NCBI GenBank assembly: GCA_019359695.1
Contig: JAHHGV010000021.1
Location: 1 to 64,000 of the forward strand
Reading direction: 5' to 3'
Origin: Brasilonema angustatum HA4187-MV1
GTDB taxonomy: Bacteria; Cyanobacteriota; Cyanobacteriia; Cyanobacteriales; Nostocaceae
Length of the DNA stretch: 64,000 nt
Of this stretch, positions 1-64,000 are shown in pieces. The notes beneath the pieces were generated by a model. The model was not told where the DNA came from. It saw only the letters and a list, made by a program, of their open reading frames with translations, and searched no databases. The position numbers and the translations under genes were made by a program. Positions within the stretch are counted from its first letter, which is position 1; each line of letters opens with the position of its first letter.

Positions 1-161
1 AATTTTTCTAGCCCGTTCCTGACACCGCCCATTAGAGCGAAGCGTCATCCGGTTCGCCACTTGGGACGAGTAGTCGAGGTTTTGGGATTGAGATATTTAT
101 CCTCTTTTTTTGGCGAAGGTATTGATAAGTATTTTAGTTTATTGTCCTTCACAGACAGCTT

Positions 162-524
162 TCAATAACTTAAGGCTAGCCGGAGAGTTTGCTTCAATGA
201 GGGTGCGATTGCGCAAAGCGCAGACGCTAAAAGCCTATCGCCATTTTCTGACTCAACGAACCACCCTGGCTTATCGTTCGTTGGAAAAGCATTAGGATTT
301 TTTCTGACTTGACCACGGTAGCACCAGCTAGTAACTCCCTTTCGCACCTGAGCGCCGCTGCGAGTCAAAACACGATAGTGGAAAATGGTTCGCCCGGTTC
401 CGTTATTGTCAAAACTCAGCGTATCGCCATCATTCGTTTTGCCCAAATCAATCCAACGGGCGATCGCTGGTGAAGTAAGGGCTATTAAGGCGATCGCCCA
501 AAGGGCTGACGCTCCGCCATAATT
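162..524 (-). pseudogene. Remnant of a small secreted hypothetical protein
   Basis: An open frame runs directly downstream of the alpha/beta hydrolase, in the same frame as that gene's stop. Its N-terminal part reads like a signal peptide (hydrophobic ALWAIALIALTSPAIA, then RWIDLG), followed by a polar domain with GDTLSFDN and TSWCYRGQ. No ATG or GTG start with a ribosome site lies in front of the signal-like stretch, and the first usable start (TTG at 446) would remove it. Both ends merge into GC-rich repeat-like sequence with HIP1 sites. I infer a gene damaged at its 5' end. No function is assigned. It could also be an intact small gene with an unusual start. Confidence 0.35.
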
Positions 525-1433
525 TCATGTAGACAATAAAAAGTCCTGAACCGCATCAACCACAGCTTGTGGGTACTCCTCATGCATTCCCAACGAACCA
601 GGAAGAACGACTTTTTGTACTCCGTTTAAACCTGTCAAAGCATCCATTTCTGCACGGGACTTGGAAGGACTAGATTCTCCAATGACTACCTTCAACGGGA
701 TAGACAAACCTTGAACAAGTGTTAAAAAATCAGCTTGGTTGTCTACAGGATCAAGAGTACCAGTGACAAATGCAGCAGGAGCATATCTTGCCCCGCTTTG
801 TTGGGTATTGCGCCATTTATACTGAATGAAGTCGGGCGTGAGTTTAGCCGCATTAACGTAGACGTGGCGACGGTACATAAACTTGAGGAAAGAAGGTAAG
901 GTGTTGAGCTTGTAGAGAAATTGACCGATGAAAGGCGATCGCACCAAATCTTTGACCATCCCTCTAACTTGCTGATTTACCCCCATCACACGCAGGGGAC
1001 CGCGCCAAGTCGGACCTACCAAAACTATACGGGAAAACACTGATGGTAATTGATTTGCCAGTTGCAGAACGTAACCTGCACTATGACCTGCTGCAACCAC
1101 TGCAACTGGCGTATCTAATACGGATGTGACAAAATCTTTCAGAAATTGCTGATATAAAGCTGGTCCATAATTGACCGCAAAACGTGAAGATTGCCCAAAA
1201 CCAGGCCAATCCACTGCCACGACTTGAAAATGAGCAGAAAGCAACTTGCCTATTTCGCCCATTTCTGAGCGCATCGAAACAGTACTGAAAGCCGGGAGTA
1301 GCAATAGCTGTGAACCTTTTCCTAAAGTTTCATAGGCAATACGCAATTGTTGGTTTTCGCACTTCCAGAAATATTCTCCAACAACTCCACCAATCTCACT
1401 TTTGGAAGATGCAGATAGTACGTTAGTTGACAT
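525..1433 (-). CDS. Alpha/beta hydrolase fold protein
   Basis: The 302-residue protein has the alpha/beta hydrolase layout: an early strand with LLLLPAF, the VVAVDWPGFGQS turn near residues 71-82, and the nucleophile elbow GHSAG at 116-120 (Ser118). A likely acid lies in TGTLDP and a likely catalytic His in the C-terminal GMHEEYP. No signal peptide is seen, so it is probably cytoplasmic. The substrate cannot be read from sequence; the family includes esterases, lipases, haloperoxidase-like and C-C hydrolases. It starts at an ATG. An inverted repeat separates it from sufE upstream, so the two are probably transcribed separately. Confidence 0.85.
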   Translation of the reverse strand: MSTNVLSASSKSEIGGVVGEYFWKCENQQLRIAYETLGKGSQLLLLPAFSTVSMRSEMGEIGKLLSAHFQVVAVDWPGFGQSSRFAVNYGPALYQQFLKDFVTSVLDTPVAVVAAGHSAGYVLQLANQLPSVFSRIVLVGPTWRGPLRVMGVNQQVRGMVKDLVRSPFIGQFLYKLNTLPSFLKFMYRRHVYVNAAKLTPDFIQYKWRNTQQSGARYAPAAFVTGTLDPVDNQADFLTLVQGLSIPLKVVIGESSPSKSRAEMDALTGLNGVQKVVLPGSLGMHEEYPQAVVDAVQDFLLST

Positions 1434-1480
1434 GACAAAATATTTTATTATTAGATTTGGCTATTTGAGTTTTCTTATAA

Positions 1481-1525
1481 GTCAATAGTCTATAGTTGTA
1501 TAGTTTTCTACTATCGACTATTGAC
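1481..1525. terminator. Inverted repeat between sufE and the hydrolase gene
   Basis: GTCAATAGTCTATAGT (1481-1496) pairs with ACTATCGACTATTGAC (1510-1525) with one mismatch over 16 bases and a 13-base loop. It sits just downstream of sufE on the minus strand and could act as a terminator or RNA-processing hairpin. There is no strong T-run, so termination is an inference. Confidence 0.4.
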
Positions 1526-1538
1526 TATTAACTATATG

Positions 1539-1979
1539 TTAGTCCTTAACGTTTAACTGAAATTCCAAAGCTTTTGTTTGCATTGTTTTAAAAATATTGT
1601 AAAATCCATTAGCTCTGGAGGGCGTTAGGCTGACATTTAGACCAGTCTCTTGAATAAAATCTGGAGTCAATTGCACAATTTCACCAGGGGTTAGTCCATT
1701 TAACCCTTCGACCAAAAGCCCTACTAATCCTTTGGTTAATTGAGAATCTGAGTCTCCCTGGAATATAAGTTTACCGTCTTCTGAAGTTGCTGTGATATAA
1801 ACTTGGGAAACACAGCCAGAAACTTTGTTTTCTGGTAGTTTGTCAGCTTCTGGAAAGTCCTTGAGTCGCTGACCATACCAGATAAGCTGTTCGTAACGTC
1901 TTTTGGGGTCAGAAGCCCGTTGAAAGCGTTGGACGATTTTAGCAAGGCTTGGTGGCAAGGAATCAATGGTAGAGGTCAT
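1539..1979 (-). CDS. sufE: SufE-family cysteine desulfurase activator
   Basis: SufE accepts sulfur from a cysteine desulfurase (SufS or NifS type) and passes it to the Fe-S scaffold. From the ATG at 1979 the protein is 146 residues, the usual SufE length, with typical blocks LPPSLAKIVQRFQ, RRYEQLIWYGQRL and LPENKVSGCVSQVY; Cys56 is the sulfur acceptor. The frame stays open to 2063, but the 28 extra N-terminal residues are not family-like, so I prefer the inner ATG. The gene is some 6 kb from the nif region on the same strand and is probably the housekeeping copy. I am confident of the family. Confidence 0.9.
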   Translation of the reverse strand: MTSTIDSLPPSLAKIVQRFQRASDPKRRYEQLIWYGQRLKDFPEADKLPENKVSGCVSQVYITATSEDGKLIFQGDSDSQLTKGLVGLLVEGLNGLTPGEIVQLTPDFIQETGLNVSLTPSRANGFYNIFKTMQTKALEFQLNVKD

Positions 1980-2075
1980 AACAGAGGTCGGAACAATAAA
2001 TCTACATCTTCTTGAGTTTAAATTATCTTCACAATAATAGCTCCTTGAGTGTGTTGTGAGCATAAAGCCCTATTT

Positions 2076-2109
2076 GTTCCCTGTTAAGCGTTCCCTGTTA
2101 AGCGTTCCC
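2076..2109. repeat. 14-bp tandem repeat upstream of sufE
   Basis: GTTCCCTGTTAAGC occurs at 2076-2089 and 2090-2103, followed by a partial third unit. It lies in the divergent intergenic space between sufE and psaK. Short tandem repeats of this kind are common between cyanobacterial genes. No function is evident. Confidence 0.7.
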
Positions 2110-2268
2110 CATTTTCCAGACAGGAGGAGTATAAAAAATTTATATTAAGCATTAACAATAAATGTTAATTATTAATTCACAAATAAACACCGGATTCAAT
2201 TTGTTGATAATTAAATTTACATGAATATCTTCGATTTTGCTCATTAACAATTTTAAGGAGAAAGTCAG

Positions 2269-2535
2269 TTGTTAACATCTACTTTACTAGTAACCAGTTT
2301 CGCTAGAACCCCCTTGGAATGGAGTCCTATAGTCGGACTAATTATGATCCTGTGCAACATAGCTGCCATTGCCTTTGGCAAATCTACCATTAAGTATCAA
2401 AGCGTTGGTCCAGAACTTCCTTCACCCAAGTTTTTTGGTGGTTTTGGTGTACCTGCACTTTTGGCAACTACTGCTTTTGGTCATGTTCTAGGTGCTGGTG
2501 TTATTTTAGGGCTACATAACCTTGGTAGGCTGTAG
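2269..2535 (+). CDS. psaK: Photosystem I reaction center subunit PsaK
   Basis: PsaK is a small two-helix thylakoid membrane subunit at the edge of photosystem I that binds antenna chlorophyll. The 88 residues match PsaK in length and motifs: TPLEWSPIVGLIMI near the start, GKSTIKY, then FFGGFGVPALLATTAFGH and the C-terminal GLHNLGRL. The start is TTG at 2269, preceded at 8 bases by a clear AAGGAG (2255-2260); no suitable ATG exists near the family's N-terminus. It is monocistronic: divergent to sufE and closed by a strong hairpin terminator. Confidence 0.95.
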   Translation: MLTSTLLVTSFARTPLEWSPIVGLIMILCNIAAIAFGKSTIKYQSVGPELPSPKFFGGFGVPALLATTAFGHVLGAGVILGLHNLGRL

Positions 2536-2580
2536 ATTGTTGCCGAACTTAGAATTCACTTGATTGTTTTTTTGGACACA

Positions 2581-2613
2581 AAAGAGCCAGATAACATAAC
2601 TATCTGGCTCTTT
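2581..2613 (+). terminator. psaK terminator
   Basis: AAAGAGCCAGATA (2581-2593) and TATCTGGCTCTTT (2601-2613) form a perfect 13-bp stem with a 7-base loop, 45 bases after the psaK stop. The stem ends in T's. It is the clearest intrinsic terminator in the window. Confidence 0.85.
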
Positions 2614-2688
2614 CATGCTTATTGGCTTCGCTTGCTTCTATCTTGCCAAAGGGGCGAGATCTCGCATTGCTATGCAATCACAGCCAGC

Positions 2689-3060
2689 TTAAGCCAAATT
2701 TCGGTAGACTGATAGTTCATCTACTCTCATTTCAAAAGGCATTCCTTGATTTTTGGGAGGACAGACGCGAATTTTTGCACTACTGACTATTTGCTGTAGC
2801 AATGCACCCATCGTTACAAGTTTCTGTAACACACGCCAATTTGTTACTTGATCTGGACATTTAATGACTAAAGTCAAAGTACTCATGTCAGTGGTGACGT
2901 ACCACCGACAATTAGACAATAAATCTTGGATGTCGCGATCGCATCCTTCGTAGAAGTATCTGCTGATAGAATATTCAAGTTGCTGCCGCAGGATAATATC
3001 TGCTGAAGTCAGTTGGACAGGGTGTGAATCCTCTTCGTGAAAAAAATGTTTCCTCTTCAT
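2689..3060 (-). CDS. Conserved-looking hypothetical protein
   Basis: A 123-residue soluble protein from the ATG at 3060; a TTG further out at 3075 is possible but less likely. It begins with a basic MKRKHFFHEE stretch and continues with an alpha/beta-looking domain containing YFYEGCDRDIQDLL, LTLVIKCPDQ and a C-terminal basic and polar tail (RVDELSVYRNLA). No signal peptide or membrane segment is seen. I do not recognise a named family. Its coherent amino-acid composition and HIP1-type codons in the middle (GCGATCGC near 2936-2943) suggest a real gene. Confidence 0.55.
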   Translation of the reverse strand: MKRKHFFHEEDSHPVQLTSADIILRQQLEYSISRYFYEGCDRDIQDLLSNCRWYVTTDMSTLTLVIKCPDQVTNWRVLQKLVTMGALLQQIVSSAKIRVCPPKNQGMPFEMRVDELSVYRNLA

Positions 3061-3131
3061 CTCGTTGTCTCTCAATTACTCTCAGTATTTTTCAATGACA
3101 ATTGCATACATAAAGTACGTCTTTCTAAAAA

Positions 3132-3353
3132 CTACTGATTTTCGTCATCATAGAAAGCGCTAATACTACTACACCTAATATCCCAATAACTGTTGAATAG
3201 ATACATACTTTGTCCTAAAAAACTAGCAATTTCGATTGCACTTAGATAATTTTTGTAGTTGGAAATAAAATAAAAAATGACAGCACTATCTCTAGCAAAA
3301 GCTTGATTAAGACACAAGTTACTGACCTTGTGACTAAAATTATCTGCTTTCAC
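3132..3353 (-). pseudogene. C-terminal remnant resembling a SagB-type nitroreductase/dehydrogenase
   Basis: The 73-residue frame contains CLNQAFARDSAVIFYF followed by FLGQSMYLF and ends SSISAFYDDE. From memory this resembles the C-terminal half of FMN-dependent SagB/ThcOx-like nitroreductases, where an 'aGhigQNlyLaa...igaFyDdev' block is typical. The FMN-binding N-terminal half is absent and the frame begins with a GTG without a ribosome site. I read it as a decayed fragment. It could instead be a chance frame, so confidence is limited. Confidence 0.35.
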
Positions 3354-4317
3354 AAACGCTTTCCTTAAAATCAGGCAATATTCTTTTATTCAGTTATTCA
3401 CTGAACAAATCTCTATCTCGTCAAAATTCTCTGTTGGTATTAGTTTTTCTACTGAGTGTAAGATATTCCAGAAAATTTTTGCAGAGATAACTTTTTTCTG
3501 AAAACGCCTGATTTGACCTTTGTTGCAAACAATTTGGTAAAATCTTCCCTGGTATAAGTCAAATTGCGGATACTCTAGTTGTTTTTACAAACTCGGAGTA
3601 CAGTTGCTTTATAGCCATCTTCAATAAATAATTGATGAGCTTCAAAATAATCTGTTCTAGCAACGAAAGACATTTTCAGCCTTAAACGTCTGACTTTCTT
3701 GCTTGAAACTCATAACAGATGGCATAAGCAGTTAAAACTCTTTATTCTCAATACCTAAATCCGTATTGAGAGCGAGTTTATCAACATCAAAATAATTGTA
3801 AGTCTCTATTGTGTAGATAAGTTGAAGCGGCAATAGCACCTAGATGATCTCCGTTATCTAAAAAGGAATACCTCACACTCCTTTATTTATATTTCCAACT
3901 AGACCTATAATAAGCGCAAAGAATAAAAAAAAAGAATCAAATTATACGATTCTTCTATCAATTTGAACTCTGTAAACTAGAATCAATAAATTCATGAATG
4001 AATAGTAGCAGTAATGCGAATAGTAGATGATAAAAAATATCTACTATTATCTATCTGCCTAGAAAAGGTAAAGATTTTCAGTAGTCTTAGTGCATAGCTC
4101 ACCAAATAATTATTGATAATATTTCTCATCTTGATTTAGAGCAATTTCGCTAGATAAATGAATAAGATAATTGAGAGTTATTTCTGAGAAAAACAGCTTG
4201 CAATAGTCAGAAAGTATCTCTATAGGTGGAAGGGGAGGATATTCCTAAGGTAGAAGTTTAAAGCAATCACAGTAGTTATCTTTTCATCATAAGCGATAGA
4301 AGCATCTGATAAATATC
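3354..4317. other. AT-rich intergenic region without a clear gene
   Basis: About 960 bases with no convincing coding sequence. One short minus-strand frame (3575-3673) starts MSFVARTDYFEAHQLF and ends after 32 codons; it may be another decayed fragment. An A-run near 3928 is flanked by AAGAATC and GATTCTT, which form a small hairpin. Together with the 3132-3353 remnant this looks like gene-decay territory. Confidence 0.5.
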
Positions 4318-5007
4318 ATGTACAATCACAAAGAATTAATGAAAAAATTTGTTGGCACTTTTGTAGGAGTTGCTGGTATAAGTACATTGATTGTTTTTCC
4401 AGGGATGGTACAAGCCAATATCAACTCTAGTTCTTCTAACAGTTCTAGTAAATCTCTCCTTTCCCAGAATACGCCAGGGACAACGAGTCCTTCTGGTAGC
4501 ACCACAACTCCTAATGGTTCGCTTACTGCTTTAGACCAGGAATTTATGACTAAGGCGGCGCAAAGTGACAAAACAGAGATTCAAACAAGTCAACTGGCGC
4601 TCAAGCGGTCTCAAAACAAACAGGTGAGAGATTTTGCACAGCGCATGATTAAAGAACATACAGATTCGAGCAAACAACTCAAGCAGATAGCTCAGAAAAA
4701 GAGTTTTAAACTACCAAAAGATATTGGTCAAGAAAACAAAGCTTTATTGACGCAACTGAGTAACCTCAATGGTACAAATTTTGACCAAGCATATATGCAA
4801 GGGCAGGTTCAAGCTCATACCAAAACTCTGGCTGATTACCAAAATTATCTCAGCCAGGGACAAGACTCAGATTTGAGTGCGTTTGCAAATAAGATTGCTC
4901 CAATTGTCGCTGACCACCTACAAATGGCACAGAATATGACAGGAGGGTCGGGAAGTTCTAGCTCAGGAACTCCAGGCTCAGTAACTCCAGGCTCAGCAAC
5001 TCCATAA
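4318..5007 (+). CDS. Secreted DUF4142 (ferritin-like helical) protein
   Basis: A 229-residue protein starting at ATG 4318. It has a basic start and a hydrophobic segment (FVGTFVGVAGISTLIVFPGMVQA) that reads as a signal peptide ending near residue 34. A Ser/Thr/Pro/Gly-rich linker follows to about residue 70. The helical domain (about 72-205) matches DUF4142: LDQEFMTKAAQSDKTEIQ, QVRDFAQRMIKEH, FDQAYMQGQVQAH and ADHLQMAQ. A short tail repeats the unit TPGS. Such proteins are probably periplasmic or outer-membrane associated and of unknown function. It stands alone on the plus strand. Confidence 0.8.
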   Translation: MYNHKELMKKFVGTFVGVAGISTLIVFPGMVQANINSSSSNSSSKSLLSQNTPGTTSPSGSTTTPNGSLTALDQEFMTKAAQSDKTEIQTSQLALKRSQNKQVRDFAQRMIKEHTDSSKQLKQIAQKKSFKLPKDIGQENKALLTQLSNLNGTNFDQAYMQGQVQAHTKTLADYQNYLSQGQDSDLSAFANKIAPIVADHLQMAQNMTGGSGSSSSGTPGSVTPGSATP

Positions 5008-5050
5008 CTCCACGCTCAGGGCGTTAATCAGCAATACGGATAAAGGATAC

Positions 5051-5150
5051 GGTGGGTACTGTCTATCTCATACAGCAGAATTCAGAAGTCAGGAGATTGT
5101 AGTTCACTTACTTGCAATACGCTGTAATAAATGGGTAGACAGTACCTACC
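5051..5150. repeat. Imperfect inverted repeat downstream of the DUF4142 gene
   Basis: GGTGGGTACTGTCTATC (5051-5067) pairs with GGTAGACAGTACCTACC (5134-5150), 15 of 17 positions matching, with about 66 bases between the arms. It sits between two convergent genes and may be a relic of a small non-autonomous element or a long hairpin. Confidence 0.4.
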
Positions 5151-5184
5151 AATTGACCTGACGCAGGTTTTTATGATAAAAACC

Positions 5185-5841
5185 TTATTTTTTGCGAGCA
5201 ACAATATGAAAAATATGCCAATGTTTCTCTTCTCCAATAGCTGTTTTTCCAGGATGGTCTTCTTCCTGTAGCATTTCTATTTCAAAAGGTTGCAGCAACA
5301 TTTCTACTTGTTGAGTTGTATGGTGATTCATGGAAGTATAAATTGCCCAAGAATCACGGTTACCAAACAATTGTCCACAGAAACGACCACCAGAACGTAA
5401 TGATGAAATAATTTTTTTCCATAAGCTAGGGAAAGATTTCGGTGGACAAAATGGTAGTGAAAAGCTGGCGTTTACTAAATCTACTGATTCTGGTAGCACT
5501 ACGTCTTGAAAAAGAACAACGCGAGTTTCCAGAAGTTGGCGATTAATATCTGGACGTTCTAGTAAACGCGCGATCGCTTCAGCTTCACCATCAATAGCCA
5601 AGACTCGCCAACCCCGACGTAATAGTTCTACTGTATCTCGCCCTTCACCGCAGCCCAAATCAACTGCAAAGCGTGAGTGTAGGACAGGTGTCTGGTGTTG
5701 GTTAAGACTTTCACTATCAAAACGTGCTAAAGCTTCAACTAAGGTGTCTCGTGGCGGACGACCGACAACAGCATTATAATATCCAGACCAATCGCGCTCA
5801 AAAATATTACCTTCAGATTGATAATTGTTTAAATCTGACAT
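5185..5841 (-). CDS. Class I SAM-dependent methyltransferase
   Basis: The 218-residue protein opens with FERDWSGYYNAVVGRPPRDTL, then has SAM motif I VDLGCGEGRDT near residues 70-80 and the acidic end of strand 2 (LAIDGEAEAI). VDLVNASFSLPFCPP corresponds to motifs II and III. The fold is that of tellurite-resistance TehB-like and small-molecule methyltransferases. The substrate is not evident. It begins at an ATG at 5841 and has its own promoter space of about 600 bases upstream. Confidence 0.8.
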   Translation of the reverse strand: MSDLNNYQSEGNIFERDWSGYYNAVVGRPPRDTLVEALARFDSESLNQHQTPVLHSRFAVDLGCGEGRDTVELLRRGWRVLAIDGEAEAIARLLERPDINRQLLETRVVLFQDVVLPESVDLVNASFSLPFCPPKSFPSLWKKIISSLRSGGRFCGQLFGNRDSWAIYTSMNHHTTQQVEMLLQPFEIEMLQEEDHPGKTAIGEEKHWHIFHIVARKK

Positions 5842-6449
5842 ACTATATACAAGTTTGGAATTAGAACCATTAACCCATAGAGATAGAAGCAGATCTTATC
5901 TAAAAATCATCTGCTCTTTGATTGAAACAATACTATAGCAATCCCAGAGGATTCTCAAAACTCTGTTGTTTCTCTATATTTCTTGGAGTCCAAGCCCCGA
6001 ATTAGTTTGCATCCACCTAGGGGAACTGGAGCAACCCACTGATCCCTCAAAGGTTGGGTTTAAACATGTAAAAAACAAAAGTAGGCAAGTTTAAGCAGTG
6101 ATTAAGATCACACATCTTGTTATTGCCCTTAACGAATGGTTTTCTGAGAAGCGAAAAAGCTTTGTTCTTCTTAAACTCAATCTTGATTCCAATAAAGATG
6201 TTATGGATGTTATCAAGTTACTAGTAGTTTTACGGAAGACAAGTTTTTTTTGAGAGAGCTAATATTAACATGATAGTTGAAGTTGCAAGAGATAGTAGCT
6301 GGCTTTCTCCTGCAACCTCAATATCTGGAGCAATCAAATTCTCAGTTTGATTTTGGATGTGAGATGAGCAAGTAGGTAAATTTTGAAAGGAAAAAGGTAA
6401 ATCCTATATTTATCTTTTTCCTTTTTCTTTTTTTTGTGTGATTTTCTAT
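5842..6449. other. Intergenic region, no gene recognised
   Basis: About 600 bases between the methyltransferase start and the ctaB stop. I see no plausible coding frame or RNA gene. Toward ctaB, a purine-rich arm (GAAAGGAAAAAGGTAAA, about 6385-6401) pairs imperfectly with a pyrimidine-rich arm (about 6411-6427) followed by T's. It may be a bidirectional terminator. Confidence 0.4.
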
Positions 6450-7394
6450 CTAAAGTATCAAATCTAAAATGGATATTATGAGTTGATGAGTCAAAGGCAA
6501 ACTATCAACCACCATTGCAGCGCAGAGCAACATCATATAGAAAATTGAGTAGAGAAATAGAGAACGTGCTAGTTGTTTATCATCAGGATTGTGCAATAGC
6601 ACCCAAGCTTTTTTGATGAAAAAGACTCCCAGTATAAGGGCGATGCAAGTGTAAACAACACCTGTAACCTGAAGCGGATAGGAAAGTAAAAATGTAGTGG
6701 GGATAAGAAGCCAAGAGTACACCCAAATCTGGCGAGTTGCAGCAACATTACCAGCAACAACAGGAAGCATGGGTACACCAACTTTGGCATACTCATCACG
6801 GATCATTAATGCTAAAGCCCAGAAATGGGGAGGTGTCCACAAAAAGACAATTGCAAATAACAGCCATGCAGCCCAGCTTAAAGTATCTGTTACCGCAGCC
6901 CAACCTACCAACGCTGGGATTCCCCCAGCAGCACCACCAATGACGATGTTTGCAGGATTATGCCGTTTGAGTAAGTGAGTGTAGACGCCCACATAAAAAA
7001 CAATACCAGACATTGTTAGTAAGGCACTCAGCAGGTTAACAAACACAGCAAGCAGGGTGAAGGATAGACTTGCAAGTGCGATCGCAAATATTAAAGCATG
7101 GGAGGGTTGCACGCGACCGGAAACCAAAGGTCGGTGGCGTGTACGTTCCATTTGGTCATCAATGTCGCGGTCATAGATACAATTAATAGTCTGGGCACTT
7201 GCAGCAGCAAAAGTACCACCACAGACAGTGACAAGCAGCAATACTGGGTTAACATTTCCTTGAGAGGCAATCCACATACTACTAGCAGTTGTCATGAGTA
7301 GCAGGGGGATAATCCGAGGCTTTGTGAGTTGATAGTAACTGTGAATGACTTGTAGAAAGTTCTGATGGTGGCGTGTGGCGGTGTTCTCAATCAT
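6450..7394 (-). CDS. ctaB: Protoheme IX farnesyltransferase (heme O synthase)
   Basis: CtaB transfers a farnesyl group to protoheme to make heme O, the precursor of heme A for cytochrome c oxidase. From the ATG at 7394 the protein is 314 residues with about nine membrane segments. The UbiA-family prenyl-diphosphate motif [19 protein letters not shown] is present, as is the later Asp-containing loop [19 protein letters not shown] at 7421 would add nine residues and overlap the feoA stop by 4 bases. I prefer the ATG because [20 protein letters not shown] matches cyanobacterial CtaB starts from memory. Its position after fdxH and feoA suggests a role in heterocyst respiration (inference). Confidence 0.92.
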
Positions 7395-7417
7395 GATTGG
7401 ACGAATTCCTGATTTGT

Positions 7418-7669
7418 TCACTCATCATTAATGCGGACATAAATTTTTTGAGCAAAATCCTGAGTTAGTGTCAATCGTCTTTCTCCTACTGTGATGACAA
7501 AACAAGGAAAGTGCTGTTCTACAGTGAAGCTAGTTCCTGGTGTTATCCCCATTGATATCAGTTCTTGGAGAGATTTTTCGTCCTTAATGTTGCAAAACTT
7601 AATGATTCCTCGTTCTCCTTTTTTGAGCAATTCTAGTGAGGAACCGGTAAGATGAAATTTGGAAAACAT
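7418..7669 (-). CDS. feoA: FeoA-domain protein
   Basis: An 83-residue protein with the SH3-like FeoA fold: [13 protein letters not shown], the characteristic [15 protein letters not shown] block, and a C-terminal strand with [16 protein letters not shown]. FeoA domains accompany ferrous iron transporter FeoB or act as small regulatory partners. Here there is no feoB. It lies between fdxH and ctaB, with its stop touching the ctaB upstream GTG. The iron link fits the heavy Fe demand of nitrogenase (inference). The family call is solid; the exact role is not known. Confidence 0.85.
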
Positions 7670-7693
7670 TAATAAATTAAAATCAGAATATTC

Positions 7694-7726
7694 AGATACC
7701 CGACTTCTCTAAGAAATCGGGTATCT
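7694..7726. terminator. Hairpin upstream of feoA
   Basis: AGATACCCGA (7694-7703) pairs perfectly with TCGGGTATCT (7717-7726); the loop contains a further TTCT/AGAA pairing. On the minus strand it lies between fdxH and feoA and may separate their transcripts. Confidence 0.5.
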
Positions 7727-7775
7727 TGTTGCTCACGAATTATTTAAGATTGCTATAGTAGCTTTTTTTGAAGGT

Positions 7776-7805
7776 TTTAGAGACGTAGTATACTACGTCT
7801 CTAAA
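7776..7805. terminator. 30-bp perfect palindrome downstream of fdxH
   Basis: TTTAGAGACGTAGTA (7776-7790) is followed immediately by its exact reverse complement (7791-7805). It lies 52 bases past the fdxH stop. It probably forms a cruciform or RNA hairpin that ends or stabilises the fdxH transcript. A palindromic protein-binding site is the alternative. Confidence 0.5.
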
Positions 7806-7857
7806 TAAATAAGGAAATTAATTCCTTACGCTAGAAAACACTGCAACAAGATATGAA

Positions 7858-8157
7858 CTAGACCAAGTATGGTTCTTGGTTAGTCTTAATCGTGCAATCA
7901 GAACGTGGATAACTCACACAAAGTAGAGCAAAACCTTTAGACATTTGTTCGTCATCTAAAAAGCTTTGATCTGATTGATCAATTGTACCTTCAACAACTT
8001 TTCCGACACAGCTAGAGCAAGCACCTGACTTACAAGAAAAAGGCAAATCTATACCGTTTTCTTCAGCTGCATCTACAATAGTTGTCTCTTCATCAACTTC
8101 AATCGTGGTATCTAGATCTTCTTTCTTGTTGAGTAATCTAACTTGGTATGTTGCCAT
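7858..8157 (-). CDS. fdxH: Heterocyst [2Fe-2S] ferredoxin
   Basis: FdxH is the plant-type ferredoxin that donates electrons to nitrogenase reductase in heterocysts. The 99 residues carry the cluster ligands Cys42, Cys47, Cys50 and Cys80 in CKSGACSSC and ALLC. They also carry features I associate with FdxH rather than vegetative Pet[17 protein letters not shown] and the C-terminal [11 protein letters not shown]. It starts at ATG 8157. It lies downstream of hesB with a hairpin between them and is the strongest marker of a heterocystous host. Confidence 0.95.
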
Positions 8158-8220
8158 TTTTTGATTCTTCTCACACGCGGTACAGTTAGGTTTTATGACT
8201 TCAAGGGTGTAAGAAAGTCA

Positions 8221-8244
8221 AAAGTAAAAATAAATTTTTACTTT
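8221..8244. terminator. Hairpin between hesB and fdxH
   Basis: AAAGTAAAAA (8221-8230) and TTTTTACTTT (8235-8244) form a perfect 10-bp stem with a TAAA loop, directly after the hesB stop. The A/T composition suits bidirectional termination or attenuation ahead of fdxH. Confidence 0.5.
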
Positions 8245-8252
8245 TACTTGCT

Positions 8253-8624
8253 TTAGTTACAAGGTGTACCTGCAGAAGAACAGTCAGCTGTTCTAAATGA
8301 CTTTCCACAACCGCAGGTATCAGTTGCTTTAGGGTTAATGAACTTAAACCCGCTTTCCATTACTCCCTCGATAAAATCGATAACCAACCCTTCTAACAAG
8401 GACGCACTTTTGGCATCAACATAAACAAGTACATGACCTTGCTGGCTGACAAAATCATTTGGTTGCGGCTGACTTATGACTTCCATCCCATACTCATAGC
8501 CACTGCAACCACCATCTTTGACAGAGATGCGGATACCTTTAGCTGGTGTATTGGTTTCGGAGGTAGCACCCTGTAGCAATGTCCGCAGGCGAAATTCTGC
8601 TTTTTCCGTCAAAGTAACCGTCAT
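8253..8624 (-). CDS. hesB: HesB/IscA-type Fe-S assembly protein of the nif region
   Basis: An A-type Fe-S carrier. From ATG 8624 it is 123 residues with the three conserved cysteines: one in DGGCSGYEYGM (Cys40) and two in DTCGCGKSF. A TTG directly before the ATG is in frame, but the AGGAGG on the minus strand is better placed for the ATG. It sits between hesA and fdxH as in the nif clusters of other heterocystous strains. It probably delivers Fe-S clusters for nitrogenase maturation. The 374-base gap to hesA contains a palindromic repeat. Confidence 0.92.
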   Translation of the reverse strand: MTVTLTEKAEFRLRTLLQGATSETNTPAKGIRISVKDGGCSGYEYGMEVISQPQPNDFVSQQGHVLVYVDAKSASLLEGLVIDFIEGVMESGFKFINPKATDTCGCGKSFRTADCSSAGTPCN

Positions 8625-8627
8625 CAA

Positions 8628-9001
8628 TCCTCCTAATTGGGAAAATTAGTTGTTGTTGTGATTTAAGGTGTGAATTTGTTTAGTGGTGATGAGTACAGCG
8701 ATGTAAGCGCGACAAGCGGCGCTCGTCCCAAGGGGAGCCACTGCTCCACTTGGGGTTTCACGCCAGTCCCCTCAACGGGGGGCTCCCCAAGTGGAGCAAG
8801 TGGCGTGACACGCGCAAGGAACACGCCTACGCAATCAGCACTTCAATTGGCACAACAGGTGAAAAATGAAGCTTACATTCAGGCAAAATAAGGCAATTAA
8901 TGTTGTTAACAGTTGCCAGATCTGATTTACGATTTTTGCACTGACTTGAAACGAACGTATGGCAAACCCCAGAGGAATGAATGAAGACACCAAGATCACA
9001 A
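8628..9001. repeat. Intergenic palindromic repeat element between hesA and hesB
   Basis: CCACTGCTCCACTTGGGG (8738-8755) pairs with CCCCAAGTGGAGCAAGTGG (8785-8803) with one extra base. Between them CCCC-TCAAC-GGGG makes an inner hairpin. The segment CGCCAGTCCCCTCAACGGG (8761-8779) closely resembles the core of the repeats at 35274-35359 and 55432-55529 inside PKS genes, so all three look like one family. The rest of the gap shows no gene; a short plus-strand frame over it is just translation of the repeat. Confidence 0.65.
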
Positions 9002-9802
9002 TTATTTGTTTGCAACACTGGTGGTTTCCATGACTTGAGATTGCGAGTATCTCCAAGGCGCACTGTTACCACATACAGGACAATCGCGATCGCGATGAGA
9101 ACGGCGCTTGACAAATTCCATCCGGGTTAGATCAATTGTCAAAAGCTGTGACAACAAAGGTTGACTTAACCCAGTGATCAGCTTGATCGCCTCCAGTGCA
9201 GTCAGACAAGCTAGTGTTCCAGAAACAGCACCTAGAACAGAAAAGCCACGCCTATCCCAATCAGGTTTTTCCGGAAATAAGCAAGATAAACAAGGAGTCA
9301 CACCAGGAATAATTGTGGTTAAGTAAGCCTCCATCCCGTCCATTGCTGCTTCCACCATAGGTTTACGCCAGCGTACGCAAGCTTCATTTAACAAATCGCG
9401 CTCCGTAAAATTATGAGCGCAGTCAAGAGCCATGTCAGCTGATTGCACTAAGGAGTCTACATTTTCCGGGGTGACATATTCATGAACTGCTTCCACTTGG
9501 ACATCAGGATTGATGGCTTGGAGAGTTTCTTGTGCTTTGAACACCCTAGGCTTGTCCACCCAATCGTGCGTCATCAGAATCTGACGATTCATGTCATCAA
9601 GCCGCAGGTCACCACCCCGGACTAGAATCAGCCGCCCAACGCCAGCTACTGCAAGGTATAGCGCCGCCGTACCGCCCAATCCTCCTACACCTGTAACGAC
9701 AACCGTCGCTGATTTGAGGCGCTTTTGTGCTGTTTCGCCAAAATTAGGAAGCATCATTTGACGACGGTAGCGTTCCAACTCGGTAGGCGTTAGGTCTACC
9801 AC
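9002..9802 (-). CDS. hesA: HesA, ThiF/MoeB/E1-like adenylyltransferase
   Basis: HesA belongs to the ubiquitin-activating-E1-like family (ThiF, MoeB) and is nif-associated in cyanobacteria. The 266 residues have the nucleotide-binding VVVTGVGGLGGTAALYLA near residue 35 and the DDMNRQIL motif. Zinc-binding cysteine pairs CLSC and CPVC are also present. The start is GTG at 9802 with AGGAGG six bases away; MVDLTPTELERYRRQMMLPNF is the expected N-terminus. It follows nifW by about 10 bases, probably in the same transcript. Its exact chemistry in nitrogenase maturation is not settled. Confidence 0.92.
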   Translation of the reverse strand: MVDLTPTELERYRRQMMLPNFGETAQKRLKSATVVVTGVGGLGGTAALYLAVAGVGRLILVRGGDLRLDDMNRQILMTHDWVDKPRVFKAQETLQAINPDVQVEAVHEYVTPENVDSLVQSADMALDCAHNFTERDLLNEACVRWRKPMVEAAMDGMEAYLTTIIPGVTPCLSCLFPEKPDWDRRGFSVLGAVSGTLACLTALEAIKLITGLSQPLLSQLLTIDLTRMEFVKRRSHRDRDCPVCGNSAPWRYSQSQVMETTSVANK

Positions 9803-9812
9803 TTTTTACCTC

Positions 9813-10130
9813 CTAATCTGATGTGATTTCTGTCAGCGTGACTACATTTTTCGGCTTCTGATTAAACACTTTGAACAGCTTTTGTTCCTGGGGTGTTGAT
9901 TCAAGAAAGACCTGATAGGCTTGTTCCAAAGCCTCACAATATTTACTTAATCTATCTGAAATACTGAGATCAGTATAATTTTCATCAATTTCTTTGATAA
10001 ATTGAGAAAACTTTTTCAAAATATGCAGGCGATTTACATTCACGAACTTTTGATCGTAGGGGAGTTGAAAAAACTGAAAATACTCCTCTGCATCTTCAAG
10101 TTTTTTGAATTGATCATAATCCCAGGTCAT
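9813..10130 (-). CDS. nifW: Nitrogenase-stabilizing/protective protein NifW
   Basis: A small helical protein that associates with the MoFe protein and protects it from oxygen or assists its maturation. The 105 residues include the NifW hallmark blocks AEEYFQFFQLPYDQKFVNVNRLHILKKF (paraphrased extent residues 14-41) and CEALEQAYQVFLESTPQEQKLF. The ATG at 10130 overlaps the DUF683 stop by 4 bases, which indicates translational coupling. Confidence 0.92.
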   Translation of the reverse strand: MTWDYDQFKKLEDAEEYFQFFQLPYDQKFVNVNRLHILKKFSQFIKEIDENYTDLSISDRLSKYCEALEQAYQVFLESTPQEQKLFKVFNQKPKNVVTLTEITSD

Positions 10131-10348
10131 TTTCCCTGCTCCAGCTTTTTTACCTGTTGCTTAAGTTCGTCTAACTGACGATAAATTTCATAAGTCTGGG
10201 AAGCAACATCCATCAGTTGTTGATAATCTGTTGGTAATCCCTCTGCCAAATCGTGCAGATCCATTTTCATTTGACCTGCTTTACTATTAAGGCGTTTTAT
10301 CTGATTTTTCAGATCCTCAATAGTCGATGTTTCTTCAGCTTGTGCCAT
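10127..10348 (-). CDS. Nif-associated DUF683/CCE_0567-like small protein
   Basis: From the ATG at 10348 the protein is 73 residues, almost all helical coiled coil: IEDLKNQIKRLNSKAGQMKMDLHDLAEGLP, then DYQQLMDVASQTYEIYRQL and a lysine-rich end. This matches the CCE_0567-like metalloprotein family found next to nifX and nifW. The frame extends seven residues further upstream without a better start. Its role is unknown; metal binding is reported for a family member, from memory. Confidence 0.85.
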   Translation of the reverse strand: MAQAEETSTIEDLKNQIKRLNSKAGQMKMDLHDLAEGLPTDYQQLMDVASQTYEIYRQLDELKQQVKKLEQGK

Positions 10349-10415
10349 CAAACCTCTTTCTTGCCTCAAAAAAGAAGAGAATAATTCTTTTTACTCTTCA
10401 TCACTGATGATTTTT

Positions 10416-10892
10416 TTAAATATTACCTACTTCCGGGAAACGCTGAGCCAAACTGACGCCAGTTTGTACAAACTTTTCTCCCTGTTCTGCTAATTTTTCC
10501 AACGAGTCAAAGCCAAAGCGGTGTGCATCTCTTAAAGTCTTTGCAGCTAACAAAAGACGACCAGAAAAGACCAGTGCCCAGCCAAATCCTTCATGATTCA
10601 AATCAACCACAACTTGAGATAAAAGACCTGTTTCCTTTTCAATGCAGGCAGCAACCGCACGATAAAATGCCATAATTCTTGCCTGAGTCATCAGATCAAT
10701 TTCGCCTTCAACGGAAATTTCTCGTTTCTTTTGCTTGCTAACAATAAATGGTTTGAGCAGCAAATCATCAGACCAATTACGATAAGTTCCGTAAGTATCT
10801 TGACCCCGGAACTGTTGCACAATTGCCTTGAGAAAAGGCGAGTCTAAGGTTTCGCTTGGACGTGTTCCGTTAACATTATTAGTGAAACTCAT
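10416..10892 (-). CDS. NifX-associated nitrogen fixation protein (DUF269)
   Basis: A 158-residue protein with the family signature: SPFLKAIVQQFRGQDTYGTYRNWSD (extent residues 18-43), LLKPFIVSKQKKREI and the C-terminal FGFDSLEKLAEQGEKFV. It always accompanies nifX. The ATG at 10892 overlaps the nifX stop by 4 bases, so the two are translationally coupled. The role is probably in FeMo-co trafficking with NifX (inference from context). Confidence 0.9.
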   Translation of the reverse strand: MSFTNNVNGTRPSETLDSPFLKAIVQQFRGQDTYGTYRNWSDDLLLKPFIVSKQKKREISVEGEIDLMTQARIMAFYRAVAACIEKETGLLSQVVVDLNHEGFGWALVFSGRLLLAAKTLRDAHRFGFDSLEKLAEQGEKFVQTGVSLAQRFPEVGNI

Positions 10893-11302
10893 ACTGTTGC
10901 TTCCTCTTCCAATTCATCTTCAAAACTTTGGGGCTTTGGCTGTAAAGCTTTACGCAGCCAAGGTGGAGGATTACCTTTAAGAGTTTGTACCAACTTGTTA
11001 AGAATCTCAGCAATTTCTTCTTCTTCGGAACGTGCCTTAACTGGAGTCACACCCTTCTTAATTAACCGAGCTGCCGCAGTACCTCCAATTGCTGCAACAT
11101 AAGCAATTTTACAGTCAGCTAGTGCCTCAATTTTTGGTTCCAGTTTACTTTCATTACCATCTAGCTTCAGGTCACCATCAAAAGAAAGAGTTTCTAAAAA
11201 CTCGTAACCTTCTGCATTTATTTCATACACATCAATTTCTTTCGCTCCTCCAAAGTGCTGGTTAATATGAACTCGATCATTTGTTGTAAAGGCAATCTTC
11301 AT
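10889..11302 (-). CDS. nifX: NifX, FeMo-cofactor precursor carrier
   Basis: NifX binds NifB-co and FeMo-co precursors and passes them to the NifEN scaffold. The 137 residues begin MKIAFTTNDRVHINQHFGGA, the dinitrogenase iron-molybdenum cofactor-binding fold. AYVAAIGGTAAARLIKKGV follows, then an acidic C-terminal tail (EDELEEE). It lies downstream of nifN with a 105-base gap containing a hairpin. Confidence 0.93.
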   Translation of the reverse strand: MKIAFTTNDRVHINQHFGGAKEIDVYEINAEGYEFLETLSFDGDLKLDGNESKLEPKIEALADCKIAYVAAIGGTAAARLIKKGVTPVKARSEEEEIAEILNKLVQTLKGNPPPWLRKALQPKPQSFEDELEEEATV

Positions 11303-11324
11303 GCTTAATTATCCTCTCCTCTAG

Positions 11325-11389
11325 TTATGAGTGATGAGTTATGAGTAGTAAAAAAGCATTTACGACAACTCATAATTCATAACTCATAA
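11325..11389. repeat. Inverted repeat between nifN and nifX
   Basis: TTATGAGTGATGAGTTATGA (from 11325, arm to 11346) pairs with the arm at 11368-11389, 20 of 22 positions matching. The arms are built from TTATGAGT-type heptamer or octamer units. Such hairpins in nif operons may set relative mRNA levels by stopping or protecting transcripts (inference). Confidence 0.6.
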
Positions 11390-11407
11390 ATTCTTGACGA
11401 CTTAATT

Positions 11408-12748
11408 TTATGAACTCAAAACATTCAAACTTGCCGGGTGCTGAATTTTTGCTTCCTCAGCCTGCAAAAAAATGTTCCCAATATCAAACAAAACCTGCAT
11501 TGTGCCTCGGTAGCCAACTTTAGTAAATAGACCATTACCCACGCGATCAAAAATAGGAAACCCTTGACGATAAAGAGGAATTCCTAACCGATTTGCGACA
11601 GCAACTGTGTGAGAGTTACCAATAAGCAGGTCAGATGTAGGTGCGAGTTGCTCGAAGTCTTCCAAATCACCTATGGTGACACTATTGATAGGAAGTTTTT
11701 CTAACAAGGGAGAGCGAGTCGTCGTCACCGCTGCATGAATTTCAGCACCCATTGATTTTAGAAAATGAACTGTTGACCAGAGTAAATCTGGTTCCAGCGC
11801 TAGGGACACTCGTTTGCAACCAAAGTAAAAGTGAGTGTCGAGCATGGCATCTTGCAACTGACGGCGCTGGCGGCGGTATTTTTCTGGTACACTAGTACCA
11901 CTTAAATCTGCCAATGCTTGCAAGAAATTATCCACTGGTTCTAATCCAGTCAGTTCACCAAACACCTCATAGGGAATGCTAAAGCGTTCATGCAAGATTT
12001 GCGCGCAAGAGCGCATACTCTCACCGAAAGCTAAGGTGAATACAGAATTACCAATCTCGCGCAGTTCTGTTATGCTTGTCCCACAAGCTGTGATAGCACT
12101 GTAAGAATCTTCTAAATGACCATCTAGTGAAGCAGAAAGATCAGGAACAACAATCGGCTTCAAGCCAAAAGCCGTGATAATCTCTTTTATCTCCTCCACA
12201 TCTCCAGGCGTGAAAGCAGAACTCGGCAAAATCACAACTTGTGTGGGAGAAGGATCTTGCTTGTCGCTTTTTTGGGCAATTTGCTTAACGATGCTCTCAA
12301 CAGCAGCGGCATACCCATCCTGCAATGTGCCCTTAAAATCAGGAGATGATACTAATACAATCGGTAGATGATTGAGTTCTGGATGGCGATCGCGAACTTG
12401 CTTAAGAAATCGCGGCATATCATCGCCTCTGGTTTCTGTCAGTGCAGTCGTACACAAACCAATGATTTCTGGCTTTGACTTCTCGGCTAACGTAACAATA
12501 GCCTGTTCTACATTCTCCTCCCCACCCAAGATCGTGCTAACTTCCATCATTGCTGTGGTAGAAAGGGGAATCGACTCACAAAAATGCTTCACCAACATAG
12601 ATTTGGCAAAAGCAGTACAGCCTTGGGAACCGTGGAATACAGGTATCATTCCCTTCAAGCCTAACAACGCTAAAGCAGCACCCAAAGGTTGACTCAGCTT
12701 GAAAGAATTAACAGCAACTGATGAGTTTGTCACAGTCACAATCGCCAT
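11408..12748 (-). CDS. nifN: NifN, FeMo-cofactor scaffold subunit
   Basis: NifN pairs with NifE in the alpha2-beta2 scaffold on which FeMo-co is completed. The 446 residues contain GSQGCTAFAKSMLVKHF (with the conserved Cys near residue 43), CTTALTETRGDDMP and FGELTGLEPVDNFLQAL. It is a paralogue of NifK. The ATG at 12748 overlaps the last base of the nifE stop; a TTG directly before it is in frame but less likely. Confidence 0.95.
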   Translation of the reverse strand: MAIVTVTNSSVAVNSFKLSQPLGAALALLGLKGMIPVFHGSQGCTAFAKSMLVKHFCESIPLSTTAMMEVSTILGGEENVEQAIVTLAEKSKPEIIGLCTTALTETRGDDMPRFLKQVRDRHPELNHLPIVLVSSPDFKGTLQDGYAAAVESIVKQIAQKSDKQDPSPTQVVILPSSAFTPGDVEEIKEIITAFGLKPIVVPDLSASLDGHLEDSYSAITACGTSITELREIGNSVFTLAFGESMRSCAQILHERFSIPYEVFGELTGLEPVDNFLQALADLSGTSVPEKYRRQRRQLQDAMLDTHFYFGCKRVSLALEPDLLWSTVHFLKSMGAEIHAAVTTTRSPLLEKLPINSVTIGDLEDFEQLAPTSDLLIGNSHTVAVANRLGIPLYRQGFPIFDRVGNGLFTKVGYRGTMQVLFDIGNIFLQAEEAKIQHPASLNVLSS

Positions 12749-14172
12749 CAATGTACCTCCTGTAGAACAGAAGAGGAAGAAACTGCTTGCTCAACAGATT
12801 CAGCAACTTCCCACGGTGCGGGTTTGCGTACTTGCTGCCAAACAGGGCTATAAACAGCTTCGTACAGTTCTCGTGCCATTTCCACCATTCCTTCATAGCC
12901 TGCATACGGATGATGACGTTCTTGGTTGATGTGTAGAAAAGGAATCCGAGCTTTCAAAGCGGTGTATTGATTGCGACCTCCAGCAATCAACATATCAGCT
13001 TTCTTTTCCTTGATGATCCGCAGCAGCTCTTTAGGACTTTCTTGTTCTAGCATGATGCCATCCTGACCGAGCAACTTCTTGATTCGGGCTTTATCTTCCT
13101 CAGTACTTTTTCTGCTACTGGTAGCAACAACTTCCATACCCAAGTCCTGAGCTGCTGAAATAATCGACCAACTCTTGACACCACCAGTATAAAGAACAAC
13201 GCGCTTGCCTTTGAGTTTCTCGCGATAGGGAGCCAAAGCCACATCCAAAGCAGCAGTTTCTTCAGCAATCAGCTTTTCTGTACGCTCTTGCAAATCGGGA
13301 TCACCCAACTTTGCAGCAACGTTCCGCAGACAACGGTTCATGTCTTCTACACCGTAGAAAGACTCTTCAATGTAGGGGATGCCATAGCGCTCTTCCATCT
13401 TTGTCGCCATATTAAGCAGCGCTTTTGAGCAAATGATCACGTTGAGTTTGGCACGATGAGCGTAACAGATTTCGTTGTAACGACCATCACCTGTCATTTT
13501 CGCCAAAACTCGAATACCTAATTTCTCAAAAAGTCGCACAACATTCCACATTTCCCCGGCAACATTGTACTCACCGATGAGGTTGATGTCATAAGGTGTG
13601 GTGAATTCAGGTTCCGCTGTACCCACAACGTAATCAAGCAAAGCTTCACCAGCAAGGCGGTTACCAAAATTCTTACTACCGATGAATCCTGGTGCATTGA
13701 CAGGGATAACAGGAGTTCCTGTTTTCTTGGCAGCAGCTCTACAAACGGCATCTATATCATCACCAATTAAGGCGGTGACACAGGTGGAGTAGACAAAAAC
13801 CGCAGTCGGTTTGTAGCGATTTTCAACTTCCAGAATCGCTTTGTACAGCTTTTTCTCGCCACCGAAGATCACATCGGTTTCATCCAAATCAGTGGTAAAG
13901 CCTGTTTTGTAGAGCACAGGACCAGAGGAAAGACTACCACGACTTCCCCAAGAGTTACCAGAGCAGGCGATCGGTCCGTGAACCAAATGAGCAGCATCGG
14001 TAATGGGTACTAAAGCAATCATTGCACCATCAAAGGCACAACCCCCTTGAGCAGCTCCCGGCTTGGGTTGTTGCGCGCAGGACTTGTTTTTCTTGTCTCC
14101 ATGCTTGCTTTGATTGTGTTCGCACCCAGGTTGAGTGAGCAACTCGTTAATTTTACTTTGGGTGATTTTCAT
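12748..14172 (-). CDS. nifE: NifE, FeMo-cofactor scaffold subunit
   Basis: NifE is the NifD-like partner of NifN. The 474 residues open with a Cys-rich stretch (QPGCEHNQ, KSCAQQ), then GGCAFDGAMIALVPITDAAH, GPIACSGNSWG and VYSTCVTALIGDDI, which supply the cluster ligands. Downstream are VNAPGFIGSKNFGNRLAGEA and LYTGGVKSW. It is full length and uninterrupted, unlike nifK just upstream. It is preceded by a perfect 14-bp hairpin. Confidence 0.96.
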   Translation of the reverse strand: MKITQSKINELLTQPGCEHNQSKHGDKKNKSCAQQPKPGAAQGGCAFDGAMIALVPITDAAHLVHGPIACSGNSWGSRGSLSSGPVLYKTGFTTDLDETDVIFGGEKKLYKAILEVENRYKPTAVFVYSTCVTALIGDDIDAVCRAAAKKTGTPVIPVNAPGFIGSKNFGNRLAGEALLDYVVGTAEPEFTTPYDINLIGEYNVAGEMWNVVRLFEKLGIRVLAKMTGDGRYNEICYAHRAKLNVIICSKALLNMATKMEERYGIPYIEESFYGVEDMNRCLRNVAAKLGDPDLQERTEKLIAEETAALDVALAPYREKLKGKRVVLYTGGVKSWSIISAAQDLGMEVVATSSRKSTEEDKARIKKLLGQDGIMLEQESPKELLRIIKEKKADMLIAGGRNQYTALKARIPFLHINQERHHPYAGYEGMVEMARELYEAVYSPVWQQVRKPAPWEVAESVEQAVSSSSVLQEVH

Positions 14173-14204
14173 TTCTCTGTTTTATTGGGATCAAAATTAG
14201 TCAA

Positions 14205-14236
14205 TAGTTAATACTCAACTAATTGAGTATTAACTA
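14205..14236. repeat. Perfect 14-bp hairpin upstream of nifE
   Basis: TAGTTAATACTCAA (14205-14218) and TTGAGTATTAACTA (14223-14236) pair perfectly with loop CTAA. It lies between the Mo-nitrogenase C-terminal-domain gene and nifE. It probably acts as an mRNA processing or stability element in the nif transcript. Confidence 0.6.
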
Positions 14237-14258
14237 GAAAATATAGATTATGAACTCA

Positions 14259-14585
14259 TTAGCAAATGTATTTTGTTACATCTTCTCCACACTCATCAGA
14301 TAAGTAAGATAATGCTCGAAAACGCAATCCGACAAAATTGTCATACAAAGGATTGAGTTTACACAGTGGCGGAATATGAAAAGTACGTCCAAATAATTTT
14401 AGATTTCGCTCAAAGGGGCAACAGCAAGGAATTATTTGGCAACAAAGATGAGCAAGTCGAGCATTTTTTACTTGAAACCCATCCACCAAACGACGCAAAG
14501 GATATAAAATATCAAATGATCCTGGTTTTCTAGAAGTAGGTGAATGGTGTTCCTGGTGATTATGAGTGTGAGTTATAGTTTTCAT
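14259..14585 (-). CDS. Mo-dependent nitrogenase C-terminal domain family protein
   Basis: A 108-residue protein found between nifK and nifE in many cyanobacteria. After a His-rich start (ITHTHNHQEHH) it has PLRRLVDGFQVKNARLAHL, CCQIIPCCCPFERN, LFGRTFHIPPLCKLNPLY and FRALSYLSDECGEDVTKYIC, all typical of this family from memory. The conserved Cys residues and the His-rich start suggest metal binding (inference). Its function is unknown. Confidence 0.88.
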   Translation of the reverse strand: MKTITHTHNHQEHHSPTSRKPGSFDILYPLRRLVDGFQVKNARLAHLCCQIIPCCCPFERNLKLFGRTFHIPPLCKLNPLYDNFVGLRFRALSYLSDECGEDVTKYIC

Positions 14586-14708
14586 ATTACATTACTCCAT
14601 AACTCAAGAAAAAGGTAAAAGGAATTGGTAAGAGAGACTAGGAATTGAGCGTGGGTTCATTTTAGTTTCTAGTTGTTAATTGTTAGTTCTTTTTCTCAAA
14701 AATAACCG

Positions 14709-14736
14709 CTAACTACTAACTACTAACCACTAACCA
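14709..14736. repeat. Heptanucleotide tandem repeat (STRR-like)
   Basis: Four head-to-tail units: CTAACTA, CTAACTA, CTAACCA, CTAACCA. They lie between the nifK 3' end and the next gene. Short tandemly repeated repetitive heptamers are characteristic of heterocystous cyanobacteria and are known between nif genes. Confidence 0.75.
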
Positions 14737-14798
14737 ATACCTTAATCCTTCTGCCTTTTCCTTTTCCTTTGTTAGCACGTCGCAGGTGAATACAATTC

Positions 14799-15059
14799 CT
14801 AACGAATCAAGTCGTAGGAAATATCTGTCTTAGAAGGAATGTTTGTGTTGCGATCAATTTCCTCGAAGATTGTATTCACAATCCAGTTGAGCAAGTTGAT
14901 CACACCTTGATAGCCGATGGTAGAGTAGCGGTGCAGATGGTGACGATCCATGATGGGGTAGCCAATTCTCACCAGAGGAGTCTTGGTGTCGCGCCACAGG
15001 TACTTACCGTAAGTGTTACCGATGAGCAAGTCTACAGGTTCGGTGAACAACAGAGAACT
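14799..15059 (-). CDS. nifK: nifK, 3' fragment of the interrupted nitrogenase beta-subunit gene
   Basis: This encodes only the last roughly 86 residues of the MoFe protein beta subunit. Reading from SSLLFTEPVDLLIGN, it continues through NTYGKYLWRDTKTP, RIGYPIMDRHHLHRYSTIGY and NWIVNTIFEEIDRNTN to the usual C-terminal ISYDLIR. A complete NifK is about 510 residues. Upstream of SLLFTEP the frame stays open but reads LRFILPDNKRIS, where NifK should read KDLWHMR or similar. The homology therefore breaks at about 15051-15062. The P-cluster cysteines and the rest of the gene are absent from the window. The gene has no start of its own here and should be restored by excision of the element. Confidence 0.92.
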   Translation of the reverse strand, partial: SSLLFTEPVDLLIGNTYGKYLWRDTKTPLVRIGYPIMDRHHLHRYSTIGYQGVINLLNWIVNTIFEEIDRNTNIPSKTDISYDLIR

Positions 15060-15098
15060 AATGCGCTTGTTATCAGGTAATATAAATCTAAGGCTTCT
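15051..15098. other. Left junction/attachment site of the nifK element
   Basis: NifK similarity ends within 15051-15062 and the recombinase start codon lies at 15099 or 15111. The recombination core must therefore fall within or next to this short stretch. The partner copy of the core would be at the other nifK junction, beyond position 64,000, so I cannot define the direct repeat. Confidence 0.6.
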
Positions 15099-16661
15099 AT
15101 GGTGTGGTGTATGGACGTTTGGGGTTATGCACGGGTTTCGACTAGTGAACAGGCTGAGGATGAAGGTGCGTTAATTAAACAAATGCGTCGGTTGCGTAGT
15201 GCTGGAGCAACGCATATATATTACGATGTCGAAAGTCGTACCAGTGATAAGCGTAAAGGGCTTTTACAGTTGATTGAAGATATTAACGCATCTGCACCGG
15301 GCAAAGTGTCAAAGCTGCTATTTATTCGGATAGACCGTTTAACATCTTCATCAATGACCTTTTATCGTTTAATGGATGCATTAAAAAAGAAAGGTATACA
15401 GCCATATGCCCTAGATGAGCCATTCGACTTATCGAGTATTGGCGGTGAGTTAACAATCGATGTGAGACTGGCAGCATCTAAGTATGAGGTGAAAATGCTG
15501 GCAATGCGAGTCAAAAAAGAACGTGACACCCGCAAAGCAAATAAAAAACCCCACTGGAATGCACCTTTGGGGTATGTGGTTGAGGGTGACAAGTATAAAC
15601 GAGATCACCGTCCGTGTGTTTGTTTGATTGAGGGTAAAGAAGAGTTAACGCGATCGCACCTGATGAGGGTAGTATTTAATACTTTTTTAGCAGTAAGTAC
15701 GGTGTCTCAAACAGCGAGAGTACTGCATGATATTTTTGGTATTCAAGCAAACGCAGTTTCAAAAGCTACTGATACCAGGATGAACCTCTTGGAAGAAGAA
15801 GAGGAAATCACGCTAGAGAATGTCAACAAACCTCGTGGAGGTGCGTTGAATCTTCGTTATCCGCACACTGGCTTAAAATGGTCAGTTTCTGGGTTACGCT
15901 CTATCCTCGTCAATCCCGTTTACGCAGGAGGGACACTGTATAACACTGTTGTTCGTTCAAATGGACATCGCAAACCCTTCGATGAATGGGAAGTAACATG
16001 GGGAACCCACGAAGATGAAGCCATTATCACCCGTGAGGAACACGAACGCATCAAGGCAATGATTCGCGAGAATCGGAACAACCGATGGGCTACCGAACAG
16101 AAATATCTCAACCCATTCGCCAACTTAGTTAAATGCGCTCATTGTGGGGCTGCTTATAGTCGGCAGTGTAAGAAATTGGTTAAACGCAAAGGTTTTGTCC
16201 GTCATCACTATCAATGCAGTTTTTATCGGACTGGTGCTTGTCATAACGGACGCATGATTTCTTCAGATGAATTAGAAAAACAAGTGATTAATCATCTAGT
16301 TCATCAGGCTGAACGTTTAGCTGGACTGGTAGAACAAGAGGTTGATTCTTCAGAGGAATCCCCAGAGGTAAAGATACTTCGGGCGTCTTTAAATACTTTA
16401 GAAGCATTGCCATCAAATCCAGCAATTGAAAAAGCCAAAGAAGATATTCGGATGCAGATAGCAACGGCGATCGCTACCTTGGACAACGCATCCAAACAAT
16501 ACCTAATAGCTAAAGAGCGGATTGTTATGGCATTTTCAAACGAGAGATATTGGCAAGGGCTGGAGCAGCAGGACAAGCAAGCTCTACTTAAAGGATGTGT
16601 AAAGAAGATAGTGGTAGATGGCAACTTGGTTAGTGCGATTGAACTGCTGTTCATGTACTAA
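15099..16661 (+). CDS. Large serine recombinase, XisF-like element excisase
   Basis: A site-specific recombinase of 520 residues (516 from the alternative ATG at 15111), close to the size I recall for XisF, which excises the Anabaena fdxN element. The resolvase domain has the nucleophile in GYARVSTSEQ (Ser14, or Ser10 from the second ATG) and the arginine motif LLFIRIDRLTSSS. The recombinase domain includes HWNAPLGYVV and SGLRSILVNPVYAGG. A zinc ribbon with CAHCGAAYSRQC and CSFYRTGAC follows, then a coiled-coil C-terminus. It is divergent from the nifK fragment and starts only about 40-50 bases from the junction, so its promoter must overlap the attachment site or the nifK coding sequence. 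It is probably needed to restore nifK during heterocyst development. Confidence 0.92.
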   Translation: MVWCMDVWGYARVSTSEQAEDEGALIKQMRRLRSAGATHIYYDVESRTSDKRKGLLQLIEDINASAPGKVSKLLFIRIDRLTSSSMTFYRLMDALKKKGIQPYALDEPFDLSSIGGELTIDVRLAASKYEVKMLAMRVKKERDTRKANKKPHWNAPLGYVVEGDKYKRDHRPCVCLIEGKEELTRSHLMRVVFNTFLAVSTVSQTARVLHDIFGIQANAVSKATDTRMNLLEEEEEITLENVNKPRGGALNLRYPHTGLKWSVSGLRSILVNPVYAGGTLYNTVVRSNGHRKPFDEWEVTWGTHEDEAIITREEHERIKAMIRENRNNRWATEQKYLNPFANLVKCAHCGAAYSRQCKKLVKRKGFVRHHYQCSFYRTGACHNGRMISSDELEKQVINHLVHQAERLAGLVEQEVDSSEESPEVKILRASLNTLEALPSNPAIEKAKEDIRMQIATAIATLDNASKQYLIAKERIVMAFSNERYWQGLEQQDKQALLKGCVKKIVVDGNLVSAIELLFMY

Positions 16662-16754
16662 GTACAGAATTTCATAAAACCGTAATGAATTGAATGACCT
16701 ACTGGTAAAGCTTGAAGAGGTTCAATACGCTACGAACTTGTGAAATCTTGTACT
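16661..16754. terminator. Inverted repeat between convergent genes
   Basis: AGTACAGAATTTCATAA (16661-16677) pairs with TTGTGAAATCTTGTACT (16738-16754), 14 of 17 positions matching. It spans the gap between the recombinase stop and the convergent hypothetical gene. It could be a bidirectional terminator or a small element relic. Confidence 0.35.
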
Positions 16755-17100
16755 AAGCAGCCTTTTTAGATTTACGCGCGAGAGTGCTTTTTCCCTGTGA
16801 TTGAACATAATAAACTTGAGTATTTTGTAGTTCACGTTGTTCAAATTCAACCACTGTTCGGGCGACCAATTCAGCTAGTGTTTCACGTCGTTTCATTTGA
16901 AGCGGCTCCATCATTACTTTTAAAATAGCTGGGAATTCAAAAGTTTCTGTTAGCTGTGAGCTTTTTGTTTTGACATAGGAGTTTAGGCTGCAAATTTGCA
17001 AGGTCGTTTTACTTAGGCTTGTGTCACCAAAAGTTGGTGCATTTGTCCTAAGTTCTCCGATATTATAAGAGACATTTATAGACGGCGCTACGATTTGCAA
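16753..17100 (-). CDS. Hypothetical protein next to the recombinase
   Basis: Up to 115 residues if the TTG at 17100 is used; the inner ATG codons at residues 63-64 would give only about 52. The C-terminal part is charged and helical (MKRRETLAELVARTVVEFEQREL) and ends in a basic tail (STLARKSKKAA) that would suit nucleic-acid binding. The position beside the recombinase invites comparison with excision accessory factors (XisH and XisI accompany XisF), but I see no resemblance to either. Function unknown; it may be a fragment. Confidence 0.45.
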   Translation of the reverse strand: MQIVAPSINVSYNIGELRTNAPTFGDTSLSKTTLQICSLNSYVKTKSSQLTETFEFPAILKVMMEPLQMKRRETLAELVARTVVEFEQRELQNTQVYYVQSQGKSTLARKSKKAA

Positions 17101-18310
17101 ATCCCGTTTTCATCTTCAATCAAATCATTCTAAACCTTTCATTGAATATCATAATCAAAAAGGTTATAGTTATGAAATTAAACGTGAATGTCTAGAAATG
17201 TAGGTTAATGGCTCTGGCTTCCAGGGGAAACGTATCTTGTCAATAAGAACGCTTCAATCTCAATAAATTCCAAATTAATCGCATTAACGTCTGCTGATTG
17301 AGAATTTTTTAAGCGATTGCCTACGGCAGAGCTACGCTTAACGCATAATTCATATTGTGATTCAGCAACGCCCGAAATACCCCATCTTCTCCAAGCCTTC
17401 CTACATAAGCCTTACGCAAAGTGTTTGTTGAAAGTAATGGGACTTGATAAATTTCTAAGCTCAAACATAGCCAGACTTAACTCTGTGAGGGGCAAATACG
17501 TCGATGTGAGTGTTTAGCCAACGCACAAAGCTAAATTCTACACCAGTACGGAATGCTTCTAAATGCTTCAGTAAAAGTCTGTAAAGGTTTTTATATCATG
17601 TCCGGTTAAAGACTTATCATAAAAACTGCACCTTTGCAGGGAGCAGGGGGAAAGAGAATTTCAGACTTTTGCACAGATCTGCTTTTTTTATAACTAATCA
17701 ACCGGACATGATATTAGCATCAGTGTCAGCCTATAACAGCCGTCTGATTGTGCCCTGTTCCCAGCAACAGGATCTCCAAAATTCCGAGTTCACTCGGTGT
17801 GTCGGGTAAGGTTCGAGCGTCACCGCTCTCCCCTCCCCTAAGAACGCAGCATGAGACTTTCGCACTCACTGCGCTCAAGCCTTACTTCAAGCGAGTTGAC
17901 ATTGATTTTTCACACTCACCTGCGTTGCCTCAAGCCCTTATTGTTACGAAAAAAGACAAAAAAATCGTGTCACTTTCTTGCGCTGCTTTTAACTAAGTCT
18001 GGGCTTATACGGTTAGGTGCAAGATCTGAGATAATAATGTAGTATAATTATTAATATAAAATTGTGCTGTGCTTCATCCTACCTACGAATAGTCAAATTT
18101 CGTAGTTTTTTGATGTGAATGTGTAAAAATCTACTACTGTTTTTACACTAGTGTTTTGTTTGGCTTCCTGAAAGTGAAAGAAAATAAGATGAAATAGGAG
18201 CGATTGCCTTTCTTATGATTAAGAAATCGGTAATAATGTTGATTTCATACCAGAGCAGTTAAAATACTCAGTAATATACTTATAAGAGTTGGATAAACAC
18301 GAACCAAACT
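17101..18310. other. Gene-poor spacer between recombination module and biosynthetic genes
   Basis: About 1.2 kb without a convincing gene. Open frames here (for example 17317-17517 and 17748-18042) have low-complexity or repeat-like translations and no ribosome sites. The stretch contains a small inverted-repeat element (17593-17714). Confidence 0.55.
17593..17714. mobile_element. Miniature inverted-repeat element (MITE-like), about 122 bp
   Basis: ATATCATGTCCGGTT (17593-17607) and its exact complement AACCGGACATGATAT (17700-17714) bound a 92-base non-coding core. A perfect 15-bp terminal inverted repeat with no coding capacity fits a MITE mobilised by a transposase elsewhere. No clear target-site duplication is visible. 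Confidence 0.6.
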
Positions 18311-18532
18311 CATATCTGTATGTCAATAGTAAGATGATCTAAAACTTAGATATCGTACAAATAGAGAGCGTACAAAGAGTTAAGCAAAGGAGTTTGTTAT
18401 GGATTTCTTAACAAAACCAACAAAAATCACATCTGTATGCTGATAGTAAGATGATCTAAAACTTAGATATCGTATAATTAGAGAGCGTACAAAGAGTTGA
18501 GCAAAGGAGTTTGTTATGGATTTCTTGACTAA
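18311..18532 (+). repeat. Tandem duplication of a leader region including the start codon
   Basis: Two copies offset by 117 bases: 18311-18415 and 18428-18532. Each contains TAAGATGATCTAAAACTTAG, GAGAGCGTACAAAGAGTT, the ribosome site AAAGGAG and ATGGATTTCTT. The first copy's start (18399) opens a 14-codon frame (MDFLTKPTKITSVC) ending at TGA 18441-18443. The second copy leads into the real gene at 18516. The copies differ at only a few positions, so the duplication is recent. Confidence 0.85.
18473..18478 (+). promoter_or_regulatory. Candidate -10 box for the diiron/PKS gene cluster
   Basis: The second leader copy reads TATAAT at 18473-18478, 38 bases before the start codon. The equivalent place in the first copy reads TACAAA (18356-18361). 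No good -35 hexamer lies at the standard distance, so this is a candidate only. Confidence 0.35.
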
Positions 18533-19196
18533 TTTACTTCGTATAGCCTGTTCAGGAGGAGCTGCGTATTTTCAGTCTCGCAGTATACGAGATCCAATGA
18601 CTCGACTGTCTACTTTAATAGAGGCTCAACAAGTAGAATACGGGGCCGCTTATTTTATTGAAGCACTCACCAAAAGAGCAACTTTGGAAGGAGATACTTG
18701 GCTTGCGAAAAATCTCACTCTCCATGCTATGGATGAGATGAATCATGGCAAAATATTTGACCATGCTCTCAAACAGTTAACACAAGAAAAGCTAGAAAGA
18801 CCCCGCAACCCATTCTACACAGTTTACTTAGAAGGCTACGCACAACAAGACTTACAGCCTGAAACTGTAGAATGGACTGTGTTTATGGGTAGTATGTACG
18901 TCTTAGAGCGGGATTCCAGCCGCGAGTTTCTTCATATGGCTAATGCTATACCAGAAGAGAATCGTTGTCTAATTAACCTCAAAAAAGGAATGTTGAAAAT
19001 TGCTGAGGATGAGAAGTATCATGCTGCCTATCTCTATGAAGGAATGCAACGTCGAATGGGTTCTGCTGTGGATAAGTGGGTAGATGAATGGCGTACCCGC
19101 CAAGTCAAGGCTATTTTAGCAATCACAGGCGATTTCATTCTCGGTTCAGAACGACCTGCTATGCCTCAAGATGGTTCTCTCTTTTCTTGGTCTTAG
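18516..19196 (+). CDS. Ferritin-like diiron protein, paralogue 1
   Basis: A 226-residue all-helical protein with a complete six-ligand diiron pattern: Glu41, E74-M-N-H77, Glu131 and E166-K-Y-H169. The N-terminus (LLRIACSGGAAYFQSRSIRDPMTR) and the C-terminal PQDGSLFSW are shared with the two later paralogues. The ferritin-like superfamily of this size includes MiaE-type hydroxylases and aldehyde-deformylating oxygenase, so an O2-dependent tailoring step on the polyketide is plausible (inference). Its ribosome site AAAGGAG is six bases before the ATG. It heads the biosynthetic gene series. I do not recognise a characterised orthologue. Confidence 0.75.
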   Translation: MDFLTNLLRIACSGGAAYFQSRSIRDPMTRLSTLIEAQQVEYGAAYFIEALTKRATLEGDTWLAKNLTLHAMDEMNHGKIFDHALKQLTQEKLERPRNPFYTVYLEGYAQQDLQPETVEWTVFMGSMYVLERDSSREFLHMANAIPEENRCLINLKKGMLKIAEDEKYHAAYLYEGMQRRMGSAVDKWVDEWRTRQVKAILAITGDFILGSERPAMPQDGSLFSWS

Positions 19197-19210
19197 GGCG
19201 TGTTTTCAAA

Positions 19211-19423
19211 TTCAGTAGCTCACAAACTTTTCTAAGCTTGCGCAATAATAAGGCTTTAAGCGTATATAAAAGTCCAAACAGCACTTATTTGAGAGCAATC
19301 GCTTTGAGTTCTCAAGCGCGATATCGCCTGAAGTCCTGAATTAGAGAGACTTTTTTCATGCCCATGTACTTTGCTGAGATGTCCATGTGACAAGGCTTAT
19401 AAAAAACTTTGTAAGCTACTGAA
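19211..19423. repeat. Imperfect inverted repeats flanking a gene-free stretch
   Basis: TTCAGTAGCTCACAAACTTTT (arm 19211-19231) pairs with the arm at 19403-19423, about 19 of 21 positions matching. The 170 bases between hold no gene. It may be a decayed MITE between the first diiron gene and the lipase-like gene; the gap 19197-19538 contains nothing else recognisable. Confidence 0.45.
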
Positions 19424-19538
19424 ATTCGTTATATGTGGTAATGATGAACCGAAGAGACTAAAATAACGAAAGAATTTTTAAATTTGTCATTTTCAAGAAT
19501 TAGAAGGAATTTATTACAGTTAAGGAGATTAACTCATC

Positions 19539-21032
19539 ATGAGTCTAGCATCAATTAATCTGCCTAAGGTGTTACGAGGAGGTTTCGATTTTAATGAAGC
19601 TATCTTACTGTCAAAAATGTCTAAGCGAGCATTCAAAATTTATCCAGATAGCTTCGGCAGAATTGAAGGTCAAGATATTAGAGATACTTACAATGCTTCA
19701 TACAAACATGAAGATTGGGAATTTATCTATGGTATTCACAACTTCATTAGAAATTTACGAGGATTTATTCTCAAGAAAAAAAATTCAAATCACTATGCGA
19801 TCGTCTTTCGCGGAAGTGTTGTAACCCAGCAACAATCTATAGACTTAACAAACTTTTTATCTGACTTTAACTCAAACTTAATTAATTATGGAGAAATCGG
19901 AAATATATATGGAAAACCGATCAAAGTTGTGGAGGGAACTTATCTAGATTATGAATCTATCAAACAAGAGATTTTACTCTTTTTTAAAGTCATTGCTTTA
20001 GCAAAAATTGAAGCAAAGGATTTCTTTTTTATCAACAATGAACAAATAAGTTTTGAGCAAAAAATTGCAATGGCAGTTGCTTTAGCAGCAGCTAGTGGTA
20101 TTGTTTTTGGAGAAGAGTTTGAACAAATACTTTTGGGGCTAATCTCAAACTATATTAATAATTTTCAGACAGTAACTGTAAATGAGCTTGATAATTTAAA
20201 AATCCAACCTGTAGATGATTCTTCAAATCAGATTAATTTTCAAGAATTAATATCTAAAATTAAGCATCTTCAGTCTGCAAATCTTATTATAGATGGCAGG
20301 AGTCAAAGTATCATAGGTAGAAAGGCAGAACATATTAATATTTATGTAACCGGTCATAGTCAAGCAGCTTGCATTGCAAATTTTTGTTCTCTTTCATTAA
20401 AGCAGCATTTAAATGACTTTCCAAAATTATCTTATCGACTTAAATGTTACACTATAGGTGGCATTAAAGTTGGCAATCAAGCATTTGCTGATTTTTACAA
20501 TGATCTTGTTGGAATTAGATATAGTTACAGGATAGAAAACGTACTAGATCTCCAGAAAAATATGCCATTTGGTACTTTGTACCCCCTCAATCTTTTCGTA
20601 AGTAATGGATTTACTAGGGGTGAATATCATTTAGAAGATTATGCTTTTGTGGGAATTCCACATTATGTAATAGGTTTCGGTATTCAAAACTTCAAAGTTG
20701 ATTTTACTGGAGCCTTGACTTTCATGTTAGGAATGCCGTTCCCTCATGGTTTTGATACTTATATTCAACTACTTGAGGAACAACAGGCAGGGATCAGAAT
20801 GTTGATGCAACCAATCAATGGGATCTTGTCTGACTTTTTACAGGATTATCTTCGAGAGCAAGAGGTAGATATTGTGGAAAATGTAAAGAATTATACTCAT
20901 TTTGTACAAGAAGATTTATCATTAGAAATTGATGACCTTAAAAGATTTTTGGACGAAAAGATTGGAAATCAACTAAAGAGCGAAAATCAAAATAGCAACA
21001 AGATTACTAAAAACCCTAGCAGCAATACATAG
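19539..21032 (+). CDS. Class 3 lipase-like alpha/beta hydrolase
   Basis: A 497-residue protein. The Lipase_3-like features are an N-terminal substrate-lid region with YAIVFRGS, the nucleophile elbow YVTGHSQAA (Ser274), and LKCYTIGGIKVGNQAFADFYN with RIENVLDLQKNMP, which supplies a likely catalytic Asp. A hydrophobic helix around residues 178-195 and a C-terminal charged tail lie outside the core. There is no signal peptide. The ribosome site TAAGGAG is 11 bases upstream of the ATG. In the cluster it might hydrolyse an ester, release or trim the product, or act on membrane lipids (all inference). Its AT-rich codon use differs slightly from the PKS genes. Confidence 0.7.
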   Translation: MSLASINLPKVLRGGFDFNEAILLSKMSKRAFKIYPDSFGRIEGQDIRDTYNASYKHEDWEFIYGIHNFIRNLRGFILKKKNSNHYAIVFRGSVVTQQQSIDLTNFLSDFNSNLINYGEIGNIYGKPIKVVEGTYLDYESIKQEILLFFKVIALAKIEAKDFFFINNEQISFEQKIAMAVALAAASGIVFGEEFEQILLGLISNYINNFQTVTVNELDNLKIQPVDDSSNQINFQELISKIKHLQSANLIIDGRSQSIIGRKAEHINIYVTGHSQAACIANFCSLSLKQHLNDFPKLSYRLKCYTIGGIKVGNQAFADFYNDLVGIRYSYRIENVLDLQKNMPFGTLYPLNLFVSNGFTRGEYHLEDYAFVGIPHYVIGFGIQNFKVDFTGALTFMLGMPFPHGFDTYIQLLEEQQAGIRMLMQPINGILSDFLQDYLREQEVDIVENVKNYTHFVQEDLSLEIDDLKRFLDEKIGNQLKSENQNSNKITKNPSSNT

Positions 21033-21084
21033 CAGCTATGTCAGTACCGTTTCATTCTGTTTTAGATTGTTCGACTAGTTAATC

Positions 21085-22152
21085 ATGAAAAAGTCGTTGC
21101 TATCAATTCTTGCCTGTCCTCGATGTGAAGGAGAAATAGAACTTAAACCAGGAGAAACTATTAAAAATGGTGAGGTAATTTCTGGCTCTTTACAATGTTT
21201 GAACTGCGGACTTGGATTGCCTATAATTGAGGGAGTTCCTTGTATGCTATTGCCTGAACAACAACAACAAGAATTAGAGGGATTTACATCCCAATGGCAG
21301 TATCGATTTTCGGGAAAATTTGAAGGGGCAAGTTCACTTTATGGCTCAAATCCAGAGGATAGAATAGAGCACATTTTAGCTAAATTTGTCTGTCCCATAC
21401 AGCCAAATGAATGGATATTAGATGCTGGGTGCGGTTCGGCTGAAATGACCTTTGCTATGGCGCAGAAAAATCCTCAAGCACAGATAGTTGGACTCGAATT
21501 AAGCAAAGCAGTACGTTTAGCGGCTCGTCAAGCAGGTAGTGTAGCTAATATCCATTTTGTCCAAGGGGATGTGATGAATCCTCCATTAAAAAAAACAACT
21601 TTTCGGAAAATTTATTCTATGGGGGTTTTACATCACACTAGCAATACTAAAACTGCCTTTGAACATGTAGCTTCTTTACTTTCAAATTATGGTGATATGG
21701 TCATTTGGCTATACCCTGATCCGCTAGAATCTCCTGCTAACATTCCTTATTACGCGGTTCGGGATGTGGTGTTTATGGGAATGGGGCATAAAATTCCATC
21801 TGAACTACGCTTTTGGTCGATCAGAACGTATTCATTGGCGATATTGCCTCTGATTATTGTGGCGAGATTTTTTTGGAAATACTTTTTTGATTTTGGTCAA
21901 AAAATGGATTGGTTTTTATTACAAAATCATAGTTTTGAAGAAATAAACGAAGCTACTTCATTTTGGGAAAAATTAGATTTATTAGAAACTTATCAAACAA
22001 TTTGTTTTTGGTTATTTGATGATATTACTCCTGAATTTCAGTTTCGTCATAAAAAGCAAGAAGTAATCCAATGGTTTCAAGAGAATAAATTTGACGAAGT
22101 TCATGCTGATAATATTGGGACTTATTGGGGTAAGCGCTTGGTAAATAATTAA
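21085..22152 (+). CDS. SAM methyltransferase with N-terminal Trm112-like zinc ribbon
   Basis: The 355-residue protein starts with a zinc-ribbon segment: Cys11 and Cys14 (CPRC), Cys38 and Cys41 (CLNC), then GLPIIEGVPCMLLP as in Trm112/YbaR-type domains. The Rossmann methyltransferase follows with motif I LDAGCGSAEMTF near residue 112, LELSKAV, and MGVLHHTSN. A hydrophobic segment (about residues 250-270) may contact a membrane or a hydrophobic substrate. It is probably a tailoring O- or C-methyltransferase of the cluster; the substrate is unknown. It begins 52 bases after the lipase-like gene, likely in one transcript. Confidence 0.75.
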   Translation: MKKSLLSILACPRCEGEIELKPGETIKNGEVISGSLQCLNCGLGLPIIEGVPCMLLPEQQQQELEGFTSQWQYRFSGKFEGASSLYGSNPEDRIEHILAKFVCPIQPNEWILDAGCGSAEMTFAMAQKNPQAQIVGLELSKAVRLAARQAGSVANIHFVQGDVMNPPLKKTTFRKIYSMGVLHHTSNTKTAFEHVASLLSNYGDMVIWLYPDPLESPANIPYYAVRDVVFMGMGHKIPSELRFWSIRTYSLAILPLIIVARFFWKYFFDFGQKMDWFLLQNHSFEEINEATSFWEKLDLLETYQTICFWLFDDITPEFQFRHKKQEVIQWFQENKFDEVHADNIGTYWGKRLVNN

Positions 22153-22355
22153 ATTGGCTGCTATTAAAGACAACAAGACGTAGAAACTTTAAAAGGAAGT
22201 AGAATTCTACTCCCAATTTGCTCCATAACATAAGTTTAAAGTTGTGAAATTGATAAATGACTGTTAACTAAATAATTTCACGTAAGATTAATTTTCAGTT
22301 CAATTTCAAATGGGTTGTCAAAATTTCAAGGATACATCTGCTAGAGGATGAAAGA

Positions 22356-23216
22356 ATGCAAAACCAGGTTAAAAGGCTACGCTATTTCAACATTTTTCTA
22401 GATTCTATTGAGCAGAAAGACGACGATCTGATAACAGCCTTCGGGCATCATGTCCACTGGGGTTATTGGAAGTCTACCAGTTTAGCTAATAATTCCGTTG
22501 ACGACTTTAGAAAAGCAGCTGAAGAACTATCTTGTCAAATGTCTACAGCAGCAGGGGTAGCAGATAATCAAAGTGTGCTTGATGTCGGCTGCGGGTTTGG
22601 AGGGACTATCGCCAGCATCAATGAAAGATTTAAGCAGATGAATTTGGTAGGTGTGAATATTGATGATCGGCAAATAGCTAGAGCAAGACAACAAGTGAAA
22701 GCAGCCGAAACAAATCAGGTGGAATTTGTCGAAGCTGATGCCTGCAAGCTACCATTTGCAGATGCTTCTTTTGATGTAGTTTTAGCAGTTGAATGTATCT
22801 TTCACTTTCCGAGTCGGGAACTCTTTTTTAAAGAAGCTAGGCGAGTGCTGCGTCCCGGAGGTAGGCTGACAATTTGTGACTTTATCCCTGTAGATATGTT
22901 GATGCCTGGTTTGGGTATATTGGACTTCTTTATGGGAGATTTTCTCACCCAAACTTATGGACAAAGTAATCTCCGCTACAACTACAGCTTAAGTGACTAC
23001 GAAAAACTAGCTCAGAAAACAGGGTTTCTTCTGTCACAACAACGAGATATCACGGTTAATACCTTACCGAGCTATGAAATTACTCGCCAGTTAATGCGGA
23101 AAGCAACACCCCCAGGTATAGGAGCAGAAATCGATAATTTGGTTAACCAAGCAATGGAATGGGTAAGCCGCCAAGGTTTATTGCGCTACATGATTTTTTC
23201 ATTTCAGATTGCTTAG
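22356..23216 (+). CDS. Class I SAM methyltransferase (type 11, small-molecule)
   Basis: The 286-residue protein resembles natural-product O-methyltransferases of the type 11 group. It has HVHWGYW early, motif I VLDVGCGFGGTIA near residue 73, VNIDDRQIARA, EFVEADACKLPFADASFD and ECIFHFPSRELFFKEARRVLRPGG. It is probably a polyketide tailoring enzyme acting on a hydroxyl or carboxyl group (inference). It follows the previous methyltransferase after about 200 bases and is followed at 17 bases by the second diiron gene. Confidence 0.8.
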   Translation: MQNQVKRLRYFNIFLDSIEQKDDDLITAFGHHVHWGYWKSTSLANNSVDDFRKAAEELSCQMSTAAGVADNQSVLDVGCGFGGTIASINERFKQMNLVGVNIDDRQIARARQQVKAAETNQVEFVEADACKLPFADASFDVVLAVECIFHFPSRELFFKEARRVLRPGGRLTICDFIPVDMLMPGLGILDFFMGDFLTQTYGQSNLRYNYSLSDYEKLAQKTGFLLSQQRDITVNTLPSYEITRQLMRKATPPGIGAEIDNLVNQAMEWVSRQGLLRYMIFSFQIA

Positions 23217-23233
23217 TCGAAATTAAAACGCAG

Positions 23234-23920
23234 ATGAACCTACTAGATTACATACTTCACTTAATTTGTTCTGGAGTATCGGCTTATTTAGCAGCTTACC
23301 TAATCCGCGATCCGATGACTCGCCCTGATGCTTTAGCTGAAGCAGAAATAGCTGAATCTGGTTCAGTCCCCTATTTTGCTGCTCTTAGTCAAAGAGCAGC
23401 AAAAGAAGGCAATAGTTGGTTAGCAGAAAAACTCGCTGCTCATAGCGCCGATGAAGAAAGACACGGCAAAATATTCGCCTATGCTCTCAAACAACACATT
23501 GGAGAAAATTGGGAAAAACCCAAACGCAACCCTTTTTATACAGTATATTTGGAAGGGTATGAGCGCTCCCAACTCCAGCCCCAAATAGTAGACTGGCAAG
23601 TTTTTATGGGCAGTATGTACATTCTAGAGCTAGACGCGAGCAAAGAAATTGCGCGGATGGCTAGAGTTTTACCAGAAACTGATCGCCTGTCTGCAAACTT
23701 GAAAAAAGGGTTAACTAGCATTGCTAAAGATGAAACCCGCCATGCGGCTTACCTCTATGAAGCGATGCAAAGACAGATGAGCGCTGCTGCTGTAGAACAT
23801 TTAATAACTGAATGGCGATCTAAACAAATTAAAGCAGCCTTAACTATAGCTACAGATGTATTAATCGGTAAAGAACGCCAGCTTATGCCACAAGACGGTT
23901 CGCTCTATTCCTGGGTGTGA
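23234..23920 (+). CDS. Ferritin-like diiron protein, paralogue 2
   Basis: From the ATG at 23234 it is 228 residues and aligns end to end with paralogue 1. An ATG further upstream at 23159 would overlap the methyltransferase and add a non-homologous 25-residue extension, so I reject it. The ligand set is complete: Glu41, E74-E-R-H77, Glu132 and E167-T-R-H170. Shared ends are ICSGVSAYLAAYLIRDPMTR and PQDGSLYSW. It is more like paralogue 3 than paralogue 1 in its first 80 residues. The likely role is an O2-activating oxidation in the pathway, or a subunit of a multi-paralogue complex (inference). Confidence 0.75.
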   Translation: MNLLDYILHLICSGVSAYLAAYLIRDPMTRPDALAEAEIAESGSVPYFAALSQRAAKEGNSWLAEKLAAHSADEERHGKIFAYALKQHIGENWEKPKRNPFYTVYLEGYERSQLQPQIVDWQVFMGSMYILELDASKEIARMARVLPETDRLSANLKKGLTSIAKDETRHAAYLYEAMQRQMSAAAVEHLITEWRSKQIKAALTIATDVLIGKERQLMPQDGSLYSWV

Positions 23921-23961
23921 GCTGTCCGCCCCATTTTTTAGCAAATTGACCAGTTAAGTGC

Positions 23962-24687
23962 ATGAACTTACTAAACTACACTCTATATCTGATTTGCTCT
24001 GGTGCTAGTGCCTATCTATCTGCCCGCAACATCAGAGATCCGTTAACTAGACGGCAAGCTTTAGCTGAGTATCAAGTTGGGGAATCAGGAACGGTTCCTT
24101 ATCTGAAAGCACTCAGCCAAAGAGCAACCAAGGAAAACAATTCCTGGTTAGCCAAGAACCTGGGTAGCCACGCAGCAGATGAAGACCGTCACGGCAAAAT
24201 CTTTGGTCATGCCCTCAAGCAAATCTTAGAACAGGAAGATAAAAACCAAATTAAACGACTGCCGGAAGTAAGTAGTGTTGAATTAACCCCTTCTGGAACT
24301 TTTTACACTGCTTACTTACAGGGATACCATAAGAAAGATTTAACAGCAGAAACCATTGATTGGATGGTGTTTTTAGGTAGCCTGTACATTTTAGAACTAG
24401 ATGCGAGTAAAGAATTCGTGCGGATGGCCAATGTTTTGCCAGAAGACGATCGCCTGAGTGCTAACTTGAAAAAAGCGATTATGAGCGTGGCCAATGACGA
24501 AGTTCGTCATGCTGCTTATCTCTACGAAGCTATGGGTCAACGCCTCAGTCCATCTGGAGTAGAACAGTTGATCGATGAATGGCGGACTCGTCAAGTGAAA
24601 GCTTCGTTAGCCACTGCCAGCAGTGCTATTTTTGGCGGACAAAAATCTCCGCCACTGCCAGAGGGAGTTTTATATTCCTGGATCTAG
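23962..24687 (+). CDS. Ferritin-like diiron protein, paralogue 3
   Basis: A 241-residue paralogue with ligands Glu41, E74-D-R-H77, Glu145 and E180-V-R-H183. It carries an extra insertion of about 13 residues near residues 91-105 (DKNQIKRLPEVSS) that the others lack. Both ends are conserved (ICSGASAYLSARNIRDPLTR; LPEGVLYSW). It ends 96 bases before the first PKS gene and is probably cotranscribed with it. Three intact paralogues in one cluster suggest separate substrates or a hetero-oligomer. No catalytic residue is missing from any copy. Confidence 0.75.
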   Translation: MNLLNYTLYLICSGASAYLSARNIRDPLTRRQALAEYQVGESGTVPYLKALSQRATKENNSWLAKNLGSHAADEDRHGKIFGHALKQILEQEDKNQIKRLPEVSSVELTPSGTFYTAYLQGYHKKDLTAETIDWMVFLGSLYILELDASKEFVRMANVLPEDDRLSANLKKAIMSVANDEVRHAAYLYEAMGQRLSPSGVEQLIDEWRTRQVKASLATASSAIFGGQKSPPLPEGVLYSWI

Positions 24688-24783
24688 CAACTAGCATCAA
24701 TTCAGGTAGTAATTTGTGCCATTCGACTTATAGACTGTAACAAAATAGTTTTATATAGAAATTTAATATTTCTGAGGAGAGCT

Positions 24784-27700
24784 ATGTTAGATATTATTAA
24801 CCGGTATGCTCATGGATTTGTAGCTATACCTATAATCGTAGCTTGCAAAAAAAATGGTTTGTTTGCTTTGTTACAGAAGCAGGGTAGCCTAAATTTAGAG
24901 CAGATGGTAAAGCGGCTGAATGCTAATAGCGGACATCTGCAAGTGGCTTTACGAATTTTGCGATCGCTCCATTGGCTAGCTGTAGATGGAGATGGAAAAT
25001 ATAGTTTGACAGATAAAGCAAAAGCTGATCAAGAAATTCCGCTAGATATTACTGACATATTCTCCTTACCAATCGAGGCTTACTTAAAAACAGGACAACC
25101 GCGAAATTTGTTACGACCTTGGCTTGATCGCTCTCGCCAAAAGTGGCAGCTTAGCGATCCTTTATTGGTTGATTTTTTAGATGGAATTTTATTAATAACT
25201 ATTTTAAATGCTCTCAATCAAATATTCTCGATTAAGAATTCAATTGATTGGATAAAAAAACTGCCTGAACCAGTCAAAACAGAGATAATAGAGTTATTTC
25301 AGCAAAGAAGATGGTGTGAGTACCGTAAAAACCAACTATTCCTCACTAAAGCTGGTCAATTTATTTTAGATAGGGTATTAATTACTGCTATAACTGCATC
25401 ATATAAGCCGATGCTTTCCCAAATGAAAGAATTGTTATTTGGCGACTCTAAGAGAGTATTTAAACGGGATGTTACGGGAAAAGAATTACATTTAGATAGA
25501 ACTTTAAATGTAGTGGCTAGCGGCTTTCAACATGAAAAATACTTTGCTGATTTAGAAGAAATTATTATTGCTATTTTTAATCTGACACCCTATGAACAAC
25601 AGCCAAAATATGTAGCTGATATGGGCTGCGGTGATGGAACGCTACTTAAACGAATTTATCAAACAATTAAAGATAAATCTGCGAGAGGTAAAGTATTACA
25701 TCAATATCCCTTATGGGTGATCGGATGCGATTACAATCAAGAGTCTTTACAAGCAACCGAGCGCAACCTAACCAAAATTCCTCATTTGACGCTCCAAGGA
25801 GATATTGGCGAGCCGGTAAAATTAGTTGAGGATTTACAAAAACTAGGCATTAAAGATCCAGAAAATATTTTGCACGTTCGTTCTTTTTTGGATCATGATC
25901 GCCCATTTATACCAACCAAAGATATCGCTAGAGAACAGGGGCGAGCGCATTTACCTTACCAATGTGTTTCCGTTGACAAATCGGGTAGCCTCATTTCTCC
26001 TCCTACTGCTGTTCAAAGTTTAGTAGAACACCTAGAACGCTGGGCAGAAATTGTTAATCATCACGGATTAATAATATTAGAAGTTCACAGCCTTGATCCA
26101 GAAGTTGTTTATACTTTCTTAGATCGATGTGAAAACTTACATTTTGATGCCAATCAAGCTTTTTCCATGCAACATTTGGTAGAAGCTGATGTATTTATGA
26201 TGGCAGCTGCCGAAGTAGGACTGTTTCCTAAAAATAAATTTGGACGCAAATATCCGAAAATTTTTCCCTTCACACGCATTACCCTAAATTGGTTTGAAAA
26301 AAGATCCTATACGATTCGACAACCAAATTTATCAGACTTACCAGCTTTAGTTAAATTAGAAGCCGAATGCTGGACTGAAGCTTTAAGAAGTTCAAGGGCA
26401 GAACTGGAAAGACGGTTAGAACGTCAACCTGATGGGCATGCAGTTTTAGAAATTAATGGCGAGATTGTTGGGGTAATTTATTCCCAAAAAATTGCTGGTA
26501 TAGAGGTACTAGAAAACACTACATTTACAGCAGTTCCTTCCCTCCACCAACCAAAGGGGAAGACTATTCAATTATTAGGAATTAGCATCTTACCGCAAAT
26601 GCAGGATCGGGGATTGGGCGAACCCTTTTTAGAATTTATGTTAAATTGGTTTGCTCTTAAAGGCAGTATTGATCGAGTGGTTGGGGTTACTCGATGCCGC
26701 AACTATCATCAATATGCCTCGATAACAATGGCAGAATATGTACAACTTCAAAACCAACAAGGACAACGCTTAGATCCCATTCTCCGTTTTCACTGTGGTC
26801 GCGGTGCAACCATTCGACAGTTAATTGTCAATTACCGCCCAGAAGATACAGAAAATTTGGGAATTGGCATTTTAATTGAATATGACTTGCAAAATTATAA
26901 AATTAATCATGCTACTACCAATAAACTAGAAGCAGTTAGCAACGCTAAGGAACAATCTTTCTATTCCATCATCAAAACTTGCGTTTTATCCGTAATCGGG
27001 GAAAGCCGCCAAGCTGCTTTTGATGCTAAACGTCCTTTAATGGAAATAGGTTTAGATTCCCTAGAGTTGTTAGAACTAAGATCGCTGTTAAGTCAAAAGT
27101 TGGGCATAGAACTAGAACCGACTTTCTTTTTTCAGTACGGAACTCCAGAAGCGATCGCTAACTATTTTAAACAGCAACTATCAGGGAAAGCATCAGTAAA
27201 AATTGCCGCCCCAGAAATTCAGCTTAAACCAACCCCATCTGCCGAAGTTTCAGCATCACACTACCGGCAATCATTGTTAGAACCAATCGCCATTATTGGC
27301 ATTGGATGTAGATTTCCGGGAAATGCAGATAACCTTGATTCCTACTGGGAGTTATTGCGTCAAGGAAAAGATGCGATCACCCTTATTCCAGCTGAACGCT
27401 GGCAGGAAATGCCTGCGAAAATAAGCAGTCAATGGGGCGGCTTTCTCTCTCAAGTAGATCTATTTGATGCCGCGTTTTTCCGAATTTCCCCTAGAGAAGC
27501 CAACTTACTCGATCCTCAACAAAGAATTTTACTAGAAGTGACTTGGGAAGCTTTAGAAAATGCTGGCATAAATCCACAAACTCTAGCCGGAAAATCAACT
27601 GGCGTTTTTGTCGGTATTTTTTCCCACGATTATGAATGGTTGCAACTTCAACAAAATCAACACCAAGATTTTGATACTTATTTTGCTACTGGCAATTCAG

Positions 27701-30700
27701 TTGCAATGTCAGCTGGGCGAATAGCTTACACTTTCGGCTTGCAAGGACCAGCTGTTGCCGTTGATACCGCTTGTTCCTCGTCTTTAGTAGCAATTCATTT
27801 AGCTTGTGCCAGTTTGCAACGAGGCGAATCCGATTTAGCCCTAGCATCAGGAGTAAATTTGTTATTATCTCCTGAATTAAGCATTTCCTTTTCCCAAGCA
27901 GGAATGCTATCCCCGGATGGACGCTGCCAAACCTTTAATGCGACGGCTAACGGATATGTGCGGAGTGAAGGATGCGGAGTGGTAGTTCTCAAACGACTAT
28001 CAGACGCGATCGCAGATCGAGATAACATTCAGGCGATTATTCGGGGTACGGCAATCAATCAAGATGGTTCTAGCAACGGTTTAACTGCACCCAATGGACT
28101 TGCGCAAGAAGCAGTCATTCGTCAAGCTTTAGCCACAGCACAAATCTCTCCCCAACAAATTTCTTATGTAGAAACTCACGGTACAGCGACACCTTTGGGC
28201 GATCCGGTGGAAGTCAAGGCATTACAAGCAGTGTATGGAAAGGATAGAACTAGAGAATTAGTGATCGGTTCGGTAAAAACTAATATCGGACATACCGAAG
28301 CAGCCGCTGGAATTGCTGGACTGATCAAAGTAGTTTTGGCAATGCAACATAAGTATATTCCCAAACACCTGCATTATCGCCAAATTAATCCCCACATTAC
28401 TTTAGAACAAATTCCCGCAGTAATTCCCACCGCCGGACAAGTTTGGCAATCAGAAGAAGCTAGCCTGTTTGCTGGTATTAGTTCTTTTGGTTTTAGCGGC
28501 ACTAATGCCCACGCCATTTTAGAGTCAGCACCGCCAATAAAATCAAAAATTACCGAAGTAGAGTTACCTTACCACATTTTTAAAATTGCTGCTAAAAGCG
28601 ATAATGCATTGAGACAACTCATTCAAAAACATATTGATTTCCTCGATACTCATCCAGAAATATCTCTAGCAGATTTATGTTTTACTGCTAATATTGGTCG
28701 CGCAGATTTTGATTATCGGTTAGCGGTTGTAGCTGATTCTCTACCCCAGTTGCGTCAGGAATTACTAAGCGCAATTCCACAGCATTTTCAACAGCAAAAA
28801 ATTGCTTTTTTATTTACGGGGCAAGGGTCACAGTATATCGGGATGGGACGGGAACTATACGAAACGCAACCCGTTTTCCGTCAAGCCCTCCACCGTTGCG
28901 CTGAAATTCTAGCTGCTGATTTAGAATATCCTTTGTTAGAAGTTATTTATACAGATTCGCAATTAATCCATCAGACGGCTTATACTCAACCTGCTTTGTT
29001 TGCCATTGAATATGCTTTATATCAACTTTGGCAATCTTGGGGTGTCCAACCAGATATTGTCATCGGTCATAGTGTTGGCGAATACGTTGCTGCTTGTGTC
29101 GCTGGAGTATTTAGTTTAGAAGATGGGTTAAAACTAATTGCTAAACGCGGACAGCTGATGCAATCATTGCCAGAAGATGGAACAATGGTGGCAGTATTTA
29201 CTGATGAAAGTACGATTGCCCAAGCTATAGCAGCTTACCCAACAGAAGTAGCGATCGCGGCTTTTAACCAACCAGATAGCATAGTAATTTCTGGCAAAGC
29301 GCAAACAATGCAAGGCATAGTTTGCATCTTAGAAGCTAGAGGAATTAAGGCTGTTCATTTATCCGTATCTCATGCCTTTCATTCTCCTTTAATGAACCCG
29401 ATCCTAGACTCCTTTAGGGAAGTTGCAGCCACTATTACCTATCACACTCCATCTATAGATTTAGTTTCTAACCTGACTGGAGAAATGGCGGCGGCTGACA
29501 TTACTACTCCTGAATATTGGTGCCGTCATCTGCGCCAACCAGTGCAATTTCATCAGGGTATGAAGACTTTGCAGCAGCAGGAAGTAACCATTTTCCTAGA
29601 GTGTGGGGCTAAACCCATTTTATTGGCAATGGGTCGTAGCTGTTTAACATCCGTAAATCAAGATTATATCGATTTCGTTGGATTGCCCAGTTTACATCCC
29701 CAGAGTTCTAACTGGCAAACATTATTATCGAGTTTAGCAGCACTATATTCGCGTCAAGTTAACATTAATTGGGCTGGTTTCTATCAAGATTATTCCTATA
29801 ATCGCATCACTCTACCTACCTATCCTTTTGAACAACAAAGGTATTGGTTAGAAAATACCCTCGCTTCACCAGCTTTGACTAATGTTGAGCGCTACCAACA
29901 TCCTCTTTTAGGAAATCGTCTGTATTTAGCGGGAAGTGATGAGATTCGGTTTCAATCATATATTACTAAGGATCGCCCTGCTTACTTAGCACAGCATTGG
30001 GTGTACGAGTTTCTGGTAGTTTTCGGTGTTGCTTATTTAGAAATGGCTTTAGCGGCTGGGGTAGCAGTTTTCAAATCTAGCTGTATATCAATTACAGATG
30101 TCGCGATTTTGAGAGCATTAATTTTACCAGAAAATCAAGGTCACAACCTACAAATACTTTTAAATCACGAAAGTGAGACTGCCGCTAAATTTCAAGTTTT
30201 TAGTACCTCAGACTTGGACTCTAAAAATTGGACGCTACACGCTGACGGAAAAGTACAGAAAGAAACTTTATTAAATTCGCCAACACCAATTAATTTAACT
30301 GCTTTACAGTCTCGATGCAGTCAACAGATTGACTTAGATACTTATTACCAAAAAATGCAGGTTTATTATGGACCCGATCTCCGTAATATTCAACAATTGT
30401 GGCAGGGTGAAGCAGAGGCTTTGGCAGAAATTAAGTTACAATCAGTTTATATTTCGGAAGTCAAAAATTATCAGTTACATCCGGCTTTGTTAGATGCTTG
30501 CTTCCAGGTAGTTTTTGCTTTGTTATATCAAAATGAAAGCCTTGATGATCCATTTGTACCTGTAGGCTGTCAGCAACTTAAAGTTTACCGCACTCAAGTC
30601 GATCATGTATGGAGTCACGTTAAACTCCATCCCACTAAAGAGTTACAACAAACCAACCGCACTGCTGATTTAGATTTAATCGCTCCTGATGGAGAATTAA

Positions 30701-33700
30701 TTGCTAGTGTTCAAGGTTTACAATTCAAACGTGCTAGTCGTCAAGCTTTATTAGGTAGTTTACAAACTAATTGGAAAGATTGGCTCTATCAAATAGAGTG
30801 GCAAGCTAAATCAAATCAAAATTCACCCAGCCCAATTCAAAATTGGAGATTAGGGAGAGGGGAAGACAAGAAAGAATTTCATCAGAACATCCTTGATTTA
30901 TCCGTTGCCAAGCTTATTCCTTCATCCTCGTTAGATGAAATTGAAAAAAATACATTATTAACGGAAATTGAGAATTTCAGTATTAGCTACGTACTGGATG
31001 CTTTCGAGAAAATGAGTTTTCATTTATCTCCAAAGATGCAATTTTCTGTAGAAGAAATAACCAGAAAACTAGGAGTACTTGAACCTCATCGTCGCCTATT
31101 AGAACGGCTACTTGAGATGTTATCTGAAGTAGGGATATTGGCAAAAAATAACGGGATATGGCAAGTAATTAGTACACCAGAATCACAAAAGCTGCCATCG
31201 TTACCAGATTTATTAAGGCAATATCCTCACCTCATAGCCGAGTTAACCCTATTAGAAAGATGCGGAACTAAACTCGCCGAAGTGTTACAGGGTAAATGCG
31301 ATCCACTACAATTATTATTCCCCAGTAGCGATCTCACAAATCTAACTAATCTATATCAGCATTCAGCCACTTTTAAAGAGATGAATCTGGTAGTGCAAAA
31401 AGCACTTGCGGCAGTACTAGCATCTCGCACTTCAGCCGAAAAGATCCGCATTTTAGAAATAGGTGCGGGAACTGGGGGCACTACTGCTTACATTTTGCCA
31501 GAACTACCAACAAACAAAGGAGTAGAGTATGTTTTTACTGATATTTCTCCTTTATTTACCGCTAAAGCTAAGGAAAAATTCAGCGATTATAACTTTATCC
31601 GCTATCAAGTATTAGATCTTGAAGCCGATCTCAAATTCCAAGGATTTAGCACTCAAAAGTACGATATAGTTTTAGCTGCCAACGTTTTCCATGCGACTAG
31701 GGATTTAAAACATAGCTTAAACCAAGCGCGACAATTGTTATCGCCGGGTGGAATGTTAATTCTGCTAGAAGGAACAGCACCGAGGCGGTGGATAGATTTA
31801 ATTTTTGGGTTAACTACAGGTTGGTGGAAGTTTAGCGATCGCGATCTGCGCCCCAAACATCCACTTATGTCTAGTCAGCAGTGGGAAAAATTATTGTTAG
31901 AAACGGGGTTTAGTAGCGTTAAATCTTTACCAGGAGAAACTTCAACTGACACATCTCTATTCCCACAAACAGCGATTTTAGCTCAAGCTAGTTCAGACAA
32001 GCACTGGCTGATTTTAGGTGATCGCCAGGGTATGGGTGAGGAACTAGCAAAACAATTGCAATCTCAGGGTGAGAAATATACTTTAGTGTTTGCTGGTAAT
32101 CAATACGAGCAAGTAGGCAATCAAGAATTTACCATTAATCCAGCACAGGTAGAAGACTTTCATCAACTATTCAACGCTATCAGCCAACAACAGATTCCTT
32201 TACATGCAGTCATAAATTGTTGGAGTTTAGATACACCAATCAGCAACATCACCCTTACTGAATTAACAGCCGCTTCCCAAAGGGGATGCGGTAGCACCCT
32301 CCATCTAGTCCAAGCTTTAGTAAGGGCAAACGACCGAGATTTGGTACTTTCCCCACCTCCTGCTTTATGGTTAGTTACTCAAGGGGCGACACCAGTTATA
32401 GCGGGAGAAACAATCCCTCAAATCGCTCAATCTTCCCTGTGGGGAATGGGCAAAGTTATCAATATAGAACATCCAGAATTACAATGTACCTGTATTGATT
32501 TAGACCAAAATATCACAATTGAGGAAAATGCGACAACTTTACTCGCAGAAATTTACGCCTCAACCCCAGAAAATCAAATTGCTTTGCGTAACGGTAATCG
32601 GTATGTATCTCGGTTAGTCAATCAACCTCAGGCGCTTCAATCGCCACCGATTCGCTTCAGCAGCGAGAAAACTTATTTAATTACGGGCGGCTTTGGCGGT
32701 TTGGGGTTGGTAGTGGCTAATTGGTTAGTTAAGAAAGGAGTAAAAAACTTAGTTTTATTGGGGCGTAGTGGTGTTAAACCTGAACTTGCCGATCAATTAG
32801 CCAAATTAGCTCAAGCTGAAGTCAGAATTGAGCTAATTCAAGCCGATGTCTGCGATAAAGAACGTATGACACAAGTGATTGCAGACATTGAGCGCAGAAT
32901 GCCACCATTAGGAGGAATTATTCATGCAGTGGGAGTCCTAGACGACGGAACTTTACAGCAGTTATCTTGGCAGCGTTTCGCTAAAGTGATGGCTCCTAAA
33001 GTAACAGGAACTTGGATCCTACACGAATTAATAGGCGATCGCCCGATAGACTTAATTCTATTTTCTTCTGCTGCTTCTTTACTCGGTTCTGCAGGTCAAG
33101 CTAACCATGCGGCGGCTAATGCCTTTTTAGATGCCCTAGCTTATCAACGCCATGCTCAAGGATTACCAGGATTGAGTATTAATTGGGGAGTTTGGACTGA
33201 AGTAGGGGCTGCTGCCCAAGGGGAAATTAGCGAACAATGGCAGAGTAAAGGCATTAATTCCATGACTCCTGAACAAGGATTGCAACTATTGGAATATCTA
33301 TGCGAACAACCTCCGATCCAAGCAGGTGCAGTGGGGATTAATTGGGCGCAGTTCATTGCTAAAAGAGGTGCTGCCCCGTTTTGGGAAAACTTCCACCAAG
33401 TAGCGGTAACGGATCGATCACCGACAAAACCCGTTAATTGGCGACAGCAACTTCAACAAACTCCACAGAGCGATCGCCGAGAAGTATTAGGCAATTGTGT
33501 TCGCACTCAGGTAGCAAAAGTTTTAGGTTTAAACTCTCCTGAATCTGTAGATTGGCAAAAAGGTTTCTTCGATTTGGGGATGGATTCGCTTACTTCTATT
33601 GATTTGCGAAATCGCTTGCAAACTACTTTAGATGTCTCTTTACCTGCAACCTTGGCTTTTGATTATCCAACAGTAGCAGCTTTAGTTGATTATTTGATTT

Positions 33701-33861
33701 CAGAAGTGCTATTGCCAGAATTTGCTGCTCCACCCACTATCAAATCATCGGCTCAGCCAGTATTAATTGAGCCCACTTCAGAGTTATTAGATGTAGACAA
33801 TTTATCAGCTAACGAACTTGAAGCTTTGTTGATTAGTAAGTTAAACAGTTTAAATTATTAA
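24784..33861 (+). CDS. Type I PKS: MT-GNAT-ACP loading module plus KS-AT-DH-MT-KR-ACP
   Basis: A 3025-residue starter enzyme. Residues 1-505 form a methyltransferase with a winged-helix start, SAM motif DMGCGDG at 279-285 and SFLDHDR at 367-373. It resembles the AprA MT1/SxtA type, which methylates malonyl-ACP. GNAT domain about 508-715 (QDRGLG at 607-612), which in CurA and AprA decarboxylates and loads the starter. ACP Ser759. KS about 833-1260 (Cys997, HGT and NIGH motifs intact). AT about 1340-1640 (GHSVGE with Ser1430; HAFH at 1530-1533, malonyl type). DH with His1738 and Asp1904 but a degraded HxxxGxxxxP motif. C-MT (motif I from 2223; His2303/Glu2329). KR from 2630. ACP Ser2935. A second starter methyltransferase (AprA MT2) is absent, which suggests a propionyl- or isobutyryl-type starter (inference). 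Ribosome site GAGGAG at 24774-24779. Confidence 0.93.
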
Positions 33862-33873
33862 ACAAGGGCAAAG

Positions 33874-36800
33874 ATGAACTCAGAATCAAATCAATCTTTA
33901 TCAACTATGCGGCGGGCGTTGATGGCTTTGTCAGATATGCAAGCCAAGCTCAACGCGGTAGAATCAACCAAGACGGAACCAATCGCAATCATCGGTATGG
34001 GTTGTCGTTTGCCAGGACGAAGTGATAATCCGGCAGCTTTTTGGGAATTAGTCAAAAATAAAACTGATGCCATTACCGAAGTACCGAGCGATCGCTGGGA
34101 TATTGATACTTACTACTCCAGTAATCAAGATGTTCCCGGAAAAATGAATACCCGTTACGGGGGATTTATTGGCAATGCAGACAAATTTGACTCTCAGTTT
34201 TTCGGAATTGCCCCCCGTGAGGCAGTGAAACTCGATCCACAACAGCGTTTGTTATTAGAAGTTACCTGGGAAGCTTTAGAATCTGCCAATATAGTACCAG
34301 AAAATATCATTGGTAGTGCCACTGGTGTCTTTATTGGAATTAGTACCTTTGATTATGCGATGCGGCTGTTTGGGGCAGCTAGTCCGAGTTGTATTGATGC
34401 TTACGCGGGAACGGGTACGCTGTTAAGTCCGGCGGCTGGACGTATATCTTATCTATTAGGTTTGAACGGACCGAGTATGGCGGTGGATACTGCTTGTTCT
34501 TCTTCTTTATTAGCAGTACATTTGGCTTGTCAAAGTTTGCGTAATCGAGAGTGTAACTTAGCTCTAGCTGGTGGTGTTAATCGCTTGTTAGCACCTGGAT
34601 TAAGTATCAATTTTGCTCAAGCAGGAATGCTTGCGCCTGATGGTCGTTGCAAAACTTTTGATCGTAAAGCAGATGGCTTTGTGCGAGGGGAAGGATGCGG
34701 CGCGATCGTTCTCAAACGACTCTCAGACGCATTAGCTGACGGCAACACAATTTTAGCTGTAATTCGCGGTTCGGCGGTTAACCAAGATGGTAGAACTAGC
34801 GGTTTAACTGCACCTAATGGTCCTTCTCAACAAGCAGTAATTCGTCAGGCACTCGCCAACGCTAAAATTGCTCCCCATCAAGTAGATTATGTGGAAGCAC
34901 ACGGTACTGGCACATCTTTAGGAGATCCGATCGAAGTTGGTGCTTTAGGTGCAGTATTTAGTCAAGATCGCCCTTCAGAAAGACCTTTAATTATTGGTTC
35001 GGTAAAAACTAACATCGGTCATTTAGAAGCTGCGGCAGGAATTTCTAGTTTAATCAAGGTTATTTTGTGTTTGCAACACCAAGAAATTCCCGCTAATTTA
35101 CATTTCCAACAGCCCAATCCCTATATCCCTTGGAAAGAATTGCCCATTAAAGTTGCTGCCGAAACAATACCTTGGCTGCTAGAAGAAAAACGCCGAATTG
35201 CTGGGGTAAGTTCTTTTGGTTTTGCTGGTACAAACGTTCATGTGGTGTTAGAAGAAGCCCCAAATGTAGAGACGCGACGCCAGACGCCTCAACGGGAGCC
35301 AGTACTTGATGAGGGTTTCCCTCATCAAGTACTGGCGCAGCACGGCGCTGGCTCAAATTTCGCGTTTGAACAAGATCGTCCGCTACATATTTTGACCATT
35401 ACGGCAAAAACTCCCCAAGCTTTGCAGCAATTAGCTGGTGAATATGATCGCTTTTTGCAAAAGTATCCGAATTCACCTATAGGAGATCTTTGTTTTACTG
35501 CTAATACTGGTCGGTCGCATTTTGCCTATCGATTCAGCGCGATCGCGTCTTCAACTAGTGAATTATCTCAGCAGTTACTTGCTTTTACTCAAGGTCAATC
35601 TTTACCTCAGTTGCGCTCAAGTCAGGTATCCTTAAACTCAGTTCCGAAAGTCACCTTTTTCTTTTCAGGAGAACTATCATTCAATCTACCTATTAGTCAG
35701 CAGCTTTACGACACTCAACCAGTCTTTCGCCAAGCTTTAGATCGCTGCGCTGAAATTTTAGAGCGTGAACTAAAAATACCATTAATTAAAATTCTTTATT
35801 TTCCCCAGAATCTGTCAGATAGCTATACAAGAATTGCTTTTTTTGCTTTGGAGTATGCTTTATGTAAACTATGGCAATCCTGGGGAGTAACACCTAATTT
35901 AGTTGTCGGTTATGGCGTTGGAGAGTATGTTGCTGCTTGTGTAGCTGGAGTTTTCAATTTAGAAGATGGATTAAAGTTAGTTGCTGCTCAAAGTAATTCA
36001 TCTCGCAATTTAGTCGCTAAACAACTAAATTATTCTCAGCCGCGAATTAACTTAATTTCTAGTAAAACTGGAAATCTAATTAAGGATGAAATTTCCAATC
36101 CATCTTATTGGCATAGTGAAATTAACGAGCATCCTGATATTCAATCTATTATAAATATAATAATTGCTGTAAAAAGTGAATTTTGTTTAGAAATAGGATT
36201 AGGAGCAACTAATAAAAAATTATTGGCATCAGACCGGATTCAATGGTTATCTACTCTGAATCCAAAAAAATCGGATTGGCAAGAGCTTTTAAATAGTTTA
36301 GCAGTTTTGTATATTAATGGTGTAGGCATAGATTGGCGTGGATTCGATCAACATTATTTTCGCAACTACTTACAATTACCTACTTATCCTTGGCAAAGAC
36401 AGCGTTATTGGTTAGAAACTTCCACTTATGATTTACTACCCCAATTATTACTAGAGGGACATCCCTTAATTGGGAAACGCTTATCTTCACCTTTAAAAAC
36501 AATTCAGTTTCAAAGCTACCTGGCTCGCTCGCAACCTAGTTATCTCTTAGATCATCAGGTTTATAACAGAATAATTTTACCAACCACAGCTTACCTAGAG
36601 ATGGCTTTGGCTGCGATCGTATCAGTTTGGTCCTCCTCTGATTTCACTATTGAAAATCTTCATATTCAACAACCATTAGTTATCCCCCAAGTCGGACAAA
36701 TTCAAATTCAGTTAATTTTAACTCCTGAAACTCAAAATAGTTATAGCTTCGAGATTTTTAGCAATGAAATTGTTGGTGATATAGCTTCTGAAGAATGGAG

Positions 36801-39800
36801 GCTTCATGCTCGCGGTCAAATGGTTAAGATAGCTGCAAAAACGACAGAAGAAAGTCTGATTGATTTGAATATTTGGCAAAATCAGCTAGAATCAATTACT
36901 ACATTTTATCAACAACTGCAAGATTGGGGCATTGAATTAAAAGCGAGTTTTCAAACTCTCAAAAAAATTTGGCAACAAGGCGATTTGGTCAGAGGTCGAA
37001 TTGAGTTTCCAGAATTTTTGACCCCAGAAATTAGTAAATATCAATTCCATCCTGTGTTATTAGATGGTAGTTTGCAGGTAATAGTAGCTGCATTAATGTA
37101 TGAGGGAGCCGCACAAAGTTATTTACCAATAGGAGTAGAAAAATATCAAGTTTACGGTAATGTTGATACCTGTTTGTGGGTCGAAGGAAAACGGCGCTCG
37201 CTTGATAATAAATTATCTTACCCAATTTACGATCTACGTTTGTTCAATTCCAATGGAAAAGAAATTGTTACTTTACTAGGAGTTCAATTTCAACCAGTTA
37301 GTCAAACGTCTTTCTTAGAAATTAATAGCAACAAAAAAAATAATTTACTTTACAATATCGAGTGGATTAATCAGGTAAATTTTGGCTCTCAATTCAATTT
37401 TCCGACTCCTTTAGAAATATACCAAAATCTCAAATCAGAATTAGCTTTACCTCAAATTACAGATGATATATTAACTTACGAAGCTGCTTTGACGAAAATT
37501 AATATTTTAGCGGTTACGTATATCATAAAAGGTTTTGATAGGCTAGGGTGGCGCTGGCAATTAGGTCACAAGTTTACTTCAGAAGAATTAGCCCAAAAAA
37601 TTGATTTAGCCTCAAAATATTACCGTTGGCTCAACCGCATTCTAGAAGTTTTCGCCGAATTTGGATTGATTAAGTCAGGCGATCGCGCTTGGGAAGTCAT
37701 TCAATTACCCAATTTCATCGACCCCCAAGCTTACCAAATTGAAATATTAGCTGAATGTTCAGAAGCAGAACCAGAATTAACCTTCGTGGCACGTTGCGGC
37801 AGTCAATTACCCCAAGTATTAACAGGAGAATGCGATCCTTTAGAGCTGTTATTTCCTCAAGGAGATTTTAACACTCTTAGAGCAATTTATCAGCACTCGC
37901 CTGTAGCCATAGTTTGGAATAGGTTAGTGCAAAAAGCTGTAGAATCAGCTATTAAAAAATTCCCTAGCTCTCTAGGGGTGCGAGTGCTAGAAATTGGGGC
38001 GGGAACTGGAGGAACGACTGCCGATTTACTGCCAATTTTTCAGCCAGAAAAAACAGAATATGTTTTTAGCGATGCGGCAGCAATCTTTACTACTCAAGCA
38101 GCACAGAATTTTGCCGAATTTCCCTTTGTTAAATATCAAGTTTTAGATATTGATATTGCTCCCGAATTGCAGGGGTTTAGCCTCGGACAATATGACATCA
38201 TCGTAGCTGCTAACGTTTGCCACGCTACAGCAAATTTAAGCCAAACTTTAGGTCATATCAAGAGTTTATTAGCTCCTGGTGGTTTGCTAATCCTACTAGA
38301 GGAAACCTTGGCTCAACCTTGGATCGATATTACTTTTGGTTTAACTGAGGGATGGTGGAAATTTACCGATATTGAGTGGCGCAAAAACTATCCTTTATTA
38401 AAGACTCAAAAATGGCTTGATTTGCTCTCAGAAAATGGATTTAACAATAGTACTAGTTTAGCTGATGTAGAAATAGGTAAAGAATTTGGTCAACCCAGCT
38501 TGATTCTGGCTAAAACTGACTTAGTTAGTCAAGACCAAGCAGCATCAAAGAATTGGCTGATTTTAGCTGATCGTTCAGGAGTTGCACCAGAATTAGAGCA
38601 ATTACTAAAAATGCGTTCAAACCCTTGCATTTTAGTTTGGGCTGGGACAAAATATCAGCAAATTAGTTCTCATGAATTTTATGTTAATCCCCGTGAGCAA
38701 CAAGACTTTAAGCAGTTATTAAACGCAGTTCAATTAACATCTATAGATGGCATAGTCCATTGTTGGAGTTTAGATGCTACTGACACTGATTTAGAAGCCG
38801 CTGCTTTAATAAGCTGTGGTAGTACCTTACATTTAATTCAGGCTTTGGCTGAAGCAAACTTAGAGAAATTGCCTCCTTTGTGGCTAGTAACTCAAACAGC
38901 TACAGCCCCTATTTCTGATGATTTGTGTTCGGGATTAGTGCAATCTCCTTTATGGGGTATGGGGACAGCGATCGCCCTAGAACATCCAGAACTAAATTGC
39001 GTTCAAGTAGATTTATCTGGCGAGGATATAGTCGCAGATGTCCAAAGTTTATTTGCGGAAATTTTATTGGTACAGCCTGAAAATCGCATCGCATTTCGTC
39101 ACGGTAAGCGATGGGTGCCTAGATTAGTTCGCGCCACTCTAACTGATAGAAAACTCTTGACCTTTAGCTCAGATGCCACTTATTTAATTACTGGTGGTTT
39201 AGGCGGTTTGGGGTTGGTGATAGCTAAATGGTTAGTGGAACAAGGAGCGCGTCATTTAGTACTAGTCGGGCGTAGCGGAGTGCAACAATCAGCCGAAATC
39301 AAGTTAGCAGAATTAGCCGAAATGGGAGCAAAAGTCACCGTCAAACAAGTTGACGTGACTCAATCAGAACAAGTTGCTGAAGTTTTAGCAGAAATTAAGC
39401 GATCGCTGCCCCCATTACGAGGAATAATTCATGCAGTTGGGGTACTTGATGATGGCACGATCCAACAATTATCCTGGGAACGGTTTATGGGGGTAATGGC
39501 TCCGAAGGTGGCTGGAGCGTGGCATTTACACTGTTTGACTCAAGATTTGCCCTTAGATTATTTTGTGATGTTCTCATCCGTCGCCGCTCTATTGGGTAAT
39601 GCAGGTCAAGCTAACCACGCTGCTGCTAATGCCTTTCTCGATGCTTTAGCTTACCATCGTAGGGCGATGGGATTACCGGGATTGAGCATTAACTGGGGAC
39701 CTTGGGCGGAAATTGGAGCCGCTGCTGATCCGCAATTTGAGGAAAAATGGACAACGAAAGGAATGACAACTTTTACCCCAACGGAAGGATTGCAAGTTTT

Positions 39801-40350
39801 GGAGGAGGTGTTGAGTGGCAATTTCACTCAGGTAGGAGCAGTATCTATAGATTGGTCAAAATTTATGGCTCAACGGGCAGCAGCCCCATTTTTAGCTGAA
39901 TTCATCACAGCAACCGCCACAGTTAACCTGCCACCAGAAGATTTTCTACAACAATTAACGCAAGTTGCTAGTTACAAACGGCGAGCACTATTAGTCGAAC
40001 ATATCTGTAATCAAATTGCAGGCGTTCTGAGTTTACCTCCATCCGAGATTGATGTCCACTTAGGTTTCTTTGATATGGGGATGGACTCCCTGACATCTAT
40101 AGAGTTAAGGAATCGTTTGCAAACCAGTTTGTCTTGCAATTTACCCTCAACCTTGGCTTTTAAATATCCAACAGTGGAAAAACTAGCCCAATATCTGACG
40201 GAGGAAGTTTTATCTGCGAATTTTGCTGAGGAATATATAGCAGAATCCCCAGTTGACTATCGGGTAAATGAATCTTCAGTTACCTTTGATGGGCAATCAG
40301 AAGAAGAACTCGCTAGTTTATTGGCTGAAAAACTAGCCAATATGGATTAA
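33874..40350 (+). CDS. Type I PKS module: KS-(inactive AT)-DH-MT-KR-ACP
   Basis: A 2158-residue single module. The N-terminal coiled-coil docking helix is followed by an intact KS (Cys208, HGT and NIGH). A palindromic repeat is translated in the KS-AT linker (about 467-496). The AT remnant (about 591-790) is badly damaged: GQGSQ reads GELSF, GHSVGE reads GYGVGE (Gly681 for the catalytic Ser), and some 125 residues including the RGxLM arginine and the HAFH motif are deleted. DH has His894 and Asp1064. C-MT has motif I from 1371 and His1450/Glu1476. KR starts at 1770 and the ACP serine is Ser2072. The rest looks functional, so the extender unit must come from another acyltransferase if this module works. 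It begins 12 bases after the previous stop. Confidence 0.92.
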   Translation: MNSESNQSLSTMRRALMALSDMQAKLNAVESTKTEPIAIIGMGCRLPGRSDNPAAFWELVKNKTDAITEVPSDRWDIDTYYSSNQDVPGKMNTRYGGFIGNADKFDSQFFGIAPREAVKLDPQQRLLLEVTWEALESANIVPENIIGSATGVFIGISTFDYAMRLFGAASPSCIDAYAGTGTLLSPAAGRISYLLGLNGPSMAVDTACSSSLLAVHLACQSLRNRECNLALAGGVNRLLAPGLSINFAQAGMLAPDGRCKTFDRKADGFVRGEGCGAIVLKRLSDALADGNTILAVIRGSAVNQDGRTSGLTAPNGPSQQAVIRQALANAKIAPHQVDYVEAHGTGTSLGDPIEVGALGAVFSQDRPSERPLIIGSVKTNIGHLEAAAGISSLIKVILCLQHQEIPANLHFQQPNPYIPWKELPIKVAAETIPWLLEEKRRIAGVSSFGFAGTNVHVVLEEAPNVETRRQTPQREPVLDEGFPHQVLAQHGAGSNFAFEQDRPLHILTITAKTPQALQQLAGEYDRFLQKYPNSPIGDLCFTANTGRSHFAYRFSAIASSTSELSQQLLAFTQGQSLPQLRSSQVSLNSVPKVTFFFSGELSFNLPISQQLYDTQPVFRQALDRCAEILERELKIPLIKILYFPQNLSDSYTRIAFFALEYALCKLWQSWGVTPNLVVGYGVGEYVAACVAGVFNLEDGLKLVAAQSNSSRNLVAKQLNYSQPRINLISSKTGNLIKDEISNPSYWHSEINEHPDIQSIINIIIAVKSEFCLEIGLGATNKKLLASDRIQWLSTLNPKKSDWQELLNSLAVLYINGVGIDWRGFDQHYFRNYLQLPTYPWQRQRYWLETSTYDLLPQLLLEGHPLIGKRLSSPLKTIQFQSYLARSQPSYLLDHQVYNRIILPTTAYLEMALAAIVSVWSSSDFTIENLHIQQPLVIPQVGQIQIQLILTPETQNSYSFEIFSNEIVGDIASEEWRLHARGQMVKIAAKTTEESLIDLNIWQNQLESITTFYQQLQDWGIELKASFQTLKKIWQQGDLVRGRIEFPEFLTPEISKYQFHPVLLDGSLQVIVAALMYEGAAQSYLPIGVEKYQVYGNVDTCLWVEGKRRSLDNKLSYPIYDLRLFNSNGKEIVTLLGVQFQPVSQTSFLEINSNKKNNLLYNIEWINQVNFGSQFNFPTPLEIYQNLKSELALPQITDDILTYEAALTKINILAVTYIIKGFDRLGWRWQLGHKFTSEELAQKIDLASKYYRWLNRILEVFAEFGLIKSGDRAWEVIQLPNFIDPQAYQIEILAECSEAEPELTFVARCGSQLPQVLTGECDPLELLFPQGDFNTLRAIYQHSPVAIVWNRLVQKAVESAIKKFPSSLGVRVLEIGAGTGGTTADLLPIFQPEKTEYVFSDAAAIFTTQAAQNFAEFPFVKYQVLDIDIAPELQGFSLGQYDIIVAANVCHATANLSQTLGHIKSLLAPGGLLILLEETLAQPWIDITFGLTEGWWKFTDIEWRKNYPLLKTQKWLDLLSENGFNNSTSLADVEIGKEFGQPSLILAKTDLVSQDQAASKNWLILADRSGVAPELEQLLKMRSNPCILVWAGTKYQQISSHEFYVNPREQQDFKQLLNAVQLTSIDGIVHCWSLDATDTDLEAAALISCGSTLHLIQALAEANLEKLPPLWLVTQTATAPISDDLCSGLVQSPLWGMGTAIALEHPELNCVQVDLSGEDIVADVQSLFAEILLVQPENRIAFRHGKRWVPRLVRATLTDRKLLTFSSDATYLITGGLGGLGLVIAKWLVEQGARHLVLVGRSGVQQSAEIKLAELAEMGAKVTVKQVDVTQSEQVAEVLAEIKRSLPPLRGIIHAVGVLDDGTIQQLSWERFMGVMAPKVAGAWHLHCLTQDLPLDYFVMFSSVAALLGNAGQANHAAANAFLDALAYHRRAMGLPGLSINWGPWAEIGAAADPQFEEKWTTKGMTTFTPTEGLQVLEEVLSGNFTQVGAVSIDWSKFMAQRAAAPFLAEFITATATVNLPPEDFLQQLTQVASYKRRALLVEHICNQIAGVLSLPPSEIDVHLGFFDMGMDSLTSIELRNRLQTSLSCNLPSTLAFKYPTVEKLAQYLTEEVLSANFAEEYIAESPVDYRVNESSVTFDGQSEEELASLLAEKLANMD
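35274..35359 (+). repeat. Palindromic repeat inserted in frame in the KS-AT linker of PKS 2
   Basis: GCCAGTACTTGATGAGGG (35298-35315) and its exact complement (35319-35336) form an 18-bp stem with loop TTT, inside outer arms GAGCCAG and CTGGCTC. It encodes RRQTPQREP...HGAGSN, which the linkers of PKS 1, 3 and 4 lack. The same outer sequence occurs at 55432-55529. Confidence 0.8.
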
Positions 40351-40367
40351 TAAGAAACGGAAATATT

Positions 40368-43300
40368 ATGACTAATCAATCACCTGGTTTAGATTATCGC
40401 GCTTTAATGAAAGATGCCCTGGTCAAGCTGGAAAAAATGCAAAATCAGCTTACCAGCATGGAACAAGCTAAAACTGAACCGCTCGCAATTATCGGGATGG
40501 GGTGTCGATTCCCAACTGGGGCGGATACTCCCGAAGCTTTTTGGCAACTTTTACGTAATGGCGTAGACGGAATTACAGATATTCCCCCAGAACGTTGGGA
40601 TATTAACGCTTACGACGGTCGCGATCCGAATCAGCCAGGAAAAATTTACGCTCGTGGGGCGAGTTTTTTAAATCAGGTTGATGAATTTGATGCTGATTTC
40701 TTCGGCATATCGCCGCGAGAAGCAAACAGCATTGACCCTCAACAAAGATTATTATTAGAAGTAAGTTGGGAAGCAATTGAAAGAGCAGGTATATCACCTG
40801 CTCGCCTTCAAGGTAGTAAAACTGGGGTATTCGTAGGTGTAATGAATCAAGATTATGCTCACTTGACTTACGATCCTACTTTAGTTGATACCTATACAGC
40901 GGCTGGCAATGCCATTAGTTTTGCATCGGGACGCTTATCTTATTTTTTAGGTTTACAAGGGCCAAGCATTACTTTAGATACTTCCTGTTCTTCCTCTTTG
41001 GTAACAGTGCATTTAGCTAGTCAGAGTTTGCGAAATGGAGAATGCGATCTAGCTTTAGCAGGGGGAGTAAATTTAATTATTTCGCCTGTCACCAGCGCCA
41101 TCGAATGTAAAGCGGGAATGCTATCTCCAGATAATCGCTGCAAAACCTTTGATGCGACAGCTAATGGCTTTGTCAGAGGCGAAGGTTGTGGAGTCATTTT
41201 ACTCAAGCGACTTTCGGCAGCTATAGCTGATGGAGATCGAATTTTAGCGATTATTCGCGGTTCGGCAGTTAACCACGATGGACGCAGCAGTGGTTTAACG
41301 GTTCCCAATCAATTAGCACAAGAAGCGGTGATTCATCAAGCTTTGGAAAATGCCAAAATTGCCCCTAATGCAGTTAGTTATGTTGAAACTCATGGTACTG
41401 GTACTGCCTTGGGCGATCCGCTCGAAGTATCGGCTTTAGGTGCAGTCTTTGGTAAAAATCGTTCTTTCCATCAACCTTTATTAATTGGTTCAGTTAAAAC
41501 TAACATTGGACATTTAGAAGGGGCGGCAGGAATTGCAGGTTTAATCAAAGTGGTACTTGCCCTGCAACATCAACAAATTCCCCCACATTTGCATTTTCAT
41601 CAACCGAATCCTCAAATTAATTGGTCAAGTTTGCCAATTCAAGTACCTACCGAATTACTGCCTTGGCAAAGTATCAATCAAAGGCACATTGCAGGGGTAA
41701 GTTCGTTTGGTGCCAGTGGAACTAATGCTTTTGTTGTTCTCGAAGCTGCGCCAAATCTTCCTACCTCGCTAACGCAATCAAATCACCCTGTTCATCTGTT
41801 CGTACTATCAGCTAAAACTACGACCGCACTGCAACAATTAGCCCAGCGTTACCTCGATTATTTAGACACTGACTCCCAACAATCTTTAGGCGAAATCTGC
41901 TATACTCTCCAGACCGGACGATCACATTTTCCTTATCGTCTCGGGATTGTTGCTAGTTCTCACCAAGAAGTGCGCCAACAGTTAAGTAGTTTCATCGCTA
42001 AGACCTACTCTGGCGCAATTAATAACAAAAAAACACCGAAAATTGCATTTTTATTTTCTGGTCAAGGTTCGCAATATTTAGGGATGGGAAAAGAGCTTTA
42101 TCAAACCCAACCCATTTTCCGCCAAGCTCTTGATCGCTGTGGGAAAATTCTCAACTCATATTTAGATATCCCCTTATTAGAAATCCTGCATTCAGGTCCA
42201 GAAAAATTACAGCAAACAGCCTACACTCAACCCGCTTTATTTGCGATTGAATACGCCCTTTATCAATTATGGCAATCTTGGGGAATTGTACCCCAGGCAG
42301 TTATGGGTCATAGTGTAGGAGAATACGTAGCTGCTTGCATCGCTGGTGTATTTAGTTTAGCAGATGGCTTAAAAGTAATTGCCCATCGAGGTCGCTTGAT
42401 GCAAGACAAGGCTCAAGCAGGTAAAATGGTAGCAGTTTGGGGAAAAGAAAAAATGATTCGCGACGTGATCGCGGATTTTACATCTGTGGCGATCGCTGCT
42501 TTTAATGGCTCGGAAAATTTGGTCATTTCTGGAGCATCAACCCAAATCGATCTAATTGTCGCCCATTTAGAAAGAATTGGAGTAAAAACAAAAGAATTAA
42601 ATGTTTCTGGGGCGTTTCATTCTCCCCTGATGCAAGCAGTTATAGCAGAATTCAGTCAAATTGCTCGGCAAATTAATTATTCAGAACCTCGCTTAGATTT
42701 AATCTCTAATTTAACTGGTACTTGGGCAAATGAATCAATTGCCACCCCCGATTATTGGCTAAAACATATTGTTCAACCTATAAGATGGGCTGATGGTATA
42801 GATCAATTAATCCAAAATGGCTATGAAATTTTTGTAGAAATTGGCCCCAAACCAACTTTAACAACCATCGGTAAAATCGGTTGGTCAACTGTAGAAATTC
42901 CGTGGTTAGCTACTCTCAATCCGCAAAAATCGGATTGGCAGCAAATCCTAGACACTTTAGCTGCTTTGTATGTTAGTGGTGTCACAGTTGATTGGCTGGA
43001 ATTCTATCGAGATTATCCATCTCGGCGGTTATCTCTTCCCACTTATCCTTGGCAACGCCAAAGGTATTGGGTAAAAACAAAATCATATACAACTATTACC
43101 AACAAAGATGAAGCATCAATTATTAATTTAAGTACATCCCATCCAGAAAAGTTAGTTAATCTACTAAAAAACACTGGGCAATTGTCAGAGGTAGAACTAA
43201 CTCTAGTACCTAAGATTTTGCAACTAATCGCTACCCAGCACCAAGAAAAAAACGCCAGCAAAAGTGAAGATTTGCTTTATGAAATTGAATGGCGAGCAAA

Positions 43301-46277
43301 AGTTAGTTTTGGCTCTGTAGATCAATGGCTACTAACTCCTCAAGCTATCTATGCAAAAATATCCAACAAAGCTGAACTGCTAAGTCAAACTCGACTTAAG
43401 CTTTACAGAAGTGCTATCGAAAAATTAGATATTTTAGCTCTTAAATATATCCTGCAAGCTTTCCAAGAATTAGGATGGCAATGGCAAATTAATCGACAGT
43501 ATACAACTCTAGAAATTGCTGCCGAAATGCAGATTATTCCGCGATATAATCGCTTACTAAATCGCTTGTTAGAAATTATAGCTTCATCAGGATATTTACT
43601 GAATAGAGATAACCATTGGCAAATTGTTAGCATTCCTGAATCCTTACCAGAAGAAAAATTAGAACTTGATTTAATTGGCTTAGAAGCAAGCTTACTCGAT
43701 TGTTGTAGTAGCCAACTAGCTTCGGTTTTGCAGGGAAAAACCGAAGCAGTAGAATTATTATTCGACTCAAGAAATTCACTAACAGTAAGCCGACTTTATC
43801 AAGAATCTCCGGTAGCGTCAGCCATGAATAACCTAGTGCAACAAGCAGTTAAGATAGCACTAGAAAAACTGCCGAAATCTGCAGGAGTCAGAATCTTAGA
43901 AATCGGTGCCGGAACTGGGGGTACTACAACTCATCTATTACCAATTTTAAATCCCGAACAAACAGAATATACTTTTACTGACGTGGGGGCAGCTTTTGTC
44001 AGTCAAGCAGCCCAAAAATTCCAGACATATCCTTTTGTTAAATATCAAGTATTAGATATCGAAAAAAATCCCATCCAGCAAGGTTTTAGCCCTGAAAAAT
44101 ACGACATAATAGTAGCGGCTAACGTGCTACACGCCACTGAAAATCTACTCACAACCTTAAACCATATCCGCCAATTACTAGCACCAGGAGGATTATTAGT
44201 CTTACTGGAAGTGACATCAGCGCAACATTGGATAGATTTAACTTTTGGATTAACTGACGGCTGGTGGAAATTCCAAGATCGAGATTGGAGACAAAATTAT
44301 CCTTTATTATCGGAAGAAAAATGGCAACAATTATTATCATTAGCAGGATTGGAACAAATAGTAACAATTAATGCTGATGAACAGCCAGGAGAAGATCTAG
44401 CTCAACAAGCGGTATTTTTAGCTCTCAATCCTCCCCAACCATTATCTCTATCGACAGCTAAACAATGGCTTATTTTTAGCGATCGCCAAGGTATAGGGGA
44501 AGAATTAGCTAACCGCCTGTCCCGTCAAGGGGAAAAATGTACTTTAGTATTTGTCGGTGCTGATTACCAACAGATTGCAGCTAGCCAGTTCCAAGTTAAT
44601 CCTAGTGATTCAAAAGAATTCGAGCAATTATTCGCAGCCGTCAATCGCCTGTCACCTATATATGGAATTATCCACTGCTGGAGTGTGGATGCGGCTGAGA
44701 ATGATTTAAAAGCTGCTGCATTATTAAGCTGCGGCAGTACCTTACACCTAATTCAAGGATTAGTTAAAGCTAAATTTACTCAACTACCATCTTTGTATTT
44801 AGTGACCCAAGGCGGACAACCAGTAGGATTAGAATCAGTTTCGTCCGTTGCCCAATCTCCGATCTGGGGAATGGGAAAAGTAATCGGTTTAGAACATCCA
44901 GAACTTAATTGCGTTCGGATAGATTTAGATCCTCAAGCCGAGATCGGCGATCGCATTACAGAACTTTTAGCAGAAATTACCTCTCCTGGTGCAGAAAATC
45001 AAATCGCATTTCGCCAAGGTATGCGTAAAGTACCTAGGTTAGTCCGAAGCCAGTCAACTACCCCTAAGGAATCTTCAATCCATTTCCAGGAAAATAGTAC
45101 CTATTTAATTACAGGTGGACTAGGCGGCTTAGGATTGCTGGTAGCTCGCTGGATGGTAGAAAAAGGAGCTAAACACTTGGTGCTAGTTGGTAGAAATAGA
45201 GCCACACCTTTTATCCAAGCGCAAATTCAACAATTAAAGCAAGCAGGCGCTCAAGTTGTAGTTGCTCAAGCTGATGTTTCATCAGTCGAGCAAAGCACTA
45301 ATTTATTAATAGAAATCGAACAATCTCTCCCACCATTAAAAGGAATATTTCATGCGGCTGGAATATTAGAAGATAGTACGTTACAGCATTTATCTTGGGA
45401 GCAATTCGAGCAAGTTTTAGCAGCTAAAGTATTAGGCTCATGGAATTTACATCACTTGACGAAAGAGCAACCTTTAGATTATTTCATCCTCTTTTCTTCA
45501 GCAACTAGTATTTTTGGCAATATCGGTCAAGCCAACCATGCAGCGGCTAATGCTTTTCTCGATGCTTTAGCATACCAACGTCGTGCCCAAGGATTAGCGG
45601 GATTGAGTATTAACTGGGGAGCCGTCGCCGAAGTAGGAGCTGCTGCTAACAGTCAACTTGTCCAAAATTTGCAGCAAACAGGAATAGGAACCATCCCGCC
45701 CCAAACAGTAGGACAAATCCTAGAAAGATTATTAGCGGACAATGGGGTACAAGTAGCAGTGATTCCCATTAATTGGTCGCAATATCCAACCTCGTACTCG
45801 AATTTATCCTTCTGTTCTGAGCTTCAGTCAGTTTCGCTGCTTCAGCAATCACCAACGGTTGAATTGTTACAACAACTTAAAAAATTTCCTCCAGAAAAAA
45901 GAAAAATTAAACTAATGGAGCATATTCGCACGCTAGTCGCTCAAGTTTTGGGGTTAAAAACAGTAGAATTAATAGATGATAATAAAGGTTTTTTCGAGAT
46001 GGGGATGGATTCTTTAACGTCGGTTGAATTGAAAAACCGTATTCAATCTAGCTTAGAATTGCAATTGCCGTCAACTTTAGCTTTTGACTATCCCAACGTC
46101 AAAAGCTTAGTAGATTATTTGATGCTGGAATTTTTTCATGTTGCAGTTCCGGATGAAGTGAGAGAAGATGATAATAAAGCTTTGGTCAATGACTTGAATT
46201 TTGAAAAATTTTTGATAGATTTAAATGAAATGTCTGATCAAGAAATTGGACAAAGATTTACTCAAGAATCAAGGTAA
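40368..46277 (+). CDS. Type I PKS module: KS-AT-MT-KR-ACP
   Basis: A 1969-residue single module with an N-terminal docking helix. KS has Cys207 in DTSCSSS plus HGT and NIGH. AT has SGQGSQ, GHSVGE with Ser649 and GAFH at 748-751, which keeps the His and Phe of the malonyl-type motif. There is no DH; a short helical linker fills residues about 905-965. C-MT has motif I from 1176 and His1255/Glu1281. KR starts at 1578 and the ACP serine is Ser1882. The expected unit is alpha-methyl-beta-hydroxy. It starts 17 bases after PKS 2. Confidence 0.94.
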
Positions 46278-46337
46278 AAGCAACTTAAATTTACTAAACA
46301 AAAACTGGAGTTCTGAAGTTTACAGGAGTGTCTTGGA

Positions 46338-49300
46338 ATGCCGGATCTATCTGAACGCTTGTCGAATATGTCGCCAATGAAGTTGGCGTTTGCTGCTCAA
46401 CAAGTAGCGTCTCAGCTAGAATTGTTGAAGGCAGAACCCATCGCCATTATTGGTATGGGATGCCGCTTTCCGGGAGGCGCAGATGATCCAGAGGCATTTT
46501 GGCAGTTGTTGAAAAATGGGGTGGATGCGATCGCAGAAGTACCCAAACAACGTTGGGATATAGACGATTACTATGACCCCAATCCCGATACACCAGGAAA
46601 AATTTCTACCCGTAGAGGGGGATTTTTAAGTCAAGTGGATGGCTTCGATGCAGAATTTTTTGGCATCTCCCCGCGCGAAGCAACTAGTCTTGACCCTCAA
46701 CAGCGCTTACTATTAGAAGTGAGTTGGGAAGCTTTAGAGAATGCTGCCCAAGCACCAGAGAGATTACTTAATACGGCTACTGGAGTATTCATAGGCATCT
46801 GTAACACAGATTATTTAAATTTAATTTCTGACTTAGCAGATAGAAAATACCTTGATGCTTATACGGGTACAGGAAATTCCCCCAGCGCAGCCGCAGGACG
46901 TTTATCCTATAGCCTGGGATTAACTGGGGTCAGTGTTGCGGTCAATACTGCTTGTTCTTCATCTTTGTTAGCAGTTCACTTAGCTTGTCAAAGTTTGCGA
47001 CAACGAGAATGTCGAATGGCATTAGCTGGAGGAGTCAGCTTAATCTTAACACCAGAAATCGGAATTATTTGCTCCAAAGCGCAGATGTTATCTCCGGATG
47101 GTCGTTGCAAAACTTTCGATGCGGCAGCTGATGGTTATGTTCGCGGAGAAGGTTGCGGTATAATTGTATTGAAAAGGTTATCGGATGCTTTAGCAGATAA
47201 AGATAATATTTTGGCAGTGATTCGGGGTACGGCGGCGAATCAGGACGGACGGACTAGCGGGTTAACAGTACCTAACGGACCATCTCAACAATCAGTTATT
47301 CGGCAAGCTTTAGCTAATGGCGGTGTGCTGCCAAGCCAAGTTAGCTACGTGGAAACTCACGGTACGGGTACAGCTTTAGGAGATCCAATTGAAGTCGGGG
47401 CATTAGGGGCAGTTTTTGGTAAAGATCGGTTGTCCGATCAACCCTTGCAAATTGGCTCGGTAAAGACTAGTATCGGACATTTAGAAGGTGCTGCTGGTAT
47501 TGCTGGCTTGATCAAAGTGGTTTTAGGATTGCAACATCAGCAACTTCCTCCCCACCAGCATTATCACCAACCTAATCCTCAAATAGATTGGGAACGGTTG
47601 CCGATCACAGTAACGACGCAATTGCAATCATGGTCAGGAATAAACCAGCGTTGGATTGCGGGGGTTAGTTCTTTTGGCTTCACTGGTACTAACGTCCACG
47701 TCGTTCTAGAGGCAGCACATACATTAGAACCGCCAGATTTAACCGCAGAACGCCCCTTGCACTTACTAACTTTATCAGTTCAAGACCCTGCTGCTTTACC
47801 AGAATTAGCTCAACGTTATTTAAAGTATTTGGAAGCTAACCCGAAGTCATCTTTAGGAGATATTTGCTATACAGCTAATATTGGTAGAAACCACTTTGCG
47901 CATCGTTTAGCTTTAGTTGTTAGTTCTCGCGATCGCCTGCAACAACAACTTACAGAATATATCACCGAAACTGTTAACCTAAAGCCAGAACGTGACCAGC
48001 GCAAAAATACTCGCCAGATAGCTTTTTTGTTTACAGGTCAAGGTTCGCAATACTTAGGTATGGGGCAAGAACTGTATCAAACCCAACCTACTTTTAGGAA
48101 AACTATCGACGCTATAGCTAAAATTTTACGTCCTTACCTGGATGTGCCTTTATTAGAGATTCTCTATTCTCATCCCGACAAATTACAGCAAACAACTTAT
48201 ACTCAACCTGCTTTATTTGCGATTGAATACGCCCTTTATCAATTATGGCAATCTTGGGGGATTAAACCTAGTGCAGTCATTGGTCACAGTTTGGGGGAAT
48301 ACGTAGCTGCTGTAGGTGCTGGGGTGTTCAGTTTGGAAGATGCCCTCAAATTGGTAGTCGTGCGCGGACGATTAATGCATCTTGTCCAAGGGAAAATGGT
48401 AGCAGTTTGGGCAGATAGAGAATTAATTGAGAAGTTAATTGCACCTTTTGAATTAGTATCTATCGCTGCCTTTAATGCACCGGAAAGTCTAGTAATTTCT
48501 GGAGAGGTAGCTGCAATTGAACAGGTAACTGCGGCTTTATCTCAAATGGGAGTTAAAACAAAAGTTTTAGATATTAATTCAGCTTGTCACTCGCCATTAA
48601 TGCAACCGATACTAGCAGAATTTCAGCGAGTTGCCAGTAAAATTAATTATGCCGTTCCTAAGTTAGATTTGCTCTCTAATTTAACTGGGTCGTGGGCGGC
48701 TCAAGAAATTGCTAGTGCTGATTATTGGGTAAAACATATTGTCAATCCGGTTAGGTGGGCAGATGGAATAAATCATTTAATTGCTGCAGGTTATGAGACT
48801 TTTCTAGAAATCGGGGCAAAACCAACTTTAACCGGAATAGGTAAATTAGGATGGGGAACAGACAAATTATACTGGTTAACTAGTCTCAATCCTAAACAAT
48901 CTGATTGGCAACAAATTTTAGAAAGTTTAGCCGCTTTGTATGTTAGTGGAGTGGCAGTAGATTGGCTGCAATTTGAGCGCGACTATCCCCACAATCGTTT
49001 ATGTTTACCCACCTATCCTTGGCAGCGCGAAAGTTATTGGATATCAGCCGAATATTTTCCGAAGACAATCGAGTCACCCAAAACTTCGAGCAATCGCATC
49101 AATACTTTACTTGATGAAAGATTATTGTTAGCTAAATCAAAAGCTATCTGTTTTCAATCTAAATTTAGCTGCGATCGCTTAAATTTTTTAGCAGATCATC
49201 AAGTTTACGATCAAATCATTCTCCCAGGTACAGCTTATCTGGAAATAGGATTAGAAGCAGGTCAAGAAATTTGGCATTCTCAAAATTTAGTCATTACAGA

Positions 49301-52300
49301 TTTAGTGATCGTACAGCCGCTAAGATTTGAAAGTGCTAGGAGCGAAAAAACACATCAATTTTTTCTAGAAAGTGAAAATCAAGAAAATCAAAGTTATCTC
49401 TTTGAAATTTTTAGTTTAGATGAAGAAACAGAAGAATGGATTTTACACGCTTCAGGGAAAATTGCTAAAAATGAATCTGAAAATAGCAATACTAAAATTG
49501 CTGAAAATTTAGCCGAAATCATTAATTACGAACTTTTACTAACAGCAGATAAATACTATAAAGAATTAAAAAGAAGAGGTATTAATTTAGGTAATAACTT
49601 TCAAAGTATCAAACGAGTATGGCGAAAAGATAAGACAATTTGGGGTGAGATAAAACTCTGTCAAGAATTAGAACTAGAAATAAATCGCTATCAACTGCAT
49701 CCAGTATTACTTGACGGTAGTTTACAGGTTTTTGGTGCGGCTTTGATTGCAGAGGGTAATCCTCAAACTTATTTACCTATAGGTTTAGATTCTTTACAGA
49801 TATACACTTCAGATATACCTAGATGGATTCGGGTAGAAAGACGATTAAACAATAACGAAACTATTCTTAGTGTAGATATAGATTTATTTAGCAACGATGG
49901 TAAATTAGTAGCTCAATTACAGGGAATGCAGTTTAAGCAAGCTAATCGTCAATCTGTACTAGGAAATAAGAAATCTGATTGGCAAAATTGGCTTTATCAA
50001 GTTAAATGGCAACCTCAGATTCGGTGGCGCATTTCTCAAGATGATCGCGAGGCTTCTCCTCTGTTAACTCCCACAAGAATTAGTGAAAAATTAGCCGCTC
50101 ATCATGAAGAGATTATCCAAAGCCAGTTACAAATATATCAAGAAGAACTTAAAAGTCTGAATACTTTAGCGGTTGGATATATCTTAGCCGCTTTCCAAAA
50201 AATGGGTTTAGTTTGGCAGATTGAGCGAGAGTTTAACTTACTAGAAATTGCGATAGAGCTAGAAATTATTAGTTGCTATCATCGGTTACTGAATCGCTTA
50301 TTAGCCATTTTAACTGAAGCTGGATATTTACAGCAAAAATCTGAAAGATGGCGGGTGATTAAAATTCCCACACAAGTTAATTTAAACTCCGTCATTCAAG
50401 ATGATATTGTGGCAGCAGAATTCATCCTGCTTTCTCGTTGTGGTAGTCAGTTAGATCGAGTGTTAACAGGAAAAGTTGAGCCACTACAATTGCTATTTCC
50501 CGATGGGGATTTTAGTATTGTGAGCAAACTTTATCAAACATCGCCGGTAGCAGTGGCGATGAATACTTTATCACAAAAAGCTGTTAGTTTAGCTCTAGAA
50601 AAATTGCCTATTTCTCAGGGAGTGAGAGTTTTAGAAATTGGGGCGGGAACTGGGGGAACAACTGGTTATTTATTACCATTTCTGCCAAGCGATCGCACTG
50701 AATATACTTTTACTGATGTCGGTGCAACTTTTCTTACTCAAGCTCAGGAAAAATTCCGAGAATACCCTTTTGTTAAATACAAAATTTTAGATATTGAAAC
50801 AGATCCCTTAACTCAAGGATTTAGTACCGCAGAGTACGATATAATTATTGCGGCTAATGTTCTTCATGCCACTGCAGATTTATCAGTAACTTTAAACCAC
50901 GTCCGACAATTACTAGCACCAGGAGGCATATTAGTTTTACTGGAAGTAACGACGGCGGAAAACTGGATAGATTTAACTTTTGGGTTAACTGAAGGTTGGT
51001 GGAAGTTTAGGGATCTAGATTGGCGACCAAATTATCCTATACTCTCACCAACCAAATGGCAAGAGTTACTAGCAAAAACCGGATTTAGTCAGACAGAAAC
51101 CTTAAATCCAGGTGGTTTGTCGCCACAAGTGCTATTTTTAGCCCAAACTCCTACAACAAAATTATCGAGAAACTGGTTAGTTTTAGCAGATCGTCAGGGC
51201 GTAGGTGCAGAATTAGCAAAATTGTTGCGCGCTCGCGGTGAAGAATGCCTGTTAGTATTTAGCGATCAGGATTATCGTCAGATTAGCCCCACAGAATTTC
51301 GAGTTAACCCCAATTCTAAGCCAGATTTCGACCAACTATTGACAACAATTAGCCGCGATGGCCCTCAATTACATGGCATAGTTAATTGTTGGAGTTTAAA
51401 TGCTGCTAACAGCGGAGGAATGAGGGTAGATGAGTTATCAACAGCTTCGATTTTAGGATGTGGGAGTACCTTGCATTTGATGCAAGCTTTATTAGCAATA
51501 GCAGGGGAAAAATTACCAAATTTATGGTTAGTTACCCGTGAGGCTGTAGAGGCAAATTTGGACTCTTCAAAGCCATCATTGCGGGGAGTAGCACAATCTT
51601 CTCTGTGGGGAATGGGCAAAGCGATCGCTTTGGAATATCCAGAATTAAATTGTATACGAATAGATTTAGCTGATGAAGGTATCGCTCAAAATGCCCAAGA
51701 TCTTTTAGCAGAAATTTGGTATCCCACAACAGAGGAAGAAATAGCTTTCCGAGGCGGCATCAGACAAGTAGCAAAATTAACCCGTAAAGAGTCAGAAAAT
51801 CCCTTGCCAAAGTTTGCTCGGCAACCTTGGCAATTAGCTATGACTGCACCTGGTTCGATCACAAATTTGCAATTGCAACCGATGATGCGCCGCGTTCCTG
51901 CTGCTGGTGAAGTAGAAATTGCTATTCGTGCTAGTGGACTCAATTTTCGGGATTTGTTAGGTGTCTTAGGTTTATATCCAGGGGAAGTAGGAGAGTTAGG
52001 GCTAGAATGTGCGGGTGAGGTAGTAGCTGTAGGCTCTGGGGTAAGGGATCTGCAAGTGGGAGATAGCGTAATGGCGATGACTCCAGGCAGTTTTAGCCAA
52101 TTCGTCACCACAGATGCAACAATGGTCATTCCCAAACCGCAACGATTAAGCTTTGAAGCTGCTGCTACTATTCCCTCAGCTTTTCTGACTGCTTACTATA
52201 CGTTGTACCATCTTGGCAAAATCTCGGCAGGCGATCGCGTTTTAATTCACGCAGCTGCCGGAGGAGTAGGTCAAGCAGCAATACAGTTGGCATTGCAAGC

Positions 52301-54023
52301 TGGTGCAGAAGTCTTCGCAACTGCTAGTCCTAGTAAATGGGCAGCTGTACAATCTTCGGGAGTCAAACATATTATGAACTCCCGAACCCTGGACTTTGCC
52401 GATCAAGTAATGGAAATGACTAATGGCAAAGGTGTGAATATCATCCTTAACTCTTTAACTTCGCCTGGATTTGTAGCTAAAAATCTGGAGGTTTTGAGTC
52501 CTGGAGGTCGATTTTTAGAAATTTCTAAGCGGGATGCTTGGACACTCACACAAGTAGTTAATATCAGACCTGATGTGGCATATTTCCTAGTAGATGTAAT
52601 GCAAGTAGTCCAAGAGCAACCAGAATTAGCTCGATCAATATGCCAGCAATTATGCGAAGAGTTTCAGCTAGGAAAACTCCAACCTCTACCTTACACTGCA
52701 TTTGGGATGACTGACGTGGAAGGTGCTTTCCGTTATATGCAGCAAGCTAAAAATATTGGTAAAATCATCATTAATATACCAAGCTATACATCAGATCAAT
52801 CTGTAAAATTTCATCAAGACTGTACTTATTTAATTACTGGTGGTTTAGGCGGTTTAGGTTTACTAGTCGCTCAATGGATGGTAGAAAAGGGCGCAAAGCA
52901 TCTATTACTTTTAGGACGAAGTGGGGTGAAACCATCCCAACAAAAAGCATTACATCAACTAGAGCAAGCAGGAGCCAATATCCAAATAGCGATCGCCGAT
53001 GTTGCCCAGACTGAACAAATGACCAAAGTGTTAGCGGGAATACCGCCTTCACTGCCATTACGGGGGATTATTCACGCAGCCGGAACTCTAGATGATGCAG
53101 TGCTACCCCAGTTATCTTGGCAACGGTTTGCTAAGGTGATGGCAGCTAAAGTAGAAGGCGCGTGGAATCTGCACTCCTTAACCCAAAACCAGCCCCTAGA
53201 CTTTTTTATTCTCTTTTCGGCTGCTGCCGCTTTAATAGGGAATCCTGGTCAATCCAACCATGCGGCAGCGAATGCTTTTTTGGATGCTTTAGCTCACCAT
53301 CGGCGATCACTAGGTTTACCTGGATTGAGCATTAATTGGGGGGCGGTAACTCAAGTAGGAGCCGCAGCTCAACGTCAAATTGAATCCCTCTTCGCAGGCA
53401 CGGGCATCGGTACCATTCTTCCCCAAGCGATGCTTGATATTCTCGAAGATCTGTGGTGCAGCGATGCTGTACAAGTAGGAGCAGTACCGATCAACTGGTC
53501 GCAGTTTGGCCAGCCTTGGAGCCAGTCTTCATTTTTTAGCGAGTTGCGGGTAGCCACTGCCAATACTGCCACAGATAGTCAAAAGAGAACTTCCCAGATT
53601 CTGGAACAATTACAACAAGCATCCCCAGAGGCAGGGAAAAAATTATTGCAATCACACCTTAACTTTCAAGTGGCAACAGTTTTAGGCATAAAATCAAACA
53701 AAGCGATCAACCCACACCAAGGGTTTTTCGATATGGGCATGGATTCCCTGACCTCCATAGAATTAAGAAATCGCTTGCAAATCAGTTTACAATGCAACCT
53801 ATCTTCCACCATTATTTTTAAATACCCAACAATTGCCGCACTAACCGAGTATTTAGCAGCAGAAGTAGTGGGCATTCAATTAGCTCAAAAGGCAAGCGAT
53901 CAATCTCAGCAAAACAAAACAGAAGCAGACCAATTAGCTGAATTAGCAGCACTTTCGGAAAGAGAAATTATCAATCTGTTGGCACAAGAATTACAGGCGC
54001 TCGAAGAGGGGAAAAATCAATGA
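46338..54023 (+). CDS. Type I PKS module: KS-AT-DH-MT-ER-KR-ACP
   Basis: A 2561-residue fully reducing module. KS has Cys206 in VNTACSSS (Asn where Asp is usual). AT has GHSLGE (Ser651) and an odd SACH at 748-751 in place of HAFH. DH has His954 (HQVYDQIILP, Pro kept) and Asp1126. C-MT has motif I from 1431 and His1510/Glu1536. ER (about 1830-2140) has ASGLNFRDLLGVLG and the NADPH loop IHAAAGGVGQAA from about 1970. KR starts at 2163 and the ACP serine is Ser2470. The expected unit is a saturated alpha-methyl extension. The ribosome site AGGAG lies 9-10 bases before the ATG, and the stop overlaps the next gene's ATG (ATGA). Confidence 0.94.
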   Translation: MPDLSERLSNMSPMKLAFAAQQVASQLELLKAEPIAIIGMGCRFPGGADDPEAFWQLLKNGVDAIAEVPKQRWDIDDYYDPNPDTPGKISTRRGGFLSQVDGFDAEFFGISPREATSLDPQQRLLLEVSWEALENAAQAPERLLNTATGVFIGICNTDYLNLISDLADRKYLDAYTGTGNSPSAAAGRLSYSLGLTGVSVAVNTACSSSLLAVHLACQSLRQRECRMALAGGVSLILTPEIGIICSKAQMLSPDGRCKTFDAAADGYVRGEGCGIIVLKRLSDALADKDNILAVIRGTAANQDGRTSGLTVPNGPSQQSVIRQALANGGVLPSQVSYVETHGTGTALGDPIEVGALGAVFGKDRLSDQPLQIGSVKTSIGHLEGAAGIAGLIKVVLGLQHQQLPPHQHYHQPNPQIDWERLPITVTTQLQSWSGINQRWIAGVSSFGFTGTNVHVVLEAAHTLEPPDLTAERPLHLLTLSVQDPAALPELAQRYLKYLEANPKSSLGDICYTANIGRNHFAHRLALVVSSRDRLQQQLTEYITETVNLKPERDQRKNTRQIAFLFTGQGSQYLGMGQELYQTQPTFRKTIDAIAKILRPYLDVPLLEILYSHPDKLQQTTYTQPALFAIEYALYQLWQSWGIKPSAVIGHSLGEYVAAVGAGVFSLEDALKLVVVRGRLMHLVQGKMVAVWADRELIEKLIAPFELVSIAAFNAPESLVISGEVAAIEQVTAALSQMGVKTKVLDINSACHSPLMQPILAEFQRVASKINYAVPKLDLLSNLTGSWAAQEIASADYWVKHIVNPVRWADGINHLIAAGYETFLEIGAKPTLTGIGKLGWGTDKLYWLTSLNPKQSDWQQILESLAALYVSGVAVDWLQFERDYPHNRLCLPTYPWQRESYWISAEYFPKTIESPKTSSNRINTLLDERLLLAKSKAICFQSKFSCDRLNFLADHQVYDQIILPGTAYLEIGLEAGQEIWHSQNLVITDLVIVQPLRFESARSEKTHQFFLESENQENQSYLFEIFSLDEETEEWILHASGKIAKNESENSNTKIAENLAEIINYELLLTADKYYKELKRRGINLGNNFQSIKRVWRKDKTIWGEIKLCQELELEINRYQLHPVLLDGSLQVFGAALIAEGNPQTYLPIGLDSLQIYTSDIPRWIRVERRLNNNETILSVDIDLFSNDGKLVAQLQGMQFKQANRQSVLGNKKSDWQNWLYQVKWQPQIRWRISQDDREASPLLTPTRISEKLAAHHEEIIQSQLQIYQEELKSLNTLAVGYILAAFQKMGLVWQIEREFNLLEIAIELEIISCYHRLLNRLLAILTEAGYLQQKSERWRVIKIPTQVNLNSVIQDDIVAAEFILLSRCGSQLDRVLTGKVEPLQLLFPDGDFSIVSKLYQTSPVAVAMNTLSQKAVSLALEKLPISQGVRVLEIGAGTGGTTGYLLPFLPSDRTEYTFTDVGATFLTQAQEKFREYPFVKYKILDIETDPLTQGFSTAEYDIIIAANVLHATADLSVTLNHVRQLLAPGGILVLLEVTTAENWIDLTFGLTEGWWKFRDLDWRPNYPILSPTKWQELLAKTGFSQTETLNPGGLSPQVLFLAQTPTTKLSRNWLVLADRQGVGAELAKLLRARGEECLLVFSDQDYRQISPTEFRVNPNSKPDFDQLLTTISRDGPQLHGIVNCWSLNAANSGGMRVDELSTASILGCGSTLHLMQALLAIAGEKLPNLWLVTREAVEANLDSSKPSLRGVAQSSLWGMGKAIALEYPELNCIRIDLADEGIAQNAQDLLAEIWYPTTEEEIAFRGGIRQVAKLTRKESENPLPKFARQPWQLAMTAPGSITNLQLQPMMRRVPAAGEVEIAIRASGLNFRDLLGVLGLYPGEVGELGLECAGEVVAVGSGVRDLQVGDSVMAMTPGSFSQFVTTDATMVIPKPQRLSFEAAATIPSAFLTAYYTLYHLGKISAGDRVLIHAAAGGVGQAAIQLALQAGAEVFATASPSKWAAVQSSGVKHIMNSRTLDFADQVMEMTNGKGVNIILNSLTSPGFVAKNLEVLSPGGRFLEISKRDAWTLTQVVNIRPDVAYFLVDVMQVVQEQPELARSICQQLCEEFQLGKLQPLPYTAFGMTDVEGAFRYMQQAKNIGKIIINIPSYTSDQSVKFHQDCTYLITGGLGGLGLLVAQWMVEKGAKHLLLLGRSGVKPSQQKALHQLEQAGANIQIAIADVAQTEQMTKVLAGIPPSLPLRGIIHAAGTLDDAVLPQLSWQRFAKVMAAKVEGAWNLHSLTQNQPLDFFILFSAAAALIGNPGQSNHAAANAFLDALAHHRRSLGLPGLSINWGAVTQVGAAAQRQIESLFAGTGIGTILPQAMLDILEDLWCSDAVQVGAVPINWSQFGQPWSQSSFFSELRVATANTATDSQKRTSQILEQLQQASPEAGKKLLQSHLNFQVATVLGIKSNKAINPHQGFFDMGMDSLTSIELRNRLQISLQCNLSSTIIFKYPTIAALTEYLAAEVVGIQLAQKASDQSQQNKTEADQLAELAALSEREIINLLAQELQALEEGKNQ

Positions 54024-57000
54024 AGCCCAATTTAGACCAAATCGATTCAGCTGCATTGATGAAAAAGGCATTGATTGAACTGAGGGAAATGAAAGCTAAA
54101 CTCAGCGAAATCGAAGCCGCACAAACCGAACCGATTGCGATTGTGGGCATGAGTTGCCGATTTCCTGGGGGAGCTAATAGTCCAGAAGGATTTTGGCAGT
54201 TATTGCGGCAGGGAGTAGACGCAATTAAAGAAGTACCTGCTGATCGGTGGGATATTAATGCTTACTACGATCCCGATCCTAATGCTGGCGGCAAAATGTA
54301 CGTGCGTGAGGCTGGCTTCATTGATCGAGTAGACGAATTCGATGCCCAATTTTTTGGGATTTCTCCCCGCGAAGTTGCTAGAATAGACCCCCAACAAAGG
54401 CTGCTGTTAGAGGTTTGTTGGGAGGCATTAGAACAAGGGGCGATCGCGCCAAAACAATTAAAAGGCAGCCAAACAGGAATATTTATGGGGCTATGTACTG
54501 ATGACTATGCCCAACTTACGGTTAATGCTGGCGATCGCCCAAGCCCCGATTCAGATGCTTACTCGTATTTAGGCATCACTCGTAGTATTGCTGTTGGTCG
54601 AATTGCTTACTTGCTAGGTCTGCAAGGCCCAGCAATTCAGTTAGATACCGCTTGTTCTAGTTCTCTGGTTGGTGTTCATCTCGCCTGTCAAAGCTTGCGA
54701 AATCGAGAATGCAATTTAGCTTTAGCAGGGGGAGTTAACCTCATGCTCTCACCCTTAAGCACAATCGGGCTATGTCGCTTAAAAGCTCTGGCTCCAGACG
54801 GACGCTGCAAAACTTTTGATGCAGCAGCTAACGGTATGGCTAGGGGTGAAGGGTGTGGGGTGGTGGTGCTCAAACGCCTCTCGGATGCCATTAAAGAACG
54901 CGATCTGATTTTGGCAACGATTCAAGGGTCAGCTATTAATCATGATGGATCGAGTAGCGGACTGACTGTTCCCAATCAATTAGCCCAAATTGCCTTAATT
55001 CGGGAAGCTTTAGCTGGTGCTAAAGTGCAACCAGCAGAGATTAGTTATTTGGAAGCTCATGGTACTGGTACTGCTTTAGGAGATCCAATCGAGTTGGATG
55101 CTTTACGGGATGTGTTTGGCGAAGCTCGCCAGCTTGAACAACCTTTAATCGTTGGTTCAGTTAAAACTAATATCGGTCACTTAGAAGCCGCCGCCGGAAT
55201 TGCTGGTTTAATTAAAGTTATTTTGGCTTTGCAACATGAAGAAATTCCCCCACATTTACATTTCCAGCAACTCAATCCTCATCTTAAGTGGGATAAATTA
55301 CCAATATTAATTCCCACTCAAACAATCCCTTGGTCGAAAGGTGAAAAGCCTAGGTTAGCAGGATTAAGTTCTTTTGGTTTGAGCGGTACTAACGCTCATA
55401 TTGTCTTAGCTGAAGCACCAAAGGTTGAAAGGCGACGCCAGACGCCTCAACGGGAGCCAGCGTTGAAGGAGGGTTTCCCTCCGCAGGCGTCTGGCGTTGG
55501 GGAACCCCCGCACGGCGCTGGCTCAAATTCCGCTTCTCTACAAGAGCGTCCGTTACATATCTTAACTTTATCGGCAAAAACTCCCCAAGCATTGCAGCAA
55601 TTAACTGAAGAATATGATCGCTTTTTGCAAAGGTATGCGGATTTACCTATAGGAGATATTTGCTTTACTGCTAATACAGGGCGATCTCATTTTGAGTACC
55701 GCTATAGTTTAATTGCCGCTTCTACTCAAGAGTTGCAACAACAATTAGCTGTTAAAGCAGCAGAAATATTATCAGATAAATTGGAGCCTAAATTATCTGA
55801 TAATATTGCTTTTTTGTTCACTGGACAAGGTTCTCAATATGTTGGTATGGGTAAAGAACTTTACGATACTCAGCCCACATTTCGCCAAGCTCTAGAGCAA
55901 TGTGCAGAAATTTTACAACCCTTACTAGATGTGCCATTGCTAGAAGTTCTTTATCCTACTTCTGAGAAAAATGCTAAATTAATTGACCAAACTGCTTATA
56001 CTCAACCTGCTTTATTTGCTTTGGAATATGCCCTCTTTAAGTTATGGGAATCTTGGGGAATTAAACCAAGTTGGGTAATCGGTCATAGTGTCGGTGAGTA
56101 TGTTGCTGCTACTGTAGCCGGGGTATTTAGTTTAGCTGATGGTTTGCGATTGATTGCTTGCAGATCAAGATTAATGCAAGAGTTACCACTTGAGGGAGGA
56201 ATGGTGGTAGTTTTTGCTAGTGAGGATCAGGTAGCAAATGCGATCACTCCTTATGGTAATTCAGTTGCGATTGCAGCGATTAATGGTTCTGAAAATATAG
56301 TTATTTCCGGGAAAACCGAATTTCTAACTAAAATCGTTGCTTCTCTAGAAACTGACGGGATTAGAACCCAACCTTTAAACGTTTACCATGCTTTTCATTC
56401 TCCATTAATGACTCCAATGGTGTCAGAGTTTCGGGAATTTGCTGCTCAAATTTTATTTTATCCTCCTCAAGTTAGGTTAGTTTCTAATGTAACTGGAAAC
56501 GAAATTGGTGACGAAATCGCTACCCCAGAATATTGGTGTAACCACATCCAAAAACCTGTTAAATTTGCAGCAGGTATAGCGACTTTGGCGCGGGAAGGCA
56601 TTGACATTTTTATAGAAATTGGAGCAAAATCAACTCTCTTAGGAATGGCTCGTCACTGTTTACCAGAAAATACCGGATTGTGGCTGCCAAGTTTGCGTTC
56701 GGGTGTAGGAGAATGGCAGCAAATTCTTGATAGTTTAGGTATTTTATATATTAATGGAATAACTGTAGATTGGCATGACTTTGATCAAAATTATCAAAGG
56801 CAACATATTTCACTACCTACCTATCCTTGGCAACGAAAACGATTCTGGGCTGCTCATAACCAGGCGCATAAAAGTTCAAATTCACAAATTACCGAATTTT
56901 TAACTAAAGGTGATGCAGAAAAACTAGCTAATACTCTGTATCAAACCGGAAAATTTACCAGTCAAGAACAGCCATTAATCGGTGAGATTATTAAAGTTTT

Positions 57001-58672
57001 AATTGAGCAACATCAACGAGAAATTCCCAAATTCAAGTTTGTCTCTTACCTTCTGACTACCCCAGTAATCCTCAGGGATAGCCTGCAACCGCAATTAGAT
57101 GCTTTAATGGCTCAACCAGATTTAGAAGTGTATTGGCAGGTTTTAGAGCAGTTGGAAGTTTTGACAACTGATTATGTAGTACGAGCTTTTTACGATTTGG
57201 GATGGAACTTTGAGGTAGGAAAGCGATTTTTGCCAATTCAAATAGCAGAAGAATTAGGAATAGTCGAGCGCCATCAAAGATTATTGCTCAGATTGTTAGA
57301 AATGTTATCTGAAATTAATGTCGTTGTCTCAGTTAATCGAGAATGGGAAGTTGTCCAAAAGCCAGAAATTCCTCAACCTCAAAAATTGTACCAGAGTTTA
57401 TTAGAAAAAAGTCCAAATGCTGAAGCAGAATTAACAGTTATAGAACGGTGCGGTTCTAATTTAGTGGCAGTCTTGCGGGGGGAATGCGAACCTTTACAAA
57501 GTTTATTTCCTCAAGCAGATTTAAGTATTGCTACTAAACTGTACCAGGATGCACCTTTTTCTCAGGTCATGAATACCTCGTTGCAAAAAACTCTCAGTGC
57601 AGCTTTAGCACAATTTCCTCAAGAATATGGAATTCGTGTCCTAGAAATTGGAGCGGGAACAGGGGGAACTACAGCTTATCTCCTTCCCCATCTAGATCCT
57701 GAACGCACTGAATACATATTTACTGATGTCAGTGCTTTATTTACAACTAAAGCTGCTCAAAGATTTCATGATTATTCTTTTGTTAAGTATCGAGTTCTAG
57801 ATATTGAAAAAGATCCAATCTCTCAGGGATTTTATCAAAAAAATTATCATATTATTGTGGCAGCTAATGTTTTACATGCCACTAGCAATTTACGTGAAAC
57901 TGTAGAAAAAATAGATCAATTATTAGCACCTGGGGGAATTCTAATTTTATTAGAAACAACAGCTAGACAAAGGTGGATAGATCTATTTGCTGGATTGACC
58001 GGAGGTTGGTGGAAATTCACTGATTTTGAATTGCGTCCAAATAGTCCATTATTATCAGGAGATAAATGGCAGGAGTTGTTGACAGAAACTGGTTTTGAAA
58101 CTACAGCGATTATTAAACCACTACTCAACAATCAGCCAGTAATTGCTCAACCAGCGATAATTTTAGCTCAAAGTCCAATGGTAGAGATGGAGTTATCTAA
58201 TAACTTAGAAAATCAGGAGCGATCGCCAAATGAGCAATCGTCAGCTAAACTACCAGGAATTAGGGAGAGATTGGCGGCAGTATTACCAGTAGAGGCTAAG
58301 GGGTTATTAATTGCTTATCTTCAAGAAGAGGTGAGATTAGTTTTAGGAATGGAGCGATCGCTTCTGCCAGATCCCCAACAGGGCTTTTTCGCTCTGGGTT
58401 TAGATTCCTTGACAGCAGTAGAATTAAAAAATAGATTAGAAACCGCTCTGAAATTGCCCCTACCTGGTACTTTAGCTTTTGATTTTCCTAATATTCAAGT
58501 TCTGTCTGAATATTTAGCTAAAGAACTTTTGCAGAGCGAAACTGGATTCGGTCAAAAATTAGATTCAGATCCAATAACTGTGGCAGAAGTTCCTCAAATA
58601 AATGAAGATGAATTACAAGCATTAATCGACCAGGAAGTAGCTGGAATTGAAAAGTTATTAAAGGGAATATGA
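54020..58672 (+). CDS. Type I PKS module without reductive domains: KS-AT-MT-ACP
   Basis: A 1550-residue module. KS has Cys212 (DTACSSS). The KS-AT linker carries a translated palindromic repeat (about 471-504). AT is intact with GHSVGE (Ser690) and HAFH at 790-793. There is no DH, ER or KR. C-MT has motif I from 1207 and His1286/Glu1312. The ACP serine is Ser1463 (GLDSLTAVEL, slightly unlike the GMDSLTS of its neighbours). It should leave an alpha-methylated (possibly gem-dimethyl) beta-ketone in the chain (inference). It is translationally coupled to both neighbours through ATGA overlaps. Confidence 0.94.
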   Translation: MKPNLDQIDSAALMKKALIELREMKAKLSEIEAAQTEPIAIVGMSCRFPGGANSPEGFWQLLRQGVDAIKEVPADRWDINAYYDPDPNAGGKMYVREAGFIDRVDEFDAQFFGISPREVARIDPQQRLLLEVCWEALEQGAIAPKQLKGSQTGIFMGLCTDDYAQLTVNAGDRPSPDSDAYSYLGITRSIAVGRIAYLLGLQGPAIQLDTACSSSLVGVHLACQSLRNRECNLALAGGVNLMLSPLSTIGLCRLKALAPDGRCKTFDAAANGMARGEGCGVVVLKRLSDAIKERDLILATIQGSAINHDGSSSGLTVPNQLAQIALIREALAGAKVQPAEISYLEAHGTGTALGDPIELDALRDVFGEARQLEQPLIVGSVKTNIGHLEAAAGIAGLIKVILALQHEEIPPHLHFQQLNPHLKWDKLPILIPTQTIPWSKGEKPRLAGLSSFGLSGTNAHIVLAEAPKVERRRQTPQREPALKEGFPPQASGVGEPPHGAGSNSASLQERPLHILTLSAKTPQALQQLTEEYDRFLQRYADLPIGDICFTANTGRSHFEYRYSLIAASTQELQQQLAVKAAEILSDKLEPKLSDNIAFLFTGQGSQYVGMGKELYDTQPTFRQALEQCAEILQPLLDVPLLEVLYPTSEKNAKLIDQTAYTQPALFALEYALFKLWESWGIKPSWVIGHSVGEYVAATVAGVFSLADGLRLIACRSRLMQELPLEGGMVVVFASEDQVANAITPYGNSVAIAAINGSENIVISGKTEFLTKIVASLETDGIRTQPLNVYHAFHSPLMTPMVSEFREFAAQILFYPPQVRLVSNVTGNEIGDEIATPEYWCNHIQKPVKFAAGIATLAREGIDIFIEIGAKSTLLGMARHCLPENTGLWLPSLRSGVGEWQQILDSLGILYINGITVDWHDFDQNYQRQHISLPTYPWQRKRFWAAHNQAHKSSNSQITEFLTKGDAEKLANTLYQTGKFTSQEQPLIGEIIKVLIEQHQREIPKFKFVSYLLTTPVILRDSLQPQLDALMAQPDLEVYWQVLEQLEVLTTDYVVRAFYDLGWNFEVGKRFLPIQIAEELGIVERHQRLLLRLLEMLSEINVVVSVNREWEVVQKPEIPQPQKLYQSLLEKSPNAEAELTVIERCGSNLVAVLRGECEPLQSLFPQADLSIATKLYQDAPFSQVMNTSLQKTLSAALAQFPQEYGIRVLEIGAGTGGTTAYLLPHLDPERTEYIFTDVSALFTTKAAQRFHDYSFVKYRVLDIEKDPISQGFYQKNYHIIVAANVLHATSNLRETVEKIDQLLAPGGILILLETTARQRWIDLFAGLTGGWWKFTDFELRPNSPLLSGDKWQELLTETGFETTAIIKPLLNNQPVIAQPAIILAQSPMVEMELSNNLENQERSPNEQSSAKLPGIRERLAAVLPVEAKGLLIAYLQEEVRLVLGMERSLLPDPQQGFFALGLDSLTAVELKNRLETALKLPLPGTLAFDFPNIQVLSEYLAKELLQSETGFGQKLDSDPITVAEVPQINEDELQALIDQEVAGIEKLLKGI
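55432..55529 (+). repeat. Palindromic repeat inserted in frame in the KS-AT linker of PKS 5
   Basis: It shares GACGCCAGACGCCTCAACGG and the end CACGGCGCTGGCTCAAATT with the PKS 2 copy but has a longer centre (98 versus 86 bases, a difference of exactly four codons). Nested pairings include GAGCCAGCG with CGCTGGCTC and ACGCCAGACG with CGTCTGGCGT. The translation is RRQTPQREP...HGAGSN. Confidence 0.8.
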
Positions 58673-61600
58673 GCAACGACTCTTACACTAACGAGTATCT
58701 ATCTTCGTCTCACCGCTTATTATTAGCACTGAAAGAAGCCCGAAAAAAACTCGAAACAGTAGAAGCTGAAAAAAATGAGCCGATAGCGATCATCGGTATG
58801 GGGTGTCGGTTTCCAGGAGCCAACAACCTAGATGAGTTTTGGCAATTGCTGAAAAATGGTCGAGAGGCTATTACAGAAGTTCCTTTATCTCGTTGGGACA
58901 TCAATGCTTATTACCATCCCGATCCAAAAGTACCTGGAAAAATTTATACCCGCTCAGGGGGATTTCTGGATGGGATAGATTGCTTCGATCCCTTATTTTT
59001 TGGGATTTCTCCTCGCGAAGCGATCGCTCTCGATCCATCCCATCGTTTGCTGTTAGAAGTAAGTTGGGAAGCATTGGAAAATGCAGCACAAATCAAACCG
59101 CGACTGGCAAATTCAGCCACAGGTGTTTTTATCGGCATCAATGCGAATGATTATGCTGAACTATTAAAAGATTCAGGAGAGTTTAACCGTCAATCCAGCA
59201 ATACTTATGATATTACTGGTACGCCAACTTACGCGGCGGCTGGACGTTTATCTTACACTTTGGGTTTAACTGGGCCGAGTATTGCTATTAATACAGCTTG
59301 TTCTTCTTCTTTAGTAGCTGTTCACCTAGCTTGTCAAAGTTTGCGTAATCGTGAATGTAACATGGCTTTAGCTGGTGGCGTTAATGTGATCTTGTCACCA
59401 GAAAGCACGATCGCTTTATGTCGATCGCGAATGTTAGCACCGGACGGACGAAGCAAAACCTTTGATGCGGCGGCTGATGGAATGGTGCGATCAGAAGGCT
59501 GCGGGATTGTAGTCCTGAAGCGGTTATCTGATGCTGTAGCCTCTAAAGATAATATTATAGGGGTAATTTTGGGTTCCGCAATTAATCAAGATGGTCCTAG
59601 TAGCGGTTTTACAGTTCCCAACGGATCGGCACAACAAAGCTTAATTCGTCAAACTTTAGCAATGGCAAAAGTCAAGCCATCCGAAGTAAATTATATCGAA
59701 GCTCACGGTACGGGAACTGCTTTAGGCGATCCAATCGAAGTTAATGCTTTAGGCGCAGTATTTGCTGAAGGGCGATCAACAGATTCGCCTTTATTAATTG
59801 GTTCAGTTAAAACTAACATTGGTCACGCAGAAGCAGCTGCAGGTATTGCTGGATTAATTAAAGTAGTGTTGGGATTGCAACACCAAGAAATTCCCCCACA
59901 CTTGAATTTTCAACAACCCAACCCTCACATCAACTGGAAACAAATACCCGTCAAAGTTACCACTCAAACCACACCTTGGGACAGCAATCAGCAAAAACAA
60001 ATCGCTGGAGTAAATTCCTTTGGTGCTAGCGGGACTAATGCCCATATAATTTTAGCTGCGGCCCCAGAATTAGACTCCGTTAAACCAGAAGTTGATCGCC
60101 CTATTCATATTGTTAACCTTTCAGCTAAAACGCCTACTGCTTTAGCAGAATTAACCCAACGTTATATCGCCCACTTAGATACTCACACACACCAAAATCT
60201 AGCCGATATTTGCTATAGTGCTAACACTGGACGCGATCACTTAGAATATCGTTTAAGTATAGTTGCCGATACTGTTAATGAACTCCGTCGCCAGTTGTGC
60301 GATTTTGGAGCAGGAACAGAAGCTAATCCCACATTAATAAGCGGAATTGTTCAAGAAAAAACACCACAGAAAATTGTTTTTCTTTTCACCGGACAAGGTT
60401 CTCAATATGTGGAAATGGGTAAACAGCTTTACCTAACCCAACCAACTTTTCGGGCTACTCTTGACGCTATTACTGAACTTTTTCAACCATATCTTGGGGT
60501 ATCACTGCTAGAAATTATCGATTCAGATGGGGAAAAACTACAGCAAACTGTTTATGCCCAACCTGCAATTTTTGCCTTGGAATATGCCTTATATAAATTA
60601 TGGCAATCTTGGGGTATCGTACCAACAGCAGTAATGGGACATAGCGTAGGCGAATATGTGGCAGCTTGTGTGGCAGGAGTTTTCAGTTTAGCAGATGCAG
60701 TCCAGCTAATTGCAACTAGGGCGCGACTGATGCATTCTATTGAAACTGCTGGGAAAATGGTCGCAGTTTGGGCAACGGTGGAGTTTATAGAAAGTGCGAT
60801 CGCACAGGATGCAGAATTGCTAGGAATTGCTGCTATTAACGGAACAGAGAATTTGGTAATTTCTGGAGAAGCATCAGCTATTGATCGAATTGTTTCCAAT
60901 CTGAATTCTCAGGAAATTAAAACCAAACCTTTATCAGTTTCCCAAGCTTTTCACTCTCCGATGATGCAACCTATCCTAGCTGATTTTCGACAGATTGCTG
61001 AAAAAATTAGCTACTTCCGTCCCCAATTACCTTTAATTACTAATGTCAGTGGTACTTGGGCGCAAGCAGAGATAGCTACTCCAGAATATTGGGTAGACCA
61101 TATTCGCCGCCCAGTACAATTTGCTCGTAGTCTAGAAACTTTATTGCAAGCAGATTATCAAATCTTTTTAGAAATCAGTTCCCAACCAATATTAATTGGG
61201 ATGGCACAGTTAAGCTATCCTCAAACTAATCTTCAATGGTATGCCAGTCTCAAACCTCAAAAAGCAGATTGGCAGCAAATGTTAGAAACTTTAGCAGGTT
61301 TATATATTAATGGCATACCTGTAGATTGGTCGGGATTTGACCGAGATTATCCCCGCTATCACTTGCCTTTACCTACCTATCCTTGGCAACAGCAACGCTA
61401 TTGGTTAGAAACTACGCAAAAATCTCAATTTTTATCGGTTCACAATAATGGTGCTCGTACCGTTCATCCTTTACTGGGTAGTCGATTAAATTTACCTTTA
61501 AAAGAAATTGTATTTACTTCTCAAATAAGTACGAATTCTCCAACTTTTTTAAGAGAACATCAGATTTATGAACAAGTAGTATTTCCAGCTACAGCTTATA

Positions 61601-64000
61601 TTGAAATGGCTTTAGCTGCTGGTAGTGAAATTCTGAAAACTGATGATTTATTGGTGGAAAATTTTTCCATTCAACAAGCTTTGATTTTACCCAAAGCAGA
61701 ATTTATCAAACTGCATTTAGTATTCACATCAGATAATCAAACTTATTCATTTCAAATTTTTAGCCAAAGTGCAGAATCCAATGATTTGGACGATTGGCTG
61801 CTTCATGCTACTGGAAAATTACAAAAAATATCAACATCTGAACCCCGCTCAACCATTAATATAAGCTCTTGGTTAACTCAGCCTCTAGAAGAAATATCTT
61901 TAACAGAATACTATCAAATTTTTAGCAAAAAAGAAATAGATTTAGGTGCAAGTTTTCACGCTCTGAAAAAACTAGGGCGATCCTCAGATGGTGTTAGAGG
62001 TGAAGTGCAATTACCAGATGCTTTAATTATTGAAGCAGGAGACTACAAGCTGCACCCAATATTACTTGATGCTTGTTTACAAACTTTAGGAGCAGCTTTT
62101 GATAATGACAGCCAAAAACATACATATTTACAAGTAGGGTTAGACAGACTCAAAATTTATGGCAGTCCAGGATTTAGGCTGTATAGTCAAGTGAAAATTC
62201 ATCCAATTGTTGACTTCAATCAGCCCCTGCGTAATGCTGATATAGATATTTTTGATCCAGAGGGAAGGTTAGTAGTTAAGATAGAAGGTTTGCAGTTAAT
62301 GCGAACCAGTCACCAAGCATTAATGATGCAAATCAAGGAAGATTGGCAAAATTGGATTTATCAATTAGATTGGCGTTCTCAGATCCGATTTACTCAAGCA
62401 CAACTCTTACCTAATTATTTACTCACCCCGGCTGAAATCGGTGTGCAAGTAGAATTAACCAAAATCAGCATTCCCAACAATCTAAAAGCTTACCAAAAAG
62501 CACTAATTGAATTAGAAGCTTTGGCACTCGAATATTTACTAGATGCCTTTGCGAAAATGGGTTGGTTGTGGCAAATTGGTCAGCAGTTTTCAATAGCAGA
62601 AATTGCCCAAAAATTAGGCATAGTTAACCAACATCGCCGTTTGCTAGATCGCCTGTTAGAAATATTGAGTATAGCCGGAGTATTGCAACAACAGGGAGAT
62701 GCCTGGAAAGTTGGTCAAATCCCGCCACAATCAAATCCAAAATTTTTACAACAAACTCTATTACAAGAACACCCGATTGCTGAAACTGAGTTAGCTTTTT
62801 TGCAGCGTTGTGGGGAGAAATTAGCCGAGGTACTCCAAGGACAAAGTGATCCGTTACAATTATTATTCCCCAACGGCGACTTTTCCGCAGCGACTAAATT
62901 TTATCAGCAGTCACCTGGGTCGATGTTAATGAATACCATCGCTCAAAAAGCGATCGCCATAGCTTTAGAAAAGTTACCGAGTTACCGAGGAGTGCGGATA
63001 CTAGAGATTGGGGCTGGTACTGGCGGTACGACGGCTTACATTTTACCCCTACTAAATCCCGCCCAAACTAAATATGTCTTCACCGATGTAGGAGCCGTTT
63101 TTACTTCACAAGCAGCACAAAAATTCCGTGATTATCCTTTCGTAGAATATCACGTATTAGACATCGAAATTGACCCCCAATCTCAAGGATTTATTCCTCA
63201 TCAGTACGACATAATTGTGGCAGCTAATGTCCTCCACGCTACTACCAATTTAACTGAAACTTTACAAAACGTCCACCAATTATTAGCGCCAGGAGGTTTA
63301 CTATTATTAATTGAAGGTAGTCAGCCAATGGGCTGGATCGATCTAACCTTTGGATTAACCGAGGGATGGTGGAAATTTACCGATTTAGATATAAGACCTA
63401 ACTATCCTTTGTTGAGTGCTGATCGCTGGATAGAATTGTTAGATAAAAATGGTTTTGAAGATGCTATTAATATTGTTTCCCAATTAAATGATCGCCAAAT
63501 TATGTCTCAGTCGGCGGTCATTATAGCCCGCTCAGAATCTCTGCCTATCTCCAGTCCTCAGAATTGGCTGATTTTTAGCGATGCAACAGGAGTAGGCGAT
63601 CAATTAGCCGCACAATTACAAGATCGGGGAGAAAAATATAACTTAGTCTTCCCAGGCACCAAATACCAACAAGTAACTGAAACCGCATTTCAGGTAGATC
63701 CAGCGAATCCAGCAGACTTCGAGCGATTGCTAGGAGATTTTAGTCAAAAGTATGGATCTTTAGGTGGAATTATTCACTGTTGGAGTTTAGATACAGCCAA
63801 CCGCCAAGAATTGACGGCGGTAAATATAGACAAAACTTTAGAACTAGGCTGTGGTAGCATTTTACATTTAGTTCAATCTCTGATTAAAGCTAACTTCGCT
63901 CAATCCCCTTCGCTTTGGTTAGTTACTAGAGGCACTCAATTAGTAGATCCCAACCAAACTAATATCGCGTTAACAGAATCGACTTTGTGGGGTTTGGGCA
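58669..64000 (+). CDS. Type I PKS module, 5' part: KS-AT-DH-MT-(KR?)
   Basis: An open frame from the ATG overlapping the previous stop to the window edge (1777 codons, incomplete). Docking helix (LLLALKEARKKLETVEAEKNE). KS has Cys211 (INTACSSS). AT has GHSVGE (Ser659) and QAFH at 759-762. DH has His964 in EHQIYEQVVFP and Asp1134. C-MT has motif I at about 1444-1454 and His1523/Glu1549. The last roughly 150 residues (from LPISSPQNWLIFSD to the edge) are the structural half of a KR domain, so a KR, with or without an ER, and an ACP should follow off the window. It continues the one-module-per-protein pattern. Confidence 0.92.
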   Translation, partial: MSNDSYTNEYLSSSHRLLLALKEARKKLETVEAEKNEPIAIIGMGCRFPGANNLDEFWQLLKNGREAITEVPLSRWDINAYYHPDPKVPGKIYTRSGGFLDGIDCFDPLFFGISPREAIALDPSHRLLLEVSWEALENAAQIKPRLANSATGVFIGINANDYAELLKDSGEFNRQSSNTYDITGTPTYAAAGRLSYTLGLTGPSIAINTACSSSLVAVHLACQSLRNRECNMALAGGVNVILSPESTIALCRSRMLAPDGRSKTFDAAADGMVRSEGCGIVVLKRLSDAVASKDNIIGVILGSAINQDGPSSGFTVPNGSAQQSLIRQTLAMAKVKPSEVNYIEAHGTGTALGDPIEVNALGAVFAEGRSTDSPLLIGSVKTNIGHAEAAAGIAGLIKVVLGLQHQEIPPHLNFQQPNPHINWKQIPVKVTTQTTPWDSNQQKQIAGVNSFGASGTNAHIILAAAPELDSVKPEVDRPIHIVNLSAKTPTALAELTQRYIAHLDTHTHQNLADICYSANTGRDHLEYRLSIVADTVNELRRQLCDFGAGTEANPTLISGIVQEKTPQKIVFLFTGQGSQYVEMGKQLYLTQPTFRATLDAITELFQPYLGVSLLEIIDSDGEKLQQTVYAQPAIFALEYALYKLWQSWGIVPTAVMGHSVGEYVAACVAGVFSLADAVQLIATRARLMHSIETAGKMVAVWATVEFIESAIAQDAELLGIAAINGTENLVISGEASAIDRIVSNLNSQEIKTKPLSVSQAFHSPMMQPILADFRQIAEKISYFRPQLPLITNVSGTWAQAEIATPEYWVDHIRRPVQFARSLETLLQADYQIFLEISSQPILIGMAQLSYPQTNLQWYASLKPQKADWQQMLETLAGLYINGIPVDWSGFDRDYPRYHLPLPTYPWQQQRYWLETTQKSQFLSVHNNGARTVHPLLGSRLNLPLKEIVFTSQISTNSPTFLREHQIYEQVVFPATAYIEMALAAGSEILKTDDLLVENFSIQQALILPKAEFIKLHLVFTSDNQTYSFQIFSQSAESNDLDDWLLHATGKLQKISTSEPRSTINISSWLTQPLEEISLTEYYQIFSKKEIDLGASFHALKKLGRSSDGVRGEVQLPDALIIEAGDYKLHPILLDACLQTLGAAFDNDSQKHTYLQVGLDRLKIYGSPGFRLYSQVKIHPIVDFNQPLRNADIDIFDPEGRLVVKIEGLQLMRTSHQALMMQIKEDWQNWIYQLDWRSQIRFTQAQLLPNYLLTPAEIGVQVELTKISIPNNLKAYQKALIELEALALEYLLDAFAKMGWLWQIGQQFSIAEIAQKLGIVNQHRRLLDRLLEILSIAGVLQQQGDAWKVGQIPPQSNPKFLQQTLLQEHPIAETELAFLQRCGEKLAEVLQGQSDPLQLLFPNGDFSAATKFYQQSPGSMLMNTIAQKAIAIALEKLPSYRGVRILEIGAGTGGTTAYILPLLNPAQTKYVFTDVGAVFTSQAAQKFRDYPFVEYHVLDIEIDPQSQGFIPHQYDIIVAANVLHATTNLTETLQNVHQLLAPGGLLLLIEGSQPMGWIDLTFGLTEGWWKFTDLDIRPNYPLLSADRWIELLDKNGFEDAINIVSQLNDRQIMSQSAVIIARSESLPISSPQNWLIFSDATGVGDQLAAQLQDRGEKYNLVFPGTKYQQVTETAFQVDPANPADFERLLGDFSQKYGSLGGIIHCWSLDTANRQELTAVNIDKTLELGCGSILHLVQSLIKANFAQSPSLWLVTRGTQLVDPNQTNIALTESTLWGLG

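Follow-up and report, generated by a model that had tools for sequence, protein, structure and literature searches.

A nifK interruption element of Brasilonema angustatum HA4187-MV1 with a GNAT-loaded polyketide synthase cluster as cargo

The nifK gene of Brasilonema angustatum HA4187-MV1 is split, and nearly all of the DNA between its two parts is a polyketide assembly line. We are confident that this DNA is best explained as a working nifK interruption element that carries a GNAT-loaded modular polyketide synthase (PKS) as cargo and that would be excised during heterocyst differentiation. As far as sequence can indicate, the case consists of colinear gene halves, recognisable ends, an intact recombinase, a frame that precise removal restores, and intact frames throughout the cluster. 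The element is of a known kind; its cargo is unexpected. Counting against a working element are a direct repeat of only 4 bp, the presence of a V-nitrogenase, the repeats in a spacer, and four of 32 comparable genomes in which the gene halves lie in opposite orientation.

The split gene and the ends of the element

The window, the 64,000-nucleotide stretch that we analysed, is C83:1-64,000 of a draft genome of 8.5 Mb in 98 contigs (features in Table 1). The 3' part of nifK matches the family profile TIGR01286 at residues 428-516 (C83:14,802-15,065, minus strand, E 8.5e-39), and its homology stops at the core, where the first-pass annotation had placed the loss (about 15,057). No 5' part occurs within the 64-kb window. 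It lies where that annotation predicted, to the right of position 64,000 on the same minus strand (C83:68,519-69,798; profile residues 1-431 at C83:68,518-69,795, E 1.2e-224), colinear with the 3' part and followed by nifD (TIGR01282) and a 296-aa open reading frame that we take to be nifH. The other flank of the 3' part holds two Oxidored_nitro frames of the nifE/nifN type, a frame with a FeMo-cofactor domain and a DUF269 frame; nifD and the other genes of the nif cluster all keep unbroken frames. When the flanks are joined in silico across the split point, at about codon 425 of 511, the precise removal restores a NifK of 511 aa that is identical to that of an intact congener (G092) at 494 of 511 positions; the rejoined nifK would read GCGTTCTCTG.

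Table 1. Features of the element and its nifK flank; positions are those of the window, and the C83 prefix marks positions on the whole contig
Feature	Position	Strand	Remark
nifK 3' part	14802..15058	minus	ends at core
4-bp core GAAC (GTTC in nifK sense)	15055..15058		second copy C83:68,519-68,522
left inverted-repeat end	15059..15083		partner directly inside C83:68,519
xis, 520-aa XisF-type large serine recombinase	15099..16661	plus	resolvase, recombinase and zinc-ribbon domains
conserved microprotein, 47 aa, unannotated	16753..16896	minus	convergent with xis
spacer	16900..18515		short dispersed repeats; local tandem duplication near right end
ferritin-like (rubrerythrin-domain) protein	18516..19196	plus
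class-3 lipase-like protein	19539..21032	plus
methyltransferase	21085..22152	plus
methyltransferase	22356..23216	plus
ferritin-like protein	23159..23920	plus
ferritin-like protein	23962..24687	plus
PKS 1	24784..33861	plus	AprA-type methyltransferase-GNAT-ACP loader, then KS-AT-DH-cMT-KR-ACP
PKS 2	33874..40350	plus	KS-AT (partial match only)-DH-cMT-KR-ACP
PKS 3	40368..46277	plus	KS-AT-cMT-KR-ACP
PKS 4	46338..54023	plus	KS-AT-DH-cMT-ER-KR-ACP
PKS 5	54020..58672	plus	KS-AT-cMT-ACP
PKS 6	58669..64000, on to C83:66,189	plus	KS-AT-DH-cMT-KR-ACP-TE
carbamoyltransferase	C83:66,241-67,977		beyond window
right end of element	C83:68,518		beyond window

The two GTTC cores bound an element of 53,464 bp. 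The short direct repeat that had been expected at both junctions is present, only 4 bp long in this copy and by itself at chance level, together with common inverted repeats. These imperfect repeats lie inside the cores (AATGCGCTT, then TATCAGG), and the codon and inverted repeats at both ends are the same as in 19 other closed elements; in a search that tolerated mismatches, the end motifs were recognisable in all 20 closed elements at the nifK site. The recombinase gene begins 40 bases beyond the core, close to one end of the element and within the 50 bases that the first-pass annotation had allowed, and its product scores 536 bits against the NCBIfam XisF model NF041201 (cut-off 375). Its identity to the XisF encoded on a plasmid of Trichormus variabilis is 28.9%. 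No relatives of the recombinase were found in phage records, nor in viral contigs scanned by six peptide patterns, and the plasmid search returned two distant XisF only.

There is a slight chance that the element is dead, with nifK permanently broken and nitrogen fixed, if at all, by the V-nitrogenase. The first-pass annotation had likewise considered a complete nifK elsewhere in the genome, with this copy a dead fragment, or a 5' part that was absent or out of line. A profile search of the whole assembly found no second Mo-nifK above the family cut-off, and the halves are colinear. The next-best match, on contig C78, is vnfK, preceded by vnfG and the end of vnfD; vnfK and vnfG exceed their cut-offs, so a V-nitrogenase is present and nitrogen could be fixed by a route that does not need nifK. 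Purifying selection nevertheless acts on both nifK halves and on xis (dN/dS 0.16 for the whole of nifK and 0.06 for its 3' part; 0.07-0.11 for xis against four relatives), the ends are intact, and so are the frames of nifD and the remaining nif cluster, all of which argues against a dead element.

The polyketide cargo

The cluster occupies 18,516-67,977, about 93% of the element, and comprises three ferritin-like genes, a lipase-like gene, two methyltransferase genes, six PKS genes with six KS domains, and a carbamoyltransferase gene. The plus-strand biosynthetic genes noted earlier are present from 18,516 onward. All six PKS frames are open; PKS 6 starts at 58,669, where the mechanical list of open reading frames had 60,295, and stays open as far as C83:66,186. 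The GNAT-loaded PKS proposed at the outset is borne out by the loading module, whose GNAT domain matches those of CurA (2ree, E 2.7e-57) and GphF (6mfc, E 1.6e-39) and whose methyltransferase matches AprA MT1 (6b39, E 9e-185). PKS 1 has the methyltransferase-GNAT-ACP loader in common with the AprA/CurA/GphF-type systems, although the cluster is a different one. Two details of the modules may be recorded: PKS 3 gave no match to the KS cysteine pattern used, and the AT model matched PKS 2 only in part.

Of the 388 genomes of the order, 20 have relatives of the loader, our own among them. The nearest cluster is that of Calothrix rhizosoleniae SC01, where all 13 genes have relatives (50-71% identity) on one contig in rearranged order, one of the 13 being cut by the contig end. 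This strain also has a split nifK, and its PKS cluster may lie in the element, a point that contig breaks conceal; no overlap of 14 or more bases was found among its contig ends. A small pathway is encoded in the arm of its element (L106, L117), comprising aromatic lyase, AMP-binding ligase, ThDP enzyme, KAS III and DAHP synthase.

One could suppose that the assembler joined a nifK element to an unrelated chromosomal PKS cluster. The assembly is a draft in 98 contigs, the left spacer has short repeats, and no relative of the right arm was seen among the other elements fetched. Such a chimera is very improbable, slightly more so than a dead element. The dispersed repeats of the spacer are short, up to about 145 bp in their copies in the rest of the genome (40 of 180 candidates scored), so that a misjoin in the spacer is unlikely; repeats of the right arm in the genome stay below 50 bp. 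Two other elements of this kind also contain assembly lines: that of Calothrix brevissima NIES-22, on an 8.5 Mb contig, and that of the JL34 Nostoc metagenome-assembled genome (MAG), on a single contig.

Elements at the same site in other genomes

Elements of this kind have been described. Hilton 2016 (PMC4874684) reported eight nifK elements with XisF-like recombinases, in two variants and of highly variable content, and an average element length of 41.5 kb over all genes. As in our element, nifK is split in these, and the xisF-like recombinase lies inside, antisense to nifK and at its 3' end; the parts of that paper on which we draw mention neither PKS or NRPS cargo nor a small partner gene. 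Set against those eight, we find nifK split at this codon in 32 of 145 genomes of the family, our own included (29 by plain match of the 5' part and three with a further break); in the genus sample of seven genomes, three are split and four intact. The 3' part is present in all 32 split genomes. The halves are colinear on one contig in 18, on one contig in opposite orientation in four, and on different contigs in ten. The four opposite cases (G003, G088, G123, G132) may be true inversions or assembly errors; seven opposite-orientation cases over all genes are reported in the parts of Hilton 2016 used here (PMC4874684).

Altogether 35 elements are known at the site, and the survey of cargo took in 30, all but those of G003, G088, G123, G132 and G141: 20 closed elements (18 of them in the family sample, the other two reached through named relatives) and the contigs of ten partial ones. 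When their flanks are joined in silico, 18 of the 20 closed elements yield a NifK that is 511-512 aa long; G083 and G140 have a second nifK interruption upstream, and their joined frames are 395 and 358 aa. A recombinase is found in all 30 elements (72-89% identical). The closed elements span 4,189-115,787 bp and carry unrelated cargo. The first-pass annotation had proposed that retention of the PKS is tied to precise excision, an idea that this variety leads us to reject: from one element to the next the cargo differs, and the ends, the recombinase and a small gene alone recur. It is the ends and the recombinase, with probably the small gene as well, that nitrogen fixation ties down, and not the cargo. 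A 696-aa frame near the 5' end is common to the elements of G115, G076, G126, G030 and G138, and may be the EF-G paralogue known from the nifK elements of PCC 7103 and PCC 7102 (Hilton 2016, PMC4874684, in the parts used here).

Multimodular PKS or NRPS lines occur in four of the 30 elements: our own with its six KS domains; that of JL34 (100 kb; six KS and eight condensation domains); that of NIES-22 (116 kb; 11 condensation domains); and the partial element of Hassallia byssoidea VB512170, whose match to the NRPS query shares 78% identity with the one in NIES-22. Related NRPS clusters lie in nifK elements of two genera, G108 (C1:7,833,080-7,882,247) and G112 (L159-L161), whose recombinases belong to separate clades, as though the cargo had moved between elements; from the host genus we considered hassallidin as their product, an assumption that we do not put forward as a claim. 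The 20 closed elements hold 31 condensation or KS domains where about four were expected, and three clusters where 0.4-1.0 were expected (P 0.008-0.08 across the cluster sizes assumed). Since our own genome was chosen for having a cluster, and three of the genome totals may be lower bounds, the enrichment of assembly lines in nifK elements is suggestive at best. In the open-licence papers searched, supplementary files apart, we found no account of assembly lines inside such elements; the portions consulted of a study of Anabaena 90 describe excision elements as long as 80 kb, among them one that contains the remnant of a prophage (PMC3542288).

Our nifK is closest to that of congeners (94%, against 89% for JL34), whereas our xis is closest to that of JL34 (89%, against 82-83%). 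This suggests that the element arrived sideways. In the recombinase tree the two group together with support of 90/86, short of the strict mark, and the nifK tree lacks this grouping.

A microprotein beside the recombinase and the meaning of the element

A small protein is linked to the recombinase gene. One of 35-66 aa is encoded in all 20 closed elements (the 35-aa copy, in G070, is cut by a stop). Its pattern is M-x(1-3)-ETLAELVARTVIEFE, followed by a tail that is mostly basic. In the ORF screen of these elements the microprotein and xis, with frames that overlap xis, were the only universal genes. Among the partial elements it was present in the fetched contigs of six and absent from those of four. 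It is coding: pairwise comparison gives 881, 136 and 1,920 differences at the first, second and third codon positions (p 5e-5). When the 145 genomes were searched with a profile, E was < 1e-10 in all 32 split genomes and in three of the 113 others; of these three, G097 and G135 have either nifK fragments or an incomplete genome. The link is imperfect, as one match (G019) lies beside a different recombinase and those in G109 and G118 are on unplaced contigs. We read 20 loci outside nifK elements, a set that leaves aside three loci in G141, G118 and G109 as well as G097 and G135. At 14 of the 20 there is a full-length recombinase relative, 27-53% identical; at ten, a diverged microprotein is directly adjacent and convergent to an XisF-family recombinase, at two a recombinase remnant adjoins, and at four the fetched stretch holds no recombinase. 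At two loci (L221, L231), both adjoining nifS and nifU, the diverged microprotein lies beside, and convergent to, a recombinase of 52-53% identity; from these neighbours we presume that this is the place of the known fdxN element.

Its conservation and position make the microprotein a candidate excision directionality factor. There is a little under an even chance that it instead regulates xis, acts as a leader peptide or is a selfish passenger. It has no credible family match in Pfam, stands away from xis in several elements, and is the gene found at the four outside loci with no recombinase in reach. Against such roles, it is in every closed element, is universal together with xis alone, and recurs beside recombinases of 38-53% identity, and there is a precedent in SprB, the 58-aa protein of phage SPbeta, found by the same logic (PMC4191935, as far as that account was consulted). 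According to the same account, SPbeta interrupts spsM of Bacillus subtilis, and a large serine recombinase and the small protein restore the gene by developmentally timed excision, as we infer here. It also differs, being a phage excised in the spore mother cell with a bacteriocin cargo that includes the antimicrobial gene sunA, whereas the cargo here is a 49-kb assembly line. We propose that the microprotein may be the missing second component, as SprB is in SPbeta. The fdxN element likewise has an XisF-family recombinase. Its partners XisH and XisI, which may set the direction of XisF according to the sections of Hilton 2016 used here (PMC4874684), were not seen in our element in scans that used models other than their own. 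Excision of nifD and fdxN elements has been confirmed by RNA-Seq, in the part of the report used (PMC5987646).

In the mechanism that we favour, nifK would be split in vegetative cells at the codon given above. During heterocyst differentiation the recombinase would recombine the ends across the GTTC core, restoring nifK and releasing the element as a 53,464-bp circle, and the microprotein would set the direction, excision rather than integration. A broader and more tentative reading, which we think somewhat less likely than its opposite, is that XisF-family elements of heterocystous cyanobacteria are a two-gene switch of a recombinase and a directionality factor of about 45 aa, the nifK copy serving as a developmental gate for PKS and NRPS islands cut from a terminally differentiated cell. 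Since nearly the whole element is an assembly line, the pathway may be cut from one cell type in development. It would be limited to vegetative cells only if excision occurs and the freed circle disappears or falls silent, and the circle could instead persist.

If this is true, a programmed and cell-type-specific deletion of genomic DNA would take a natural-product pathway with it, and the cyanobacterial clusters counted in genome mining include DNA that may be excised in differentiated cells. The microprotein would also be a testable candidate for a question that Hilton et al. leave open in the sections we draw on, the direction of XisF recombination.
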